This document shows positions 1 to 64,000 of a DNA stretch of 64,000 bases, one piece after another. Position 1 is the first letter of the stretch; each line of letters begins with the position of its first letter. The stretch comes from Actinoplanes sp. L3-i22 (GTDB taxonomy: Bacteria; Actinomycetota; Actinomycetes; Mycobacteriales; Micromonosporaceae), in the NCBI RefSeq assembly GCF_019704555.1, contig NZ_AP024745.1, positions 7,634,501 to 7,698,500 on the forward strand, read 5' to 3'. The notes beneath the pieces are model-generated. The model had not been told where the DNA came from. It did not search any database and was given only the letters and a program-made list of their open reading frames with translations. Position numbers and translations under genes: made by a program.

Positions 1-146
1 GCCATCCGTTGGGTGGGGCAGACCGGCCGTTCGGCTCGTATTCGACGATCCCCGTCGGCTCCACGATGGCTGAAGGTGTCTCCAATGGAGGCCCGCCCAT
101 CGGTAGGGTCGGGCGCGATGGATCACCGCCCTCGGGGAGGCAGATA

Positions 147-1079
147 GTGACTTCGACGGCGCTCGCGCCGGTGCGGACCGACCAGCTGCTCACAGGAGTC
201 GCCGGCGAACCGCTCGACCACCGGCGTTACCGGCGGATGCGGTTCATCCGGCGATTCGAGGAGACGCTGCTCCAGCTGTTCGAGGAGGGTGCGTTGAACG
301 GGACCACGCACGCTTGCATCGGGCAGGAGGCGGACGCGGTCGCCGTCACCGAACACCTCACCGAGGGCGACCACATCTTCAGCAACCACCGCTGCCACGG
401 GCACTACCTGGCCCACTCCGGGGACGCGCTGGGGCTGCTGGCCGAGATCATGGGCAAGACCGCGGGCGTCTGCCGCGGCATGGGCGGCAGCCAGCACATC
501 TGCGCGCCCGGCTTCAAGTCCAACGGCGTGCAGGGCGGCATCGTGCCGAACGCGGCCGGCATCGCCCTGGCCAACCAGCTCGAGGGCAACGACGCGGTCA
601 GCGTGGTCTTCATCGGGGACGGCACGCTCGGCGAGGGCGTGGTCTACGAGACGCTCAACATGGCCGCGCTGTGGAAGCTGCCGCTGCTGGTGGTCTGCGA
701 GGACAACCGGTGGGCGCAGAGCACGCCGATCGCCGCCAACATGGCCGGGTCGTTCGCGGGGCGGTTCGCCGCGTTCGGCGTTCCGGTCCGCTCCCTGGAC
801 TCCACCGACGTGGTCGAGATCAGTCAGGCCGCCGGTGAGGAGATCGCCGCGGTGCGGGCCGGCGAGGGGCCGCGGGTGCTGCTGATCCACACCTACCGGC
901 TGTGTCACCACTCCAAGAGCGACGACGAGCGGCCGCAGGCCGAGATCGACGCGCACTGGCTGGTCGAGCCGCTGGTCGTGCACGGCCGGCGGCTCGCCGA
1001 CGACGACCGGGTGCGGATCGACGACGAGGTGGAGACCGCGCTGGGCGAGGTCGTCGCGACGGCGAGGGCCCTGCCGTGA
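147..1079 (+). CDS. 2-oxoacid dehydrogenase E1 component, alpha subunit (TPP-dependent, pyruvate/acetoin dehydrogenase type)
   Basis: Predicted 310-aa thiamine-diphosphate-dependent E1 alpha subunit, which decarboxylates a 2-oxoacid and passes the acyl group to a lipoyl domain in the cytoplasm. The TPP-binding segment runs from GDG (residues 157-159) to an Asn near 187, in the normal GDG...N form. The ACIGQEA and SNHRCHGHYLA segments are typical of E1 alpha. I start at the GTG at 147 because GGGGAGG lies 6 nt upstream; an in-frame ATG at 9 would add about 46 residues that do not look like E1 alpha. The stop overlaps the next start (GTGA), so the two E1 subunits are translationally coupled. 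The exact substrate (pyruvate, acetoin or a branched oxoacid) cannot be read from the sequence. Confidence 0.9.
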   Translation: MTSTALAPVRTDQLLTGVAGEPLDHRRYRRMRFIRRFEETLLQLFEEGALNGTTHACIGQEADAVAVTEHLTEGDHIFSNHRCHGHYLAHSGDALGLLAEIMGKTAGVCRGMGGSQHICAPGFKSNGVQGGIVPNAAGIALANQLEGNDAVSVVFIGDGTLGEGVVYETLNMAALWKLPLLVVCEDNRWAQSTPIAANMAGSFAGRFAAFGVPVRSLDSTDVVEISQAAGEEIAAVRAGEGPRVLLIHTYRLCHHSKSDDERPQAEIDAHWLVEPLVVHGRRLADDDRVRIDDEVETALGEVVATARALP

Positions 1080-2086
1080 TCTTCGCGAAGGAGCTCGGGG
1101 ACACGCTGCGCGGGGCGCTCAGCGACGACCGGCGGGTCGTGCTGCTCGGGGAGGACATCGCCGATCCGTACGGCGGGGCGTTCAAGGTCACCCGTGGGTT
1201 GTCCACGGCGTTCCCGGCCCGGGTGCGGACGACGCCGATCAGCGAGGGCGCGATCGCCGGGATCTCGGCCGGGCTCGCGCTGGCCGGATACCGGCCGATC
1301 GCCGAGGTGATGTTCGGGGACTTCCTGACGCTGATGTTCGACCAGGTGGTCAATCACATCGCTAAATACCAGGCGATGTACGCGGGGCAGGCCACCTGTC
1401 CGGTGATCATCCGCGCGGCGACGGGTGGGCATCGCGGGTACGGGCCGACGCACAGTCAGAGCCTGGAGAAGCACTTTCTCGGGGTGCCGCATCTGCGGGT
1501 GGTGGCCGCATCGCTCTATCACGACCCGCGGGTGGTGTTCGCGGACTTCCTGGGGCGGGACGAGCCGGTGCTGTATGTCGAGCACAAGCTGCTCTATCCG
1601 CAGCATCTGACGCTGCCCGTCGACGGGATGGTCGGAGAGCTGGTGGCTACCAGTGACTCCTCGCCCGGGATGCTGCCCACCGTGCGGCTGTCGGCGGTGC
1701 CGGCTTCGGACTGTGTGGTCAGTGTGCTCGCCTATGGGTATCAGGCGCTGCTGGCGGCGAAGGTGATCGAGCGGCTGGCGATGGAAGAGGAGATCTTCGC
1801 GGAGCTGGTGGTGCCGGCTCAGATCGCGCCGATGGACTGGGGGCCGGTGGAGCGGTCGGTTTCGGTCACCCGGCGACTGGTGACCGTTGAGGAAGGGGCC
1901 GATGGGTGGTCGTGGGGGGCTGAGGCGGCTTCGGTGATCTCTCGGCGGCTGTTCGAGCGGTTGGATCGGCCGGTGGAGGTGGTGGCGAGCGCTCCTACGG
2001 TCATTCCCTCGTCGAAGACTCAAGAGGCCGAGGTTCTGGTCGGGAGTGCGCAGATCGAGGCGGCGATTCGTGCGGCTGTTCGCTGA
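1076..2086 (+). CDS. 2-oxoacid dehydrogenase E1 component, beta subunit
   Basis: Predicted 336-aa beta subunit, pairing with the gene just upstream to form the alpha2beta2 E1 heterotetramer. It has the transketolase pyrimidine-binding domain in the N-terminal half (LLGEDIAD, SEGAIAG with Glu near 57) and the GYGPTHSQSLE segment with the conserved active-site His near 126. The C-terminal half looks like the transketolase C domain. Length is normal for the family. The GTG start overlaps the upstream stop by 4 nt. A 129-nt gap with an AT-richer end separates it from the lipoyl-domain gene, which has its own ribosome-binding site. No ordinary E2 or E3 gene is present nearby. Confidence 0.9.
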   Translation: MIFAKELGDTLRGALSDDRRVVLLGEDIADPYGGAFKVTRGLSTAFPARVRTTPISEGAIAGISAGLALAGYRPIAEVMFGDFLTLMFDQVVNHIAKYQAMYAGQATCPVIIRAATGGHRGYGPTHSQSLEKHFLGVPHLRVVAASLYHDPRVVFADFLGRDEPVLYVEHKLLYPQHLTLPVDGMVGELVATSDSSPGMLPTVRLSAVPASDCVVSVLAYGYQALLAAKVIERLAMEEEIFAELVVPAQIAPMDWGPVERSVSVTRRLVTVEEGADGWSWGAEAASVISRRLFERLDRPVEVVASAPTVIPSSKTQEAEVLVGSAQIEAAIRAAVR

Positions 2087-2215
2087 TTCGGTCGCGTTCG
2101 CTGGGGTTTGGCGCTCCGTGCGGGCGCTTGTGGCGTCGCGGGGCCTGCTGCGGTCGTACGGGGAAATCGGATTTGTCGGTTTTTTGGGTTTTTCTTTTGA
2201 ATTAGGAGACTTGCG

Positions 2216-3331
2216 GTGAATCCCGTCCTGGTGCCCACCAACGACGTCAACAGCGAGCACGGCATCCTGGTGATGTGGTTCGCCGAGGACGGCGCCGAGG
2301 TGGAGAAGGATGAGCTGCTCGCCGAGGTGGAGACGAGCAAGGCGGTCCTCGAGGTGCTCGCGCCGGTCGCGGGGGTGCTGCTGCACGGCGCGGCCAAGGG
2401 GACCGAGGTTCCGCTGTCGCAGCCGATCGCGCAGCTCTTTCCCGACGCGGCCTCGCGGGACGCGTTCACTGCCGCGCAAGCTGCCGCTGCGGCGGCCACT
2501 CCCGCGTCGGACGGGCCGCGGGCCACGATGAAGGCTGTGCAGCGGGCCGCTGAGCTCGGGATCGACCTGGCCGGGCTCGGGCTGGACCGGCTGATCACGG
2601 TCAAGGATGTGGAAGCCGCGGTACAGCCCGTGGCGGCCGAGCCGGTTGATCTGCCCGCTCCGCTGGCCGGCGCGCCCGGGCGGCAGCGGATCCTGATCGT
2701 CGGGGCGGCGCTCGGGGCGACCCAGGTGCTGGACATCCTGGCCGGGAGTACGACCCAGCAGGTCGTGGCGATCGTGGACGACGACTCGTCCCGGTGGGGT
2801 GCGTCGGTGCACGGGGTGCCGGTGGTCGGTGGGTCCGCGCTGGTCGGCCCGCTCTTCGCGGACGGGCGGTACGACGCGGCGATCATCGCGATCGGGCGGT
2901 CGCCGGCGGTTCGGGCCCGGTTCCGGGAACTTTGCTCCGAGGCCGGGGTTCCGCTGGCCAACGCGATCGATCCGACGGCGAAGATCGCTACCGACGTGAC
3001 GATGGGGCAGGGGAACATCATTTGCGCGTTCTGCCACGTGGCTACGGGTGTGCGAGTCGGGGACAACAACTTCTTCTCGGCGTACAACTCGTTCGACCAT
3101 CACAGCGTGATCGGGGACGACAACGCCAGCGGGCCGTCGGTGGTGACGTCGGGCAAGGTGACGATCGGCTCGCGGATCCGGTTCGGGACCGGGATCTACA
3201 TCGAGCCGGATGTGCACATCGGGGATGACTCGGCGGTTGCTTCGGGGGCGGTGATCGTCAGTTCGGTGCCGGCGGAGCATGTGGTAAAGACGAAGATCGT
3301 GACTACTACGGTCGTACCGTTGCGTCGTTAG
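2216..3331 (+). CDS. Lipoyl domain + E1/E3-subunit-binding domain + NeuD-type left-handed beta-helix acyltransferase fusion
   Basis: Predicted 371-aa three-part protein. Residues 1-78 are a biotinyl/lipoyl domain with candidate lipoyl-lysine K42 in ETSKAV. Residues about 100-137 resemble the peripheral subunit-binding domain of E2 proteins (MKAVQRAAELG...ITVKDVEAA). Residues 157-371 are a NeuD/PglD-like sugar acyltransferase: a Rossmann-like start (ILIVGAALGAT), a hexapeptide-repeat beta helix, and FDHHSVIGD carrying the likely catalytic His. The usual E2 chloramphenicol-acetyltransferase-like core is absent. The GTG start has TAGGAG 7 nt upstream. Inference: acyl groups made by the adjacent E1 may be loaded on the lipoyl arm and passed to a sugar. 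Alternatively the lipoyl part only docks the E1. The domain calls are firm; the mechanism is a hypothesis. Confidence 0.85.
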   Translation: MNPVLVPTNDVNSEHGILVMWFAEDGAEVEKDELLAEVETSKAVLEVLAPVAGVLLHGAAKGTEVPLSQPIAQLFPDAASRDAFTAAQAAAAAATPASDGPRATMKAVQRAAELGIDLAGLGLDRLITVKDVEAAVQPVAAEPVDLPAPLAGAPGRQRILIVGAALGATQVLDILAGSTTQQVVAIVDDDSSRWGASVHGVPVVGGSALVGPLFADGRYDAAIIAIGRSPAVRARFRELCSEAGVPLANAIDPTAKIATDVTMGQGNIICAFCHVATGVRVGDNNFFSAYNSFDHHSVIGDDNASGPSVVTSGKVTIGSRIRFGTGIYIEPDVHIGDDSAVASGAVIVSSVPAEHVVKTKIVTTTVVPLRR

Positions 3332-3338
3332 GTTTGTC

Positions 3339-3713
3339 ATGCCGGTGGGTCGTCTGCATCATCTGATTTTCGACTGCGCGGATCCGGCGGTGTCGGGGCG
3401 GTTCTGGAGTGCGGTGCTTGGGCTGCCGGTGACCTACGCCGACCCCGATTTTGTGGTGGTTTCCGTCGATACCAGCACGTCGGGGCTTGCCTTTCAGCGG
3501 GCGGCCGATCATCGGGCGCCGACCTGGCCGGATCCGGAGGTGCCGCAACAGTCGCACCTCGACGTGATGGTCGACGATCTGGCTGTTGCGGCGGAGGCGG
3601 TACTCGGGCTCGGCGCTCGGCGGTTGCCGGGTGGGGAGGATGTCTTCGCTGATCCGGCCGGGCATCCGTTCTGCCTGATCCCGCGGCCGGGTTGGGCGTC
3701 ACCCGTGAACTGA
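3339..3713 (+). CDS. VOC-fold (glyoxalase/dioxygenase superfamily) protein
   Basis: Predicted 124-aa single-domain vicinal-oxygen-chelate protein. The start MPVGRLHHLIFDCADP, the FWSAVLGLPVTY helix-strand and the second half (HLDVMVDDL, DPAGHPFCLIPRP) are the two beta-alpha-beta-beta-beta modules typical of glyoxalase-like proteins in actinomycetes. Possible metal ligands are the early His, the His in QSHLDV and late acidic residues. It starts 7 nt after the lipoyl-fusion gene and so is probably in the same transcript. The substrate is unknown, and many such proteins have no proven activity. A strong terminator hairpin overlaps the stop codon. Confidence 0.8.
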   Translation: MPVGRLHHLIFDCADPAVSGRFWSAVLGLPVTYADPDFVVVSVDTSTSGLAFQRAADHRAPTWPDPEVPQQSHLDVMVDDLAVAAEAVLGLGARRLPGGEDVFADPAGHPFCLIPRPGWASPVN

Positions 3714-3743
3714 CCGCACCCGGTTGCCGCCGGGTGCGGTCAG
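3710..3743 (+). terminator. Perfect 14-bp GC-rich hairpin after the E1/lipoyl/VOC operon
   Basis: The arms CTGACCGCACCCGG (3710-3723) and its exact reverse complement (3730-3743) enclose a 6-nt loop. The hairpin includes the stop codon of the VOC gene and ends the + strand operon. Being symmetrical, it may also help stop the convergent lipase transcript. No long T run follows, as is common for actinobacterial terminators. Confidence 0.75.
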
Positions 3744-3757
3744 CGTTCGTCGTGCTG

Positions 3758-3842
3758 TCTTTATCAGGGCCGGATCGGCCTCTATCGGTGCTGGATCGGT
3801 CTTTATCAGGGGCCGGATCGGCCTCTATCAGGGCTGGATCGG
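3758..3842. repeat. Two tandem ~42-bp imperfect repeats between convergent genes
   Basis: Unit 1 (3758-3799, 42 bp) and unit 2 (3800-3842, 43 bp) differ at only a few positions. Each contains two ~21-bp half units of the form TCTNTATCRGGGCYGGATCGG. The second unit overlaps the last codons of the convergent lipase gene. Function is unknown; this may be an intergenic repeat or slippage product. Confidence 0.7.
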
Positions 3843-5138
3843 TAGGAGCGCGCAGGTGGAGAGGGCCGGGACGCCGGCCAGGCGCAGGCCGAGCCAGTCG
3901 ACGGCGGTGCCCTGGTCGGTCAGGAGCGGGCCGAAGTGGTTCAGCAGCGGGCTGATCGTATTCGGCAGGATGACCGGGGCGTAGACGACCTTGCCGCCCA
4001 GCTTGCACCAGTCCGCGGCCATCGTGCGAGCCTGCCCGTGCGGGACCAGATTGTCGTTGACGCCGGTCGCGACGCGGACCACACCGGCCGGTTTGCGCGC
4101 GCCGATGCGCTGATCGTCGATGAACGACTTCAGCTCGGGCTCGGCCTTGATGATGTCGCTGACCGTCTGACCCGTCGTCGTCCACGAACTGCTCTTCTTG
4201 CCGGCATACGAGAGGATCGCGTCCCCGACGCACATCGTGGACAGGCTCTTCAGGACGGTTCGGCCGCTGTCGCTCAGATACCGGTCGAGGACCGTCTGCA
4301 GGGCCGGGGCGGACTGGGCGAAGCCGTTGATCGACCAGCCCAGCGCGCCCGCGAGCTCACTGCCGTCGATCCCGGCGACGACCTCGGCCAGGTTCGCCGG
4401 CGGCGCGCCGGCGTAGGTGGCGGTCACCTTCACGTCCGGGGCGTAGCCGGCCTGCAGCTCCGCCGCCGACGCGACCGCGCCGCCGCCCTGGCTGTAGCCG
4501 TACAGTCCGATCAGGGACTTTGTGGTGACCGAGGTGCTCGGCAGCGCTCGGGCCGCGCGGGCGGCGTCGAGCACGGCATGACCCTCGTCGACCCGGTTCA
4601 CATACGTGTGCAGCCGGTCGGGCGTGCCGAGACCCACGTAGTCGGTCTGGACGACCGCGACGCCCTTGAGCAGGAGGCGGTACATCGCGAGCACCTCGTA
4701 CCCGATCGACAGCGTCAACTGATCGTTCTCGGTCCCGATGATCAGGCCGCGCTGCAGGGCGAGGGATGTCGAGCACTGGTCGCCCTGGCCCATCGTGCCG
4801 GGCGCGAGCACGACCAGCGGACGGGCGCCGGCGCCCAGCCAGGGGAGGGCCGGCTCGACGTACGAACCGGTGACCGCGACCGCCTGCCCGGTCGAATCGG
4901 TCGACTTGTACATGATCCGGGTCGCGGTGCCCGGCAGTGTTCCGGTGATCCCGGGCAACGAGAACGCGAGCGGGAGCGGCTCGCTACGGATCAGTGCTCC
5001 GTCCGCGGCCGGCAACGTCGCCGGCGGCGTATAGAACGTGGGGATGGTGACGGCAGCTTCCGCCGGCACTGCCGCACCAACCGCAAACGCGGTCGTCACA
5101 GCAGCCACTACGGCAAAAAAGCGCAGGCGAATGGGCAT
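3828..5138 (-). CDS. Secreted alpha/beta-hydrolase lipase (secretory lipase/LIP family)
   Basis: Predicted 436-aa exported lipase or esterase. A signal peptide occupies about residues 1-28 (hydrophobic core, then PAEA-AV). The alpha/beta-hydrolase catalytic triad can be proposed as Ser216 in GYSQGG, Asp362 in GVNDNLVP and His401 in LLNHFGP. The VQTDYVGLG segment is typical of the secretory lipase family known from fungi and actinomycetes. The ATG start has GGAGG just upstream. A perfect palindrome about 30 nt upstream suggests repression by a dimeric regulator. It is convergent with the VOC gene and monocistronic. Acyl-chain preference cannot be judged. Confidence 0.85.
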   Translation of the reverse strand: MPIRLRFFAVVAAVTTAFAVGAAVPAEAAVTIPTFYTPPATLPAADGALIRSEPLPLAFSLPGITGTLPGTATRIMYKSTDSTGQAVAVTGSYVEPALPWLGAGARPLVVLAPGTMGQGDQCSTSLALQRGLIIGTENDQLTLSIGYEVLAMYRLLLKGVAVVQTDYVGLGTPDRLHTYVNRVDEGHAVLDAARAARALPSTSVTTKSLIGLYGYSQGGGAVASAAELQAGYAPDVKVTATYAGAPPANLAEVVAGIDGSELAGALGWSINGFAQSAPALQTVLDRYLSDSGRTVLKSLSTMCVGDAILSYAGKKSSSWTTTGQTVSDIIKAEPELKSFIDDQRIGARKPAGVVRVATGVNDNLVPHGQARTMAADWCKLGGKVVYAPVILPNTISPLLNHFGPLLTDQGTAVDWLGLRLAGVPALSTCALLPIQP

Positions 5139-5167
5139 GTCCGGCCTCCGGTGGAGTTGGCTCGGCT

Positions 5168-5189
5168 CTGGTTACCGGACGGTAACCAG
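5168..5189. promoter_or_regulatory. Perfect inverted repeat (probable TetR-type operator) upstream of the lipase
   Basis: Two 10-bp arms, CTGGTTACCG and its exact reverse complement CGGTAACCAG, are separated by 2 bp (GA), centred about 40 bp upstream of the lipase ATG. A palindrome of this size and spacing is typical for TetR-like dimeric repressors, often in lipid-responsive promoters. The regulator is not encoded next to it, so the assignment is inference. Confidence 0.65.
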
Positions 5190-5225
5190 GTGAACCGAGA
5201 CAAACCAGTAGCCGAACTTCTCACT

Positions 5226-5560
5226 CCGTCACCCACCCAGCCCCAACCCCAGCCCCAGCCCCAACCGCAGCGGCAGCGGCAGCGGCAGCCGCAGCCCCAA
5301 CCCAGGCCCAGTTCCAGGCCAGGCCCGCCCCCGACCGCAGCCGCGGCCGCAGCCGCAGCCCCAGGTCCAGGCCCCAAAGCAGCCCAGCCCCAGACCCAAC
5401 ACAGCCCCACCCGCGCAGCGCTCCCCCGCACCGCGCGCAGCGCTGCCCCGCACCGCACCGCGCGCGCCGCACCGCACGCACCGCGCTGCCCCGCACCGCG
5501 CGCAGCGCTCCCCCGGCACCGCACCGCGCTGCCCCGCACCGCGCGCGCCGCCCCGTGCTG
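5226..5560. repeat. Low-complexity C-rich short tandem repeats (intergenic)
   Basis: The gap 5139-5715 between the lipase and the response regulator contains no convincing gene. About 5226-5390 is built of degenerate hexamers (CCCCAG, CAGCGG, CAGCCG). About 5400-5560 repeats CGCACCGCGCGCAGCGCT and related units. Open frames run through on both strands, but their translations are only biased Pro/Gln/Ala/Arg strings, as expected from repeats. The region may be hypervariable. Confidence 0.7.
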
Positions 5561-5715
5561 CACCGGCATCGGCCGGCAAAGCCATGCCCACCCCGCCAGG
5601 CGCAGTCCCCCCAGCGCGGCCGGGAGCGGCGCGACGCCGGGCGGCCAACGCAGCCCCGTGCGTCACGTCACGTCGCAACGCGTCCCGGCGTGAGCAGGTT
5701 GTGGGGCGGGTGGAC

Positions 5716-6359
5716 CTACTGCTGGAGGTAGCGGAGGACCGCGAGGACGCGGCGATGGTCGTTGGCTGACGCGGGCAGGCCCAGCTTGGTGAAGATGCTG
5801 GTGATGTGCTTCTCGACGGAGCCGCTGGCGAGCATCAGATACTCCCCGATCGCCGTGTTCGAACGTCCCTCGGCCATCAGCGCCAGCACCTCACGTTCCC
5901 GCGGGGTCAGCACCGCCAGGTGGCCGGCCTGCCGGCTGGCGCCGAACATCTGGGTGACCACCTCGGGGTCGAGCACCGTCGCGCCGGCGGCCACCCGGGT
6001 CAGCGCGTCGATGAAGTCGCTGACGTCGGCGACCCGGTCCTTCAGCAGGTAGCCCACCTTCTGCGCGCCACCGGCCAGCAGATCGGCGGCATACCGCGTC
6101 TCGATGTACTGCGAGAACACCAGCACCCCGGTGCCCGGATGGTCACGCCGGATCGCGATCGCGGCCCGCAGCCCCTCGTCGGTGTAGGTCGGCGGCATCC
6201 GCACGTCGGCGATCGCCACATCCGGCCGATGCTCGGCGACGGCCGCGAGCAGATCGGTGGCGTCCGCAACCGCGGCGGCCACGTCGTGCCCCGGCTGGTG
6301 AGGATGTGGGTCAGGCCGTCCCGCAGCACCGCGGCGTCCTCAGCGATCACGACACGCAT
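5716..6359 (-). pseudogene. NarL/LuxR-family response regulator, interrupted by an apparent 1-nt frameshift
   Basis: The gene should encode about 214 aa: receiver domain, then LuxR-type helix-turn-helix (LTPREREVLALMAEG...VEKHITSIFTKLGL). The N-terminus (MRVVIAEDAAVLRDGLTHILTSRG) is read from the ATG at 6359, but the rest (HDVAAAV..., phospho-acceptor Asp near 52 in IADVRMPP) is in another frame. The switch falls at a run of four G on the coding strand (6289-6292); one extra G would restore a normal protein. The downstream frame alone could start at a GTG at 6282, but would lack beta1-alpha1 and the acidic pocket. The start overlaps the sensor-kinase stop by 13 nt, so they form a two-component pair. 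Either a real inactivating mutation or a homopolymer sequencing error. Confidence 0.8.
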
Positions 6360-7597
6360 GGCAGCTCCACGGTCACCACGGTAGGCCCACCGGCGGGACT
6401 GCTGATGTCGAGCCGGCCGTCGACTGTCCGAACCCGATCAGCGAGCCCCGCGAGCCCGCCCCGAGGCTGGGCGCCACCCCGGCCATGATCGGTCACGCGC
6501 AGCCACAGTCTGCCGCCGACCTGCTCGACGTCGACCACGGCACGCGATGCCCCGCTGTGCTTGGCGACGTTGGTGAGCAACTCTGCGACACAGAAGTAGG
6601 CGATGGTCTCGACCGCCGGCGCCGGCCGGTAATCGATCGCGACCGTCAGATCGACCTGCATCGAGCTCCGAGCCGCGAGGGTGGCCAGCGCGACGTCGAG
6701 CCCGCTGTCCAGGATCGGCGGATGAATGCCACGGACCAGGTCACGCAACTCCACCAGCGCGGCCTTCGCGTCGCGGTGAGCGCTGCCGACCAGGTCACGG
6801 GTCAGCGGATCGGCATCGCTCTGCTCCAGCTGCTCCTTGGCCGCGCCCAGGTTCATCGCCAGGGCCACCAGCCGGGCCTGTGCTCCGTCATGCAGGTCAC
6901 GCTCGATCCGACGCAGGGCCGCAGCGGACTCCTGCACCGCGAAGTCCCGGCTCGCCGCCAGCTCGCGGACCCGTTCGTTCAATCGGCGCGCGTCGAGCAG
7001 GTCGGAGACGAGCATCCCGTCGAGCAACAGCACCGCTCGCAGGGCGAACGGGGCGAGCAGCAGCAGGACCACGCCGACGCCGGCCGTCAGCAGCGCCCGT
7101 GGCCAGGTGTCCAGGAAGACGTCGCCGGGCAGCGGCAACCCGGCACGCAGCACGCCCGCGGCATCGGCCTGCGCCGGAACCAGCCGCCACCAGACCGGAT
7201 AGGTGAGCGCGCCCAGTCCATATCCGTAGCCGACGATGACGACTGCCGTCGACAGCACGGCGAGCGGCGCCTTCAGCACCAGGTAGCCCACGGCGCGCCA
7301 GGCACCGCCGTCGCTCAGCCCGGCCCAGACCCAGCCGGTGAGGCCGGGGCGGCCGCGTGGCGGCGGTGGCGCTGTGGTCGCCACGCCGAGCAGGCGCCGG
7401 GCGAGCGCACGGTGCAGCCCGCCGAGAAGGCGGGCGCCGCGGAGCCCGGCGCTCAGCACCGGCAGGCCGACCACGGTGAGCGACAGCACGGCGCCGCCGA
7501 CCACCACATACACCGTGTAGGCCAGGCCGAGCAGGCCCAACGGCAATCCGGTCAGGGCATAGAGCAGGTGGCGGAAGATGCTGTCGCGATTTGGCAT
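6347..7597 (-). CDS. Two-component sensor histidine kinase (NarL/DesK-type, HisKA_3)
   Basis: Predicted 416-aa membrane kinase. The N-terminal half has several hydrophobic segments (about residues 12-50, 104-135 and 165-195). The HisKA_3 dimerisation region follows with phospho-acceptor His236 in RIERDLHDGAQARL. A HATPase_c domain closes the protein (NVAKHSGAS, then a GLAGLADRV glycine-rich box). Length and layout match actinobacterial DUF-sensor NarL-type kinases. It is transcribed ahead of, and overlaps, the response regulator gene. The signal is unknown. If the regulator is truly frameshifted this kinase has lost its partner. Confidence 0.88.
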   Translation of the reverse strand: MPNRDSIFRHLLYALTGLPLGLLGLAYTVYVVVGGAVLSLTVVGLPVLSAGLRGARLLGGLHRALARRLLGVATTAPPPPRGRPGLTGWVWAGLSDGGAWRAVGYLVLKAPLAVLSTAVVIVGYGYGLGALTYPVWWRLVPAQADAAGVLRAGLPLPGDVFLDTWPRALLTAGVGVVLLLLAPFALRAVLLLDGMLVSDLLDARRLNERVRELAASRDFAVQESAAALRRIERDLHDGAQARLVALAMNLGAAKEQLEQSDADPLTRDLVGSAHRDAKAALVELRDLVRGIHPPILDSGLDVALATLAARSSMQVDLTVAIDYRPAPAVETIAYFCVAELLTNVAKHSGASRAVVDVEQVGGRLWLRVTDHGRGGAQPRGGLAGLADRVRTVDGRLDISSPAGGPTVVTVELPCVS

Positions 7598-7762
7598 GCG
7601 TCCAGGATGGACGACCGGCGTCCGGGGCGGCAGCCGGTAGTCCCCCGGTTTGACACCGGGTTATCCCCAGGGTCGAAGACGGGGGCTGGCCTGGTCGAAA
7701 CGCGGCCGCCGCCCCGGCAGAGTCAGCGGCGTCAGCAATTCGCCGACCCGGAGGACAGAGAC

Positions 7763-8854
7763 ATGTCGAGCAGGAGAGTGACGGCGGCCGTGATCGCCGC
7801 GGCGCTGACCGCGTCGTTGACGGCCGGCGGCGGAGCACATGGGAGCGAGCCGCCGACACGTGCCACGGTGCGCGAGGCAATCGACCGAGCGGTCGCCGCC
7901 GGCAATCCCGGAGTTATCGCGTATGTGCGGCGGGGTCGACAGCAATGGCAACTCGCCGCGGGCGAGGCCCGGCCACAGGATCACTGGCGGATCTTCAGCA
8001 ACACGAAGTCGTTCGTGTCGACCGTGCTGCTCCAACTCGTCGCCGAGCGCCGGATGAGCCTCGACGACAGTGTGGAGAAATGGCTGCCCGGCGTCGTCCG
8101 GGGCCAGGGCAACGACGGGCGGACGATCACCGTCCGGCAGTTGCTGAACAACACCAGCGGCATCTATGACCCCGAGATCGGCACCGATCGTGGTGGCGAG
8201 ACACCGCAGGAGGTGATCGCCGCGGCGATGGCGCACCCGCCGCTCTTCCCGCCTGGGCAGGGGTGGAGTTACTCGAACACCAACTACCTGCTGGCCGGCC
8301 TGATCGTCGAGGCGGTCACGCACCACCACGCGGACATGGAGATCCGCCGGCGGATCATCGAGCCGCTCGGGCTCCAGGAGACGTCCTTCCCGCTCGACGA
8401 TCCGGCGCTGCCGGGGCCGTTTCTACACGGGTACGACCTGAGCCATCGCGACGTCACCGACTTCAATCCGTCCGGCGAGTGGACGGCCGGCGCGATGGTC
8501 TCCACGGTCGCCGACCTGGCACGGTTCGACGCCGCTCTGTTCGGCGGCCGGCTCCTGCCCAGGGCCGAGCAGCGGGAGCTGCAGACTCTCGTGCCAGAGG
8601 AGGATTACGGACTGGGCGTGCAGCGGATCACTGTCCCCTGCGACGCTGGGGACGTGGCTGTCTGGGAGACCGACGGTGGCGGCCCGGGCTTCAACAGCGT
8701 GTCGATGACCAGCGCGGACACGTCCCGGCAGCTCGTCCTGGTGGCCAACGTCTTCGACCTGGCGATCGACAAGAAACACGACCCGGCCCAGCCACCTGTC
8801 CCGGACGCGCGGGCCGCGTTCTACGCAGCAACCACCGCCGTCTTCTGCCCCTGA
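7763..8854 (+). CDS. Secreted serine hydrolase of the beta-lactamase / D-Ala-D-Ala carboxypeptidase family (class C-like)
   Basis: Predicted 363-aa exported protein with a signal peptide (about residues 1-27). The beta-lactamase-fold motifs are visible: SxxK as SNTK (Ser79-Lys82), YxN as YSN (170-172), and a Gly-rich third motif in TDGGGPGF instead of KTG. This pattern suits the large family of class C-related esterases, peptidases and carboxypeptidases rather than a true drug-hydrolysing beta-lactamase. The ATG at 7763 has GGAGGA about 8 nt upstream; the much longer upstream open frame is antisense to the kinase and was ignored. It is divergent from the kinase gene across 165 nt. Substrate unknown. 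Confidence 0.85.
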   Translation: MSSRRVTAAVIAAALTASLTAGGGAHGSEPPTRATVREAIDRAVAAGNPGVIAYVRRGRQQWQLAAGEARPQDHWRIFSNTKSFVSTVLLQLVAERRMSLDDSVEKWLPGVVRGQGNDGRTITVRQLLNNTSGIYDPEIGTDRGGETPQEVIAAAMAHPPLFPPGQGWSYSNTNYLLAGLIVEAVTHHHADMEIRRRIIEPLGLQETSFPLDDPALPGPFLHGYDLSHRDVTDFNPSGEWTAGAMVSTVADLARFDAALFGGRLLPRAEQRELQTLVPEEDYGLGVQRITVPCDAGDVAVWETDGGGPGFNSVSMTSADTSRQLVLVANVFDLAIDKKHDPAQPPVPDARAAFYAATTAVFCP

Positions 8855-8866
8855 CCACCAGCGCCA

Positions 8867-9215
8867 CGAGCCGAAGCCGGGGCGGCGAGCCGAAGCCGGG
8901 GCGCGGCGCGGCGATCGGGGCGCGGCGCGGCGATCGGGTGGGGTGAGCCGACGCTCGGCTGCGGCTCTCACCGCAGCCCGGCCCGTTGCAGGGCTCGGCG
9001 GGCAGCGTCGGGACGCGTCGGAGTGCTTCGCGGTGCCGCCGTCGCGCGTCTGACGCCGCAGCTTCAGGTGCTGCGGCGTCAGATCCCGCGGCGCCGGATG
9101 CTGCGACGTCAGATGCTGTGGCCTCAGACACCGCGACGCCGGATGCTGCGACGTCAGATACCGCGGCGTCAGATGCTGCGGCGTCGGATCCTGCGGTATC
9201 AGATGCCGCGGCGTT
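8867..9215. repeat. Mosaic of short tandem repeats in the 8855-9198 gap
   Basis: Three repeat types follow each other. A 19-bp unit occurs twice (8867-8885, 8886-8904). An 18-bp unit CGCGGCGCGGCGATCGGG occurs twice (8902-8919, 8921-8938). From about 9044 to 9215 roughly eleven imperfect 15-bp units (for example GGCGTCAGATGCTGC) run to the stop of the glycosyltransferase. The rest of the gap shows no gene. One frame of the 15-bp array reads as SDAAA-like pentapeptides, but it has no start or codon context to support translation. Confidence 0.75.
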
Positions 9216-10239
9216 CCCAGGAGCGCCACCAGAGCCACTCGCGGCCCTTGGCGGCCACGGCGGAGAGGACCAGCGGCTGGAGGTAGGGCATTGTTTTGGC
9301 GCCGACGCGGCGGCGGACCTGGAGGCCGCGGTATTCCGGGAGGGTTCGGTACTGCGGCCAGCACTCGGCGGCGAACGCGACCAGTTCCTCCTCCGGCACG
9401 GTGCCGGTGCGGCCGCGGTCGTAGGCGCGGACCGCGCGGCGCAGGGCGAAGCGGGCCAGGCGGCGGTGGACCATGTCGTCCCAGCGGTCCGCCTCCGGTA
9501 GGAGGTCACGGGTCTTGCGCAGCACCGCCTCGTAGGCGGTCTTGCGCTGGCGCAGGTCGTCGAGCTGGCCGGCGAAGTCGACCTGGGACATGTTCTGGCC
9601 GTGCAGGCGGTAGTACGCCTGGTCGGCCTGCACGTAGCCGACGTCGGCGTGGGCGGCGAGCCGCATCCACATCTCGATGTCGCCGGCGTGCGGGAGTTCC
9701 GGGTCGTAGCCGCCGACCTTGCGCTGCAGGTCGGTGCGGACCACGACCTCGGGCGACGTGATGCAGCCGGTGCCCTCGCGGAAGCGGCGCTCCAGCCACC
9801 AGTGGCCGGGGTAGACCGCGGTCCCGCCGGTCCCCTGGTTCGCCGGCGGCGGCGGGCCGGGGTGCTGGAAGTGGACCGGGTGGCCGTAGGCGAAGCCCAC
9901 GTTCGGGTTCGCGTCGAGCAGCGCGACGGCCCGGGTCAGCGCGCCCGGGGTCAGCATGTCGTCGGCCGAGAGCAGGGCGACGTAGTCACCGTCGGCCCAC
10001 TCGAGCAGGCCCTCGTTGTAGGTGGCGATGTGCCGCTTGTTCTGCTCGTGCACCCGGACCTCGACGCGCGGGTCGCTCGCCGCGATCGCGCGCGCCTTGT
10101 CGGCCGAGTCGTCCGGTGAGGCGTCGTCGATGATCAGCACCCGGACGTCGACGCCCGGGTTGTCGAGCACGCTGTCGACGCAGGCACGCAGGTAATCGCC
10201 GTACTTGTAGCACGGGATCACGACGCTGACCGAACTCAC
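9199..10239 (-). CDS. Family 2 glycosyltransferase
   Basis: Predicted 346-aa GT-A fold transferase. It opens with VSVVIPCYKYGDYL. The nucleotide-sugar-binding LIIDDASPDD lies near residues 36-44 and the metal-binding SADDM near 91-95. The C-terminal part is helical and ends WLWWRSWERRGI, right where an array of 15-bp repeats begins, so the tail could be an altered end. The GTG start has AGGGGG about 7 nt upstream. No membrane segment is obvious. It lies at the left edge of the exopolysaccharide cluster and is separated from the next gene by a strong hairpin. Sugar donor and acceptor are unknown. Confidence 0.85.
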   Translation of the reverse strand: MSSVSVVIPCYKYGDYLRACVDSVLDNPGVDVRVLIIDDASPDDSADKARAIAASDPRVEVRVHEQNKRHIATYNEGLLEWADGDYVALLSADDMLTPGALTRAVALLDANPNVGFAYGHPVHFQHPGPPPPANQGTGGTAVYPGHWWLERRFREGTGCITSPEVVVRTDLQRKVGGYDPELPHAGDIEMWMRLAAHADVGYVQADQAYYRLHGQNMSQVDFAGQLDDLRQRKTAYEAVLRKTRDLLPEADRWDDMVHRRLARFALRRAVRAYDRGRTGTVPEEELVAFAAECWPQYRTLPEYRGLQVRRRVGAKTMPYLQPLVLSAVAAKGREWLWWRSWERRGI

Positions 10240-10257
10240 TCTGTTCCCCCTAGAGAG

Positions 10258-10285
10258 GGGCCCGGCACCGACCGGTGCCGGGCCC
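10258..10285 (-). terminator. Perfect 12-bp GC hairpin after the dimethylformamidase-like gene
   Basis: Arms GGGCCCGGCACC and its exact reverse complement are separated by 4 nt. The hairpin starts 8 nt beyond the stop of the 10294-13491 gene and lies upstream of the glycosyltransferase start. It likely ends or attenuates the transcript coming from the right. Confidence 0.7.
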
Positions 10286-10293
10286 GCCTGCAG

Positions 10294-13200
10294 TTACGGT
10301 GCGGTGTTGGTGAAGACGACGTCGACCCAGTAGTTGGTGGCATTCCAGCTGGAGTCCGGGAATGCCGTGCCGGCGCTCGCCTTGAACAGCCCGTTGTGCC
10401 CGGTGGCGGAGTCAGCGACCCCGGTCAACGGGTACGAGCTGCGGGCCTGCGAGAAGTAGCCCCCGCTGTACGAGTAGAAGCCCACGTTCGTGTGGTAGGA
10501 GACCACGTACGCCGTGTCCGCCTCGACCGCCACCGGAGTGGCGAAGGTCAGCGTCTGCCACCCGCTGGCCGTCTCGTTCTGGAACGTGCCGGTCGCCAAC
10601 TGCTGGCCGGTGGCGCTCCACAGCGTCCCGGTGTGTTCCCCGGTGTTCCGGTCCCCCTTGTAGAACTTGACACCGGTCACCCACCCGTCGACGTCGGAGG
10701 TGAACCTCGTGCCCAGTTCAAGCGCGTTGGCCTCGCCCGCGCTCTCCACGTCCGGCGTCGAGGCCGGGCTGAACAGCGTGCACGGGCAGGACACCCCGGC
10801 CCCGGTCGTGAAGCTCCACGTGGTCGGCGCGGTCATCGCGTTGCCCCACACGTCGGTCGCCTGGACCGACGCCGTGTACTGGGTGTTCGCGGCGAGCGCG
10901 GCGTCCGGCCGGAGCGTCGCCTTCCGGGTGGTGTCGTCGTAGGAGACCTTGGCCGCGACCGTGTTCCCCCCGGTCTTGAGCGTGAACGCCAGATGTTCCG
11001 GGTCCACGTCGTGATCGAAGGTGGCGGTGACCGCCGCGTTGCGGGCCACCCCGACGTCCCCGGCGGCCGGCGACTTGACGGTGACCACGGGCGGCGTGGT
11101 GACCGCCGTCGAGGTGTCGACGACGACGTCCACCCAGTAGTTGGTGTCGCCCCAGCTCAGGTTCGGGAACCCGCCGCCGGTGCCGTACTTGTAGACACCG
11201 TTCGGCCCGGACACCCCGGACTGGAGTTGTTTGACGATGCCGTCGCCGGCGCCCTTGGCGGTGAAGTAGGCGCTGCTGTAGGAGTAGTGCCCGGTCGGCG
11301 TGTAGTACGACACGATGTACGGCGTGTTCGCCGAGATCGTCACCGGCGTGCCGAACTGCAGGGTCTGCCAGCCGCTGGCCGTCTCGTTCACGAACGTGCC
11401 CTGTGCCAGCAGCTTGCCCGCGGTCGTGTAGAGGCGTCCGAGGTGCGTCCCGGTGTTCGTCGCCGCCTTGTAGAAGCGGACGCCGGTGACCGTCGCCGGC
11501 ACCGACACCTGGAACTTGGCGCCCAGTTCGTTCGGCGACGCGTCGTACGAGTCGACGTTCGCCGGCACGTCACTGGTCTTGTACGTGGTGCACGGGCACT
11601 GCTGCGGCCCCACGGTCACGGCGACGTTCTTGACCGTCCCGAAGTTGAGACTGTCGTCGACCGCCCGGACCTTGATCGTGGCGCTGCCCTGGGCGACCGG
11701 CGTCCAGGTGTACGTCCAGTTCGCCAGCCCGGTGGCGGCGTTCCAGGTGGTGCCGTTGTCGGTGGAGACCTCGACCCGGCCGAGCTGTCCGCCACCGGTG
11801 TCGGCGGCGGTCCCGGTGATCGTGATCGCGCCGAGGACGGGCACGGTCGCGCCGGCCGCCGGGGCGGTGACGTTGACGGTCGGGCCGACGGTGTCGGTGG
11901 ACTTGGCCACCGCGTGCAGGTTCGACTGCAGCGTCTTGGGCAGCGCGCCCATGTCGGCCAGCAGGTTCGCGGTGGCCTGCTGCATCCGCGGGTCCTCGGA
12001 GCTCGCCAGCCCGTTGTGCCGGATGCTCAGGCCCCACGACCACTGCACGGTGCCGGAGCCGAAGACCAGCGCGCCGGACGACTCGTCGCGGTACATCATG
12101 ATGTTGTGGGTGGCGACGCCGTTGCCGTAGTTGTTGCCCTCGTCGAGCAGCATCGTGCCGTCGGTGATCTGCAGGGTGGTCGAGGAGAACTGGACGGCGC
12201 CCGGTGGCCGGGCCGCGTTCTCCACGTCGGAGTCCCACTCGTAGCCGAGGGTGCCGATCGGGAACGTCGCCACCTCCCCGGTCCCGAGGTTCTCGATCGA
12301 CGTCCAGTCCCACAGTCGCAGGTTCTTGAACTGCGAGGACACCGTGATCGCGTCGTGCCGGTAGCCGTTGACCGAGAAGAGCGTGCCGGTGATCTGGTTC
12401 TGCGGCTTGTTGCCGCCGGTCCCGGCGCCGGCCGGGTCCTGCCAGGTGCCGGTCCACTGCCCGCTCGGGTCGGCGATGCCGTTCGGCGGGTTCTGCGCCA
12501 GCTTGGTGGTCTTGTAGCTGACCAGGGTCCGGTTGGTGCCGCCGTCACTGGCGATGGACGGTTCCCAGCGGGTCCGCCAGAACGCCTCGTTGCCGCTGAA
12601 GAACGCCAGGTTCACGCCGGCCTCGCGGGCCGCCTTGACGTTGTCCCAGATCCCCTGGTCCCAGTATTCGTCGTGGCCGGAGGACAGGTACACCTTGTGC
12701 TTGGGCAGCAGCGCCGGCTTGGTGGACACGTCGAGGTTGGACGCGTAGCTGACGTCGTACCCGTTGCGCTCCAGCCACTGGATCATCGGGTATTCGCTGC
12801 CGAGGATCGAGTTGTCACCGGCGATGCGCAGCGGCCGGTTGTAGCTGACCTTGTAGGCGCGGCCGTCGGGCGCCGGGCCGCCGCCCTCGTACAGGTTCTG
12901 GCCGCCCCACGAGTTGTAGGCCTGCCAGGTCTCGTCCGAGGTCTGCACCACGATGTTCGAGGTGCTGTTGTCGTTGGCCACGACGAACGGGTACGGCATG
13001 TAGCCCTGCCCGCCGCCCTGGTCGAGCAGCGCCATGTAGACGCCGGAGACCGCGTCGGCAGGCACGGTCCAGGTGACGTTGGTGGTCCAGTTGCCGCAGT
13101 CGACCAGGCCGGTGGCCGGGTCCTTGAGGCAGGTGTCCTGCACCTTCGCCGGGAACGTGGTGGTCGGTGACGTCGGCATCTTCCGCGCGCCGTCGCCGTT

Positions 13201-13491
13201 GTAGTAACCGAGGCGGATGAACGTCACCGTGAACGTGGTCGGCGAGTTCACCTTGAGCTTGAGGCTCTCCCCCGGCTGCACGCTGACCTTGGTGGTGAAG
13301 CCCTCGATGTCGCCCCAGGAGGCGTCGCCGTACCAGTCGTCGAGCGGCAGTCCGGTCTTCGAGTTCTCACAGACGATCGGGTTCGAGTTGACGCCGCATG
13401 GGTCGTCGGCCGCGAGGACCACGCCCGGAAGCGCGATCACCGCCCCGACGATCAGCGCCGAGATGACGCCGGAAATTATTCTCGATCTCAA
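10294..13491 (-). CDS. Large secreted protein: N,N-dimethylformamidase beta-subunit-like domain, Ig-like domains and two DUF4082 domains
   Basis: Predicted 1,065-aa exported protein with signal peptide 1-27 (ends VVLA-ADDP). Residues about 40-530 resemble the large subunit of N,N-dimethylformamidase (GYYNGDGARKMP; SSGHDEYWDQGIWDNV; FFSGNEAFWRTRW). About 540-628 is an Ig-like domain, 631-795 a DUF4082 domain (starting CPCTTY), about 800-905 a Big_5-type Ig domain, and 905-1065 a second DUF4082. The two DUF4082 copies share NETASGWQTL and TNYWVDVV. Such proteins are common next to actinobacterial polysaccharide genes; a role in cell-surface glycan handling is inferred and amidase activity on formamides is not implied. 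Last gene of the leftward cluster operon. Confidence 0.82.
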   Translation of the reverse strand: MRSRIISGVISALIVGAVIALPGVVLAADDPCGVNSNPIVCENSKTGLPLDDWYGDASWGDIEGFTTKVSVQPGESLKLKVNSPTTFTVTFIRLGYYNGDGARKMPTSPTTTFPAKVQDTCLKDPATGLVDCGNWTTNVTWTVPADAVSGVYMALLDQGGGQGYMPYPFVVANDNSTSNIVVQTSDETWQAYNSWGGQNLYEGGGPAPDGRAYKVSYNRPLRIAGDNSILGSEYPMIQWLERNGYDVSYASNLDVSTKPALLPKHKVYLSSGHDEYWDQGIWDNVKAAREAGVNLAFFSGNEAFWRTRWEPSIASDGGTNRTLVSYKTTKLAQNPPNGIADPSGQWTGTWQDPAGAGTGGNKPQNQITGTLFSVNGYRHDAITVSSQFKNLRLWDWTSIENLGTGEVATFPIGTLGYEWDSDVENAARPPGAVQFSSTTLQITDGTMLLDEGNNYGNGVATHNIMMYRDESSGALVFGSGTVQWSWGLSIRHNGLASSEDPRMQQATANLLADMGALPKTLQSNLHAVAKSTDTVGPTVNVTAPAAGATVPVLGAITITGTAADTGGGQLGRVEVSTDNGTTWNAATGLANWTYTWTPVAQGSATIKVRAVDDSLNFGTVKNVAVTVGPQQCPCTTYKTSDVPANVDSYDASPNELGAKFQVSVPATVTGVRFYKAATNTGTHLGRLYTTAGKLLAQGTFVNETASGWQTLQFGTPVTISANTPYIVSYYTPTGHYSYSSAYFTAKGAGDGIVKQLQSGVSGPNGVYKYGTGGGFPNLSWGDTNYWVDVVVDTSTAVTTPPVVTVKSPAAGDVGVARNAAVTATFDHDVDPEHLAFTLKTGGNTVAAKVSYDDTTRKATLRPDAALAANTQYTASVQATDVWGNAMTAPTTWSFTTGAGVSCPCTLFSPASTPDVESAGEANALELGTRFTSDVDGWVTGVKFYKGDRNTGEHTGTLWSATGQQLATGTFQNETASGWQTLTFATPVAVEADTAYVVSYHTNVGFYSYSGGYFSQARSSYPLTGVADSATGHNGLFKASAGTAFPDSSWNATNYWVDVVFTNTAP

Positions 13492-13515
13492 TTCTGGCTC
13501 TTTTCGTGGCAGAAC

Positions 13516-14715
13516 TCAGTTGGGCTTCGGTACCTGTTTCTTGGTGGGCACCCCGTCGATCGTTCCCACCACGTTGTTCGACCATTCGCCGAACGTCACG
13601 GAACAATTCGAGTCACATCCGCCGGCCGCGTCCCAGTGGGTCGGGCCGAAGACGTTGTCAGTGATGCGCAGGTCAGACCCGGTTTGGGCATAAAGACCAT
13701 AAGCACCAAGAGAAATAAAACTATTCCGTACGGAGTAATTGCGCAGCACCGAGCCGTCGACGCTCTGCGTGAACAGAACGGCGGTGATGGCCTTCCAGTA
13801 GTTCTTGACCTCTTTACCGGTGTGCGCGTCGACACCCGGTTCCAGTCGACTGTTCTCGATCGTGACCGGGCCGGTACCGCCGTACGGGAAGACGCCGCCG
13901 GTGTGTGCCGCCGCCGGATCGCTGAGGTTCGCGATGTAGTTGTCGTGCAACCAGCTGTTGCGGATCGTGGTCCGCGCCCCGCAGAGACACATGCCGCCGG
14001 TGTTCGCGACGTCCACCCGGTTGAACGTGATGGTGCAGGTGGCACAGTCGTTGACGGCGTGGTCGTTGAGCGGGGTGCTCTTCTCACCGAGTCCGACCGG
14101 TTCCGGGCGGATGGTGACGTTGGTGAGGTTCAGTTTCAGGCTGCCGGAGCCGTCGGTGTTCACCAGGACCGCGCGGTTGGTCGAACCGGCCGGCGGCGCG
14201 ATGATCGAGTTGGTGATGTTGACGGTCCCGTGGCAGCCGGTGCCGACGTAGATGAACGCCTTGAAGTACTTGTGGTCGAGGTTGACCGTGCCCTTGCAGT
14301 CGTACAGGTCCCATTCCTTGCTGTCCTTGTTGCTGGGGTTGACGACCTTGTACCCCTTGGGGACCGGCAGGGACTTGTCGGACTGCTTGTAGGGCTGCAC
14401 GCCGGGCGCGCCGACGGTGAACCGGGCCGGGTAACGGCCGCCGCCGGTCGCGGTGACCGGCAGGACCCGCGGCTTGGTCGGCGCCCCGGTGGGCTCCTTG
14501 GCCGGGGTGGACGCCGACGGCAGGACCGAGCCGCTCGGGGCCGGGGACGAGCGCGGCCCGCTGGTGGCGGCCGGGCCGGAGGCGCCGGGCGTGCCGTTGT
14601 CCGACCGCGCCAGCGGGTCGGTGTCGTCGCCGCGCATCAGGACCACCCCGATCGCGACCGCGAGCAGCAGCACCGCCAGCGCGGCGGGCAGCAGGATCTT
14701 GCGCTTGCCGGTCAT
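13516..14715 (-). CDS. Membrane-anchored or secreted right-handed beta-helix protein
   Basis: Predicted 399-aa protein with one N-terminal hydrophobic segment (about residues 6-26), a Ser/Pro/Thr-rich linker to about residue 90, then repeated short strands with Asn ladders (VNITNSIIAPP, ARTTIRNSWLHDN, VTIENSRLEPG, LRITDNVFGP) typical of parallel beta helices such as pectate-lyase-like polysaccharide enzymes. Several Cys pairs (CATC, CLC, CDSNC) suggest disulfides outside the cell. The ATG overlaps the stop of the upstream glycosyltransferase (TGATG). A 60-bp patch near 13685-13745 has AT-rich, rarely used codons. A polysaccharide lyase or binding role fits the neighbourhood but is inferred. 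Confidence 0.72.
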   Translation of the reverse strand: MTGKRKILLPAALAVLLLAVAIGVVLMRGDDTDPLARSDNGTPGASGPAATSGPRSSPAPSGSVLPSASTPAKEPTGAPTKPRVLPVTATGGGRYPARFTVGAPGVQPYKQSDKSLPVPKGYKVVNPSNKDSKEWDLYDCKGTVNLDHKYFKAFIYVGTGCHGTVNITNSIIAPPAGSTNRAVLVNTDGSGSLKLNLTNVTIRPEPVGLGEKSTPLNDHAVNDCATCTITFNRVDVANTGGMCLCGARTTIRNSWLHDNYIANLSDPAAAHTGGVFPYGGTGPVTIENSRLEPGVDAHTGKEVKNYWKAITAVLFTQSVDGSVLRNYSVRNSFISLGAYGLYAQTGSDLRITDNVFGPTHWDAAGGCDSNCSVTFGEWSNNVVGTIDGVPTKKQVPKPN

Positions 14716-15503
14716 CACGACATCTCCCAGGCGGTCCAGTAGCTGTCCGGATTGATGGCGTAGTCGACCGTCGGCTCCGGGATGTGCTCGACCCGGCGCC
14801 GGCGGCTGAACCGGTAGACGAACTCCCAGTCCTCCTTGGGGTTCACCTTCCCGTGCCGGCGCAGGCGGCTGAACCGCACGCCCGGCAGCCGCCGCACGAC
14901 CAGCGGGTTGGTGTCCAGGAAGCAGCGCTCCCAGGCGAGCTTGCGGTCGAACTCGACGGAGAGGACGTCGCGCTGGGTCCCGTCCGGCAGCACCCGCCGC
15001 ATCGCGGTGTAGACGGCGTCCGGGCCACCCTGGTCGAGCCGCTTCAGGGTGGTCTCCAGGTGGTGCGGGTACCAGGTGTTGTCGTCGTCGAGGAACGCGA
15101 CGTACTCCGACTCGGTCAGGGCCATGCCCACGTTGCGGCTGACGCCGAGCACGTTGATGTTGTGCCGCAGGCTCACCACGAACAGCCGCGGGTCGGCCGG
15201 GAAGTCCGGCAGCTGCCCGCCGCCGTCGTCGACCACCACCACGACCTGGTCCCGGATGGTCTGCGCGAGCACCGACTCGACCGCGCGCAACACGCCGTCG
15301 GGCCGCTTGTAGGTCAGCACGACGGTGGCGACCTTGGCCCGTGGCCGGACGCCGCCGGGCAGCGTGGCCAGCAGCCGGCGCACCTCGGAGCGCTCGAACC
15401 GGCCGAGGCCGACCGCGGTGTGCCCGAGCATCACCTTGTTGCGCAGTTCCTCGAGGGGCAGCCAGCCGTAACGGGCTCGCAGGTGCCGCTTCAACGAACG
15501 CAT
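14715..15503 (-). CDS. Family 2 glycosyltransferase
   Basis: Predicted 262-aa transferase. After a short N-terminal helix region the GT-A core starts at VATVVLTYKRPDGVLRA. The VVVDDGGG and FLDDDNTW motifs supply the usual Asp residues for nucleotide-sugar and metal binding. The protein ends right after the core with no membrane helices. It sits between the flippase and the beta-helix gene and is coupled to the latter by a TGATG overlap, so it belongs to the leftward polysaccharide operon. Specificity is unknown. Confidence 0.85.
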   Translation of the reverse strand: MRSLKRHLRARYGWLPLEELRNKVMLGHTAVGLGRFERSEVRRLLATLPGGVRPRAKVATVVLTYKRPDGVLRAVESVLAQTIRDQVVVVVDDGGGQLPDFPADPRLFVVSLRHNINVLGVSRNVGMALTESEYVAFLDDDNTWYPHHLETTLKRLDQGGPDAVYTAMRRVLPDGTQRDVLSVEFDRKLAWERCFLDTNPLVVRRLPGVRFSRLRRHGKVNPKEDWEFVYRFSRRRRVEHIPEPTVDYAINPDSYWTAWEMS

Positions 15504-15530
15504 CTGTCTCGATCTCCTCAGGAATGCGGT

Positions 15531-16988
15531 CTAGGCGAGCGCGGGCTCGGCGGTGACCGGCTCCTCGGTGCCGGCGCCGCCGGACCGAAGGCGTTTGATG
15601 ATCGGGAGCACGAACGGGACGTACGTGGCGAAGGACGCGACCCCGGCCACGGCCAGGCCGAGGAAGCCCCCGCCGAGCCAGTGGTGCGCGAGCCAGGCGA
15701 CCACGCCCATCGCCACGCCGCCCAGGGCCGGGCGGACGCAGGCGAGCAGGATCTGGCCGGCCGGGATGCCGAGCCGGCCGAGCACCACCACGAACACCGG
15801 GGAGACCAGTACGGCGGCCACCACCACGTGCCCGGCGGCGACGCCCGGGACGCCCCACAGGTGGGCGCCGAGGATCAGCAGCGGGATGAGCGTGAACAGC
15901 CACCAGGCCTGCATGAACATCAGCGTCTTGCGGACCCGGGTGGCCAGGCAGTCGTAGGCCAGCTCGACCGCGGTGCGCAGCAGCCCGAGCGCGACCAGGA
16001 ACTGCAGCGGCAGGCCGGCGGCCGCCCACTGGTCGCCGTAGACGAACACGATGATCGGCGTGGCGAGCACGCCGAGGACCACACAGATCGGCACGGCGGC
16101 CGCGATGACCAGGGTGAACGCCCGGATGAAGCCGCTCGCGAACTCGGCCTGCGAGGAGTCGGCCAGCCGGGAGAAGCCGGCGAACGACACCCGGCGCGCG
16201 GTCTCCGAGACCATCCGCACCGGCCAGCTGGACATGTTGAACGCCATCGCGTAGATGCCGAGCGCGGCGGGGCCGAGGATCGAGCCGACCACGACCGAGT
16301 CGACGTTGACGATCCCGAGCGTGAGCAGACTCGCGGACGCGAGCGGAAGCCCGTACCGAAGCAATTGTTTTGCCTGTTCGGTGTTCCATCCGAAGCGGAG
16401 CATGCCGGGCGCGCAGAGCCCGAATCCGACCAGGGCGACCAGGTTGCCGATCAGCGAGCCCCAGGCGAAGCTCATCGCGCCGACGCCGGCGGCGGCGAAC
16501 GCGATGGTGGCCGCGGTGTTGATCGCGAAGTTCAGGATGTCGACCACGGTGCGCGGGAATTGCCGGAACTCGCGGTTGAGCTGACCGAGTGGCAGGCACG
16601 CGATGCCGTCGATGATCACGCTGACGCACAGCACCCGCAGCATGAGCGTGGCGTCCGGCGAGCCGAGCGCCTTCGCCAGGGCCGGTGCGGAGAACCAGAG
16701 CAGTACGTAGAACGCCGAACTGGACAATGTGGACAGTGTGAGCACAGTGGGAGCGAAGCGGCGGATGTCGCCTTTCCAGCGGACCAGCGCGAGACTGACG
16801 CCCATCTCGTTGAGCGACAGCAGCATCGCGAGCACGAGCAGGCCGACGGCGTAGAGGCCCCACTCGTAGGGGCCGAAGAACAGGCGGGCCAGCACCACGC
16901 CGGAGGCGAACGTGCCCACCCGGCGGACGATGGTGTTTACCAGGCTCCAACGGGCCGCGGTGGCCACCCGTCGGTTCAAATCCGTCAC
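15531..16988 (-). CDS. Oligosaccharide flippase (Wzx/MOP superfamily)
   Basis: Predicted 485-aa integral membrane protein with about 12-14 hydrophobic segments. It resembles the MOP-superfamily polysaccharide flippases that move undecaprenyl-linked repeat units outward across the membrane. Typical parts are the N-terminal [28 protein letters not shown] and the Asn/Arg-rich [13 protein letters not shown] segment. I start at the GTG at 16988, which overlaps the stop of the polymerase gene (GTGA). The longer upstream open frame is antisense or out of phase with other genes. With the downstream transferases and upstream polymerase it forms a Wzx/Wzy-type export set. Confidence 0.88.
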
Positions 16989-18382
16989 TGTGGAAGGTCT
17001 CCCATATTCGCCTGTTCGCGGCGGGCCACGCTCAGGTACGCACCCGACAGGCCCAACATCAGGAAAGTGGATCCGGCCACGATCGGGAAGCTCAGAGTGT
17101 CGAATGTGGCCGTTACGACGAGCATCACGAACCCGACGGCCACAAAGGCCTGACCGGTCTCCCGGCGCTCGGGATCGGCGAAACGGCGGCGACCGGCCCC
17201 GCCACAGTGGATGGTGGTCACGTAGAGGCACACGATGGCTACCAGGCCGACCACGCCGACCTCCAGCAGGGCCAGCAGGTACTGGTTGTCGGTGTACCGG
17301 TAGAGCAGCGGCAGGAACGTGCCGGGGCCGCGCCCGAACCACTCGTGGCCGGACAGGAACTCGCCGACGTCGGCACTCGTGGCGGTCCGCGAGTTGGTGC
17401 TGTTGTCGCCGCCGTTGAGCATCGCGGTGAACAACCCGAGCAGCGTGCCGACCAGGCCCGGCACCAGCACCCGGGTGGCGCCCAGCGCCGGGATCATCAC
17501 CAGCAGGGCCTTGCCCACCCGCGCGGCCGGCCAGGTCGGCAGCAGCACGAACAGGATGATGACCAGGCCGATCACCGAGGTGCGGGACACCGTCATCACG
17601 GTGGCCAGCGCGATCAGGAAGACCGGCGCCCAGCGCCGCCAGGGCTTGCGATCGGTGTGGTAGAACGCCTGCTGGATGGCGAACGGCAGGGCCATCGACA
17701 GGGTCGCGGCCAGCTCCAGGGTGTTCGACGCGGTGGCCGTCGGCCGGACGAAGTCGCCACGGGCGATCAGCTCGGACGCCGAGCCGGAGGAGAGGCCGGG
17801 GATCACGATCCAGGCGGTCAGGCTCTGCTTCAGCACGAACTCCGCCATCGCCAGCACCGCCACACCCGTGCACAGCTTGACGAACAGCTTGAGCAGGCGG
17901 TCGATCTGCGCGTACTCGGTCAGCGACGTGGTGAGCAGGATCAGCGGCAGCCAGATGAGCAGCTGCAGCAGGCCCCGGTCGGCGGCGCTGTACTCCAGCG
18001 GATCGGCGTCGCGGCGCCCGACCGCCACGTACGCCAGCAGGATCGCCACCACGTAGAACAGCAGCGCGACGCGCGGGGCCCGGGTGTACGGCGCCGACTG
18101 CACCCGCCGCATCAGCCAGCTCACCGCGTACCAGAGCAGCGCGACGAGCAGGAACAGGTTGGCCACCGTGCCGGTCGCGCCGATGCTCGCGACCACCAGG
18201 CGGGCCGGGACGACGAGCAGCAGGACCAGGTAGATCGCGAGGAGCGAGTCCGGCCCGAGCGTGCGCAGCCGCTGCTGCGAGCGGTAGAGGCGACCCGGCC
18301 GGGACGCCGGTGCGGTGGTGGTGCCCGGACGGTCCCGCCCGGTCGGTCTGCGAACGTCAGCTGCCGTTGACCCGGTTGACAT
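16985..18382 (-). CDS. O-antigen ligase/polymerase family membrane protein (Wzy-like)
   Basis: Predicted 465-aa protein with about 10-12 membrane segments and a large central loop holding [28 protein letters not shown] residues before the [12 protein letters not shown] segment, the layout of Wzy_C/O-antigen ligase proteins. It would polymerise or ligate lipid-linked sugar units on the outer face of the membrane. I prefer the ATG at 18382 with a G-rich site upstream; a GTG at 18394 would add four residues. The start overlaps the Wzz-like gene by 26 nt. Wzy and ligase cannot be separated by sequence alone; context favours polymerase. Confidence 0.82.
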
Positions 18383-19310
18383 TCTGGCCCCCACGCTCGC
18401 CGTTCGACTGGTACGTCGTGGAGAGGCCGGGCCGGCGCTGCTGGCTCTCCTTCTGACTGGTGGCCTGATTGGTGGCGGCGGCCTGGCGTGGGGGCACCTG
18501 GATCCGCTGGGTCTTCTCCGCGTCCGAGGTCTTCTCCTTCGGCGGGAGCGGCCGGACCGGCGGGGACACCGGCGGCAGCTGGATGACCATGGTGCCCTCG
18601 ATGTCCGGCGTCGCGGTCGCCGTGCCGGACGCGGCCGTGCCGATCGGCGCGTCGGCCGGCTCGGCCTCGGCGAGCGCGGCCTTGCGGCGGCGCGAGCGGC
18701 TGACGCTCTCCACCACGAACGCCAGGATGAAGCCGATCGCCGCGGTGCCGCCGCCGGCCACGATGACCAGCTTGAGCTTCTCCTTGGTCTCGACCTTCGG
18801 CGTCTGCGGCGGGATGACCTGGGTCAGCTTGATCCGGTCCTTGTCGGCGACGCCGTTCTGCTGCTGCATCAGGTCGAGCGTGGTGCCGGCGTAGGCGGCC
18901 AGCTGCGCGGCCGAGGCGAGCAGGTGCGGCTTGTCGGTGCCCTTGAGGGTGAGCGTCAGGAACGGGCCCTGCGCGTTCTCGGCGAGGGCGACCTCGTACT
19001 TCTCGGTCAGGCCCTTGCTCTTGAGCTCGAGGACCGTGTCGGTCGACTGCAGGCGGCGGCCGAGGAAGTCGGCGGTCGCCACGAGCGATCCGTTGAAGTA
19101 CAGGAACGGGTTGTCCTGGCCCTGCCCGGTCTGGGTGGCCGAGGCCTTGGTGGCCGCCGGCGCGCTGAGCAGGCTGACCATCGTGTAGGTGGAGTAGGTG
19201 GTGGGCACCATGATGAACGCGCCGATGCCCAGGCCCACCGCCAGGACCAGCATGGGCACGACGATGAGCCAGCGGTTGCGCAATACGCGCAGAATCTCGC
19301 CGAGGTCCAC
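18357..19310 (-). CDS. Wzz/YveK-type polysaccharide chain-length determinant protein
   Basis: Predicted 317-aa protein with a membrane segment near residues 14-35, an extracytoplasmic alpha/beta region, and a second segment near 183-203, as in Wzz/capsule co-polymerase proteins. The cytoplasmic tail is long and rich in Pro, Lys and Gln and carries no tyrosine-kinase Walker motifs. The GTG start has GGAGAGG upstream. It is the first gene of the leftward operon and is divergent from a second, shorter Wzz-like gene across a 210-bp shared promoter region. Confidence 0.8.
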
Positions 19311-19520
19311 GGACGCCTCTCCAAATTTCCGCCAGGACGTCTTCAGTCGCCACGGAGTTCCACATCAGGGCACCGCACGGCGGCCCCCGACACCAGCGCC
19401 AAGTTATACGACGATCGCAACGGTGGCTATTGGACATCCGATCGAAATCGAAGTTGACGAGATCAGGGGTAACGCGCTAATGAGTCCCTCAGCAGGTCAG
19501 ACCCAGGGAACGGAATAGCG
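19311..19520. promoter_or_regulatory. Divergent promoter region between the two Wzz-like genes
   Basis: This 210-bp gap is AT-richer than its surroundings (for example around 19400-19450) and must hold promoters for both arms of the polysaccharide cluster. A GATCG-rich stretch near 19412-19445 contains short inverted repeats around CGATCG. No clear sigma-70 hexamers could be fixed. Confidence 0.5.
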
Positions 19521-20204
19521 ATGTTTCTGTCCGATATGGCCGGAGTACTGGAAAGACGATGGTATGTGATTGTGGTCGGGGCGCTCGTCACCGCCGGCGC
19601 GGCCAGCCCCGCGGTGCACACCACCGACCGCTACCTGTCCTCCGAGGTGCTGATGATCCAGCCCCCGGTGTCCGAGTACGCGCCGAACCCGGTGACCGGG
19701 CTCTACCCGTCGATCGCGGTGACCGCGGCGACCATCGCCAACCGGCTCAACACCCCGGACTCGCAGGACGAGCTGCGGTCCAAGGGGGTCACCGGGACGT
19801 ACAAGTTCGAGCCCCGCAACACCGGGACCAGGCAGGAGCCGCGCTACGTGATCGGCTCGATGTCGATCACCAACATCAGCTCGGACGAGGCCGACGGGCT
19901 GCGCTCGCTGCAGATCCTGAGCACCACATACGCCCAGGAGCTGAAGAAGATCCAGGACGACTGGAACGTCAAGAAGGACCTGCGGATCACCGTGGCCACC
20001 CTGGTCCCGCCGACCGCCACGCTGCTCACCCACTCGCCGCTGCGCTCGCTGATCGGCGTCGCTCTGCTGGGGACGGTGCTCACGTCGGCTGTCGCATTGT
20101 GGACAGACGTCGCCCTGCTGCGGCGCCGCCGGCGGGCGAAAGGCGCACTGTCCACGGCAGATTCACCGAATTGGACTGATCAGCTGGTCCGTTCAGCCCC
20201 TTAG
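19521..20204 (+). CDS. Short Wzz-like polysaccharide co-polymerase protein
   Basis: Predicted 227-aa protein with hydrophobic segments near residues 13-32 and 172-192 flanking an extracytoplasmic domain, the topology of chain-length determinants. It shares only general layout with the divergent 317-aa copy. The sequence SSEVLMIQPPVSEYAPNPVTGLYPS and later coiled segment QILSTTYAQELKKIQDDW suit the family. No kinase domain follows the second membrane segment. It heads the rightward arm (two glycosyltransferases, deacetylase). It may set chain length with the other copy or with a different polymerase. Confidence 0.65.
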   Translation: MFLSDMAGVLERRWYVIVVGALVTAGAASPAVHTTDRYLSSEVLMIQPPVSEYAPNPVTGLYPSIAVTAATIANRLNTPDSQDELRSKGVTGTYKFEPRNTGTRQEPRYVIGSMSITNISSDEADGLRSLQILSTTYAQELKKIQDDWNVKKDLRITVATLVPPTATLLTHSPLRSLIGVALLGTVLTSAVALWTDVALLRRRRRAKGALSTADSPNWTDQLVRSAP

Positions 20205-20281
20205 CTGTGGACGCCCCGGCATCGCTACGCGAGAACATCTCTGGAATGTTGTTCGCGTCAGCAGGTGCCGAACGGGGGATC

Positions 20282-21538
20282 ATGGTGAAGCGACCGAGCG
20301 TCACGATTCTGGTGGCCAACCTCCCGGCCGAGAAGGACCGCCGCGTCATCCGCGAATGCCTCAGCCTCGAGGCCGCCGGGTTCGACGTGACGGTCATCGC
20401 GCCCCGGGGCGACAAGAGCCTCACGATCCTGCCGGGCAGCGACCGGACCCGGCTGCGGCCGTACCCGATCGTCGTCTACGGCAGCGGGGTGCTCTCGTTC
20501 GCGGCCGAGTTCTTCTGGTCCTTCATGTGGATCACCATCCGGCTGCTCGGCGAGATCTTCCGCGGGCGGGCCCAGGCGGTCCAGGTGTGCAACCCGCCGG
20601 ACATCTACTTCCCGCTCGCGCTGCTGGTCCGGGCGCTGGGCCGGCCGTGGGTCTTCGACCACCACGACCTGTCCCCCGAGGTCTACGTCTCCCGCGGCGG
20701 GTCACCCAATCCGGTCGTCTCACGGTTGCTGGTCCTCTTCGAAAAACTGACTTTGCGTACGGCGACAGCCGTGTTCGCCACCAACGAGTCGTTCAAGGAG
20801 AACGCCGTCCGGCGTGGCGTCGCCCCGGAGAAGGTGACGGTCGTCCGCAACGGGCCGGCCTTCGCCGAGATCCGTGGCCGGGACGACGACCAGGAGCGGG
20901 CCGAGGGTCCGCTGCGCGTGGTGTACCTGGGCGTCTTCGGACCGCAGGACAACGTCGAGGGCTCGGTGCTGGCCGCCGAGGAGCTGATCGCCCTGCGCGG
21001 CCGCGACGACTGGCGGATGATCCTCGCCGGTGACGGCGAGACCGCCGCCGGCCTGCGGAAACTGAGCGCCGATCGGGGCCTGACCGACGTCGTCGAGTTC
21101 ACCGGCTGGCTCAACGGCCCCGAGGTCGACGCGCTGCTGCGCGACGCCGACGTGGCCCTGCAGCCGGACCTGCCGACCCGGATGAACCAGCTCTCCACGA
21201 TGGCCAAGACCGTGGAGTACCTGGGCCGCGGCGTCCCGGTGGTGGCCGCCGACCTGATCGAGACGCACGCCACGGTCGGCGACGCCGGCCTGTACGTGCC
21301 GACCGGCACCCCGGCCGAGTTCGCCGAGGCCGTCAACACGCTGCTCGACGACCCGGCGCTGCGCGAGCGGATGCGCAAGGTCGGTCAGGAGCGCTTCCGC
21401 GACTTCCTCTCCTGGGAGCACCAGGCCACCGAGTACATCGCGGTCTGGCACCGGCTGCTCGGCACGCCCGGCGCCACCCCGCGGATCCCGGCACAGCGCC
21501 GGCCCGCCGACGCCACCAGCCCGGTGGACGTGCCGTGA
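20282..21538 (+). CDS. Family 4 glycosyltransferase (GT-B fold)
   Basis: Predicted 418-aa transferase. The N-terminal Rossmann half starts TILVANLPAEKDRRVIRECLSLEAAGFDV and includes FDHHDLSPEVY, typical of glycosyltransferases acting on polysaccharide repeats. The C-terminal half has LRVVYLGVFGPQDN, ILAGDGE and GRGVPVVAADLIETHATVGDAGLYV with the donor-binding Glu. I start at ATG 20282 preceded by CGGGGGA; an in-frame upstream start at 20207 would add 25 unlikely residues. The next gene overlaps by 4 nt. Confidence 0.85.
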   Translation: MVKRPSVTILVANLPAEKDRRVIRECLSLEAAGFDVTVIAPRGDKSLTILPGSDRTRLRPYPIVVYGSGVLSFAAEFFWSFMWITIRLLGEIFRGRAQAVQVCNPPDIYFPLALLVRALGRPWVFDHHDLSPEVYVSRGGSPNPVVSRLLVLFEKLTLRTATAVFATNESFKENAVRRGVAPEKVTVVRNGPAFAEIRGRDDDQERAEGPLRVVYLGVFGPQDNVEGSVLAAEELIALRGRDDWRMILAGDGETAAGLRKLSADRGLTDVVEFTGWLNGPEVDALLRDADVALQPDLPTRMNQLSTMAKTVEYLGRGVPVVAADLIETHATVGDAGLYVPTGTPAEFAEAVNTLLDDPALRERMRKVGQERFRDFLSWEHQATEYIAVWHRLLGTPGATPRIPAQRRPADATSPVDVP

Positions 21539-22374
21539 CCAGTGTCGTCATCGCCGCGCACAACGAGGCCGCGGTCATCGGACGCTGCCTGGACACGCTG
21601 CTCGCGGACGCCGCGCCCGGCGAGTTCGACGTCACCGTCGTCGCGAACGGCTGCTCCGACGACACCGCCCGGGTGGCGCGTGATCACGGCGTACGCGTAA
21701 TCGATCTTCCTGCGCCCGGCAAAGCCGGCGCTCTGAACGCGGCCGAGGCCGTCGCCGCGGGTTTTCCCCGGGTCTACCTGGACGCCGACATCAACCTGAC
21801 CACTTCCGGTCTGCGCGATCTCGCCGCGGCCTGCGCCCAGGCCCCGGCGGCGACCGCGCTCCGCGGCCTCGACCTGGCCGGGCGACCGCTGCTGGTCCGG
21901 GCGTACTTCAGCGTGCACCGGCACCTGCCGGCGCTGCGGACCGGCCTGTTCGGCCGCGGCGTGATCGCCCTGTCCGAGGCCGGCCGCGCCCGCTTCGACC
22001 GGTTCCCGGACCTGGTCGCCGACGACCTGTTCGTCGACTCGCTGTTCACCGTTGACGAGAAACAGCAGGTCACGACGGTCACCTCGGTGGTCGCCACGCC
22101 CCGGCGGACCGGCGACCTGATCCGCCGACTGATCCGGGTCCGGGCCGGCAACGCGGCGATGCGGGCCGCCGCCGCGCGCGGTGAGATCACGGCGGACGTC
22201 CGCGCGGCCGGGCGCTCGTCCTGGCTCAAGGACGTGGTGCTGCGCCGGCCCTGGCTGGCGCCGGCGGCGGTCGCCTACGTGGGCATCACCGTGTACGCGG
22301 CGCTGCGGGCGCGGCGCTCCGGCCCGGTCGACTGGGGCCACGACACCTCGACGCGGGAAGAAGCGCATGCCTGA
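21535..22374 (+). CDS. Family 2 glycosyltransferase
   Basis: Predicted 279-aa transferase beginning SVVIAAHNEAAVIGRCLDTLL, with ANGCSDDT and YLDADINL giving the DXD-like motif. A hydrophobic segment near residues 240-258 may touch the membrane. The GTG start overlaps the previous stop (GTGA) and the end overlaps the deacetylase start by 8 nt, so all three are translationally coupled. Specificity is unknown. Confidence 0.83.
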   Translation: MTSVVIAAHNEAAVIGRCLDTLLADAAPGEFDVTVVANGCSDDTARVARDHGVRVIDLPAPGKAGALNAAEAVAAGFPRVYLDADINLTTSGLRDLAAACAQAPAATALRGLDLAGRPLLVRAYFSVHRHLPALRTGLFGRGVIALSEAGRARFDRFPDLVADDLFVDSLFTVDEKQQVTTVTSVVATPRRTGDLIRRLIRVRAGNAAMRAAAARGEITADVRAAGRSSWLKDVVLRRPWLAPAAVAYVGITVYAALRARRSGPVDWGHDTSTREEAHA

Positions 22375-23032
22375 GCACATCAACATCCTGTTCCACGGCA
22401 TCGGCGCCCCGCAGCGCGAGCTGGAGCCGGGCGAGGCCGGCTACTGGATCACGGAGGCCGCGTTCGAGGCGATCCTGGACGAGATCACGTCCTGGTCCTT
22501 TCCGGTCAACCTGAGCTTCGACGACAGCAACTCCTCGGACGTCGAGATCGCCCTGCCCGCGCTGCTCGAGCGCGGCCTCACCGCCGAGTTCTTCGTGCTC
22601 GCCGGCCGCCTCGAAGCCGCCGGCAGCCTCGGCGAGGACGACCTGCGTGAACTGCTGAAACACGGCATGGCGGTGGGCACCCACGGCATGCACCACCACC
22701 CGTGGCGGGGCATGTCCGCGGCGACCACCGAGACCGAGCTGGCCGAGGCCCGGGACCGGATCGCGGGCGTCACCGGCCGCCCGGTCACGCGCGCGGCGTG
22801 CCCGCTGGGCCGTTACGACCGCGCGACGCTTTCCGCGCTGCGCCACCTCGGCTACACCACGGTCTTCACCAGCGACCGGCGCCCGGCCACCCCTGGCGCC
22901 TGGTTGCAGCCGCGCTTCAGCGTCTACGACAACGACACCCCCGCTTCGGTACGGGCTGCCGTACAGCGCTCCCGCCGCCTGCCGATCCGCGCCCGCAACG
23001 CCGCGGCGACCCTGGTCAAGAGCCTGCGTTAG
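22367..23032 (+). CDS. Polysaccharide deacetylase (NodB-like)
   Basis: Predicted 221-aa carbohydrate-esterase-4-like protein. The FDD motif is seen as LSFDDSNSSD (normally TFDDG), and the zinc-binding HxxxH as THGMHHHPW. The RAACPLGRYDRATLSAL region corresponds to the catalytic-base loop. There is no signal peptide, so it may act in the cytoplasm on lipid-linked sugars or sugar nucleotides. The ATG at 22367 overlaps the preceding transferase gene by 8 nt. The changed Gly in the FDD motif is a mild oddity. Confidence 0.8.
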   Translation: MPEHINILFHGIGAPQRELEPGEAGYWITEAAFEAILDEITSWSFPVNLSFDDSNSSDVEIALPALLERGLTAEFFVLAGRLEAAGSLGEDDLRELLKHGMAVGTHGMHHHPWRGMSAATTETELAEARDRIAGVTGRPVTRAACPLGRYDRATLSALRHLGYTTVFTSDRRPATPGAWLQPRFSVYDNDTPASVRAAVQRSRRLPIRARNAAATLVKSLR

Positions 23033-23451
23033 CCGTACTGCTGGTGCATCTGGCCCATGATGGTCAGCACGACGACGAACTGGAACACCTGGATCTCGTC
23101 CACCGCGAAGCTGCCGGTGATCATCGGCGGCGGCGCCCAGGCGTAGACGTCGTCCGGGCCGAGCTCCAGCCCCCGCCGGTGGAACGCGCCCAGCGCCAGC
23201 CCGCCCAGCAGGTACCGGTCCTGCCCGTCGTCGGTGTCCAGCTCCGCGGTCATCGAGGCGGCGTCCGGCCACTGCGGGACGAGCGCGCCCTCGAACGTGT
23301 CGAGCAGCCACCACCCGCCCCGCCGGTCCTCCAGGAACACGTCACCGAACAGCGACGTGAACCGGGGCGTCTTCCCGTCCAGGTCGAGCCAGGACCAGGC
23401 GGCCAGCGCGTTGGCGTACTGGTCGGCGCTGAACTGCTTGGTGAGCTCCAC
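23029..23451 (-). CDS. DUF1851 / T6SS Tdi1-immunity-like protein
   Basis: Predicted 140-aa soluble protein. The segments FTSLFGDVFLEDRRGGWWLLDTFEG and DRYLLGGLALGAFHRRGLELGPDDVYAW resemble the DUF1851/Tdi1 C-terminal family, some members of which neutralise secreted toxins. No toxin gene is adjacent. It ends 4 nt into the convergent deacetylase gene and starts 4 nt after the stop of the membrane-protein gene behind which it is transcribed. The family call is by eye and moderate. Confidence 0.55.
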   Translation of the reverse strand: MELTKQFSADQYANALAAWSWLDLDGKTPRFTSLFGDVFLEDRRGGWWLLDTFEGALVPQWPDAASMTAELDTDDGQDRYLLGGLALGAFHRRGLELGPDDVYAWAPPPMITGSFAVDEIQVFQFVVVLTIMGQMHQQYG

Positions 23452-23455
23452 TCAC

Positions 23456-24598
23456 TTATTCGACCACGCCGATCTCGCCGTCGGTACGCCGCCGGGTGGC
23501 GATCCCGGCGATCAGCGCGGGCAGGAACGCGGCGATCGCCAGGGCGGCGACCGGGTTGACGGTGTCGAAGCCGAGGTCGGGCCACGGGGCGACCTTGTCG
23601 TACAGCCCGACGAAGACGCCCTCCGGCCAGGGCCGGCCGACCTGCTGGTCGAGCGGCAGCGCCGTACCCAGGGTCAGCGGGAGGGCGCACAGCCAGGCGG
23701 GCAGGACCGCGAGGCCGGTAGACACCCCGTTGCCCTCGGTCCGGCGGCTGATCCAGCCGCTCAGCAGCCAGCCCACCGCCGCGCCGAGCAGCGCCCCGGC
23801 CACCGTCATCGCCCAGAGCCACCACGGGGCGGACCGTGCGACGGTGAACCGCGCCGTCACCGACGAATCCCCCGGGCCGTAGTCGGCATCCGTGCCGCTC
23901 GCGTCGAAGAACTCCAGGACCAGGCCGTTCCGGCTGGCCCAGAACGTCGCCTCGCGGAGACTCCCCGGGCTGCCGGCGCTCGTCCCGTCGAGCTCGCTGG
24001 TGTCCAGGTCGTCGAGGCCGGCGTGCACGCGGATGTCCCCGCCGATCCGCCAGCCGTCGGCGACCAGCCGATCGCGGACCCCGGTGGTGAAGGTCAGCAT
24101 GTCGAGCGTCGCCGGGGTCGGGTCCACCCGGTACTCGGCGAACCCGACCCGGGTGCCCTCGCCGTCCGGGTTCGGCACGAACTCCGGCACGTCGGCGCAG
24201 CTCGCCCCGTAGTCGTCCGGCGAGTAGACCTCGTCCGAGCCGTCCTCGCAGCCCTCCGCCCGCATCCCCGGGAACACCACCCGGTCGATCCCCTGCGCCC
24301 GCACGGTGCCGCTCAGCTTCGGCGCGAACTGCCAGCCCAGCACCGACATCCCGGCTGCGCCGAAACACCCGAAAACCAGCGCGGCGAGGGCGGCCAGCAC
24401 GACCACGCTGCGCGACTTCGGCCGCCCGAGGCGGGCTCGCAGACCATGGCGTACGAGGTTGGCCACCTCCCGCACGGTCGGCCACCGCCGGTCGTCAGGC
24501 GCACAGTCCAGGAGCGTCAGCAGCAGCTCCTCGCGGCGCGGCCCCTTCGGGTAGACGCGGACCACCCGCCGGTAACGCCGCTCCAACGCCTCGCTCAT
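23456..24598 (-). CDS. Membrane protein of unknown function, PadR-linked
   Basis: Predicted 380-aa protein. A cytoplasmic N-terminal stretch (YRRVVRVYPKGPRREELLLTLLD) is like the N-termini of actinobacterial membrane proteins encoded next to PadR regulators. Membrane segments occur near residues 65-87, about 240-262, 278-300 and 345-368. Between the first two lies an extracellular domain with several Cys residues. The ATG overlaps the PadR-like stop by 4 nt (ATGA), so the regulator and this protein form one unit. Function unknown. Confidence 0.7.
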   Translation of the reverse strand: MSEALERRYRRVVRVYPKGPRREELLLTLLDCAPDDRRWPTVREVANLVRHGLRARLGRPKSRSVVVLAALAALVFGCFGAAGMSVLGWQFAPKLSGTVRAQGIDRVVFPGMRAEGCEDGSDEVYSPDDYGASCADVPEFVPNPDGEGTRVGFAEYRVDPTPATLDMLTFTTGVRDRLVADGWRIGGDIRVHAGLDDLDTSELDGTSAGSPGSLREATFWASRNGLVLEFFDASGTDADYGPGDSSVTARFTVARSAPWWLWAMTVAGALLGAAVGWLLSGWISRRTEGNGVSTGLAVLPAWLCALPLTLGTALPLDQQVGRPWPEGVFVGLYDKVAPWPDLGFDTVNPVAALAIAAFLPALIAGIATRRRTDGEIGVVE

Positions 24599-24936
24599 GC
24601 CGGCGCCGTCCCGAGGCCCTTGCGGGCGGCGAGCTGCGCCCGGGCGGCGTCCGCGCTGGCCCGCAACCGGGCCTGCTCGGCGTCCAGGGCCGCCGCGCCG
24701 TCCTCGGTCAGCCGGTAGTAGCGCCGCGCCCGCCCGTCGACGATCTCCTCCCGGTCCAGCTGGACGAGCCCCTCGGCGCCGAGCCGGTCGAGCGTCGCGT
24801 AGAGCGTGCCCGGCTGCAGCCGCACCCGTCCGTCGGAGAGCCGGGCAGCCGCCTGGATCAGGCCGTATCCGTGGTGCGGCCCGGAGGCCAGCACGGTCAG
24901 GGCCCAGAACGTCGGCTCCCGCATCGATGAGGTCAC
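24595..24936 (-). CDS. PadR-family transcriptional regulator
   Basis: Predicted 113-aa winged-helix protein (REPTFWALTVLASGPHHGYGLIQAA...LQPGTLYATLDRLGAEGLV...RRYYRLTEDG) followed by a short helix. PadR proteins usually repress their own operon. I start at the GTG at 24936 because a promoter 7 nt upstream suggests a leaderless mRNA; an internal ATG at 24924 is an alternative. It is the first gene of a three-gene operon with the membrane protein and the DUF1851-like gene. Confidence 0.88.
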   Translation of the reverse strand: MTSSMREPTFWALTVLASGPHHGYGLIQAAARLSDGRVRLQPGTLYATLDRLGAEGLVQLDREEIVDGRARRYYRLTEDGAAALDAEQARLRASADAARAQLAARKGLGTAPA

Positions 24937-24943
24937 GACCAGC

Positions 24944-24972
24944 AATATAGAGATGATCTGACTATCCGGCAA
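24944..24972 (-). promoter_or_regulatory. Sigma-70-type promoter giving a leaderless padR-like mRNA
   Basis: On the minus strand TTGCCG (24972-24967) and TATATT (24949-24944) are spaced by exactly 17 bp. The -10 box ends 7 nt before the GTG start, so transcription should begin at or next to the start codon. This is one of the clearest promoters in the window and fixes the start choice. Confidence 0.7.
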
Positions 24973-24979
24973 TCCCGGA

Positions 24980-25810
24980 TCAGCGATCGGCGTCCATGAA
25001 CCCCGGGCGCAGCGTCACCTGCAGGCGGCCACGGTCGGTGCCGGGCGGGAACCAGGTCCGGTACGTCGCCGATCCGGTCGAGTCGCCCGGTGGCAGGGTC
25101 AGCTCCCGGACGCCGATGCCGCGGTTGGGCTGCGCGCCGAGCAGCTTGCCGGCCTTGTCCCGGTAGATCACCAACCCGGCCGCCATCACCGGCTGGGCAG
25201 ACGCGTTCACGGCCGCCCAGGTCACCGTGGTCAACCCCGGGACCGCGTCCGGCAGCACCTTGACATCGCGGGCGGTCAGCCCGGCGAACCCGACCGACGG
25301 TTCGCCGGCCGGCAACCAGCTCGCGGCGGTCACCTCGACGGTCATCCGGCGCACCCGGACGCTGTCGATGCTGAGAAACCCCGCGTACGTGACCGACGCC
25401 CCCGGCATCACCGGCCCGGTCCACGTCCAGTTGGCGTCCCGCGCGCCGACTGCCCGGTTCTTGTCGTCGTAGTAGGTCACCTTCACCACCGGCCCGAACG
25501 CGATGTCCCGGGTGCTGGTGTTCTGCAGGGTGAAGGCCGAATACACCGGCTTGTACGGCTCCGGACGGCCCGGCCCGAAGCCGGGCGTGAACGTGCGCTC
25601 GGTGGTCTGATCGCGTTGCGTGAAGCCCTGCTCGGTGACCCGCAGACCGCCGTCAGCGGGGCTGCTCCTCGGCGCCGGCGCCGCCCGGGTCGCCGGTGCC
25701 TGCGGGTGCGCCCGCGCGCCGGTCACGACCGGGGCGCCGGTGGCCGTCCGGACCACGATCACGAGCCCGGCCACAACGGCCGCGACCACCGCCCAGCGCC
25801 ACCGTTTCAT
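24980..25810 (-). CDS. Membrane-anchored or secreted protein of unknown function
   Basis: Predicted 276-aa protein with a single N-terminal membrane or signal segment (MKRWRWAVVAAVVAGLVIVV), a Pro/Ala-rich linker, and two likely beta-sandwich halves (PVYSAFTLQNTSTRDIAFGPVVKVTYYDD and a second similar set) of the kind seen in FxLYD-like or extracellular Ig-like domains. The ATG at 25810 lies 8 nt after a TAAGAT box, suggesting a leaderless start; a longer frame to 25924 overlaps the divergent gene and was not used. Function unknown. Confidence 0.65.
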   Translation of the reverse strand: MKRWRWAVVAAVVAGLVIVVRTATGAPVVTGARAHPQAPATRAAPAPRSSPADGGLRVTEQGFTQRDQTTERTFTPGFGPGRPEPYKPVYSAFTLQNTSTRDIAFGPVVKVTYYDDKNRAVGARDANWTWTGPVMPGASVTYAGFLSIDSVRVRRMTVEVTAASWLPAGEPSVGFAGLTARDVKVLPDAVPGLTTVTWAAVNASAQPVMAAGLVIYRDKAGKLLGAQPNRGIGVRELTLPPGDSTGSATYRTWFPPGTDRGRLQVTLRPGFMDADR

Positions 25811-25853
25811 GGACACGCATCTTAGCGATGCTCGGCTATTGTCTTGACTCGAC
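25811..25853. promoter_or_regulatory. Compact 43-bp divergent promoter
   Basis: The gap between two divergent membrane-protein genes holds TATTGT (25837-25842) on the plus strand, 11 nt before the ATG, and TAAGAT (25824-25819) on the minus strand, 8 nt before the ATG. Neither start has a good ribosome-binding site, which suits leaderless or near-leaderless mRNAs. Confidence 0.5.
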
Positions 25854-26828
25854 ATGAGCCGGAAAAAGATGATTTCCCTGGTAGCAATGGCCGTGGTCGC
25901 CGTCGCGATATCGACCTTGATCATCGTGAGGGTGACCGCCGACGGCCCCGACGACGTGGTGCGCGCCTACCTCGAGGCGGCGCGCGGCGGTGACCCGGCC
26001 GCCGCGGTGCGGGCGGGCGGGCTCGTCATACCGCCCGCCGGTTCGGCCGCGGCGCTGGCACGCGTGCCGTGGACGGTCCGCTCGGTCGGCGAGCCGATCA
26101 ACGACTCCGGCGACGACGCCGAGGTGCAGGCGGCGATCACCGACGGCTCGGTGGTCGGCGAGGGCCGGTTCGCGCTGCACCGCAGCGGCGGGCGGTGGCA
26201 CATCATCAACCCGTACGTCACGGTGGACGTCGACCCTTCCCCGGTGCGCTTCGCGCCCGGGTCGGTCGGCAAGCAGGAGCTGCTGCCCGGCGTCTACACG
26301 CAGCCCGGTGTCGCGGCGGAGCTGGTCCACGGCACCGACGCCGCCCACCTGGTGGCGCTACCTCCGGTGTTCGCCGACGGCCTTCACGTGCAGCCGCAGT
26401 TCGCCCCGACGGCCACCGCCCAGCAGCGCTTCCAGCAGCTCAGCGACGCCTACCTGGACCGGTGCCGGACCGATCCCGGATGCGCGCCCCGGCCCGCCGA
26501 CACCATCGTCCGGGCCGCCGGGGGCGACGTCTTCGGCGCCGGCCTGCGCGAGACGGCCTGGCGGGTGGTGCGTTACCCGGCGGTCAACCTGCCCGGCGCG
26601 ATCGACCGGAGCACCGACAGCGCTCCGGCGTTCACCGGGCAGGTCACCGTGCCCGGCGTGCTGCACGTCGACGGGGTGACCGCGACCGGTAAGACGTTCT
26701 CGGCGACGTGCCTGCTGAGCGGCGCCCGGTACACCTTGAGCGCCTGGGTGGACGCCGCCGGCGCGCTGCAAGCCGGCTGGACCGGCACGAGCCCGGGAAT
26801 CCCGGTCGACTGCGGGTCCTGGGCTTAG
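25854..26828 (+). CDS. Membrane-anchored protein of unknown function
   Basis: Predicted 324-aa protein with an N-terminal hydrophobic anchor (residues about 7-26) and an extracytoplasmic domain. The first part (DDVVRAYLEAARGGDPAAAVRAG...GRWHIINPYVTVDVD) looks like an NTF2/SnoaL-like fold often found in anchored actinobacterial proteins. Cys residues (DRCRTDPGC) may form a disulfide. It converges on the methyltransferase gene, and the stops overlap by 4 nt. Function unknown. Confidence 0.65.
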   Translation: MSRKKMISLVAMAVVAVAISTLIIVRVTADGPDDVVRAYLEAARGGDPAAAVRAGGLVIPPAGSAAALARVPWTVRSVGEPINDSGDDAEVQAAITDGSVVGEGRFALHRSGGRWHIINPYVTVDVDPSPVRFAPGSVGKQELLPGVYTQPGVAAELVHGTDAAHLVALPPVFADGLHVQPQFAPTATAQQRFQQLSDAYLDRCRTDPGCAPRPADTIVRAAGGDVFGAGLRETAWRVVRYPAVNLPGAIDRSTDSAPAFTGQVTVPGVLHVDGVTATGKTFSATCLLSGARYTLSAWVDAAGALQAGWTGTSPGIPVDCGSWA

Positions 26829-27781
26829 GGCCGGCGCAGCAGGGCCAGATGTCCGAGGTCGATCTCCACGGTGCGGATCAGCTCGAAACCGGCCGCTGTC
26901 ACCTCGGTGACCAGGTCCGCCATCGGCCGGGCGAACGGCAGCCCGCCGGCCTCGGCGACCAGGCGGGCCAGGGTGAACGCGGCCCGTTCCGGCTCGCCGG
27001 CCGGCTCCGCGTCCAGCTGCTGGATCGCCAGGATGCCGCCCGGTCGCAGGCTGCGCCGGATCATCGCCAGGGTCGCGGCCCGGGTCGGTTCGGGGAAGAA
27101 CGGCTGCGCCCAGAACGCCGAGTCGAACGCGGCCGGCTCGTCGAAGTCGCGGGCGTCCATCACCCGGATGTCGGCCCGGCCGGCCACCCCGAGGTCGTGG
27201 GCGCGCTGCCGGGCCACCGCGGCCACCTCCGGGATCAGCTCCAGCGTGGTCGCGCGCATGCCGGGCAGCAGGCTGAGCGCGGTCAGCACGTAGCCGCCGA
27301 CCCCGGAGCCGACGTCGAGCATCCGCCCGTTCGCGATCGCGTCCCGCACCTCGGGGACCGCGCTGTGCAGCTTGTCGACGATCATCCGGGACGGCTCCCC
27401 CGGCTGCATCGCCACCGACAGCGCCACGACCAGGCTCTCGTCCCCGGTCAGCGGCGCCGTCCCGGTGTGCACCACCTCGGCCACCTGCCGGGCGAGAAGG
27501 TGCGCCCGGGCGATCCGGGCGGCCAGCCCGAGCGGCGCGTCCCCGGCCAGCCCCTCGGCGACCTCGTCGTCCAGCCGGAACCGCTCCCCGTCGCGCACCA
27601 CGAACCCGTGCGCCTCGAACGCCGCGAGCAGATCCCCCGCCGGATGCCCGGCGAACCCGTCCACTTCGGCCCGCGTCCGCGGCGTGGCCAGAAAATCCAG
27701 GTAGCCACGCTCTAGCGCGGCGTTGATCAGGGCCAGCGCCTGGGCGCCGTGCTCCCACGCGGACAACGAAGAGATCGACAT
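26825..27781 (-). CDS. SAM-dependent methyltransferase (O-methyltransferase-like, with dimerisation helix domain)
   Basis: Predicted 318-aa enzyme. A winged-helix-like N-terminal region (GYLDFLATPRTRAEVDGFAGHP...VVRDGERFRLDDEVAE) is followed by a Rossmann methyltransferase domain with SAM-binding motif I MLDVGSGVGGY (about residues 155-165) and later SLRPGGILAIQQLDAEP. This layout matches small-molecule O-methyltransferases of actinomycetes. I use the ATG at 27781; a GTG at 27799 adds six residues. It stands alone between polysaccharide genes, and its substrate is unknown. Confidence 0.8.
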   Translation of the reverse strand: MSISSLSAWEHGAQALALINAALERGYLDFLATPRTRAEVDGFAGHPAGDLLAAFEAHGFVVRDGERFRLDDEVAEGLAGDAPLGLAARIARAHLLARQVAEVVHTGTAPLTGDESLVVALSVAMQPGEPSRMIVDKLHSAVPEVRDAIANGRMLDVGSGVGGYVLTALSLLPGMRATTLELIPEVAAVARQRAHDLGVAGRADIRVMDARDFDEPAAFDSAFWAQPFFPEPTRAATLAMIRRSLRPGGILAIQQLDAEPAGEPERAAFTLARLVAEAGGLPFARPMADLVTEVTAAGFELIRTVEIDLGHLALLRRP

Positions 27782-27819
27782 CCCTGCATGCTCTCCCACC
27801 CCGGCCCATTGATCCAGGG

Positions 27820-28734
27820 TCAGTGGCGGGTGACGCTGGCCGGGCCGGGGGTCTCGCGCAGGCGGGACGGGGAGAGCAGGTCACGGGTGGCGGCGCGGCT
27901 GGGCTTCTTGCCGAGCAGGGCCCGGCTGGACTCGCGCAGCAGCAGGGCGGCCCAGAACGCGGTCGCCCGCACAGCGCCCTTGCGGCGGCGGTGCAGCCGG
28001 ACCTTGTTGAGGGTCAGCAGCGCCCACAGCCCCGGCGACACCCGCGAGTCGCCCTCCAGGTGGACCGCGTGCGCGTCCGGAAGGTAGCGCGTGCGCAGAC
28101 CCGCGTCCCGGGCGCGCAGCGCGAAATCCGTCTCCTCGGAATACAGGAAATAGGACTCGTCCCAGGGCGAGATCCGGGTCCAGCATTCCGCGCTGATCAG
28201 CTGCGTGGAGCCTTCCGCCCAGTCGGTGAACGTCTCCGTCTCGTACGCAAGCGGGTTTGTCACCACCTCGCCCAGCAACCGGAAGCGGCCGGCGCGCCGC
28301 GCCCCGAGAATGGCGTCGCCCAGCGTCCGGAGGACGCTCGGTTCCCGGCGCTGGGTGTGGATGAGCGCGCCGGAACCGTCGACCAGACGCGGCACCGCGA
28401 TCCCGGTCTCCGGTTCCCCGAGCGCCTCCAGAAGGCGCGGAATGCACCCGGGCGTGAGGCGAACATCGGGATTCAGAACCAGGATCGCATCGTACGAGGG
28501 AGACGCCGCGACCGCCGCGTTGATCCCGGCCGCATAGCCCGCGTTCCGCCCCATCTCGACGACTGTCGCGTCCGGTGCGAGTTCCCGGATCAGCGCGACA
28601 CTGTTGTCCCTGGAGGCGTTGTCGGCGACCGTGAGGTGCCATTTCAGGCCGTCCAGGCCGGTGCGGAGACCGGCGATCAGGTCGGGGATCAACCGTTCGC
28701 TGTTGTAGGAGACGACCGCAACCAGAATCGTCAT
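27820..28734 (-). CDS. Family 2 glycosyltransferase (rhamnosyltransferase/WbbL-like)
   Basis: Predicted 304-aa transferase. TILVAVVSYNSERLIPDLI, ADNASRDNS, GRNAGYAAGINAAV, LVLNPDVRL and FLYSEETDFALRARDAG are hallmark segments of the WbbL/rhamnosyltransferase branch of GT2. The nearby complete dTDP-rhamnose gene set supports rhamnose as donor, but this is inference. The ATG overlaps the upstream stop (ATGA). Last gene of a four-gene coupled operon. Confidence 0.83.
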   Translation of the reverse strand: MTILVAVVSYNSERLIPDLIAGLRTGLDGLKWHLTVADNASRDNSVALIRELAPDATVVEMGRNAGYAAGINAAVAASPSYDAILVLNPDVRLTPGCIPRLLEALGEPETGIAVPRLVDGSGALIHTQRREPSVLRTLGDAILGARRAGRFRLLGEVVTNPLAYETETFTDWAEGSTQLISAECWTRISPWDESYFLYSEETDFALRARDAGLRTRYLPDAHAVHLEGDSRVSPGLWALLTLNKVRLHRRRKGAVRATAFWAALLLRESSRALLGKKPSRAATRDLLSPSRLRETPGPASVTRH

Positions 28735-29801
28735 CGCGACGCCAGCCTCGCTTTCAGTCCGCGGAGCACCTTTCCGGTGCGGCCGCTCTTGAGTTTCTCG
28801 CCGAGCGCGCCCTGCTTGAGCGAGCGCGACACCGCGGTCTGGGTGCGCCGGGCGGTGGTGACCGACCAGGACCGGCCGACCCGGCCCGCGGCGACCGGGG
28901 TCTCGTCGTTCATCAGCCGCGTCTTGTAGAGCGCCTCGGATTTGCCGAGGTCGATCTGGCGGATGCCGTCGGCGGCGCCGGATTCGGCCATCCGCAGGCA
29001 GAGCAGAATGCCGGCGGAGTATTTGGACAGGTCCATGTCGTAGGACGGGAACCAGTAGGCGAGCACCGACTGACTGCGCAAGCCGAGGTGCGCGGCGACC
29101 GGCCGGTCCCCGGCGTAGATCGTGGAGACCACCGCGCGGCAGTCGTCGTTCGCCGACGCCTGCAATTCCTCCAGCACGCCGGAGATCCACGGGGTGGAGA
29201 ACCGGTCGTACTGCTGGGTCCGCAGGTACTGCGCGGATTTCCAGTCGCGCAGCGCGGCGAGGCCGGCCGGGTCGCGGTCGTCCCAGACGAATCGTTCGTC
29301 GCCGACCTCGCGGACCATTTTCCGCTGTTTGCGCAGCGTCTGCTTGACCACGTCACCGGATTTATTACGATCCTCGACGTACGCCGGATAACCGTCCCCG
29401 AGATTCATCAGCGGCGACGGCATCGTCGACGTGTGAAAGCCGGAGAATTGCGCGGCCATCAGGTGGTCGAATTCCCAGACCGGCAGTTTGCACGCCTTGA
29501 GCAGCGCCATCGGGTCGACGGCAAAACCATTCCTGGCGACCATTCCCTGGCAGTCGGTGATCCCGAATCCGATCGGCACCCCGATCACCCGGTTGCGCAC
29601 CTCGAACGGGAAGAATCCGGCGATCCCGTCGGCGTCCTCGAGCACCGCCACCCGGGCGGTGGGCCGCTGCCGGGCGACCGCGACGCTGAACTCCGGGGCC
29701 AGGAACGGGTTCTGCAGCTCCGGCCGGTCCTTCTGGAACTGGCGCCAGGCGGTCAGCTCGGCGGGGCCGAGTTCGTCCGGCCGGACCACGCTGATCTTCA
29801 T
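28731..29801 (-). CDS. GNAT/FemAB-like acetyltransferase-fold protein (CelD/BcsL family)
   Basis: Predicted 356-aa protein of the Acetyltransf_6 type often found in polysaccharide operons. Typical are VLEDADGIAGFFPFEVR, the QTLRKQRKMVREVG helix, and VAAHLGLRSQSVLAYWFPSYDMDLSKYSAGILL. The C-terminal tail is basic (LKSGRTGKVLRGLKARLASR). The ATG at 29801 overlaps the UDP-glucose dehydrogenase stop by 4 nt. It probably transfers an acyl or aminoacyl group to a sugar or lipid carrier, but no substrate can be named. Confidence 0.8.
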   Translation of the reverse strand: MKISVVRPDELGPAELTAWRQFQKDRPELQNPFLAPEFSVAVARQRPTARVAVLEDADGIAGFFPFEVRNRVIGVPIGFGITDCQGMVARNGFAVDPMALLKACKLPVWEFDHLMAAQFSGFHTSTMPSPLMNLGDGYPAYVEDRNKSGDVVKQTLRKQRKMVREVGDERFVWDDRDPAGLAALRDWKSAQYLRTQQYDRFSTPWISGVLEELQASANDDCRAVVSTIYAGDRPVAAHLGLRSQSVLAYWFPSYDMDLSKYSAGILLCLRMAESGAADGIRQIDLGKSEALYKTRLMNDETPVAAGRVGRSWSVTTARRTQTAVSRSLKQGALGEKLKSGRTGKVLRGLKARLASR

Positions 29802-31147
29802 GAACGTACGGCTCCCTGGACGGAGGGGCGGCCGAGGGCGCGGTAGTCCCAGCCCGCGGCGGCCCAGTGGGCGGGGACGAGCGCGTGGCGCCCGTCGACG
29901 ATCCGGGTGCGGCGGACCACCGCGGCCATCGCCGACGGCTCGATCTCGCGGAACTCGTTCCACTCGGTCAGCAGGACCACCACGTCCGCGTCCCGGGCAG
30001 CGTCCAGCGCGCTTGTCGCGTAGCCCAGCTCGGGGTGCACCCGGCGGGCGTTGTCGAGGGCGGCCGGGTCGTAGACGATCACGTCGGCGCCCATCCGGTG
30101 CAGCGTGGCGGCCACGTCCAGGGCGGGCGCGTCGCGGATGTCGTCGGAGTTCGGCTTGAACGCGGCGCCGAGCGCGGCGACCCGCTTGCCGGCGACGTCA
30201 CCGCCGCAGAGCTCGACGACCAGATCGACGGTACGGGCGCGGCGCCGCCGGTTGATGCCGTCGATCTCGCGCAGGAAGCCGACCGCCTGGCCGACGCCGA
30301 GCTCCTCGGCCCGGTGCGCGAACGCGCGGATGTCCTTGGGCAGGCAGCCGCCGCCGAAGCCGAGCCCGGGGCGCAGGAACTTGCCGCCGATCCGCTCGTC
30401 GTACGCCAGTGCCTCGGCCAGGTCGTGAACGTCGGCGCCGGTCGCCTCGCAGACCTCGGCCATCGCGTTGATGTAGGAGATCTTGGTGGCCAGGAACGAG
30501 TTCGCGGCGACCTTGACCAGCTCGGCGGTCTGCAGGTCGGTGACCTTGACCGGCACGTCCTGGGCCAGGACCGGCTGGTACGCGGCGCGCAGCTGCTCCT
30601 CGGCCCACTCGCTGGTGACCCCGAAGACCAGCCGGTCGGGCTTCATCGTGTCGTCGACGGCGAAGCCCTCGCGCAGGAACTCCGGGTTCCAGGCCAGCTC
30701 GATCCGGTCCCCGGCCGGGGCCAGCTCGTGGAGCAGGGCGGCGAGGCGGGCGGCGGTGCCGACCGGCACGGTGGACTTGCCGACCACCAGGACGCGACGG
30801 TCCAGGTGCCGGGCCAGCGCGGTGACCGCGGCATCGACGTACCGCAGATCGGCGGCCTCGGAATCCGCTTGCTGGGGCGTACCCACGCAGATGAAATGGA
30901 CGTCGCCGAAGGCGGCGGCCTCGGCGAAGTCGGCGGTGAACCGCAGGCGGCCGGACTCCAGGGCCTTGGCGAGCAGCTCGGGCAGGCCGGGTTCGAAGAA
31001 CGGGACCTCACCCGCGGCCAGCTTCCGGATCTTCTCGGTGTCGACGTCGACACCGAGAACCTCGAAGCCCATGACGGCCATGCAGATCGCATGGGTGGCG
31101 CCGAGATAGCCGGTGCCGATCACGGTGAGACGGGGACGTGCGGTCAT
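29798..31147 (-). CDS. UDP-glucose 6-dehydrogenase
   Basis: Predicted 449-aa NAD-dependent enzyme that oxidises UDP-glucose to UDP-glucuronate for acidic polysaccharide. The N-terminal Rossmann fold begins LTVIGTGYLGATHA. The catalytic Cys is in GFGGGCLPKD, with EFLREG, the helix KVAANSFLATKISYINAMAEVCE and the C-terminal domain FKPNSDDIRDAPALD all present. Length is normal. The ATG overlaps the glycosylphosphotransferase stop (TGATG). Second gene of the operon, implying a uronic acid in the product. Confidence 0.92.
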   Translation of the reverse strand: MTARPRLTVIGTGYLGATHAICMAVMGFEVLGVDVDTEKIRKLAAGEVPFFEPGLPELLAKALESGRLRFTADFAEAAAFGDVHFICVGTPQQADSEAADLRYVDAAVTALARHLDRRVLVVGKSTVPVGTAARLAALLHELAPAGDRIELAWNPEFLREGFAVDDTMKPDRLVFGVTSEWAEEQLRAAYQPVLAQDVPVKVTDLQTAELVKVAANSFLATKISYINAMAEVCEATGADVHDLAEALAYDERIGGKFLRPGLGFGGGCLPKDIRAFAHRAEELGVGQAVGFLREIDGINRRRRARTVDLVVELCGGDVAGKRVAALGAAFKPNSDDIRDAPALDVAATLHRMGADVIVYDPAALDNARRVHPELGYATSALDAARDADVVVLLTEWNEFREIEPSAMAAVVRRTRIVDGRHALVPAHWAAAGWDYRALGRPSVQGAVRS

Positions 31148-32643
31148 CAATAGGCTCCCGAACTACGCACTACCGCGCTGACGGTACGGAACAGAATGGC
31201 CAGGTCCATGGCGAGCGACCAGTTCTCGACGTAGCTGAGATCCAGCCGGATCGACTCCTCCCAGGACAGGTCGGAGCGGCCGGACACCTGCCACAGGCCG
31301 GTCAGGCCGGGCTTGACGACGAGCCGGCGCAGCATGTCCGACGGGTAGCCGGCCACCTCGCGGGCCAGCGGCGGGCGCGGCCCGACCAGCGACATGTCGC
31401 CCTTGACCACGTTGAACAGCTGGGGCAGCTCGTCCACCGAGAAGCGGCGCAGCCAGTGGCCGATCGGCGTGATCCGCGGATCCTGCTTGATCTTGAAGAG
31501 CTCGCCGTCGTGCTCGTTGAGCTTCTGCAGCTCGGCAAGCCGGGCCTCGGCGTCGACCACCATGGTGCGGAACTTGTAGAGCATGAACGTGCGGCCGTCC
31601 TTGCCGACCCGCTCCTGCTTGAAGATCGCCGGGCCGCGGCCGCCCTTGCCGAACATCACCAGGCCGGCGACCACGAGCAGGATCGGCGACAGCAGGGCGA
31701 GCAGCAGCAGGGCGCCGACCCGGTCGAAGGTGGCCTTGAAGAAGCGGGCGCTGCCCTTGAGCTTGGGGTGCTCGACGTGCAGCATCGGCAGGCCGTCGAC
31801 CGGGCGGATGGTGGTCCGGTCACCGGCGACGTCGACCAGGGTGCTGGCCACGATCAGGTCGATCTCCTCGCGCTCCAGCTGCCAGGCGAGCCGGCGCAGG
31901 GCCGGGCCGTCGATCTCCGGGCAGGCGAGCACGATCACGGTGTCCGCGTCGGCGCGGGTGACCGCCGAGTCCACCTTCTCGAACGTGCCGTAGACCGGCG
32001 GCATGCCGGCCGCGAACGTCTTCGGGGTCGGTGCGGCCGGCAGCACCGCGCCGATCACGCCGAGCCCGTGGAAGCGCTCGCGGCGCAGCCGGCGGGTCAT
32101 GTCGGAGACCGCCTGCTCGTGCCCGACCAGCAGCACCCGGTGCAGCCGGTTGCCGCGGCCCCAGGAGCGGTGCAGGCGCTGGCGGTAGAGGTAGCGCGCG
32201 CCGAGGTCGACGACGATCGCCAGCGGTAGCGCGATGCTGACGTAACCGCGGGCCAGGCGCAGGTCGAAGGCGAAGGAGACGATGGCCAGCATCGCGGTGA
32301 GCGCGACGCCGGAGCGGAACACCCGGGCGTACTCGTCGGTGCCGACGAACAGGTGGCGCGGCTCGTAGGCCCGGTTCGCCGAGAGACAGACGATCCAGGC
32401 GATCGGCAGCAGCGCCGTCAGCAGGATGTAGCCCCGCATGTTCGGCTCGTCGCCGTCCGGCCCGAAGCGCAGGACCAGCGCCCAGCTCGCGGCACCGAGG
32501 CCCACCACGTAGTCGATCAGATACAGCATCCGGGCGTAGCGGTTCTGCCACCCCACCCGGGTCTCGCCGGCCCGTTTACCCCGCCGGACGCCGAGCGCTC
32601 TGTCGCTCAGGTCGACGGTGGCCAACGACTCGATTGTCTGCAC
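31147..32643 (-). CDS. Exopolysaccharide polyprenyl-phosphate glycosylphosphotransferase (WcaJ/CpsE-type)
   Basis: Predicted 498-aa membrane protein that starts repeat-unit assembly by moving sugar-1-phosphate to undecaprenyl phosphate. It has four N-terminal membrane segments (about residues 40-125), a cytoplasmic CoA-binding-like domain, another membrane helix (VGALLLLALLSPILLVVAGLVMF) and the catalytic bacterial sugar transferase domain with KQERVGKDG, YKFRTM, FSVDELPQLFNVVKGDMSLVGPRPP-like residues and PGLTGLWQVSGRS. I start at the GTG at 32643 preceded by GGGGGCAGAG; a TTG at 32670 lacks a site. First gene of the coupled operon with UDP-glucose dehydrogenase. Confidence 0.9.
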   Translation of the reverse strand: MQTIESLATVDLSDRALGVRRGKRAGETRVGWQNRYARMLYLIDYVVGLGAASWALVLRFGPDGDEPNMRGYILLTALLPIAWIVCLSANRAYEPRHLFVGTDEYARVFRSGVALTAMLAIVSFAFDLRLARGYVSIALPLAIVVDLGARYLYRQRLHRSWGRGNRLHRVLLVGHEQAVSDMTRRLRRERFHGLGVIGAVLPAAPTPKTFAAGMPPVYGTFEKVDSAVTRADADTVIVLACPEIDGPALRRLAWQLEREEIDLIVASTLVDVAGDRTTIRPVDGLPMLHVEHPKLKGSARFFKATFDRVGALLLLALLSPILLVVAGLVMFGKGGRGPAIFKQERVGKDGRTFMLYKFRTMVVDAEARLAELQKLNEHDGELFKIKQDPRITPIGHWLRRFSVDELPQLFNVVKGDMSLVGPRPPLAREVAGYPSDMLRRLVVKPGLTGLWQVSGRSDLSWEESIRLDLSYVENWSLAMDLAILFRTVSAVVRSSGAY

Positions 32644-32932
32644 GCCTCTGCCCCCATTGGCTGCGGTCAATCCAATACCAAGGAATTAGTGGGAATCCGG
32701 ACAAGCCGGATCCGTCAGGCGTCGAAGCCCACGCCCAGCTTAGAGTGATCGATCGGTCACACAACGGAGACCCACCGGACACATGAGACAGACTCCCGAA
32801 CCGTGACCCTTCCGCGCTACACCTTTCCGGCCGCCGCGATTGGCGGTTCGGCTGAGGCTCAAAGGCGTCCGTCCAGTTCGGAGACGACACCCATACTACG
32901 GGGATCTACGCAGGTCAATCGCTCGCAGCGGA
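32644..32932. other. Intergenic region upstream of the glycosylphosphotransferase operon
   Basis: This 289-bp gap contains no convincing gene. It lies upstream of the glycosylphosphotransferase and downstream of rmlC, both on the minus strand, and must carry the operon promoter. A GATCGATCGGTC stretch near 32747-32758 contains overlapping GATC palindromes that may be an operator. Confidence 0.5.
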
Positions 32933-33544
32933 CTATTGACTGTCGTCATCTCGACGCATTGTTTCCACGTAGTCACGGCACGTGTCATACCGCGGAAGCA
33001 GCTCCGCCGCAAGGGCCTCGGACAGCGACGGCGCGGCCGCGTCCTTCGGCGACAGCAGCGGCACCTCGGCCGGCCAGGCGATGCCCAGCTCGGGGTCGAG
33101 CGGATGAACGCCGTGCTCGTGACCCGGCCGGTACGTCGACGAGCACAGGTACGTCACGACGGCGCCCTCGGTCAGCGAGCAGAACGCGTGCCCCAGCCCC
33201 TCCTCGAGGTAGACGGCCCGCCGGTCGACGTCGTCGAGCCGCACCGCCTCCCACTGGCCGAACGTCGGCGAGCCGGCCCGGATGTCCACCACCACGTCGA
33301 GGACCGCGCCCGAGACACAGGTCACGTACTTGGCCTGGCCGGGCGGGACGTCGGCGAAGTGCACGCCGCGCACCACGCCCTTGGCCGAGACGGACAGGTT
33401 CGCCTGGGCCAGGTCGAGCGGGTGCCCGACGGCGGCGGCCAGGTGGTCGAAGCGGTACCACTCGAGGAAGGTGCCGCGGTCGTCGCCGTACTGGGTGGGG
33501 GTGACCTCCCACCCGCCCTCGATGCTCAGCGGCCGGATCTTCAC
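32933..33544 (-). CDS. rmlC: dTDP-4-dehydrorhamnose 3,5-epimerase
   Basis: Predicted 203-aa cupin-fold epimerase, third step of dTDP-L-rhamnose synthesis. [39 protein letters not shown] (catalytic His in RGVH) and [13 protein letters not shown] match the family. It follows rmlA with a GTGA overlap. The acidic C-terminal tail (RRDDDSQ) is short. Length is as expected. Confidence 0.9.
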
Positions 33545-34425
33545 AGCGCTCCCCCGAACGGCCCGGTCTCCAGCAGGCGCTCCAGGTAGACGCCGTAGCC
33601 GCTCTTCAGCAGCGGCCGGGCCACCTCGCGGAGCTGGTCGTCGGAGATGAACCCCAGACGCCACGCGGCCTCCTCGACACAGCCGATCTTGAGGCCCTGC
33701 CGCTCCTCGATCACCCGCACGTACTCCGAGGCCTGCACCATCGACTGGAACGTGCCGGTGTCCAGCCACACCGTGCCCCGGTCCAGGACGGTCACGTCGA
33801 GCTTGCCGCGCCGCCGGTACTCCTCGTTGACCGCGGTGATCTCCAGCTCGCCCCGTGCGCTGGGCTCCAGAGCGTTCGCGATCGCCACCACGTCGGCATC
33901 GTAGAAGTAGAGGCCCGGGACGACGTACGTCGACTTCGGCTTCTCGGGTTTCTCCTCGATCGACAGCACCTTGCCGGCCTCGTCGAACTCGACGACGCCG
34001 TACCGCTCCGGGTCGGCCACCGGATAGGCGAAGACCCGCCCGCCGACCGGGTCGGCGAACCGGGCCAGCTGCCGGCCGAGCCCGACGCCGTGGAAGATGT
34101 TGTCGCCGAGGATCAGCGCGACCGGATCGTTCCCGATGAAGTCAGCGCCGATCCGGAAGGCCTGGGCGATCCCGTCCGGTTTCGGTTGTTCGGCATAAGA
34201 AAGGGACAGACCGAAACGACTTCCGTCACCGAGCAACCGCTCAAAATGCGGTTGATCCTCGGGAGTGGTGATGACCAGGATCTCCCGAATTCCGGCGGAT
34301 ACCAGGGTGGTCAACGGGTAGTACACCATCGGTTTGTCAAAAATTGGCATTAACTGTTTCGACATGGCCATCGTGATCGGCCAGAGCCGCGAGCCGGTGC
34401 CACCGGCCAGGAGGATTCCACGCAC
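33541..34425 (-). CDS. rmlA: Glucose-1-phosphate thymidylyltransferase
   Basis: Predicted 294-aa nucleotidyltransferase, first step of dTDP-L-rhamnose synthesis. The signature [13 protein letters not shown]...[27 protein letters not shown] and [16 protein letters not shown] are present. GTG start, with a TAGTCT box 6 nt upstream and no ribosome-binding site, suggests a leaderless mRNA. Divergent from rmlB and followed by rmlC. Confidence 0.92.
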
Positions 34426-34470
34426 CGACGCAGACTATGCACAGTGGAGGCGGTAGTACACTCGGCCGTC
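34426..34470. promoter_or_regulatory. 45-bp divergent promoter between rmlA and rmlB
   Basis: On the minus strand TAGTCT (34437-34432) lies 6 nt before the rmlA GTG. On the plus strand TACACT (34457-34462) lies 8 nt before the rmlB GTG. Both fit -10 boxes for leaderless transcripts, and neither gene has a ribosome-binding site in the gap. The two promoters overlap, so they may compete or share control. Confidence 0.5.
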
Positions 34471-35448
34471 GTGCAGATTCTCGTGACCGGAGGCGCCGGT
34501 TTCATCGGTTCGGCCTATGTCCGGGCGGTACTAAAGGATGAATTCGCAGGTGCGGTCGGCGCCTCGGTGACCGTCCTGGACCTGTTGTCCTATTCCGGCA
34601 ACCTCGCCAATTTACCCGTGACGGATTCCCGACTGAACTTCGTCCGCGGCGACATCACCGACGCGGCGCTGCTGCGCGACCTGCTGCCCGGGCACGACGC
34701 GGTCGTCCACTTCGCCGCCGAGTCGCACGTGGACCGGTCGATCAACAGCGCGGTGCCGTTCGTGACGACCAACGTGCTCGGCACCCAGATACTGCTCGAC
34801 GCGGCGCGGGCGGCCGGGGTCGGGCGGTTCCTGCACGTCTCGACCGACGAGGTGTACGGGTCCATCGAGGAGGGATCATGGACGGAGGCGTGGCCGCTGG
34901 CGCCGAATTCGCCGTACGCCGCCTCGAAGGCCTCTTCTGATCTTCTCGCCCTCGCCGCGCACCGCACCCACGGCATGGACGTCGTGGTCACCCGCTGCTC
35001 GAACAACTACGGCACGCACCAGTTCCCGGAGAAGGTCATCCCGCTGTTCGTGACGAACCTGCTGGACGGCAAACCGGTGCCGCTCTACGGCGACGGCGGC
35101 AACATCCGGGACTGGCTGCACGTCACCGACCACGTCCGCGGGATCCAGCTCGCCCTGGAGAAGGGCCGCGCCGGCGAGGTCTACAACATCGGCGGCGGCA
35201 CCGAGCTGACCAACCTCGCCCTGACCCGCATGCTGCTCGACGCCTGCGGCGCGGACTGGGACATGGTCACCCGGGTCCAGGACCGCAAGGGCCACGATCG
35301 GCGCTACTCCCTCGACATTTCCAAGATCAAAAACGAATTGGGGTACGAGCCGCAGGTCACCCTCGAGCAGGGACTCGCCGACACGGTCACCTGGTTCCGC
35401 GACAACCGGGCCTGGTGGGAACCGCTCAAGACCCGGGCCGGCCTCTGA
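34471..35448 (+). CDS. rmlB: dTDP-glucose 4,6-dehydratase
   Basis: Predicted 325-aa short-chain dehydrogenase-fold enzyme, second step of dTDP-L-rhamnose synthesis. The NAD site is TGGAGFIGSAYV. HFAAESHVDRSI, STDEVYGS and the catalytic YAASK (Tyr and Lys) are all seen, plus NNYGTHQFPEK and GDGGNIRDWLHV. I use the GTG at 34471 because the longer frame to 34444 crosses the promoter. It ends in a TGATG overlap with rmlD. Confidence 0.93.
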   Translation: MQILVTGGAGFIGSAYVRAVLKDEFAGAVGASVTVLDLLSYSGNLANLPVTDSRLNFVRGDITDAALLRDLLPGHDAVVHFAAESHVDRSINSAVPFVTTNVLGTQILLDAARAAGVGRFLHVSTDEVYGSIEEGSWTEAWPLAPNSPYAASKASSDLLALAAHRTHGMDVVVTRCSNNYGTHQFPEKVIPLFVTNLLDGKPVPLYGDGGNIRDWLHVTDHVRGIQLALEKGRAGEVYNIGGGTELTNLALTRMLLDACGADWDMVTRVQDRKGHDRRYSLDISKIKNELGYEPQVTLEQGLADTVTWFRDNRAWWEPLKTRAGL

Positions 35449-36272
35449 TGCGCTGGCTGATCACCGGCGCCGGTGGGATGCTCGGCACCGACCTGCGGAC
35501 GGTGCTCGCCGGGCAGGACGTCATCGCCGCCACCCGTGCGGACCTCGACATCACCTCGGCCGACGCGGTCCGGGACGCGGTCGACGGCGTGGACGTCGTG
35601 CTCAACACGGCCGCGTGGACCGACGTCGACGGCGCCGAGACCGCGGAGGCGGCGGCCACCGCGGTCAACGGGCACGGCGTGCGCAACCTCGCCTCCGCCG
35701 CCGGCAAGCGGCTCATCCACATCTCCACCGACTACGTCTTCGACGGGACCGCGACCACGCCGATCCCGGAGGACGCGGCGCGGGCGCCGCTCAACGCCTA
35801 CGGGCGGGGGAAGGCGGTGGGCGAGGAGGCGGTATTGGCGGCGGGTGGCTTCGTGGTCAGAACGGCTTGGCTGTACGGCGTACACGGGCCGAACTTCGTC
35901 CGCACCATGCTCCGGCTGGCCGCCGACCGGAACACGCTCGACGTGGTCGACGACCAGGTCGGGCCGCCGACCTGGTCGTACGCGCTGGCCACGCAGTTGG
36001 TCGCGCTGGCCCGCTCGGGCGCCGAGCCGGGGGTCTACCACGGCACGGCGGCCGGGTCGACCAGCTGGTTCGGGCTGGCCCGGGCGGTCTTCGAGGAGGC
36101 CGGCCTGGATCCGTCCCGGGTCCGGCCGACCACCAGCGACCGGTTCGTGCGGCCGGCGCGGCGGCCGGCCTACAGCGTGCTGGGGCACGACGGCTGGGCC
36201 GGCACCGGCGTCGCGCCGTTGCCGGACTGGCGCGCGATGCTCACCTCGGCGATGCCTGCTCTTCGGTCGTGA
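35448..36272 (+). CDS. rmlD: dTDP-4-dehydrorhamnose reductase
   Basis: Predicted 274-aa NADPH-dependent reductase, last step of dTDP-L-rhamnose synthesis. WLITGAGGMLGTDL, NTAAWTDVDGAE, HISTDYVFDG and YGRGKAVGE (catalytic Tyr-Lys) match the family. The ATG overlaps the rmlB stop. With rmlA, rmlB and rmlC it completes the pathway in one place. Confidence 0.92.
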   Translation: MRWLITGAGGMLGTDLRTVLAGQDVIAATRADLDITSADAVRDAVDGVDVVLNTAAWTDVDGAETAEAAATAVNGHGVRNLASAAGKRLIHISTDYVFDGTATTPIPEDAARAPLNAYGRGKAVGEEAVLAAGGFVVRTAWLYGVHGPNFVRTMLRLAADRNTLDVVDDQVGPPTWSYALATQLVALARSGAEPGVYHGTAAGSTSWFGLARAVFEEAGLDPSRVRPTTSDRFVRPARRPAYSVLGHDGWAGTGVAPLPDWRAMLTSAMPALRS

Positions 36273-36311
36273 CCGCGCGTTTTTGTCATACCCCCGGCCC
36301 AGAATGTGGGT

Positions 36312-36581
36312 ATGGGTAACGACGCGCTCACTCTTCTGGTGTCTGTGCTGCTGGCCGTGCTGGTGACCCGGCTCTTCGGCCTGCTGATCGCCGCGATCAT
36401 CGACGAGCGGCGGCCGGCTTCGACGACGTGTCCCGGGCCGCTGCTGAGGCGGCGCGCCCGGTCCGGAGCAGCACGATCGAGAGGATCAGCGGGACCGACA
36501 GCGCCACCATGCTCGCCACCTGGTGGAATCGGGGGAAGACGGCCAGGTGGAAGGCGTGCCAGAGGAGGTGTTCGGCACTGA
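36312..36581 (+). CDS. Doubtful small membrane-protein ORF
   Basis: A possible 89-aa protein whose first 35 residues form a good membrane helix (NDALTLLVSVLLAVLVTRLFGLLIAAIIDE). After that the sequence becomes Arg/Pro/Gly-rich because it lies antisense to the convergent membrane gene. No clear ribosome-binding site is seen. It may be a short real gene whose original end was lost, or chance. Low confidence. Confidence 0.25.
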   Translation: MGNDALTLLVSVLLAVLVTRLFGLLIAAIIDERRPASTTCPGPLLRRRARSGAARSRGSAGPTAPPCSPPGGIGGRRPGGRRARGGVRH

Positions 36582-36885
36582 AGACCAGCCAGGCGCCACC
36601 GGCGGTGGTGGCCAGCGACGGCCGGCGCAGGGTCGCGACCGACAGCACCAGCAGCCCGAGGTAGAGGCCGCCCACGTCGCGGACCAGGTGCTCGTTGTAG
36701 GGGCCGAGCGCGGAGACCCAGTGCGCGCCGGGGAACGGGAAGTCACGGTAGAACGAGAGCGGGAAGGCGCCCGCCCAGACGCCGACGAGCGCGGCGTTCA
36801 GGGCCAGGACGGCCGCGGCTATCGCCCTGACCGTCGCCCCTGGCGCGGTGTTCGGAGCCGGTGCGGTGTTCGGGTCTGTCGTCAT
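36397..36885 (-). CDS. Small four-helix membrane protein of unknown function
   Basis: Predicted 162-aa protein with about four hydrophobic helices (near residues 20-42, 68-86, 93-112 and 122-145). The sequence RDFPFPGAHWVSALGPYNEHLVRDVGGLYLGL is like DUF-type actinobacterial membrane proteins encoded beside NAD(P)-binding proteins. The ATG overlaps the upstream stop by 4 nt, so it is co-expressed with the NmrA-like gene. Function unknown. Confidence 0.7.
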   Translation of the reverse strand: MTTDPNTAPAPNTAPGATVRAIAAAVLALNAALVGVWAGAFPLSFYRDFPFPGAHWVSALGPYNEHLVRDVGGLYLGLLVLSVATLRRPSLATTAGGAWLVFSAEHLLWHAFHLAVFPRFHQVASMVALSVPLILSIVLLRTGRAASAAARDTSSKPAAARR

Positions 36886-37625
36886 CGGAGCTCGCTCAGC
36901 CACTGGTCGAAGGTCTGGGTGCCGCGCAGGCCGGGGCCCTGCGGCAGGGCGCCGCCGGACTTCATCGCCTTGCCCGCCTCTCCCGGCAGCGGGAAGCTCA
37001 GCACCCACTTGCGCGGGCCGTGCGCGCGGGCGACCTTGCGGACCAGGTCGGCCATCTGCAACGGTTCCGGGCCGGCCAGCTCCGGGGCCAGGCCCGCCAC
37101 CGGCTCGGCCGCCGCGAGCCGGACCAGTTCGGCGGCGACCTCGCGGGCCGCGACCGGCTGGCTCAGCATCGCCGGGACCACCGCGACCGGGCCGCCGAAC
37201 CGGGTCAGCGACTGCTGGGCGAACTCGTGGAACTGCGCCGCCCGCAGCACCGTGGTCGGCACCGGACCGGCCAGCGCCACCTTCTCCTGGTTGAGCTTCG
37301 CCGTGTAGTAACCCCACTCCACGCGGTCGATGCCGATGATCGAGACCAGCACGTGGTGCTTCACCCCGGCCCGCGCCTCGGCCGCCTGCAGGTTCCGGGT
37401 GACCGTCTCGAAGAACCCGGTCGCCTTCGCCCCGCTCACCGTCTCGATGTTCGACACGTCGATCACCACGTCGACGCCGGCCAGCGCCTCGTCCAGGCCC
37501 CGGCCGGTGATCAGGTCCACCCCGCGCGAGCGGGCGATCACCACGACGTCATGGCCGGCCTCCGTCGCTTCCGTGACCACCAGTTTGCCGAGCCAGCCGG
37601 TGCCACCGGCCACCGCGATCCGCAT
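36882..37625 (-). CDS. NAD(P)-binding NmrA/SDR-like protein
   Basis: Predicted 247-aa Rossmann protein. It opens RIAVAGGTGWLGKLVV with the GxxGxxG dinucleotide site, then HDVVVIARSRGVDL, and YYTAKLNQEKVALAGPVPTTVLRAAQFHEF, typical of NmrA-like atypical short-chain dehydrogenases. It lacks the usual catalytic YxxxK in the normal place, though Tyr-Tyr-Thr-Ala-Lys is close. A hairpin that includes its ribosome-binding site lies 3 nt upstream. First gene of a two-gene unit. Confidence 0.8.
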   Translation of the reverse strand: MRIAVAGGTGWLGKLVVTEATEAGHDVVVIARSRGVDLITGRGLDEALAGVDVVIDVSNIETVSGAKATGFFETVTRNLQAAEARAGVKHHVLVSIIGIDRVEWGYYTAKLNQEKVALAGPVPTTVLRAAQFHEFAQQSLTRFGGPVAVVPAMLSQPVAAREVAAELVRLAAAEPVAGLAPELAGPEPLQMADLVRKVARAHGPRKWVLSFPLPGEAGKAMKSGGALPQGPGLRGTQTFDQWLSELR

Positions 37626-37628
37626 GTT

Positions 37629-37666
37629 GTCCCTCTCCCGTACCTGTTCAGGTTCGGGAGAGGGAC
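37629..37666 (-). terminator. 38-nt hairpin ending the giant gene and covering the next gene's ribosome-binding site
   Basis: Arms GTCCCTCTCCCG and its exact reverse complement (12 bp) enclose a further 5-bp stem (ACCTG/CAGGT) after one mismatch, with a TT loop. It begins 34 nt after the stop of the 20.5-kb gene and ends 3 nt before the ATG of the NmrA-like gene. The GGGAGAGGGA ribosome-binding site sits in one arm. It may end transcription, block read-through translation, or be an operator. Confidence 0.6.
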
Positions 37667-37700
37667 GAGACGGCGAGCCCGGATGTGACAGTCGTTCCGG

Positions 37701-40700
37701 CTACGGAGTCTGTTCGCAGTTCAGATCCGGGTAGTACGTCTGCATCAGCTCCAGGTACAGCGCGCCCAGCTCCTCGCGGGCGCTGCTCGCCTCCGGCATC
37801 CGATCCGGCACCGGGATCTCCCGCCGCTCGCCGTCGATCGTCATCCAGGCCCGGACCACCCGCCCTTCGGCGCGTTCCACGGTCAGCTGCGGCCCGGGGT
37901 CCCGCGGGGCGACCGGCTCCAGGGTCATCGGCAACTGCGGCGCATCCCGGAACAGCAGATCGGCCTGCTCCCGCGGTTCGAGGCCGTCCTGCCCGACCCC
38001 GAGCGGCTCGGGCCGGTCCTGGTCGTGCACGAGCGGCTCGGGCCGGCCCTGATCGTGCACGAGCGGCTCGACCGGGCGGGGGTCCTCGTCGAAGAACGCC
38101 GGCGGGATCGCCGGGCCGAGGCCGCTCGGCTGTGCGAGCACGGGCGCGGAGCCGAGCACGGACGCAGGCGCGGGCGCTGAGCCGAGCACGGGACCGAGCG
38201 CGGGCGCGTTGGCGGGCAGGGGCGGCTCGTTGACCACCTCGATCAGGCGGGATCGGCCGTCGAGGACGACCCGGTTCCGGGGCGCCGCGATCGCGCCGCC
38301 GGTCGAGCCGCGTAGTGCGGTGAGCGCGTCGGCGAAGTCCTGCTGGACCGCGTCCCGGTCCAGGCTGAGCAGGGTGAGCCGGTGGGTGTCCGGCACCCCG
38401 AGCGACCCCAGCAGGACGTGCAACTGGGCGGGCGTGTGAGCGACGATCCGCTCGGCGCCGCCCGGATCCCGCACCGCCACCAGCACCGCCGGCCGCTCCG
38501 CGGTGGCGGTCGCGTCCCGGTGGACCAGGACGGTGGTCCGGCCGGCGGTCAACGGGATCTGCCTGAGGTCGAGGGTCCCCCAGTCCTCGCCGGTCAGCAG
38601 CGCGACCAGGCCCGGCGGGTCGTCCGGAGCCGCGTCACGCCGGCGCTGGTGCACCACCGCGGCCGATTCGCCGGCGTCCCGGGTCTCGGGCGGGACGATG
38701 ACGATCTCGGGACGTGGCTGGTCATTATCGGTCAGCGGGTCATCGGTCGGCGCGCCCACAATCGTCGGTGGGACGTATCCGCCCCGGGCCGGAGACCCGT
38801 GGGACCGCAGATCCGGCACCTCGTCGTCGGAGAGCTCGTCGTCGCTGTTCGTGATGACGAACCGCGGCTCGTCGGTATCCGTGAGCTCGTCGTCGGTGTC
38901 CCCGTCCGAGATGACGAACCGCGGCTCGTCGTCGCCGACCAGCGCGGCCGCCGGGTCCGTGGTGACGATCTCCGCAGCCGGGGTGGCGGTGACGATCTCC
39001 GCAGCCGGGATCGCGGGGACGATGTCCGGGGCGGCCGGTGGCGCGGCTGGCGCGTCCTGGCCGCCCATCGGGCCCATCGGCACGTAGGTGGCCGGCGGCG
39101 GGACGGCCCGCACGACCGCCCGGTCCGCCCACATCTCGTTGATCGCCCGCTGGGCCCCGGCCGTCCCCTCCCCGACCCGCCGGGTGAGCCAGGTCCACGG
39201 TGACAGCGCCGGGACCGACGGCACCGGGGCCGGGTTCGCCGTCGCGTCCAGGCTCAGCCCGGCCGGGTCCAGCGCGCTGAGCGCGAGCAGCGCCCCCGGG
39301 CTGAGCACGGACAGCGTGCCGGCCCGCCCGGTCAGGTACAACCGCAGGTCGAAGCGGTAGACCCGGAACGGCCGCCGCTGCTCGACGTTGCGTTCGGCGA
39401 CCGCGCTGGCGCTGATCTCCAGGGCCCGTTCGGTCTCGTAGCCGACGCCCGGGCCACCGGCGAACTCGGCCTTGTCGTCCAGGCCGAACCGCTGGTTCGA
39501 GCCGCCGGCGACGCCGCCCCGCGCCTCGTACTCGAATCCGCTGTGGTGCGACCCGCTGGTCGCGGTCTCGGTCTGCTGGTAGCTGCGGCCCTTCATGGTG
39601 TCGCCGAGCGCGACGTCCGCGCCGGTCACCTCGTCGTGGATCTGCCAGTAGTGCCCGGCCTCCACGTCGACCCGGACGGTCAGCCCGGTGCCGGGGATCC
39701 GGTAGCCGCCCGCGCCGAGCATGGTGTGCAGCCGGGTACGCAGCATCGCGTCGTCGGCGCCGCCCTTGACCAGGGTCCACAGGTCGGAGCCGAAGCCCGA
39801 GCCGGCGACCTGGTGGGCGGTGCCGGCCAGCAGGTTCGCCGGCCGGTTCGTCGCGGGCAGGCTGACCGCGCCGGCCCAGGTGCCGATCAGCTCGGCGATG
39901 TTCAGCTGGGTGAGCGGGTGCAGCGACGCGTCGTCGAGCAGCACCGCGTTGCGCCGCGCGCGGGCCGACCCCGGCACCGCCCGGTCGGCCGGCAGATCGA
40001 TCCAGCCGGGCACCGGACGACCGGCCGCCGGGATCGGCGCCCGGACCGGGCCGGCCAGCGCGGTCCACCCGGCGTCCGCCCCGGCCGGCCGGACCAGGAA
40101 GTCCGGCACCAGCAGGCGGGCCGAGCCGGTCAGCCGCACCGGCTCCTGGCCCGTGCCGCGGGTGACCCGCCACTCCCAGACCCGCAGCCGGTTCTCGTGC
40201 CAGAGCTCCCGGGCGCCCGCCCCGACGCCGAACAGGTCGCCGGCGCCCACCACCAGCCCGCGGAACACGTTCCCGGCCAGCCGCAGGACCTCCGGCTGCT
40301 GCCGGGTCAGCGCGATGTCGACGGTGAAGGTGAGCGGCAGCCGGAACTCGTACGAGCTCCGGCCGCCCTTGCGGAAGATGTCCTTCACGGACGTCTCGGT
40401 GGTGCTCTCCGACGCGCCGCCGTACCCGGCCTCGACGGCGACCTGCCCGCCGCCGAACTCCGGGATCATCGGGAGGTTGTTCTCCGCCGAGCGCGCGTGT
40501 TCCAGCCGGCGGGCGCCGCCGCTGATCCCGCCCTTGACCTTCCAGCTGCGCGACGCGGAGACCGAGTCGCCGCTGGTGCCCTCGGCACGCAGGGTCAGCC
40601 CGACGTCGGCGCGCGGCCGGGCGTCGGCGGCGTCCCCCTCCCGCGCCCGGACGTTGAGGTAGAGGAACCGGGTGCCGTACGGCGTGATGATCGGAATCAG

Positions 40701-43700
40701 ACCGCTCACGCCGGAGCCGGTCAGCGCGAAGTAGCGGTTCTCCAGCGCCCACGAGGTGAACCGGCGGATCAGGTTGCGCCGCAGCGAGTCCGGGGCCAGG
40801 TCGTCCCGGTCGATCACCCCGTGGTCGTGCAGCTCGTCGAGGATCACGTCGACCAGCCCGTGGTGGGTGAGCAGCTCGGGGTGCCCGACGGTACGGAACA
40901 GCGCCGGGTCGATGACCGTCACGCCGTCCACGGTGTCCGGGACCGCCGTGTGCCCGGGCAGGCCCAGGTCGGTGGCCCGGCGCTCGGGCAGCACGAAGTC
41001 GACCGCCGCCCGCATCCGCAGGTACCGGCTCACCTGCTGGGTACGCCGCAGCCCGGTGGCGCCGGCCGGGGCCGGGTGGATCGGCAGGCTCGACCACCGC
41101 TGCAGGGTGACCTCGAAGATCGGGTCGGCCCGGTAGCCGCGGACCGGCCCGCTGTACGTGGCCCGGCTGACGTCGATGGTGCCCCGCGCGTGCCCCTCGC
41201 CGTGACCGCGCCCGGCCTCCCACGCGCCGGACCCGCCCATCCGGCCGAGATATTCGACGAGCTCGACGTGCTGCGTCTCGGGCAGCGCCCGCGAATGCTG
41301 CTGGGGCTGGGCCTGCGGCGCGTCCGGCTCCGCGGCGCGGGTCGGGAAGCCGCCGCCGGCCGAGACCTTGACGCTCCCGCCGTGCGAGCGGCCCGAGGAC
41401 AGCTCCACCGACTGGTTCGACATCGCGTACTGCTCGATCTCGATCTCGGTGGTCGGGTCGATGATCGGGCGGACCTCGGCCGGCGGGATCCGCAGCCGCA
41501 GCCGCAGCGCCTGGTGGTGCAGCCCGTCGTCGGGCAGCGCGATGATCCAGCCGTGCTCGTCGCCGGCCTCGGCGAAGTGCGCGCTCCACTGGCTCGGCAC
41601 GCCGGCCGCCCACAGCTGCGCCGGCCACCGCATCGGGTCGGCGCGCCAGTCGTCGCCGAGGTGGTTGAGCTCGGCGTAGGCGTCCGCCGCGGCCGCCACC
41701 AGCTCCGGCATGACCAGGAAGTTCGGCAGTACGGCGCCGGTGCCGTGCCGGTCGAACCGGACGTGCCCGGCGGCCCAGTCGGCGGCGGTCGCGGCCGTGG
41801 TGTGCCCGGTCGTCTCGATCTCGGCCATCGGCACCGCGGCGGCCGGCCGGTACTGCTCGGGGTGGGCGAAGATCGCCACCACCGCGTCGGGATGGTCGCG
41901 CACGTCCTCGGCCGCGACCGGGTCCGCGGCCGGCGGCACGGTCGCGAGCGGGTCCGCGGCGGCCGGCGCCGGGACCCAGCCGATCCGGTACCGGTGGGTC
42001 CGGGACCCGGCCCGGATCGTCGCCTCGAAGGTCAGCAGGTAGTGCAGCTGGTCGACCTGCCCGGTGGTCTCGGTCCGCCGGTACAGCTGCACGTCGTCGC
42101 TGATCGCCCGGCCGCTGTCGCGGGAGTGGTCGTAGCCCACCTCGATCTCCGGCGCGGTGATCCGCCGCCGGTCCGGGGTGCGCACCACGAGGGCCCCGTC
42201 GACCCCCGCCCCGCCGCTGAGCGAGTCCCCGACCGACGCCTCGCTCGACTCGCCGACCAGCGAGCGGGTGTTGACGTCCATCGGATACCGCGAGCGCCCG
42301 GCGATCCGCTGCTCCAGCCGCCCGGTCAGCAGGATCCGGACCGTCCGGCCGCCGATCCGGACGTCGAAGCGCAGCCCGGCCAGCGACCGGCTCAGGTCGG
42401 CCTCCAGCGCGTCCCGGCCGGCGTGCGCGCGCACCACCTTGACCGCCTCGGCCGGCAGGTCGGCGTGGCCGGTGATCTGCCGCAGCGCGGTCAGGATCGT
42501 GGTGGACACCCGCTCGGCGCCGGGCAGCCGCAGCGTGGTGGCCGCGCCCATGCCCCGGCGGGCGGCCAGCGGCCGCGGCTCGTACGCGGCCGGGGTGGCC
42601 CGCAGCCGCGGCCGGGCCTGCGGGGTCACCGTGCCGGGGGCGATCCGGCCGGGCGGCACGGCCGTGCCCGGCGCGGTCCGCCGCTCGCCGAGCAGCCGGT
42701 CCAGGTCACGTTCGGCGCGCGCGGCGGCGCCGGGCGCCGGTTCGGGCCGGGTCCGGGCCGGCTGCCCGGCGAGCAGCCGCCGGCCGGTCATCGCCGTCTC
42801 GAAGTCGGCGCGTTCGTCGACCGGCACGCCGAACTCGGTGGTCAGCCGCTGCTCGATCGGCTCCGCACCGACGTTGCCGTGCGCGGTCAGCACGGCCCGG
42901 ACGGTGACCCGGAACCGGGACTGGTCGGCCTCGCGCTTGAGCACGGTGTGGTTGGAGATCTTCTCGCCGAGCTTGGCGCCGGTCTCCCGGCTGTGCCCGG
43001 CGTGCAGGCTGCCCTCGATCGAGCCCTGCACCCGCGGGCCGGGGTAGTCCTCGGCCGGCCGGTGGGTGCGCAGGCCACTGGCGCCGCCGGAGATCTCCAG
43101 GCCGACGCCGCTGGTGCCGGCCCGGCCCTGCGAGCCGCCGGCGCCGATGCCCTGGTCGTCGCGGACCGCGACGGCCGGGGTGTCGCCCAGGTACTCGATC
43201 TCCAGCGGTTGCAGGTCGAGGTGCAGCCGCATCCGGTGGCGGCCGAACCGGCCGTCCGCGGTGATCTCGTCGGAGATGTCGCCGCCGTTGAGCAGCTGCC
43301 GGTTGCGGTTCAGCACGGCCCGCTCGTTCAGCAGGCCCCGGACCGCCTCGCTGACCAGGTGCGCCGCCGCCTCGGCGCCGGTCCGCGGGGTGAGCCGGGC
43401 GGCCAGGTCCAGCACCAGCGGCCGGAGGTTGATCGCGTTGAGCACCTCGTGCGCCCAGGACGACGTGCGCTCGCCGGTGTTCGCCGGGGGCGCGGACGCG
43501 ACCGGTGGCGCCGCGGTCGGCCGGACCGTGGCGGCCTCGGACGCGGTGTACTGCGCGGGGAACTGCGCGGTCACCTCGAACCGGGCGGCCGGGACCGGAT
43601 GGATGCCCTGGTGCGCGCCGTCGACCGCGACCCGGATGTCGATCCCGGCCCGGAACCGGTTGGTGCCCTTGACGAACATCTGCCGGCCGGCGACCACCCG

Positions 43701-46700
43701 CCAGGCCTCCGAACGGCTGTTCTTGGTGCCCGCCTCGAACGACACCGGGAGCCCGGTGGTCCCGCGCGCCACGTGCTCGAAGAACCGCAGGAACAGCAGC
43801 TCGACGCCGAGCCCGAGACTGCCGGAGAGCTCACCGGCGCGCTCCGCGGCGACCTCGGTCGACCCGAAGTTGACCTTGAAGACGGTCGGCTCGTCCCGGC
43901 CGGGCGGCGGCAGCGCGTTGGCGTCGTTGAGCGACAGGTGCAGCGACACCACGCGGCCGCCGGCCGCGAAGTGCAGACCCTCGTGGAAGGCCCGGTCCCA
44001 GCGCTCCAGGAACTCGTCGCGCTCGGTGTCGCGGCGCGCCCCGGTCGGCGGCACCTGCCGCAGCAACGGGCGCAGCTGCCGGATCACCTCGGCCGTGATC
44101 GGCTCGCCGGCGAGCAGCGCGATCGCGGCGGCGGCCTGCTCGACCGTGCCGGGCGCCGGGTCGAGCCGGGTGTCCCGGACGCTGAACTGCCCGAGCGCGC
44201 CCTGCTCGACGTACCAGGGCAGGCCCGGCTCGGGCGGGGCCGGCGGAACGACCGGCGGGATCACGACCGGCGGCGGCGCCAGCGGATGATCGACCACCGG
44301 CTGCCGGCCCGGCGTGGCAGCCGACGACGGCCCCGGCTGACCGATCCCGATCACCGGCGCGGCCGGCGGCACGGCCGAGCTCGACGGCGGGGCCGGGTCG
44401 GTCGACTCGGACGGGACCTCGCCCAGATAGAACACCTCGAAGTCGAGGTCCTGGTCGGTGAACTCCTCCACCCGGGCCCAGATCCCGGCCGGGACGTCCA
44501 CTCCGGGCAGGCCGACCGCGACCGGCGCCCGCGCGCTCACCGACTCGTCGATCCGGGCGCGGATCAGCGTCGCCCAGTCCGCCGGAACGCTCGCCGGACG
44601 AGCCCAGAGCCCTTCCTCGCGCAGCTCCAGCACCCATCCGTCGGGCAGGTCCAGCACCTCGACGACACCGTCGGAGTCCGGCTCGGCCGGGGCGGGCTCG
44701 GCCGGCTCGGCGGGGGCCGCCGGGGCCAGCGCCGCGTACCGGCCGCCGTCGTGCAGCACATGGACCGAGGGCAGCCCCGGGTCCCCGGTCGTCGCCAGCA
44801 CGGCGCCGTCCGGACCGATTTCGACCACTCGCCACCCCAGCGCGAGCGCCGCCGCGCGCAGGAGCAGCGGATCGGTCCACGACGTGCGCAACTCCGGGTT
44901 CCGCAGCGCGTCCAGGACGAACTGCGCCGGGCTCGGCAACGCGGTCTCCTCCTGCGCCGCCCGCAGATACTCGATCAGGGTCCGGCGCCCGGGGTCAGCC
45001 GGATCCGCGGTGTTGGCGACCGCCCAGGTCAGCGGCACCGGGCCACCGGAAACCAGCTGGGCGAAGTCGGGTGGCAGATAGTCCAGGATCGCATCGCCGA
45101 GCGCGTCGAACACCCCGAGACCGGCCCCGCCGCGCCGGGCAGCCTGAATCCGCCGCATGGTCAGATCCCGCAGGCCGGCGACCGGGTCACCCTCTGCGGT
45201 CGCCGCCGGGCCGCTTCCGCTTGCGCTTGCTTCCTGGGGTACGGCCGCAGCCGTCACGTCCAGCCCCTGCGCCCCGGCCGCGGCCAGCAGCGCCACGAAC
45301 GCGTTGTCGGCACCCGCTGGGACCTCGACCACCGCCCGGTCGCCGGCTACCCGGCCCGGCGCCGACGGCTCCCCCGGAGCGGTCCGGCCGAGCGCGACGC
45401 CCTCGACCGCCGGGTCGTCCTCGGCGACGACCCCGTCGAACGCGTGGACCACCGGTGGGTCGTCCAACCGAAGTCCCGGGACGCGGTCGTTGACCACGTC
45501 CCAGGATTCGTCGCTCTCCTGCGGCGGGGCGTACTGGTACAGGTGCCACGCCCGGCCCTCCTCGGTGACCAGCGTGATCTCCCGCGACCGGCCGGTGCCC
45601 ACGACGATCCGGGAGCGCGGCGCGACGATGCTGCCGCCGGCCGGTCCGCGCAACCGCGCCAGGGCGGTCGCGAACCCGCCCGGCACCGGCTGGGTGTCGC
45701 AGCTGACCAGGGTGAGCTGCAGTTCGTCGGGGACGCCTTGGGCGCGCAGCAGTCCGAGCAGCTGCTCGGGGGTCCGGGGCACCCGCACCTCGGAGTCGGG
45801 CCCGGCCGGGCGGACCGCCACGTCGACGAGCGGGCGCTCCGGCGTGGAGTCCGGCGACTCGTGGACCAGCAGCACCGTGCGGGCGTCGGTCAGGGTGATC
45901 GCCGAGTGGTCCAGGGCCGCCCACTCCGCCGACGGGAGCAGCGAGAGCAGCGAGGGCGGGCCGGTACGGTCGGCGGCGGCACGCCAGTGCGTGTGCACGA
46001 CGGGCGCCGGCTCCGCCGTACCCAAGGAATCTGATCTTGGGGAAGCGAAGCCGGCGGCGGCCGGCGGCGCCTGCGCACCGGCGGACCCGGCGCCGATCCT
46101 CGGCGCTCGCGGCGGGGGCGGCAGGATGCGCAGCGGGGCGGGCCGGGGCGGCAGGGCGGCGCGGATCGGCGCCGGACGGGTGCGCGGCAGGTAGATCGGC
46201 AGGGCGAGGTCGGGTTCGAAGACGCCGCGGGCCGAGCGGATCCAGCGCGGGATGGCCGCGAGCCGCCGCAGCAGCTCGGGCACGCCCCCGGCCAGCTCGA
46301 AGTTCCGCAGATCGAAGTTCGGCAGCAGACCGGCGAGGGCGGGCGGCGCCGGCCGGGTTCGCGGGCCACCGGTGTGCGGGGCGGGCGCGGTGATCGGCGG
46401 ATGCATCTCGCCCGGCGTGGTGGCGCTGAGTGCCAGCAACTCCTCCGGCACGTCGACGATCAGGGTGCCGGCCGCACCGGTCAGGTAGAGCGTGGCCCGG
46501 AACTGGAAGACGTGGTACGGCTGGCTCTGCTCGACGTTGCGCTCGGCGACCGAGCTGCCGGCGATCTCGAGGGAGCCCTCGGTGGCGTAGTCGTAGCCGA
46601 TCTCCCCGCCGAGGTCCGGCTTGAAGTTCGGCCGGCGCCACTCCAGGCTGCTGCCGCCGGCGCCGACCACGAACCCGTGCCGGGAGCCGGCCGACGTCTC

Positions 46701-49700
46701 CTCCGCCGGCGCGGTCTTCACCTGCTGGTAGTTGCGGCCCTTGTGGACGAAGGCGAGCGGGTTGCCGTCGGCGTCCCGCCAGTACTGCCCGCCGGTGACG
46801 TCGAGGCGGGCGGTGATCCCGGTGCCGGGGATCTGGTAGCCGCCGGCGCCGAGCAGCCGGGACATCCGGGTACGCAGCATCGAGTCGCTGGCCCCGCTGC
46901 GCAGCCGCAGCCCCAGGTCGGTGGCGAAGCCGGCCAGGCCGGCCGGCGCGTCGCGGGCGGCCGGGTCGGGTACCCGGCTGCGCACCGGCATGGTCACCAG
47001 GCCGGCCCACTGCTGGACGGCCCGGGCGATCGGCAGCGTGGAGAGCGGGTGCAGGGTGCGGTTGTCGGCCAGCACCGCGTTGAGCGGGCGGCCCCGGCCG
47101 GCCAGGTCACCCCAGCGGGCCCGGCCGGCCGGCGGCGTGGCCGGGACGTGCGGCAGCGGGGTCCAGCCGGCCCGCGGCGCGGCAGCGCCGTGCGGCACGG
47201 TCAGGTAGCTCGGGACCAGCAGCCGCACCGATCCGGCCCGGACCGCGGGCAGCGCGTTCTCGTTGGTCCAGTGGAAGAACGGCAGGTGCCAGGCGTTCCC
47301 GGCCCGGCGCGCCCAGCCGCCGAAGCCGGCCAGGTCGGCGGCGCCGCGGAAGAGCCGGCCGAGCCCGGCGAGCGGCGCCTCGACCAGGGCCGGCTTCTGC
47401 CGGGTGATGCCGATCCGGACGGTGAAGGTCAGCGGCATCTCGAACTCGTGCGAGACCTTCACGCCGGCGCGGTAGATGTCCTTCTCGACGGTGTCCTCGG
47501 AGCGGGTGGCGGACCGCTCGTACGAGCCGTGCACCCCGCCCTGCGCCCCGCCGAACTCGGGTCCGCGGTTGTGCGGCGGCTGCGGCATCTCCTCGTGGTC
47601 GAGCACCCGGTCACCGCCGGACACCGACCAGCTCTTGCCGAACGAGCGCGACCGCGACTCGGAGCGCCCCTCCTGGCCCTCGCCGCGCAGCGTCAGCGAG
47701 ACCCGCGGGCGCGGCCGGTCGGCGGTGACCGGTCCCTCGGCGGCGGTCACGCTGATGTACACCCACCGGGTGCCGAACCTGGTCAGCACCGGGATCCAGG
47801 CGTTGACGCCGGTGCCGGTCAGCGCGAAGTACCGGTTCTCCAGCGCCCAGCCGGAGTAGCGCCGGGTCAGCGCCCGGTCCAGCCGGTCCGGCACCGGGCG
47901 ACCGGGATCGATCAGGTTCTGCTCGGTCAGGATCCGGCGGATCGCGGGCAGCACGTCACCGGCGTCCAACCGCTCCGGGTGACCGGTCGCGCGCAGCAGC
48001 CGGGGGTCGATGACGTCGCGCTGCCGGACCGCCGGGGTGCCCCGGTCCGGGTCGGCCCGCAGGCCCAGGTCGATCGCCCGGCGCTCCGGCAGGATGATCT
48101 CCAGGCCGCCGTGCACGGTGAGGAACTGCTGGTAGGAGACCGCGGGCGGGGCCGGCTGGTGCAGGGGCAGGCCGCCGGGCGGCACCGGCGTCTCGGCGGT
48201 GTCGGCGACGTCGTCGTCCCAGCGCAGCGCGGTGACCTCGAAGACCGGCGAGCCGCGGTAGTGGTCGACCGCCTCCTCGTAGGTGGCCCGGGTGATGTCG
48301 AGGTTGCCGTGGTTGCGGGCCGTGCTGTGGCCGGGCTCGTAGCTGAGCCCGCCCTCGGCGCTGACCCCGCCCAGGAACCGCATCGGCTCCTGGTGCGGGG
48401 CCTCCTCGGCGCGGCGCTCGACCTCGGGCGCGGCCTGTTCGTGCAGGTGGTTGTAGCCGCCGCCGAGCTTGCCGGCGAACTTCTGGGCGCCGGCGGTGGT
48501 GTACTTGACGGTCGGGGCGGACATCGCGTACTGCTCGACCTCCACCCCCTTGGCCCAGCTCCGGACGCGGGTGGCGGCGGTCCGGGGCAGTCGCATCCGC
48601 AGCCGGACGGCCTGCCGGAACCCGTTCGCGTCGGGCAGCGACAGCACCCAGCCGTCCGCGCTGACCAGCTCGGTGAAGTGCGCGGCCAGCTCGCTCGGCA
48701 CGCCCAGCGCCCAGACCTCGGCCGGCCAGTTCATCGGGTCCCGGGCCCAGTCGTGCAGCGGGTCGTGGGCGTCGCCGGTGTCGGCGTGGCCGTTGAGGTT
48801 GCCGTAGGCCCGCGCGCCCGCCGCGACCAGCTCGGGCAGCGCCGCGAAGGTCGGGAAGAGACCGGCCACGCCCTGCTCGAACGGCACCCGATCGGCGGTG
48901 AAGGCGGCCGGCGGCGCGGCGGCCGGCCGCATCTGATCGGCGGTGGCCGACTCGGCCGCGTCCGGGGTGTACTCCACCGGCACGGCGAGGACGCCGACCA
49001 CGGCGCCGCCCGACGCCGACACCGCGGCGGCCGGCACCGGGCGGGCGAGCGCCGGGCCCTTGCCCTTGCCGGGCGCGGCGGCCGGCGGGGTCCAGCCGAT
49101 CGAGTGCGTCTCGGTGGCGCCGCCGTGCCGGATCGTCGCCTCGAAGTTCAGCAGGTAGAGCAGCTCGTGGACGTCGCCGGTGGTCTCGGTACGCCGGTAC
49201 AGCTGCATCGCGTCGCCGACCGTCAGCTCGTCCTCCCAGCTGCGGCCGTACCCGAGGTCGACGTCCGGGAACGTGCCCCGGTCCGCCTCGCCCCGCCGCA
49301 TGGTCGCGCTGCCGCCGATCCCGCCCTCGACCGAGTACCCGGTGGCCAGCGACGCCTCGTTGCCGGCGCCGAGCAGGGCCCGATGGTTGACGTCCATCGG
49401 GTACCGGGTGCTCGCGTCGATCCGGTTCTCGATCCGGCCGGTCAGCAGGACCGCGAACGTGCGGGCGCCGATCCGGACGTCGAACCGGACCCCGACCAGG
49501 GCCCGGGTCAGGTCCGCCTCCAGCGCGGAGCGGCCGATCCGGGCGTACACCTGCTCGGCGGCCTCGGGTTCGTAGGCCGCGTCACCGGCGTGCCGGTGCA
49601 GCGCGGCGAGCACCGTCTCGGCGACCCGCTCGGCGCCGGGCAGGTGCAGCACGGTGGCCGGGCCGAGCCCGCGCCGGGCGGTCAGCGCCGGCGGCTCACC

Positions 49701-52700
49701 GTCCGCCGCGGTCGACACCAGCAGCGGCCGGGCCTGCGGGATCGGCACCCGCGCCGGGCGGCGGCCGGGGACCGGGAGGTTGGTGGCCCGGGTCTCGCGG
49801 GGCCCGAACCGCGCGTCCAGGCCGGCGTCGGCGGCCGGGTCGACGGTCGCCGCCGGCCGGGGCGCGAGCGCCGGGGCCGGCACCCGCACGGTCAGGTCGC
49901 GGCCGGTCAGCGCGTGCTCGAACCGCTGCCGCTCGGCGGCCGGCACGCCCATCTCGGTCACCAGGACCTCGACGACGTCCGGGATCCCGGCGTGCCCGTG
50001 GGTGGTCAGCTCGGCGCGGACCCGGACCCGGTAGCGGGCCTGCTCGGCCACCCGCTTGAGCACGGTGTGGTTGGCCGACTCGGCGTCCAGGCCGCCACCG
50101 GTGGTGCGGTCGATCCCGCCGCCGAGCGTCGCCTCGATCGCGCCACGGGTGCGCAGGTCCGGTTCCGGCAGGTCGGACTTGAGGCCGGACGCCCCCGCGG
50201 TGCCCTTCAGCCCGACACCGCTGGCGCCCTTCTGCCCGTCCGAGCCGCCCGCGCCGATGCCGTGGTCGTCCCGCACCGCGACCCCGCCGGTGGTGCCGAG
50301 ATAGGTCACCTCGACCGGGACGAGCCGGAGCCCGAGCCGCACCTGATGTTCCAGGATCGGCACCCGGTGACCGTGGATCCGGCGCTCGGCGGTCAGCTCA
50401 CCGGAGATGTCGCCGCCGGTGAAGAGCCGGCGGTTGCGGTTCAGCGCGGCCCGCTCGTTGAGCAGCTGGGTCACGCCGGCCCGGGCGATCGAGGTGGCCG
50501 CCTCCGGGCCCAGCGCCGGGACCAGGGCCCGGTGCCACGCGGTGATCAGCGGTTCCAGGTCGGCCGCGGTGAGCACCTCGTGCGCCCAGGACGGCTCGGC
50601 GCGACCCGCCTCGGGCAGCGGCGCCGCGGGCACGGCGGCCGGGTCCGGGCGGATCGCCTCGGCGGCCTCGGTCACGTACTGCGCCGGGAACTGCGCGGTG
50701 AGCCGGTAGTCGGCCGGGCGCAGGACGGCGTGCGCGGTGCTGGCCACGCCGTTCAGGTGCACCTCGAACCGCAGGCCGGAGTCGAACCGGGCGCGCCCGC
50801 TGACGAACATCTGCCGGCCGGCGACCAGGCGCCAGTCCGACGAGCGGGAGCCGCCCAGCGCGGCCGAGGCGGTCAGCGGGATCCGCAGCTGGCCCCGGGC
50901 GATGTGCTCGAGGAACGCCAGGAACAGCAGGGTCGCGTCGGCGCCCGGCCCGGCCTCGTGCTCGCTCGCGTGGCCGGCCGAGATGTCCGACGACGAGAAG
51001 TTGACCTTGAAGACCGAGGGCTCGCCCTTGACCGGCGCCGGACCCGGCCGGCTGTCGTCGAGCCGGACCCGCACCCAGACCAGCCGGTCGCCGGCCCACA
51101 GGTGCAGGCCCTGGGCGAGCGCGGCGTCCCAGCGGTCCAGGAACTCGTTGAACGCCGTCTCCCGGCGGCCGGTCGCCCGCGGCGGGACCGCCAGCAGGTC
51201 GGTCAGCTCGGCGGTGATCGCGTCGCGGATCGCGGCCCGGGCGGCCTCGTCCAGGTCACGCACGTTGGCCAGGCTCCGGTGGAGCCGGGCGGCGACCCCG
51301 GCGGCCAGTCCGGCGGCGGTCCGGCCGGGTCGCATCTCCGCCGACCCGACGCCGATCTGGCCGAGGGCGCCGTGCTCGACGTACCAGGGCAGCCGGGTCG
51401 CCGGAGCCGGACCGGCCGGCGGCGCGGGCGGCGGCGGCGCGGGCGGCAGGCCCGGCGGCGGGGCGGCGACCGGCACCCAGGCCTGGTAGTGCTGGGCCTC
51501 CCGGCTGTACGCCACGTAGATCGGCTCGGTGCCGGGCTGGTCGTGCATCACCACGGGCTGATCGCCGGCGTCCGTACGGACCTGCACCAGGGTGCGGCCC
51601 AGCGCGATGCCGAGGACCGCCATCAACGCGCTGCCCAGGTCGACGCCCTCGTCGCCGAGCTCGGCGGTGGCCGGGCCGGTCGAGCGCCAGTTCCAGTCCA
51701 GCGCGGCGGCGGCCAGCTCGGCCGGCAGGTCGGTGCCGGGCGGCAGGCCCGGGAACGCGATGAGCAGGCGGTTCACGTACTGCGTCACCGGCGAGTCGGG
51801 CACCGCGCCGAGCAACGTGTCGACCACGTGCCACTGCAGGACGGCCGCGATGTCGTCGATCCGGGGGCCGGGGGCCGCGGCCGGCGTACGCAGGGCGCGC
51901 AGCCGGGCCAGTGCGTCCTCCGGCATGCCGGGCAGCGCCGCGACCACCTCGGGGGCGCTGACCGCGGTGGCCAGCAGCAGGCAGCGTTCGCCCGCGCCCG
52001 GCACGTCGACCGCGGCGCCCGCCGGGGCCACGATCCGGGTCTCGGGCAGCAGCGTGCGGAACTGCTCGTCGCCGCGCGTGGTCCGGACCCGGGACGGGCC
52101 TGCCGTCGTCGGCCCGGGCAGGTACTGGCCGCTCCGGTTGCCGGTCAGACGGATCCGGACGTGCTCGCGGACGGCCCGGGAACGCTGCTCCCGGCCCTGC
52201 CGCACGAGCGCCGCCGCGGCGGCGAGCTCGTCCGGGTCCTGCGGCGCCCGGGGCGCGGCGCCGCTGATCGGAATCGGACGGTCGACGCCGTGGTAGTGCC
52301 CGTCGACGCCGGGCTCGCCGACGATCGCCTCGAGCAGTTGCAGATGCCGTGGGCGCAGGCCGCGCCACGCCAGGCCGGCCTCCTCCGGCAGCTCGTGGTA
52401 CCGGCCGAGCAGGCTGCCCGGGACGTTCGCCCGGCCCGGCGTCGCCCGGCTCCGGGACTCGTCGCGCAGGCCGAGCTGGTGCAGCAGCTCGTGCGCGGCG
52501 TCGACCGGGCGGGCGTCGGCCGGCCAGTGGTAGAGGTCCATCGCCGCGCCGGGCTCACGCACGGTGATCGGCAGGTGCGCGCCGTCGGCCGACTCCACCC
52601 ACTCCATCGTGACGTGCAGCAGGTCACCGCTGGTGGGCAGCCGGTAGCCGGGCTCGTTCAGGTAGGTCGCGACGCCCCGCTCGGCGACCGCGCGCAGGGC

Positions 52701-55700
52701 CGGGTCGGCCAGGTGCGCCCGGATCGTCACGGCGGTGACCATCCGATCCCGGTAGGCGACCCGCCGGACGGCGAAGTAGGACCGCACCAGCTCCGGCTCG
52801 CCGTCCCGGGTGCTGGTCGGATCGGTCCAGCCGTGCGACCGGACCGCCTCCGGGGCGTCCTCGAACGCCTCGATCCAGGCCGTGTCGGCCGGATCGACCC
52901 GGACCGGGAGATCGCCGACCAGGCCGACCCGCAGCGCACCGCGGGTCGCCGGCGGCATCGCCCGGACCAGGTCGGCGACCACGTCCAGCACCGCGGCCGG
53001 CACCTCGCGGCCGGGCACGCCCAGGGTCAGCGTGCCGATCACGTCCGGGGACGCGGCACGGATCCACTCGGCGGCGGCCGGGTCGGGGTAGGCCGGGCGG
53101 GCCCAGACACCGCCGGCCAGCTCCTCCAGCAGCCAGCCGCCGGGCAGCGTGACGTTGGCTTCCACGGCCTGGCCGGCGGGCACGACCCACTGATGGGTGG
53201 CCCACGGGCGCAGGGTGAGACCGCCGTCGGCGTCCACCGGGACGACCCGGACCGACTCCGGCAGCGGCGCCGTGGCACGGGCGTTGCCGGGCACCCGGAC
53301 GGCGAGGCCCAGCTCCGCCGCGAGCGGCCCGGCGGCGTCCACGGTCAGGTCGTCGGCGAGCAGCTCACGGCCGATCAGCGGGGCCGGGCGGCGACGGTTG
53401 CGGGAGGCGATCCCGAGACGCTCGCCCTCCAGCCGCGCGCCGGACGGACCGAGATGCCAGTAGGCGTGCGCCAGCCGCACCGCGTCGGACGCGAACGTCC
53501 GGGGGCCGACCGGGATGCCGTCGCCGGGCTCGATCGGGCCGGCGGTCTCCGGGAAGATCCGGGTGATCAGGTCCAGCAGACCGGAGCGGTGGGCCGGCGC
53601 CAGCGTCGCCGCCCAGGCCTCGAGCTCGCCGAACGGCATGGTCGCGGCGCGACCGGGCCACGACGCCACCGGCGGAAGCCGAAGAACCCCTTCCGGTGCG
53701 CTGATCGCTTCCGGTCCGGCGGTCCCTCGCGGTTCGCTCCATTCCTTCGGTACGCCGATGGCCGCCGGCACGTCCTCCCGGAGCGGTCCCGCCGAAGCCG
53801 AATCCGCGCGGGCCCGCCAGGCGGCACCCAGCTCCTGCCGGGCCACGACGAGGGCCTGCCGGGCCGTCTTGACGTTCCGCCTCGCCGTGACCACGGCCGC
53901 CCGGTCGGCGGGCAGCCCCCGGGTCAGCGCCGCGACCGTCCGCAGCTCACCGGGCGACAGCGCACCCCTCGACCGGAGGGCGCCGAGCTCGCTCTCGTGC
54001 CCGGCCAGCCGATCGACCGCGACCCGCCACTGCCGGACGGCCGCCCGCGCCCTCGCCGCCACGGTCGCCTCGTGCCGGCTCGCCTGCGCGAACGCCTCCT
54101 GCTCGGGGCTCCGCGCCGGCCGTACCCCGGCCGAGCCCGCCTTGACCGGGGCCGCCTTGACCGGGGCCGCCTGGGCTTGCTCCAGCCGGGCCCGGGCCGC
54201 GTCCAATCGTTGCCGGGCGGCGGCCAGGTGCTGCTCCGCGCTCTGCAGGCGCTGCTCGGCGTCCCGCACCCGGGCGCCGCTCACCTGCTGCGCCCGGGCC
54301 CAGATCAGGTCCCGGCCGGTCGCCGCCCGGGTCGCCCGCTGGGCCGGGTCCAGCCGGGGCCGCCACCGCAGGCCGGTCAGCACCCGCTGGTCCCGCCGGA
54401 CCCGCTGCGGCAGGTCCCGCTGGACGTCCCGGGCCCGGGTCGCCTCGGACCGGGCCGCCTCGACGTCCCGGCTCGCCTGATCGACCGCCCGATCGTGCCC
54501 GGCCAGCGGTCCGCCGCCACCCAGCGCAGGGGTCTTCGCCGGTTTCGGGGCCGGCGCGGGTTCAGCCGCCGGGCCGGGTTTGGCCGCGTTGATCGCGGCC
54601 AGGCGGTGCTGGGCGGCGGCGAGGCGCTGCTCGGCGTTGGTCAGGCGCTGCTCGGCGGCGCGGACCACGGTTCTGGTCGATCGCTGGTCGCGGACCCAGG
54701 TCAGGTCCCGGCGGGTCGCGGCCCGGGCCGCGTGCTGCGCGGGGGTGTCCGGCTTGCGGCCTCTCAGGATCTGCTGGTCCTGCCGCTCGCGCCGGGGCAG
54801 GTCGCGCTGGATCTCCCGGGCGCGCAGCAGGTCGGTGCGGGCGCTCGCCACCTCGTGGGTCGCGGCCCGGATCGTCTCGGGCACGCCCGGCTTCCCGGTC
54901 GCCGGCTTGCTTCCCGCGGCCGGCTTGCCCTCAACCGCCGGCCTGCCGCCGGCAACCGGCTTTCCCTCGACAACCGGCTTTCCGTCGACAACCGGTTTGC
55001 CGTCAACGACCGGTTTGCCGTCAACGAGCGGTTTGCCGTCAACGAGCGGCTTCGTGGCAACCACCGGCTCGGCGCCGGCAACCGGCTTGGTGCTGGTGGA
55101 AGGCTTGCCTCCGGTGGTTTCGGTGGCGGGCCGGGCGGCCTCGGCCCGCGGCGCGCCGGAGCCGTCGTGCGTCCCGGAGGTGGCCCGGGGCGGAGCCGGG
55201 CGTTCCGGGGCGACGACGGTGACCTCGGAACGGCCGGGCCGGGCCACGGTCGTGCCGGACGGTCCGGGCCGTTCCGAGGTCGCGGTCAAGGCATCGGAGC
55301 CACGCCGCCCACCGCCGGTCAAGGCATCGGAGCCACGCCGCCCACCGCCGGTCACCGCCTCGGGACCGGGGCGGCCACCGCCGGGCAGGGCGCTGCCCGG
55401 GTCGGGCGTGCGGGTCGGGCCGGGGATCCGGCTCGGGTCGTGGGCGGCCGGGGCGGCGTCGCGGTTCGGGCGGGCCGGCAGGTGGCTCGGGTCGCCGCCG
55501 GTGTTGCGGGTGGTGGCCGGTGGGGGCTCGGCGATCCCGGTCTTCGTGGACTCCTCGGTGAACCGGATGGTCCGGGTCGGGGCGGTCGTGGTGTGCGAGC
55601 CCTCCCCACGGTCGGCCAGTCCCAGGCCACCGGATCCGCCGCCACCGCGCGGGGCGCCGCCGGGGCGGTCGCTGCCGGGGCGCGGGCCGGCGACCGGGCC

Positions 55701-58211
55701 GCCGTGGCCGCCCATGTCCGGGGCGCGCAGGGTCAGGTCGCCGGAGGCCGGGTCGTAGCGCAACGCCCGTACGTCAATCCTGCCTGGATTTTGATTGACC
55801 AACCGACCGTCGGCACCGATCGCGAGCTGCGGCCGGTCGTCACCGGTCGCCGCGAACCGGACCTCGCCGGGCCTACCGGTCCCCGGCTCGATCTTGATCG
55901 CGGTGAGCTTCTCGCCGGCGCCGCGCGGCACCGGGGTCGCGTCCGGACCGTTGTCGCCGAACCGGAAGTAGCGGCTCTCCGCCTGCGGCGTGGTGACCGC
56001 GGCGCGGCCCGGCTCCGCGCCGCGGACCACGGTCCAGCGGCCGGTGTCCGGGTCGCGGATCAGCACGCCCGCCTCGCCCGGGCCACCGACCCGCTCGACG
56101 TGCGCGGTGCCGTAGGGCGTCCCGCCGTGGAACTCGCCGATCCCGTCCGGGCCGAGCCGGGCGTATCCGGTCTCGCCGTTCTTCGGGGGCGAGGTGGTCA
56201 TCGCGGCCGGGTCGTGCTGGTAGGTCTCCAGGTGCGTGCTGCCGTCCGCGTCGCGGCGCAGGAACTGGAACGGCCGCGTCCCGCTGGACGACGTCACCGG
56301 GCCCCGCGCCGGACCGGCCGGCGCGCTGTCGTGCACGGTGACCGTGGTGACCTCGAAGCGGTGACTCTGCGTGTTGTAGGTCAGGATCCGGTCGCTGCGG
56401 CTGCCGTAGCCGAACTCGGCGCCCTGCCGGTCCCAGGCCCGGTTGGTGTACACGCTGTCGCCGACCACGGCGGGGTCGTGCGCGGTCTCGCCCGGGCGCA
56501 GGGTGATCTCGGTGGCCTTGCCGGTCTGCGGGTCGATCTCGTAGAAACGGGTCTTCGACGGCGTGCTCGCGGACTCCGGGACGTCGCGGACCGGGGCCGG
56601 GTTGCCGCCGAGCCGGTTGCCCTCGCCGGGGAACTGGTTCCGGGTCTGCAGGGTGACCAGTTCCCGCTGGTCACCGGTGACCCGGATGGCCTGGCGGACG
56701 ACCGGTTCGGCGGCCTGGGTGCGGGCCAGCTGCAGTTCGTGCCGGGCCTTGGCGTCCTTCCACAGGCCGGCCAGTGGGTCCGATTTGTCGCCCTTCGAGG
56801 TGGTCGGCGGGGTCTCCGCGACACCGGGGGACGTCTCGTTGTGGGTGGCGGAAGTGGCCGTGCGCCCGGGCGTGGCGGTCGCGCCGGGACCCGTGGAGGT
56901 CCGGGTAACGGGCGGCCCTTCCGCAGCCGTTGTCGTGCCCCGGGTGATCGGCGGGGCATCGGTCGCCGCCGTCCCGCGGACCCCGCCCGGCGGCGTCACG
57001 CTCCCCCGGTTCACCGTCACCGGCTCGTGGACGCTGCCCCGGGTCCCCGGCAACTCCCCGACCGGCACGGTCCCCCGGGTATTACCGGGTGTGATCCCGC
57101 TCCGGGCCGGATCCACCGGCCGCGCGACCACCGGCACGTCCCCGCCACCGCGCACCACGACCGGCGCCGGCGTCGCCACCCGGTCCGGCGCGATCGGGGT
57201 ACGCACCCCGGTCCCCCGCGGCACCAGGTCCGGCGTCTGCAGCCGGATCTGGTTCCCGTTGACCCCGAGCGGGTCGAGCCGCCCGATGTTGGTGTGCGGC
57301 ACCCCCGTCGACAGGTGGATCTCGTCGATCGCGGGGGTCCGGACCCCGGTGACCTGACCGACCCGGCCGGGGATGCCGTCCACGCCCCGGGGCACCAGTT
57401 CCGGCCGCGAGCCGATCCCGTGGATCCCGCCGTAGAGTCCGCCGAACCCGGCCGCCATCAGCCCGTCGGCGACCGTGTAGTGGTTCTGGACGTGCTCGAT
57501 GCTCGCGCCGATCTGCCGCGCGACCCAGTCGGTGCCCACGCCGACGCCCGCGCCGACCACCGCGTTGCGGCCGAACAGGACGGTTTCCTGGGCCAGCGCC
57601 GGCAGGTTGCGGTAGACGCTCGCGCCGTAGTTGACGCCCCGGGCGATCTGCACGATGGCCGGCGAGTTGTGGAAGACGTCGGCGACGAACGTGACCGACC
57701 GCATGAACGGGGTCGCGACGAACCGTTCCAGGTTGGTGAGGAACGTGCCGAGCGCCTCGAACCGGCTCACCACGTTGGTCACGAACGTCGAGATCCGGGC
57801 CAGCTGGGTGGCGAGCCGGCTGGCGATACCGATCAGCACCGCCCCGATCGCGAACGTCTCGGCCAGCATGGTGGCGAAGCCGAACAGGGTCAGGATGGCC
57901 ACCGCGATCGCCATCGCGGCCTCCTGCCGGCGCAGCTCGGCGAGCGCCTCGTCGACCTGCTTGGCGTAGCGGTGCAGGGCGTACCCGATCTCCCAGCAGT
58001 TCCGGGCCTGGGCCACCAGCAGCGCGTACACGCTGTTCTCGCCGGCCGCGAGGACCATGTGGGCCTGGAACGCGGCCTTGCCGTTCCACGTCGCGAACAA
58101 CGCGTTGCCGTCGTTGAGCATCGACACGGCGGTCTCGAACAGGGTGTCGCCGGCGGTGATGAAGTCGTTGCCGAGCTGGACGATCGGCCCGGTGTCGAAT
58201 TCGGCGCCCAC
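37701..58211 (-). CDS. Giant 6,836-aa WXG100-headed, ESX-linked protein with possible metzincin-, OTU- and C80-like protease sites
   Basis: One uninterrupted frame. The GTG start at 58211 is 2 nt after the eccC stop, so translation is coupled and export by this ESX system is likely. Residues 1-100 form a WXG100-like helical hairpin (W42-N-G44), then hydrophobic helices to about 135. About 300-1110 is low-complexity and beta-rich, with repeats. About 1115-1470 holds three related coiled-coil stretches. HELLHQLGLRD (1907-1917) is a metzincin-like HExxHxxGxxD site. Two ~2,300-aa units follow (about 2065-4230 and 4290-6680). Each has a possible OTU-like domain, a LPWYVE..GALGQ module (from 2274 and 4664) and a C80-like domain. 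Unit 1 has C2077/H2241 and H4117/C4171; unit 2 has A4304/R4491 and H6564/L6617. I count only four Cys. It may belong to the giant proteins databases call lonely-Cys. Substrates and toxicity are unknown. Confidence 0.85.
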   Translation of the reverse strand: MGAEFDTGPIVQLGNDFITAGDTLFETAVSMLNDGNALFATWNGKAAFQAHMVLAAGENSVYALLVAQARNCWEIGYALHRYAKQVDEALAELRRQEAAMAIAVAILTLFGFATMLAETFAIGAVLIGIASRLATQLARISTFVTNVVSRFEALGTFLTNLERFVATPFMRSVTFVADVFHNSPAIVQIARGVNYGASVYRNLPALAQETVLFGRNAVVGAGVGVGTDWVARQIGASIEHVQNHYTVADGLMAAGFGGLYGGIHGIGSRPELVPRGVDGIPGRVGQVTGVRTPAIDEIHLSTGVPHTNIGRLDPLGVNGNQIRLQTPDLVPRGTGVRTPIAPDRVATPAPVVVRGGGDVPVVARPVDPARSGITPGNTRGTVPVGELPGTRGSVHEPVTVNRGSVTPPGGVRGTAATDAPPITRGTTTAAEGPPVTRTSTGPGATATPGRTATSATHNETSPGVAETPPTTSKGDKSDPLAGLWKDAKARHELQLARTQAAEPVVRQAIRVTGDQRELVTLQTRNQFPGEGNRLGGNPAPVRDVPESASTPSKTRFYEIDPQTGKATEITLRPGETAHDPAVVGDSVYTNRAWDRQGAEFGYGSRSDRILTYNTQSHRFEVTTVTVHDSAPAGPARGPVTSSSGTRPFQFLRRDADGSTHLETYQHDPAAMTTSPPKNGETGYARLGPDGIGEFHGGTPYGTAHVERVGGPGEAGVLIRDPDTGRWTVVRGAEPGRAAVTTPQAESRYFRFGDNGPDATPVPRGAGEKLTAIKIEPGTGRPGEVRFAATGDDRPQLAIGADGRLVNQNPGRIDVRALRYDPASGDLTLRAPDMGGHGGPVAGPRPGSDRPGGAPRGGGGSGGLGLADRGEGSHTTTAPTRTIRFTEESTKTGIAEPPPATTRNTGGDPSHLPARPNRDAAPAAHDPSRIPGPTRTPDPGSALPGGGRPGPEAVTGGGRRGSDALTGGGRRGSDALTATSERPGPSGTTVARPGRSEVTVVAPERPAPPRATSGTHDGSGAPRAEAARPATETTGGKPSTSTKPVAGAEPVVATKPLVDGKPLVDGKPVVDGKPVVDGKPVVEGKPVAGGRPAVEGKPAAGSKPATGKPGVPETIRAATHEVASARTDLLRAREIQRDLPRRERQDQQILRGRKPDTPAQHAARAATRRDLTWVRDQRSTRTVVRAAEQRLTNAEQRLAAAQHRLAAINAAKPGPAAEPAPAPKPAKTPALGGGGPLAGHDRAVDQASRDVEAARSEATRARDVQRDLPQRVRRDQRVLTGLRWRPRLDPAQRATRAATGRDLIWARAQQVSGARVRDAEQRLQSAEQHLAAARQRLDAARARLEQAQAAPVKAAPVKAGSAGVRPARSPEQEAFAQASRHEATVAARARAAVRQWRVAVDRLAGHESELGALRSRGALSPGELRTVAALTRGLPADRAAVVTARRNVKTARQALVVARQELGAAWRARADSASAGPLREDVPAAIGVPKEWSEPRGTAGPEAISAPEGVLRLPPVASWPGRAATMPFGELEAWAATLAPAHRSGLLDLITRIFPETAGPIEPGDGIPVGPRTFASDAVRLAHAYWHLGPSGARLEGERLGIASRNRRRPAPLIGRELLADDLTVDAAGPLAAELGLAVRVPGNARATAPLPESVRVVPVDADGGLTLRPWATHQWVVPAGQAVEANVTLPGGWLLEELAGGVWARPAYPDPAAAEWIRAASPDVIGTLTLGVPGREVPAAVLDVVADLVRAMPPATRGALRVGLVGDLPVRVDPADTAWIEAFEDAPEAVRSHGWTDPTSTRDGEPELVRSYFAVRRVAYRDRMVTAVTIRAHLADPALRAVAERGVATYLNEPGYRLPTSGDLLHVTMEWVESADGAHLPITVREPGAAMDLYHWPADARPVDAAHELLHQLGLRDESRSRATPGRANVPGSLLGRYHELPEEAGLAWRGLRPRHLQLLEAIVGEPGVDGHYHGVDRPIPISGAAPRAPQDPDELAAAAALVRQGREQRSRAVREHVRIRLTGNRSGQYLPGPTTAGPSRVRTTRGDEQFRTLLPETRIVAPAGAAVDVPGAGERCLLLATAVSAPEVVAALPGMPEDALARLRALRTPAAAPGPRIDDIAAVLQWHVVDTLLGAVPDSPVTQYVNRLLIAFPGLPPGTDLPAELAAAALDWNWRSTGPATAELGDEGVDLGSALMAVLGIALGRTLVQVRTDAGDQPVVMHDQPGTEPIYVAYSREAQHYQAWVPVAAPPPGLPPAPPPPAPPAGPAPATRLPWYVEHGALGQIGVGSAEMRPGRTAAGLAAGVAARLHRSLANVRDLDEAARAAIRDAITAELTDLLAVPPRATGRRETAFNEFLDRWDAALAQGLHLWAGDRLVWVRVRLDDSRPGPAPVKGEPSVFKVNFSSSDISAGHASEHEAGPGADATLLFLAFLEHIARGQLRIPLTASAALGGSRSSDWRLVAGRQMFVSGRARFDSGLRFEVHLNGVASTAHAVLRPADYRLTAQFPAQYVTEAAEAIRPDPAAVPAAPLPEAGRAEPSWAHEVLTAADLEPLITAWHRALVPALGPEAATSIARAGVTQLLNERAALNRNRRLFTGGDISGELTAERRIHGHRVPILEHQVRLGLRLVPVEVTYLGTTGGVAVRDDHGIGAGGSDGQKGASGVGLKGTAGASGLKSDLPEPDLRTRGAIEATLGGGIDRTTGGGLDAESANHTVLKRVAEQARYRVRVRAELTTHGHAGIPDVVEVLVTEMGVPAAERQRFEHALTGRDLTVRVPAPALAPRPAATVDPAADAGLDARFGPRETRATNLPVPGRRPARVPIPQARPLLVSTAADGEPPALTARRGLGPATVLHLPGAERVAETVLAALHRHAGDAAYEPEAAEQVYARIGRSALEADLTRALVGVRFDVRIGARTFAVLLTGRIENRIDASTRYPMDVNHRALLGAGNEASLATGYSVEGGIGGSATMRRGEADRGTFPDVDLGYGRSWEDELTVGDAMQLYRRTETTGDVHELLYLLNFEATIRHGGATETHSIGWTPPAAAPGKGKGPALARPVPAAAVSASGGAVVGVLAVPVEYTPDAAESATADQMRPAAAPPAAFTADRVPFEQGVAGLFPTFAALPELVAAGARAYGNLNGHADTGDAHDPLHDWARDPMNWPAEVWALGVPSELAAHFTELVSADGWVLSLPDANGFRQAVRLRMRLPRTAATRVRSWAKGVEVEQYAMSAPTVKYTTAGAQKFAGKLGGGYNHLHEQAAPEVERRAEEAPHQEPMRFLGGVSAEGGLSYEPGHSTARNHGNLDITRATYEEAVDHYRGSPVFEVTALRWDDDVADTAETPVPPGGLPLHQPAPPAVSYQQFLTVHGGLEIILPERRAIDLGLRADPDRGTPAVRQRDVIDPRLLRATGHPERLDAGDVLPAIRRILTEQNLIDPGRPVPDRLDRALTRRYSGWALENRYFALTGTGVNAWIPVLTRFGTRWVYISVTAAEGPVTADRPRPRVSLTLRGEGQEGRSESRSRSFGKSWSVSGGDRVLDHEEMPQPPHNRGPEFGGAQGGVHGSYERSATRSEDTVEKDIYRAGVKVSHEFEMPLTFTVRIGITRQKPALVEAPLAGLGRLFRGAADLAGFGGWARRAGNAWHLPFFHWTNENALPAVRAGSVRLLVPSYLTVPHGAAAPRAGWTPLPHVPATPPAGRARWGDLAGRGRPLNAVLADNRTLHPLSTLPIARAVQQWAGLVTMPVRSRVPDPAARDAPAGLAGFATDLGLRLRSGASDSMLRTRMSRLLGAGGYQIPGTGITARLDVTGGQYWRDADGNPLAFVHKGRNYQQVKTAPAEETSAGSRHGFVVGAGGSSLEWRRPNFKPDLGGEIGYDYATEGSLEIAGSSVAERNVEQSQPYHVFQFRATLYLTGAAGTLIVDVPEELLALSATTPGEMHPPITAPAPHTGGPRTRPAPPALAGLLPNFDLRNFELAGGVPELLRRLAAIPRWIRSARGVFEPDLALPIYLPRTRPAPIRAALPPRPAPLRILPPPPRAPRIGAGSAGAQAPPAAAGFASPRSDSLGTAEPAPVVHTHWRAAADRTGPPSLLSLLPSAEWAALDHSAITLTDARTVLLVHESPDSTPERPLVDVAVRPAGPDSEVRVPRTPEQLLGLLRAQGVPDELQLTLVSCDTQPVPGGFATALARLRGPAGGSIVAPRSRIVVGTGRSREITLVTEEGRAWHLYQYAPPQESDESWDVVNDRVPGLRLDDPPVVHAFDGVVAEDDPAVEGVALGRTAPGEPSAPGRVAGDRAVVEVPAGADNAFVALLAAAGAQGLDVTAAAVPQEASASGSGPAATAEGDPVAGLRDLTMRRIQAARRGGAGLGVFDALGDAILDYLPPDFAQLVSGGPVPLTWAVANTADPADPGRRTLIEYLRAAQEETALPSPAQFVLDALRNPELRTSWTDPLLLRAAALALGWRVVEIGPDGAVLATTGDPGLPSVHVLHDGGRYAALAPAAPAEPAEPAPAEPDSDGVVEVLDLPDGWVLELREEGLWARPASVPADWATLIRARIDESVSARAPVAVGLPGVDVPAGIWARVEEFTDQDLDFEVFYLGEVPSESTDPAPPSSSAVPPAAPVIGIGQPGPSSAATPGRQPVVDHPLAPPPVVIPPVVPPAPPEPGLPWYVEQGALGQFSVRDTRLDPAPGTVEQAAAAIALLAGEPITAEVIRQLRPLLRQVPPTGARRDTERDEFLERWDRAFHEGLHFAAGGRVVSLHLSLNDANALPPPGRDEPTVFKVNFGSTEVAAERAGELSGSLGLGVELLFLRFFEHVARGTTGLPVSFEAGTKNSRSEAWRVVAGRQMFVKGTNRFRAGIDIRVAVDGAHQGIHPVPAARFEVTAQFPAQYTASEAATVRPTAAPPVASAPPANTGERTSSWAHEVLNAINLRPLVLDLAARLTPRTGAEAAAHLVSEAVRGLLNERAVLNRNRQLLNGGDISDEITADGRFGRHRMRLHLDLQPLEIEYLGDTPAVAVRDDQGIGAGGSQGRAGTSGVGLEISGGASGLRTHRPAEDYPGPRVQGSIEGSLHAGHSRETGAKLGEKISNHTVLKREADQSRFRVTVRAVLTAHGNVGAEPIEQRLTTEFGVPVDERADFETAMTGRRLLAGQPARTRPEPAPGAAARAERDLDRLLGERRTAPGTAVPPGRIAPGTVTPQARPRLRATPAAYEPRPLAARRGMGAATTLRLPGAERVSTTILTALRQITGHADLPAEAVKVVRAHAGRDALEADLSRSLAGLRFDVRIGGRTVRILLTGRLEQRIAGRSRYPMDVNTRSLVGESSEASVGDSLSGGAGVDGALVVRTPDRRRITAPEIEVGYDHSRDSGRAISDDVQLYRRTETTGQVDQLHYLLTFEATIRAGSRTHRYRIGWVPAPAAADPLATVPPAADPVAAEDVRDHPDAVVAIFAHPEQYRPAAAVPMAEIETTGHTTAATAADWAAGHVRFDRHGTGAVLPNFLVMPELVAAAADAYAELNHLGDDWRADPMRWPAQLWAAGVPSQWSAHFAEAGDEHGWIIALPDDGLHHQALRLRLRIPPAEVRPIIDPTTEIEIEQYAMSNQSVELSSGRSHGGSVKVSAGGGFPTRAAEPDAPQAQPQQHSRALPETQHVELVEYLGRMGGSGAWEAGRGHGEGHARGTIDVSRATYSGPVRGYRADPIFEVTLQRWSSLPIHPAPAGATGLRRTQQVSRYLRMRAAVDFVLPERRATDLGLPGHTAVPDTVDGVTVIDPALFRTVGHPELLTHHGLVDVILDELHDHGVIDRDDLAPDSLRRNLIRRFTSWALENRYFALTGSGVSGLIPIITPYGTRFLYLNVRAREGDAADARPRADVGLTLRAEGTSGDSVSASRSWKVKGGISGGARRLEHARSAENNLPMIPEFGGGQVAVEAGYGGASESTTETSVKDIFRKGGRSSYEFRLPLTFTVDIALTRQQPEVLRLAGNVFRGLVVGAGDLFGVGAGARELWHENRLRVWEWRVTRGTGQEPVRLTGSARLLVPDFLVRPAGADAGWTALAGPVRAPIPAAGRPVPGWIDLPADRAVPGSARARRNAVLLDDASLHPLTQLNIAELIGTWAGAVSLPATNRPANLLAGTAHQVAGSGFGSDLWTLVKGGADDAMLRTRLHTMLGAGGYRIPGTGLTVRVDVEAGHYWQIHDEVTGADVALGDTMKGRSYQQTETATSGSHHSGFEYEARGGVAGGSNQRFGLDDKAEFAGGPGVGYETERALEISASAVAERNVEQRRPFRVYRFDLRLYLTGRAGTLSVLSPGALLALSALDPAGLSLDATANPAPVPSVPALSPWTWLTRRVGEGTAGAQRAINEMWADRAVVRAVPPPATYVPMGPMGGQDAPAAPPAAPDIVPAIPAAEIVTATPAAEIVTTDPAAALVGDDEPRFVISDGDTDDELTDTDEPRFVITNSDDELSDDEVPDLRSHGSPARGGYVPPTIVGAPTDDPLTDNDQPRPEIVIVPPETRDAGESAAVVHQRRRDAAPDDPPGLVALLTGEDWGTLDLRQIPLTAGRTTVLVHRDATATAERPAVLVAVRDPGGAERIVAHTPAQLHVLLGSLGVPDTHRLTLLSLDRDAVQQDFADALTALRGSTGGAIAAPRNRVVLDGRSRLIEVVNEPPLPANAPALGPVLGSAPAPASVLGSAPVLAQPSGLGPAIPPAFFDEDPRPVEPLVHDQGRPEPLVHDQDRPEPLGVGQDGLEPREQADLLFRDAPQLPMTLEPVAPRDPGPQLTVERAEGRVVRAWMTIDGERREIPVPDRMPEASSAREELGALYLELMQTYYPDLNCEQTP
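38001..38070. repeat. Tandem 30-bp repeat near the 3' end of the giant gene
   Basis: Two 30-bp units (38001-38030 and 38031-38060) differ at two bases and are followed by the first 10 bases of a third. On the minus strand they encode PLVHDQGRPE and PLVHDQDRPE-like decapeptides in a Pro-rich linker before the C-terminal 90 residues. Confidence 0.75.
38170..45344 (-). repeat. Tandem unit 2 of the giant protein (about residues 4290-6680)
   Basis: This copy has the same order as unit 1: OTU-like region, Pro-rich linker, LPWYVEQGALGQ module, C80-like domain. Shared segments include GRQMFVKG, FPAQY, VAVRDDQGIGAGGS, YPMDVN and WALENRYFALTGSGV. Both candidate cysteines are replaced (A4304, L6617), and the OTU His is Arg4491. 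Edges are approximate. Confidence 0.65.
45520..52019 (-). repeat. Tandem unit 1 of the giant protein (about residues 2065-4230)
   Basis: This copy keeps candidate catalytic pairs: C2077 in GERCLLL with H2241 in AQHYQAW (OTU-like), and H4117 in LLVHESPD with C4171 in LVSCDTQP (C80-like, spacing 54, near the 45-49 of clostridial and MARTX cysteine protease domains). The beta-rich module between them mirrors unit 2. Edges are approximate. Confidence 0.65.
54890..55070 (-). repeat. 18-bp repeats encoding KPVVDG-type hexapeptides
   Basis: About ten degenerate 18-bp units encode KPLVDG, KPVVDG, KPVVEG, KPVAGG and similar hexapeptides (about residues 1048-1108 of the giant protein). They probably form an extended linker before the coiled-coil region. 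Confidence 0.75.
55288..55353. repeat. Exact 33-bp tandem duplication in the giant gene
   Basis: 55288-55320 and 55321-55353 are identical 33-bp units encoding an 11-residue GGGRRGSDALT repeat on the minus strand. Perfect identity points to a recent duplication by slippage. Confidence 0.85.
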
Positions 58212-58213
58212 GA

Positions 58214-61200
58214 CTACTCCTCCTCGTCGGCGGCGCGGGCCGCCTGGATCACCTGGGCGCCGGAACGGCTGACCAGCACGCCCCGGCCGGGGTCGCGGCG
58301 GGCCGCGCGCTGGTCGCCGAGCAGCACGCCCTCGCGCGGGTCGCCGGAGAGGATCAGGCCGGTCGCGCCGTACTCCTTGAGCCGGCTGACGATCGGGTCG
58401 GACATCATCGACCGGGCCGAGCCGCTGACCCGGCGGGCCAGCACCAGGTGCAGGCCGATGTCGCCGGCCTGGCCGAGCGCCTCGGCGAGCGGGGCCAGCG
58501 GGCCACGGCCGCCGGGGCCGGCGACCAGGTCGTAGTCGTCGACCACCACGTACAGCTCGGGGCCGGTCCACCAGCTGCGGGCCCGCAGCTGGGCGGCGGT
58601 CACGTCGGCCGGCGGGCGGCGCCGGGCCACGGTGCCGAGCAGCTGGGTGACGTAGGCCGCGACGTGGTCGGGGTTGCCGGCGCGGGCGCCGACGTACTCG
58701 TCCGGAACCGCGCCGAGCAGCCCGGCCCGGTAGTCGATCAGGAAGAACCGGGCCTCCCGCGCGGTGCGCCGCCGGGCCAGCCCGGCCATCCAGGCGCGCA
58801 GCACCGACGTCTTGCCGGCGCCGGAGTCCCCGAAGACCATCAGGTGCGGATCGACCGGGGTCAGATCAAGACCGACCACATCAAGATCGATTTCCCGTAC
58901 GCCGATGGGCACGCCCGCCCGCTCCGGTCCGAACCGGGCGTCCAGCTCGGCCGCGGTGACCACCTTCGGCAGCGTCCGCACCGGCGGCGCGGACGCCCCG
59001 GGCCACCCGGCGATGATCTCGTCGAGCACCGCCTGCTGCGCCTTGGCCAGGTTCTCGGTGCCGGCGTCCCCGTCCAGCCGGGGCAGCGCGGCCTGGAAGT
59101 GGTCGCCCGGCGGGCAGACCCCGCGCCCCGGGATCGCCACGGTCAGCGCCTTGGCCGCGGTCCGGTTCACCTCGGACTCGGCCGGCTCGTTGAGCCGCAG
59201 TTCGAGCCGGATGCCGATGTTGTCGCGCAGGCTGGTCCGGATCTCGGTCCACCGGTTCGCGGTCAGCAGCAGGTGCACGCCGACGCCGGCGCCGCGCGCG
59301 GAGATCTCGGTGACGATCCGGTCGGCGGTGTCGACGCCGGTCCGCAGCGCCGCCCAGTTGTCCACGACCAGCACCCAGTCGGCGGCGTTGACCCCGGCCG
59401 GCAGCTCGCCGGCGTCGCGGCGGCGGCGCAGCTCGGCCACCGAGTCGATGCCGTGCTCGGCGAAGAACTCCTCGCGGGTGGCCAGCAGCTGGTGGGCGAC
59501 GGCCAGGGTGCGCCGGACCCGTTCCTCGTCGGTGCGCACCGCTACGCCCGCGACGTGCGGGGCGGCGGCGAACGGGGCGAGCGTGCCGCCGCCGAAGTCG
59601 ATCACGGCGAACTGCAGTTCGTCCGGGGTGTGCGTGAGCATCGCGCTGAGCAGGGCGGTGCGCAGCAGGGTGCTCTTGCCGGACTGCGGGGCGCCGACCA
59701 GGCCGGCGTGCCCACCGGCGTCGTCCAGGCGCAGCATCAGCACCCGCTGCTCCTGCACGGCGGGCAGGTCCACCACGCCGACCGGGAAGGTGAGCAGGCC
59801 GCCGGCCAGACCACTGGCGTGGTAGCCGCGCTCGTCGTCGGTCTCCAGTACCCCGACCAGCGGGTCCAGGTCGAGGTAGGGCGGCAGCGGCGGCAGCCAC
59901 ACCTGGTGGACCGGGGTGCCGCAGGGCCGGACCCGGTCCACGATCACCTGCAGCGCGGTCCGGCCGCCGACGGTGACCGGCAACGGCGCCGGGGCCTCGT
60001 CCGGTTCCTCGGCCGCGTCGGCCGCCCGGCGGGCGTCCTCGGCGGTCCGCAGCCCGAACGGCTCCGGGGCGGCGAAGCTGGTCACCGGCGCGGGCGCGTC
60101 CGGGTCCGGGGCCAGGTACGGCGCGGACGCGTGCGCCACCCGGAACCGTTCGTAGACCGTCTCGCCGACCTTGAAGTACGCCGAGCCGGGGATCGGCGGC
60201 AGCTTGTACGCGTCGGCCGTGCCGATCACCGCCCGGCTCTCGGCCGCGCTGAACGTGCGCAGGCACAGCCGGTACGACAGGTGCGACTCCAGCCCGCGCA
60301 GCCGGCCCTCGTCGATCCGCTGGCTGGCCATCAGCAGATGCATGCCGAGGCTGCGCCCGAGCCGCCCGATCTGGACGAACAGGTGGATGAAGTCGGCGCG
60401 CCGGCTGAGCAGCTCGGCGAACTCGTCCACGAAGATCATCAGGTACGGCAGCGGCTCCAGCGCCCGGCCCTGCGGATCGGTGCCGCCGGCCGCCCGGTGC
60501 AGCTGGTACTCCCGGACGTTGTCCAGGTTCCCGGCGTCGCGCAGCAGCTGCTGACGGCGCTGCAGCTCGCCGTGCAGGGCGACCCGCATCCGCTCGATCA
60601 TGGTCTCGTCGTCGGCCAGGTTGGTGATCAGGCCGGCCACGTGCGGCAGGTCGGTCACCCCGGCGAAGGTGGCGCCGCCCTTGAAGTCGACCAGCACCAT
60701 GCCGAGCTCGTCGGGCGAGTGCGTGATGGCGAGCGAGGCCACGAGCGTACGCAATAATTCGCTTTTTCCTGATCCGGTCGCACCGACCAGCAGGCCGTGC
60801 GGGCCGACCCCGCCCTGCGCCGACTCCTTCAGGTCGAGGACCAGATCGGCGCCGTCGCCGGTGATGCCGATCGGCACCCGCAGCAGCTCGGCGGCGTCCG
60901 GGCGGCGCCACATCGCCGTCGGGTCCAGGGTGGCCAGGTCGCCCGCGCCGACCAGCTCGGGCAGACCGAACGCGCGGGTCAGCACCTCCTCGCGCTCGGC
61001 GGTGAGCAGCAGCGGGGCGAGCGCGCGGGCGATGTGCTCGCTGAGCACCACGTCGGCCGGGTCGGGCACCGCGTCGGTGACCGCGCTGACCACACCGGGC
61101 AGCCGGCTCTCCACGGTCAGGCCGCCGGTCGCGCCGAGCCGGATCCGGGCGTCGACCCGGCCGGGCTCCTCCGGTTCCCGGGCGACCAGGCAGATCACGT

Positions 61201-62248
61201 GCAGGCCGCCGGCCTTGCCGGAGTCGCCGATCAGGTTCTCGATCAGCGGGTGCCGGCCGAACGGCGCGTCCGGCCGGTAGCCGTCCAGCACCACGACCAG
61301 GTGCTGGCCGGGGGCCGGCTCGGTGCGGGTGCTCAGCCCGATCCGGGCCACCAGGCCGGCCCGTTTCTCCTCCAGCCGGCGTTCCAGCAGGTCGGCGAGC
61401 CCGTCCAGGCCGGTCGCGATCATCGGAGCCGGGTGGCCGGCCGGGGCGCCCGGGTCCTGCGTGTGCGGGAGCCACTTCGCCCAGTCCCAGGAGCCGTCGC
61501 CGGCCAGGATCATCACCCGGACGTCCTCCGGGCCGTGCAGCACGGCGAGCTGGGTGAGCAGGTTGGCGGCGACCTCGCGGGCGCGTTCCGGCGCGCCCAG
61601 CACGCTGAGCACGCCGATCTTGCCGAGCGCCACCCAGGCGGGCTGGTTGCCGACCGCGGCGTACTCGTCCATCAGCCGGGTGGCGGCCCGCTGCGCGGTC
61701 TTGTCGTACTCCGCGGTGGGGTCCTGCCGGGGTGGCAGCTGCATCCGCAGCGCCGCCTCGGCCCGGCCCAGCCCGACCCGCAGCTGCAGGAAGTCCGGGT
61801 CGCCGGCGCGGCGCTCCCAGATCCGCCGGCGGTTGCGGGTGATCGCCCAGAGCCGTTCGATCGACGGGTGCCCGAACGCGGCGGCCAGCCGCTGCGCCCG
61901 CGCCGAGGCGCGCGCCTGGGCCCGCAGCTCGGTCAGGTACTCCTGGTAGCGCAGACGCTGGCGGGCCGCGGCCCGGCGCGCGGCCCGGCTGGTCTGCTGG
62001 CGCACCAGCAGCGTGATGGCGGCCGAGGCGAGCACGAACACCACGCCCAGCGCGATCATCCAGGTCTTGCCGAAGGTGACCAGGTAGGCGCCCATGCTGA
62101 CGCTGCTGAGCAGCGGCAGCAGCAGGTAGAGCCACTGCTGGGCGCCGGACTCGGCGGCCTTCTGCGGCGGCGGCGCCAGGGTGACCCGTTCCTCGGGCAC
62201 GGCCGGCGCGAAGGTACGGGCCGGACGGTGGAATTTCGTGTTCGCCAT
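58214..62248 (-). CDS. eccC: Type VII secretion system ATPase EccC (fused EccCa-EccCb, three FtsK/SpoIIIE domains)
   Basis: Predicted 1,344-aa membrane-anchored motor that selects and drives ESX substrates. Two membrane helices lie near residues 38-57 and 63-83. ATPase domain 1 has Walker A GATGSGKS (about residue 485) and Walker B FVDEFAEL. Domain 2 has GAPQSGKS (about 852) but Walker B reads VVDNWAAL, without the catalytic Glu. Domain 3 has GDSGAGKTS (about 1140) and VVVDDYDLV. Degenerate domains 2 and 3 are usual in EccC and bind substrate signals. Its stop is 2 nt before the giant gene start, and it begins 8 nt after a WXG100 gene, so all four genes form one operon. Confidence 0.93.
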   Translation of the reverse strand: MANTKFHRPARTFAPAVPEERVTLAPPPQKAAESGAQQWLYLLLPLLSSVSMGAYLVTFGKTWMIALGVVFVLASAAITLLVRQQTSRAARRAAARQRLRYQEYLTELRAQARASARAQRLAAAFGHPSIERLWAITRNRRRIWERRAGDPDFLQLRVGLGRAEAALRMQLPPRQDPTAEYDKTAQRAATRLMDEYAAVGNQPAWVALGKIGVLSVLGAPERAREVAANLLTQLAVLHGPEDVRVMILAGDGSWDWAKWLPHTQDPGAPAGHPAPMIATGLDGLADLLERRLEEKRAGLVARIGLSTRTEPAPGQHLVVVLDGYRPDAPFGRHPLIENLIGDSGKAGGLHVICLVAREPEEPGRVDARIRLGATGGLTVESRLPGVVSAVTDAVPDPADVVLSEHIARALAPLLLTAEREEVLTRAFGLPELVGAGDLATLDPTAMWRRPDAAELLRVPIGITGDGADLVLDLKESAQGGVGPHGLLVGATGSGKSELLRTLVASLAITHSPDELGMVLVDFKGGATFAGVTDLPHVAGLITNLADDETMIERMRVALHGELQRRQQLLRDAGNLDNVREYQLHRAAGGTDPQGRALEPLPYLMIFVDEFAELLSRRADFIHLFVQIGRLGRSLGMHLLMASQRIDEGRLRGLESHLSYRLCLRTFSAAESRAVIGTADAYKLPPIPGSAYFKVGETVYERFRVAHASAPYLAPDPDAPAPVTSFAAPEPFGLRTAEDARRAADAAEEPDEAPAPLPVTVGGRTALQVIVDRVRPCGTPVHQVWLPPLPPYLDLDPLVGVLETDDERGYHASGLAGGLLTFPVGVVDLPAVQEQRVLMLRLDDAGGHAGLVGAPQSGKSTLLRTALLSAMLTHTPDELQFAVIDFGGGTLAPFAAAPHVAGVAVRTDEERVRRTLAVAHQLLATREEFFAEHGIDSVAELRRRRDAGELPAGVNAADWVLVVDNWAALRTGVDTADRIVTEISARGAGVGVHLLLTANRWTEIRTSLRDNIGIRLELRLNEPAESEVNRTAAKALTVAIPGRGVCPPGDHFQAALPRLDGDAGTENLAKAQQAVLDEIIAGWPGASAPPVRTLPKVVTAAELDARFGPERAGVPIGVREIDLDVVGLDLTPVDPHLMVFGDSGAGKTSVLRAWMAGLARRRTAREARFFLIDYRAGLLGAVPDEYVGARAGNPDHVAAYVTQLLGTVARRRPPADVTAAQLRARSWWTGPELYVVVDDYDLVAGPGGRGPLAPLAEALGQAGDIGLHLVLARRVSGSARSMMSDPIVSRLKEYGATGLILSGDPREGVLLGDQRAARRDPGRGVLVSRSGAQVIQAARAADEEE

Positions 62249-62256
62249 GTCTCGCC

Positions 62257-62730
62257 CTAGCTACGGATGACCGGGTCGTTGGGGTCGGTGCCACCGGTGG
62301 CCGGGGCCGGGGTGGGGGTGGCGGTGCCGTTGAGTCCGTTGAACATGTCGGTGAAGTTCTTCAGCAGCTCGGTCTCGGCCTCGTTGAAGCCGGCCAGCAC
62401 CGCCTTCACCCCGGCGGCGAGCACGTTGAGCACGCCGTCCTCGGCGTCGAAGTCCTTGTCGTCGTTCGCCGCCTTGGTCCCGAACAGCGCGACCGCGATC
62501 GCGTTCCACCGGTCGATGAAGTCGGTGGCCTCGCGCTGGGACGCGCCGGCCCAGGACAGCTTGAGGCCGGACAGCCCGCCGTTGATCGACGAGATGCTGT
62601 CCGCGACCGCCTTGGCCTGGGTCTGCAGCGCGGTGACGGCGGTGTCCAACTCGGCGCCGTGCACCTCGATCCGGGTGGCGACGTCGTAGTCGTGCTCGCC
62701 GCCGGCCGAACCGAAATAGTCATGAGACAT
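62257..62730 (-). CDS. WXG100-family protein with long C-terminal tail (EsxA/CFP-10-like ESX substrate)
   Basis: Predicted 157-aa helical-hairpin protein. The WxG turn is LSWAGAS (about residues 59-65), flanked by long helices (HGAELDTAVTALQTQAKAVADSI and REATDFIDRWNAIAVALFG). At 157 aa it exceeds the usual 95-105: residues about 95-125 form a further helix, and 130-157 a Thr/Pro/Ala-rich tail. A YxxxD/E-type signal could not be fixed. The start overlaps the smaller partner by 11 nt, the usual pairing for a secreted heterodimer. Confidence 0.85.
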   Translation of the reverse strand: MSHDYFGSAGGEHDYDVATRIEVHGAELDTAVTALQTQAKAVADSISSINGGLSGLKLSWAGASQREATDFIDRWNAIAVALFGTKAANDDKDFDAEDGVLNVLAAGVKAVLAGFNEAETELLKNFTDMFNGLNGTATPTPAPATGGTDPNDPVIRS

Positions 62731-63025
62731 CGTTCAGCGCCGCCTGTTCCATGTCGTGATAGGTGTTGTAGGCGGCGTCCAGCCGGGTGATCATGTCGCC
62801 CAGCACGGTCGACAATTCGTCCTGGCATTTCTGGAACCACGTGCTGAGCTCGGCGAAGGTGAGCGCGGACGGACTCTTCCAGGCCGCCTCGACACTGGTG
62901 AACTGTCGCTTGATCTCGGCCATCGCCGCGTTGATCGCCCCGGCATCGCCCTTGACCTGGCCGATCACCCCGGCCATCTCGGCCAGATCGACCCGGAACT
63001 CCTCGAAAGAAATCTCATCAGCCAT
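62720..63025 (-). CDS. WXG100-like protein (ESX partner subunit)
   Basis: Predicted 101-aa helical hairpin, normal WXG100 length. The turn reads AAWKSPS (W-x-S rather than W-x-G), near residue 50. The second helix (ALTFAELSTWFQKCQDELSTVLGDMITRLDAAYNTYHDME) ends with a YxxxE-like pattern (YNTYHDME). I start at the ATG at 63025; a TTG at 63046 would add seven residues. First gene of the leftward ESX operon; probably forms a heterodimer with the 157-aa protein. Confidence 0.83.
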   Translation of the reverse strand: MADEISFEEFRVDLAEMAGVIGQVKGDAGAINAAMAEIKRQFTSVEAAWKSPSALTFAELSTWFQKCQDELSTVLGDMITRLDAAYNTYHDMEQAALNDVS

Positions 63026-63136
63026 CGCCGAACACCATTCTCTCAAGCGGCGTGGAAACGATTCTCAGGCTTGCCAGGAAACTTATTTTCATGGCACGAT
63101 GCCTTTGCTGGACACGTATTCTGGAGGTAATCGATA

Positions 63137-63766
63137 ATGGTCGACCCGATCGAGTCCCACTATTTCCCCCGCCCGTCCGACGACGGTGGCGACTCCGGGG
63201 GCAGCGACAGCAGCGACCCGACCTACGGCGCCGGCGACGTGCCGAACCTGGCGATGGGCTGGGACTCCTCGGACGACCTGCCGTCGTACAACCTGAACCC
63301 GGCCGGCGCCGCGACCCCGCCCGCCGCCGGCACCCCCACCGGCACCCCGCTCAACGAGCAGGCCCTGGTGGTCAACCCGCTGACCATGCGCAACACCGAG
63401 CGCAGCATGCTGGCCGCCACCGACCGCGGCGTCGAGGCGTACATCGCGCTCAAGGCCAAGGTCGAGGCGGCGATCTCCGGCGGCGCGATCTACGGGCAGA
63501 TCGACACCGACGAGAAGTGGGTGGACACCACCACCGTCGGCGCGCCGCCCGGCCAGGGCTACTGGATGGACGTGGACAGCCCGCTGCAGGGCGGCGCCAA
63601 GGAGTTCGCCGCGAAGATGGACAACTACCAGCGCGGCGCGCTGATCGGCATGGCGGCCGTGCTGGACGTGGCCGGGGCGTACATCGCCGGGCTCAACGTG
63701 GCCGGCACCACGTACTCCTACATCGACCGGCAGGCGAAGTTCCCCGAGCCGCCGGCCGCGCCCTGA
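63137..63766 (+). CDS. ESX-locus-associated protein of unknown function
   Basis: Predicted 209-aa protein. The N-terminal 75 residues are acidic and Ser/Gly/Pro-rich, with no signal peptide. The rest looks mostly helical, with a weakly hydrophobic stretch near residues 175-195 (RGALIGMAAVLDVAGAYIAGLNVAG). ATG start with GGAGG 10 nt upstream. Divergent from the ESX operon, convergent with the eccA-like gene. It may be a chaperone, substrate or structural helper for the system; no family was recognised. Confidence 0.65.
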   Translation: MVDPIESHYFPRPSDDGGDSGGSDSSDPTYGAGDVPNLAMGWDSSDDLPSYNLNPAGAATPPAAGTPTGTPLNEQALVVNPLTMRNTERSMLAATDRGVEAYIALKAKVEAAISGGAIYGQIDTDEKWVDTTTVGAPPGQGYWMDVDSPLQGGAKEFAAKMDNYQRGALIGMAAVLDVAGAYIAGLNVAGTTYSYIDRQAKFPEPPAAP

Positions 63767-63777
63767 CCGGCGGGCCG

Positions 63778-64000
63778 TCACGCGACGTTCCACGGCAGGT
63801 CCTCGGCGCGCAGCGTGCTCAGGTCGTCGTTGGTCGGGTCGGCCCGGGTGGCGACCCGGCCGGCCTGCAGCTCGGTCATCCGCTGGAACAGCTGCCGGGC
63901 GCTGCGGCCGTTGCCGAAGTGCTCGGTGCGCTCCACCCCGTCGAAGTAGTCCAGCAGCGCCGCGTCGGTGTCCGGGTCGAGCCGGTACTGGTGCTGCGCG
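63778..64000 (-). CDS. EccA-like AAA+ ATPase of the type VII system, C-terminal part (runs off window)
   Basis: The last 73 codons are in the window. They read LDYFDGVERTEHFGNGRSARQLFQ and then RMTELQAGRVATRAD, ending RAEDLPWNVA, which matches the C-terminal lid of CbxX/CfqX-type AAA ATPases such as EccA. The FGNGRxARxLF pattern is the strongest clue. Its gene continues beyond base 64000 and ends 11 nt past the convergent 209-aa gene. EccA proteins act in the cytoplasm on WXG100/PE-PPE-type substrates. Confidence 0.75.
   Translation of the reverse strand, partial: AQHQYRLDPDTDAALLDYFDGVERTEHFGNGRSARQLFQRMTELQAGRVATRADPTNDDLSTLRAEDLPWNVA

Follow-up and report, generated by a model that had tools for sequence, protein, structure and literature searches.

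The locus raises the question of how a protein of several thousand amino acids, encoded immediately downstream of an ESX gene, might leave its cell and what it might do afterwards. The window, which is the whole stretch of 64,000 nucleotides of Actinoplanes sp. L3-i22 DNA analysed here, corresponds to C1:7634501-7698500 of the 12.0 Mb single-contig genome. As the initial annotation had claimed, it contains a 20.5 kb uninterrupted gene for a 6,836 amino acid protein, here called the giant, which starts 2 nt after the eccC stop codon (ending at 58214). The gene is on the minus strand, the initial annotation having named no strand. The purine-rich, ribosome-binding-like sequence GAGGAGGAG was located 6-14 nt upstream of the GTG start, inside the 3′-end of eccC.

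37701..58211 (minus strand): giant coding sequence, 6,836 aa, GTG start, stop codon included; uninterrupted open reading frame

The codon-position composition of this open reading frame (GC1, GC2 and GC3 of 0.77, 0.56 and 0.95), a probability of ~3e-38 that base composition alone would leave it open by chance, and the protein homologues that BLAST aligned to residues 1777-1917 and 2273-6409 together establish that it is coding and not a chance occurrence. GC3 was between 0.90 and 0.98 in all 14 windows sampled. A 4,053 aa plus-strand open reading frame antisense to the giant (window 46374-58535) was rejected as a GC artefact, having 76% GC with the GC peak at codon position 1. Searches of the giant with Pfam and NCBIfam, in three pieces and in ten smaller pieces, returned zero families above cut-off, and no C-terminal toxin domain of a classical polymorphic toxin was among the families above cut-off in any piece.

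The initial annotation had read the N-terminus as a WXG100-like hairpin and had made a structural match of residues 1-100 to such hairpins one of the checks on its reading.

57816..58211 (minus strand): WXG100_2-like export domain, residues 1-132; PF25547 at 22.7 bits, E 1e-4, with AF2, Foldseek and VIA-align

Such a match was found. The AF2 model placed helices at residues 8-41 and 45-110 with an exact W42-N-G44 in the turn between them (pLDDT 65-87 in blocks of residues 1-100; pTM 0.39 for the whole model), and Foldseek aligned it to EsxA with a TM score of 0.83 on the target (E 0.16). The N-terminus is thus predicted to form a helix-turn-helix hairpin of the WXG100 type. The PF25547 (WXG100_2) score fell short of the curated cut-off of 27 bits, and in VIA-align long-helix BAR domains outscored the WXG100-type match. 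The interpretation of the initial annotation as a whole found partial support. The YxxxD/E motif was absent after the hairpin, its sole occurrence being at residue 245, and a search of 5.8 billion proteins with the N-terminus, limited to the giants' lengths, gave 0 matches.

Analysis of the DNA upstream of the giant revealed eccC, a pair of WXG100-type genes, one EccA-like gene, a further (third) WXG100 gene and a gene that is EccD-like at 84.3 bits against a cut-off of 94.95; those within the window are as follows.

58214..62248 (minus strand): eccC, 1,344 aa, fused EccCa and EccCb, full length; TIGR03924 at 755 bits, TIGR03925 at 716 bits
62257..62730 (minus strand): WXG100 protein, 157 aa; PF06013 at 28.2 bits, cut-off 27.3
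62720..63046 (minus strand): WXG100-like protein, 108 aa as the longest open reading frame; TIGR03930 at 36.1 bits, below the cut-off of 44.85; YHDME near its end
63778..64000 (minus strand): EccA-like ATPase, 3′ part of the gene, N-terminus of the protein a parallel beta-helix; TIGR03922 at 229.6 bits, below the cut-off of 466.65

The EccA-like protein is 887 aa long, the remainder being encoded beyond the window edge. EccB had no match at this locus, nor was a mycosin found there; the match to a mycosin that lay closest scored 133 bits, short of the cut-off, and begins at 7,737,913, ~37 kb past EccA. As three EccB matches above cut-off were present elsewhere in the genome, the locus may borrow membrane parts from there. 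No immunity gene could be recognised adjacent to the giant in a check that covered its next same-strand neighbour, whose product resembled NAD(P)-binding proteins. A 1,679 aa protein with Ser/Thr-kinase-like N-terminal and histidine-kinase C-terminal parts is encoded near the ESX locus (L011:7649-12688, plus strand).

By analogy with CpnT and EsxE/EsxF, the hairpin at the N-terminus would dock on EccC and so be exported, probably in partnership with one of the two WXG100-type proteins whose genes lie beside eccC. If this is true, the giant would be a size-extreme type VII secretion substrate.

BLAST among the giants revealed a repeat of ~1,650 residues, which is present in the window protein as two homologous modules of about that length with 44% identity. 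The beta-rich tandem modules of the initial annotation correspond to these two.

46338..51440 (minus strand): module A, residues 2258-3958; 2046 bits to a module HMM built from eight copies including module A
39192..44264 (minus strand): module B, residues 4650-6340; 2065 bits to the same HMM, whose copies include module B

For the AF2 prediction, residues 5185-6340 of module B were folded with an alignment of 20 of 22 copies, P0002 and P0003 being left out. Rows removed from the 22-copy alignment were L031 (the same protein as P0001), the second reading of L032, G288 (gene in three open reading frames), and L030 and G473 (taken as one genome; N-terminus nearly that of G333). The model contained four long hairpins.

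42009..42293 (minus strand): long hairpin 3, residues 5307-5401; AF2 strands of 38 and 52 residues
41154..41441 (minus strand): long hairpin 4, residues 5591-5686; AF2 strands of 35 and 34 residues
40302..40604 (minus strand): long hairpin 5, residues 5870-5970; one AF2 strand of 35 residues, the return arm being split into shorter ones
39327..39605 (minus strand): long hairpin 6, residues 6203-6295; AF2 strands of 33 and 41 residues

The gene is coupled to eccC, the N-terminus of its product is WXG100-like both by sequence and in the model, and two collinear modules are shared with other giants; we predict a toxin-like protein exported by type VII secretion. We tentatively propose, as a reading that may well be right, that each module forms a single-chain beta-barrel pore in the target membrane and passes a probable zinc-protease cargo. 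Each module would consist of tandem units, each donating one long Gly/Ser/Thr-rich beta-hairpin, as predicted for four units and supposed for the rest, and the hairpins would join into one barrel within a single chain, with no oligomerisation. Were the module a pore, tandem units in place of oligomers would constitute a new route to a membrane barrel.

The same hairpins might instead stack into a soluble extended sheet, the modules of an ESX-exported, toxin-like giant then serving to reach or bind the target as a stalk, shell or adhesin. We regard this as rather unlikely, since seven of the eight hairpin arms became richer in Gly/Ser/Thr/Ala toward the tip, in which they resemble pre-stem hairpins, and since the structural neighbours of the model were mostly barrels and pores (weak matches, none significant), though phage fibre and maturation proteins headed the viral list at meaningless scores. 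Those viral fold library matches, with ssRNA-phage maturation proteins on top (best E 5.5e-4, probability 0.11, TM 0.07), were attributed to chance arising from long sheets. Residue alternation was also examined, as for amphipathic barrel hairpins, and the structural matches were weak. A PDB sequence search with the module profile gave one meaningless match (E 0.55), and a module-half profile had 0 matches among proteins 0.55-1.75 times as long as itself. In unit 1 of several module copies, a stretch that is hydrophobic and possibly helical was seen by eye (window 43737-43829, residues 4795-4825), unlike the beta-hairpins of later units.

The proposed pore would resemble beta-barrel pore-forming toxins (lysenin, aerolysin, MACPF) in its long, Gly/Ser/Thr-rich, putatively amphipathic hairpins, and binary toxins, whose pores are beta-barrels, in the enzymatic cargo carried by relatives of the giant. 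Beta-barrel pore-forming toxins contribute one or two hairpins per subunit of an oligomer, whereas the module hairpins are in tandem in one chain, with no sequence match or significant fold match to those toxins. The sheet in the model aligned to single-chain barrels, giving a likeness to the Gram-negative outer-membrane barrels AIDA-I translocator and OMPLA. CpnT is encoded away from ESX-5, a likeness to the locus studied here if this does borrow membrane parts, and is many times shorter than the giant, which also differs in having no TNT NAD-glycohydrolase domain by Pfam and in that its pore would sit in the modules and not in an N-terminal domain. In the text consulted, CpnT is an ESX-5 substrate and, like the giant as predicted here, has a WXG100/EspB-like N-terminus, two esx genes nearby and the character of a surface or exported toxin (PMC8092274).

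The flanking regions of the modules were then compared with protease and toxin domains, the initial annotation having suggested long coiled coils and up to three protease types.

53802..54884 (minus strand): coiled-coil repeats, residues 1110-1470; seen by eye, no significant family
52242..52904 (minus strand): zinc-protease-like domain, residues 1770-1990; motif HELLHQLGLRDE from residue 1907
45561..45998 (minus strand): clan-CD-like cysteine-peptidase segment, residues 4072-4217, Cys4171 kept; 10.1 bits, i-E 7e-4 over 4147-4204, small set
38226..38654 (minus strand): degenerate clan-CD-like copy, residues 6520-6662, Cys lost; identity with the first copy 49% (E 2e-32)

The coiled coils are accordingly visible as repeats and match no significant family. 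Among the proteases, the zinc motif is backed by relatives: the domain matched P0002 (BLAST E 6e-5) and the relative G025 (BLAST E 7e-6), and a scan of 16 proteins, several of them truncated at locus ends, found HExxHxxG in seven. These seven, aligned, had V, H, E, H, G, L and D in common; as they had been selected by HExxHxxG, the evidence is the surrounding similarity (22-37% to the giant's domain). Metzincin-like families matched weakly, with no confident Pfam or PDB family, and the HExxHxxGxxD motif appears to lie within a conserved, metzincin-like peptidase domain. A clan-CD-like segment is weakly indicated by an HMM built from seven of ten matches in G025 and named by its AHG...CDTG motif, without Pfam support. 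OTU proteases at 2070-2246 and 4370-4497, plausible by eye, were rejected: an HMM of three OTU-like domains of G025 scored -2.2 bits at best, and elsewhere, and the giant's three candidate segments matched one another at best with E 0.02. Pfam detected no ART in the giant. The zinc protease and clan-CD-like segments would be delivered or self-processing cargo.

The second clan-CD-like copy without its Cys, the undetected OTU and the lack of an EccB or mycosin match at the locus would fit a partly decayed member that kept its export head and modules and largely lost its cargo, a reading made very improbable by 20.5 kb without a stop, the uniformly high GC3 and the intact zinc motif.

A search with giant residues 2280-6660 (744 candidates scored) found three giants, and the module HMM found the module at full length or nearly so in the other giants, apart from L036 (two pieces) and the broken G288. 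Counting the own genome, the module was present in 3 of 40 genomes of the genus and 3 of 197 of the class; 7 of 295 genomes of the genus of G162 had it, two of them also in the class count. A species-genome collection, searched with one pattern, yielded at least nine module loci in Streptomyces, Streptacidiphilus, Actinacidiphila, Promicromonospora and Paractinoplanes. Among the ten module-bearing genomes of the genus, class and G162-genus scans, the module was in a frame of 5,784-19,630 codons in eight, the other two being G011 (1,825 codons) and the broken G288 (1,652). The Promicromonospora frame has 1,907 codons, and the G011 and Promicromonospora frames look like lone modules. In Paractinoplanes polyasparticus (L027/L028 5335-10710) the module is almost alone, in a 1,791 aa open reading frame without an export head that could be a lone module or a remnant. 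In the streptomycete G288 (L067-L068, G288:C1:8290285-8310000) the giant is broken into at least three open reading frames, with an EccA-like gene adjoining. The longest frame found (L069-L073, G162:C17:1916-60805) was open for 19,629 aa and encoded an N-terminus matching WXG100_2, three HExxHxxG motifs and one module.

BLAST identified ESX genes at nine of the 12 loci of relatives, with EccC at G333, G473, G496, G311, G162b and G025 and EccA only at G288, L031 and L032; these loci are not all independent, as G333 and G473 are close relatives. None were found at G162a and G230, where contigs begin near the gene, or at L029, which is wholly inside the giant. The EccD reference used was named by eye, and the EccB reference was borne out. 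G025 encodes a 10,332 aa protein adjoining EccA, EccB, EccC and EccD genes, with WXG100_2 (28.8 bits), glutamine deamidase (PF15644) and ART (PF01129) above cut-off. It also has a zinc motif, and on the strength of their motifs, with no support from Pfam, further domains were called clan-CD-like and OTU-like. The ADP-ribosyltransferase and glutamine deamidase of relatives would likewise be delivered or self-processing cargo. Cargo scans of two further relatives gave matches below cut-off that were not used (TcdA/TcdB-type glycosyltransferase at 21.9 bits, cut-off 23.6; lethal-factor-like at 16.8 bits, cut-off 27.4), and that of a third, in two parts, gave nothing at E 0.01.

Since neither a toxin domain within it nor an immunity gene beside it was recognised, the giant could be a structural or developmental surface protein of a filamentous host, displayed by ESX and not a weapon. 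This is improbable, given that ART and glutamine deamidase domains are present in a relative that shares the module and that presence is sporadic in the genomes counted above, unlike that of a housekeeping structure. For the toxin-like protein that we prefer, the failure to recognise an immunity gene next to it and the toxin classes of relatives lead us to lean slightly toward a non-bacterial target.

Gigantic actinobacterial proteins of more than 10,000 aa, the longest of them being SACTE_5178 (13,652 aa), have been described in the text consulted as carrying lethal-factor-like metallopeptidase, caspase-like, OTU, MCF1-SHE and ART domains (Zhang et al. 2012, PMC3482391). Their combination of metallopeptidase, caspase-like, OTU and ART is mirrored by the ART, zinc motif, clan-CD-like and OTU-like domains of G025. 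Giant multi-toxin actinobacterial proteins are therefore known in kind, whereas the 1,650-residue module, a pore or likely pore fold and ESX coupling go without mention in the text consulted (PMC3482391). None of the matches listed from the open-licence PMC literature was recognised, by title or abstract start, as treating the module or an ESX-coupled giant.

Taken to its furthest, the proposal describes a one-gene delivery machine, a type VII-exported giant with its own translocon, a pseudo-hexameric barrel from six hairpins of one chain through which the giant would drive the protease and toxin domains that it carries; we consider this possible but doubtful. To our knowledge, a single-chain six-hairpin pore architecture is unlike the oligomeric pore toxins known. 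Together, a WXG100 head for export, a pore within the chain and an enzymatic cargo would explain, in a way that can be tested, the exit of very large actinobacterial toxins from one cell and their entry into another.

The own genome also encodes a second giant (L085, C1:2562072-2576417, minus strand; 4,781 aa) beside another eccC. The module search found nothing in this protein, which has a WXG100_2 match, the zinc motif HEIGHYLGLPDEYA and matches of clan-CD-like and OTU-like type. Tandem repeats of short period (5-45 bases) were present in the window at 5236-5555 and 9046-9214.
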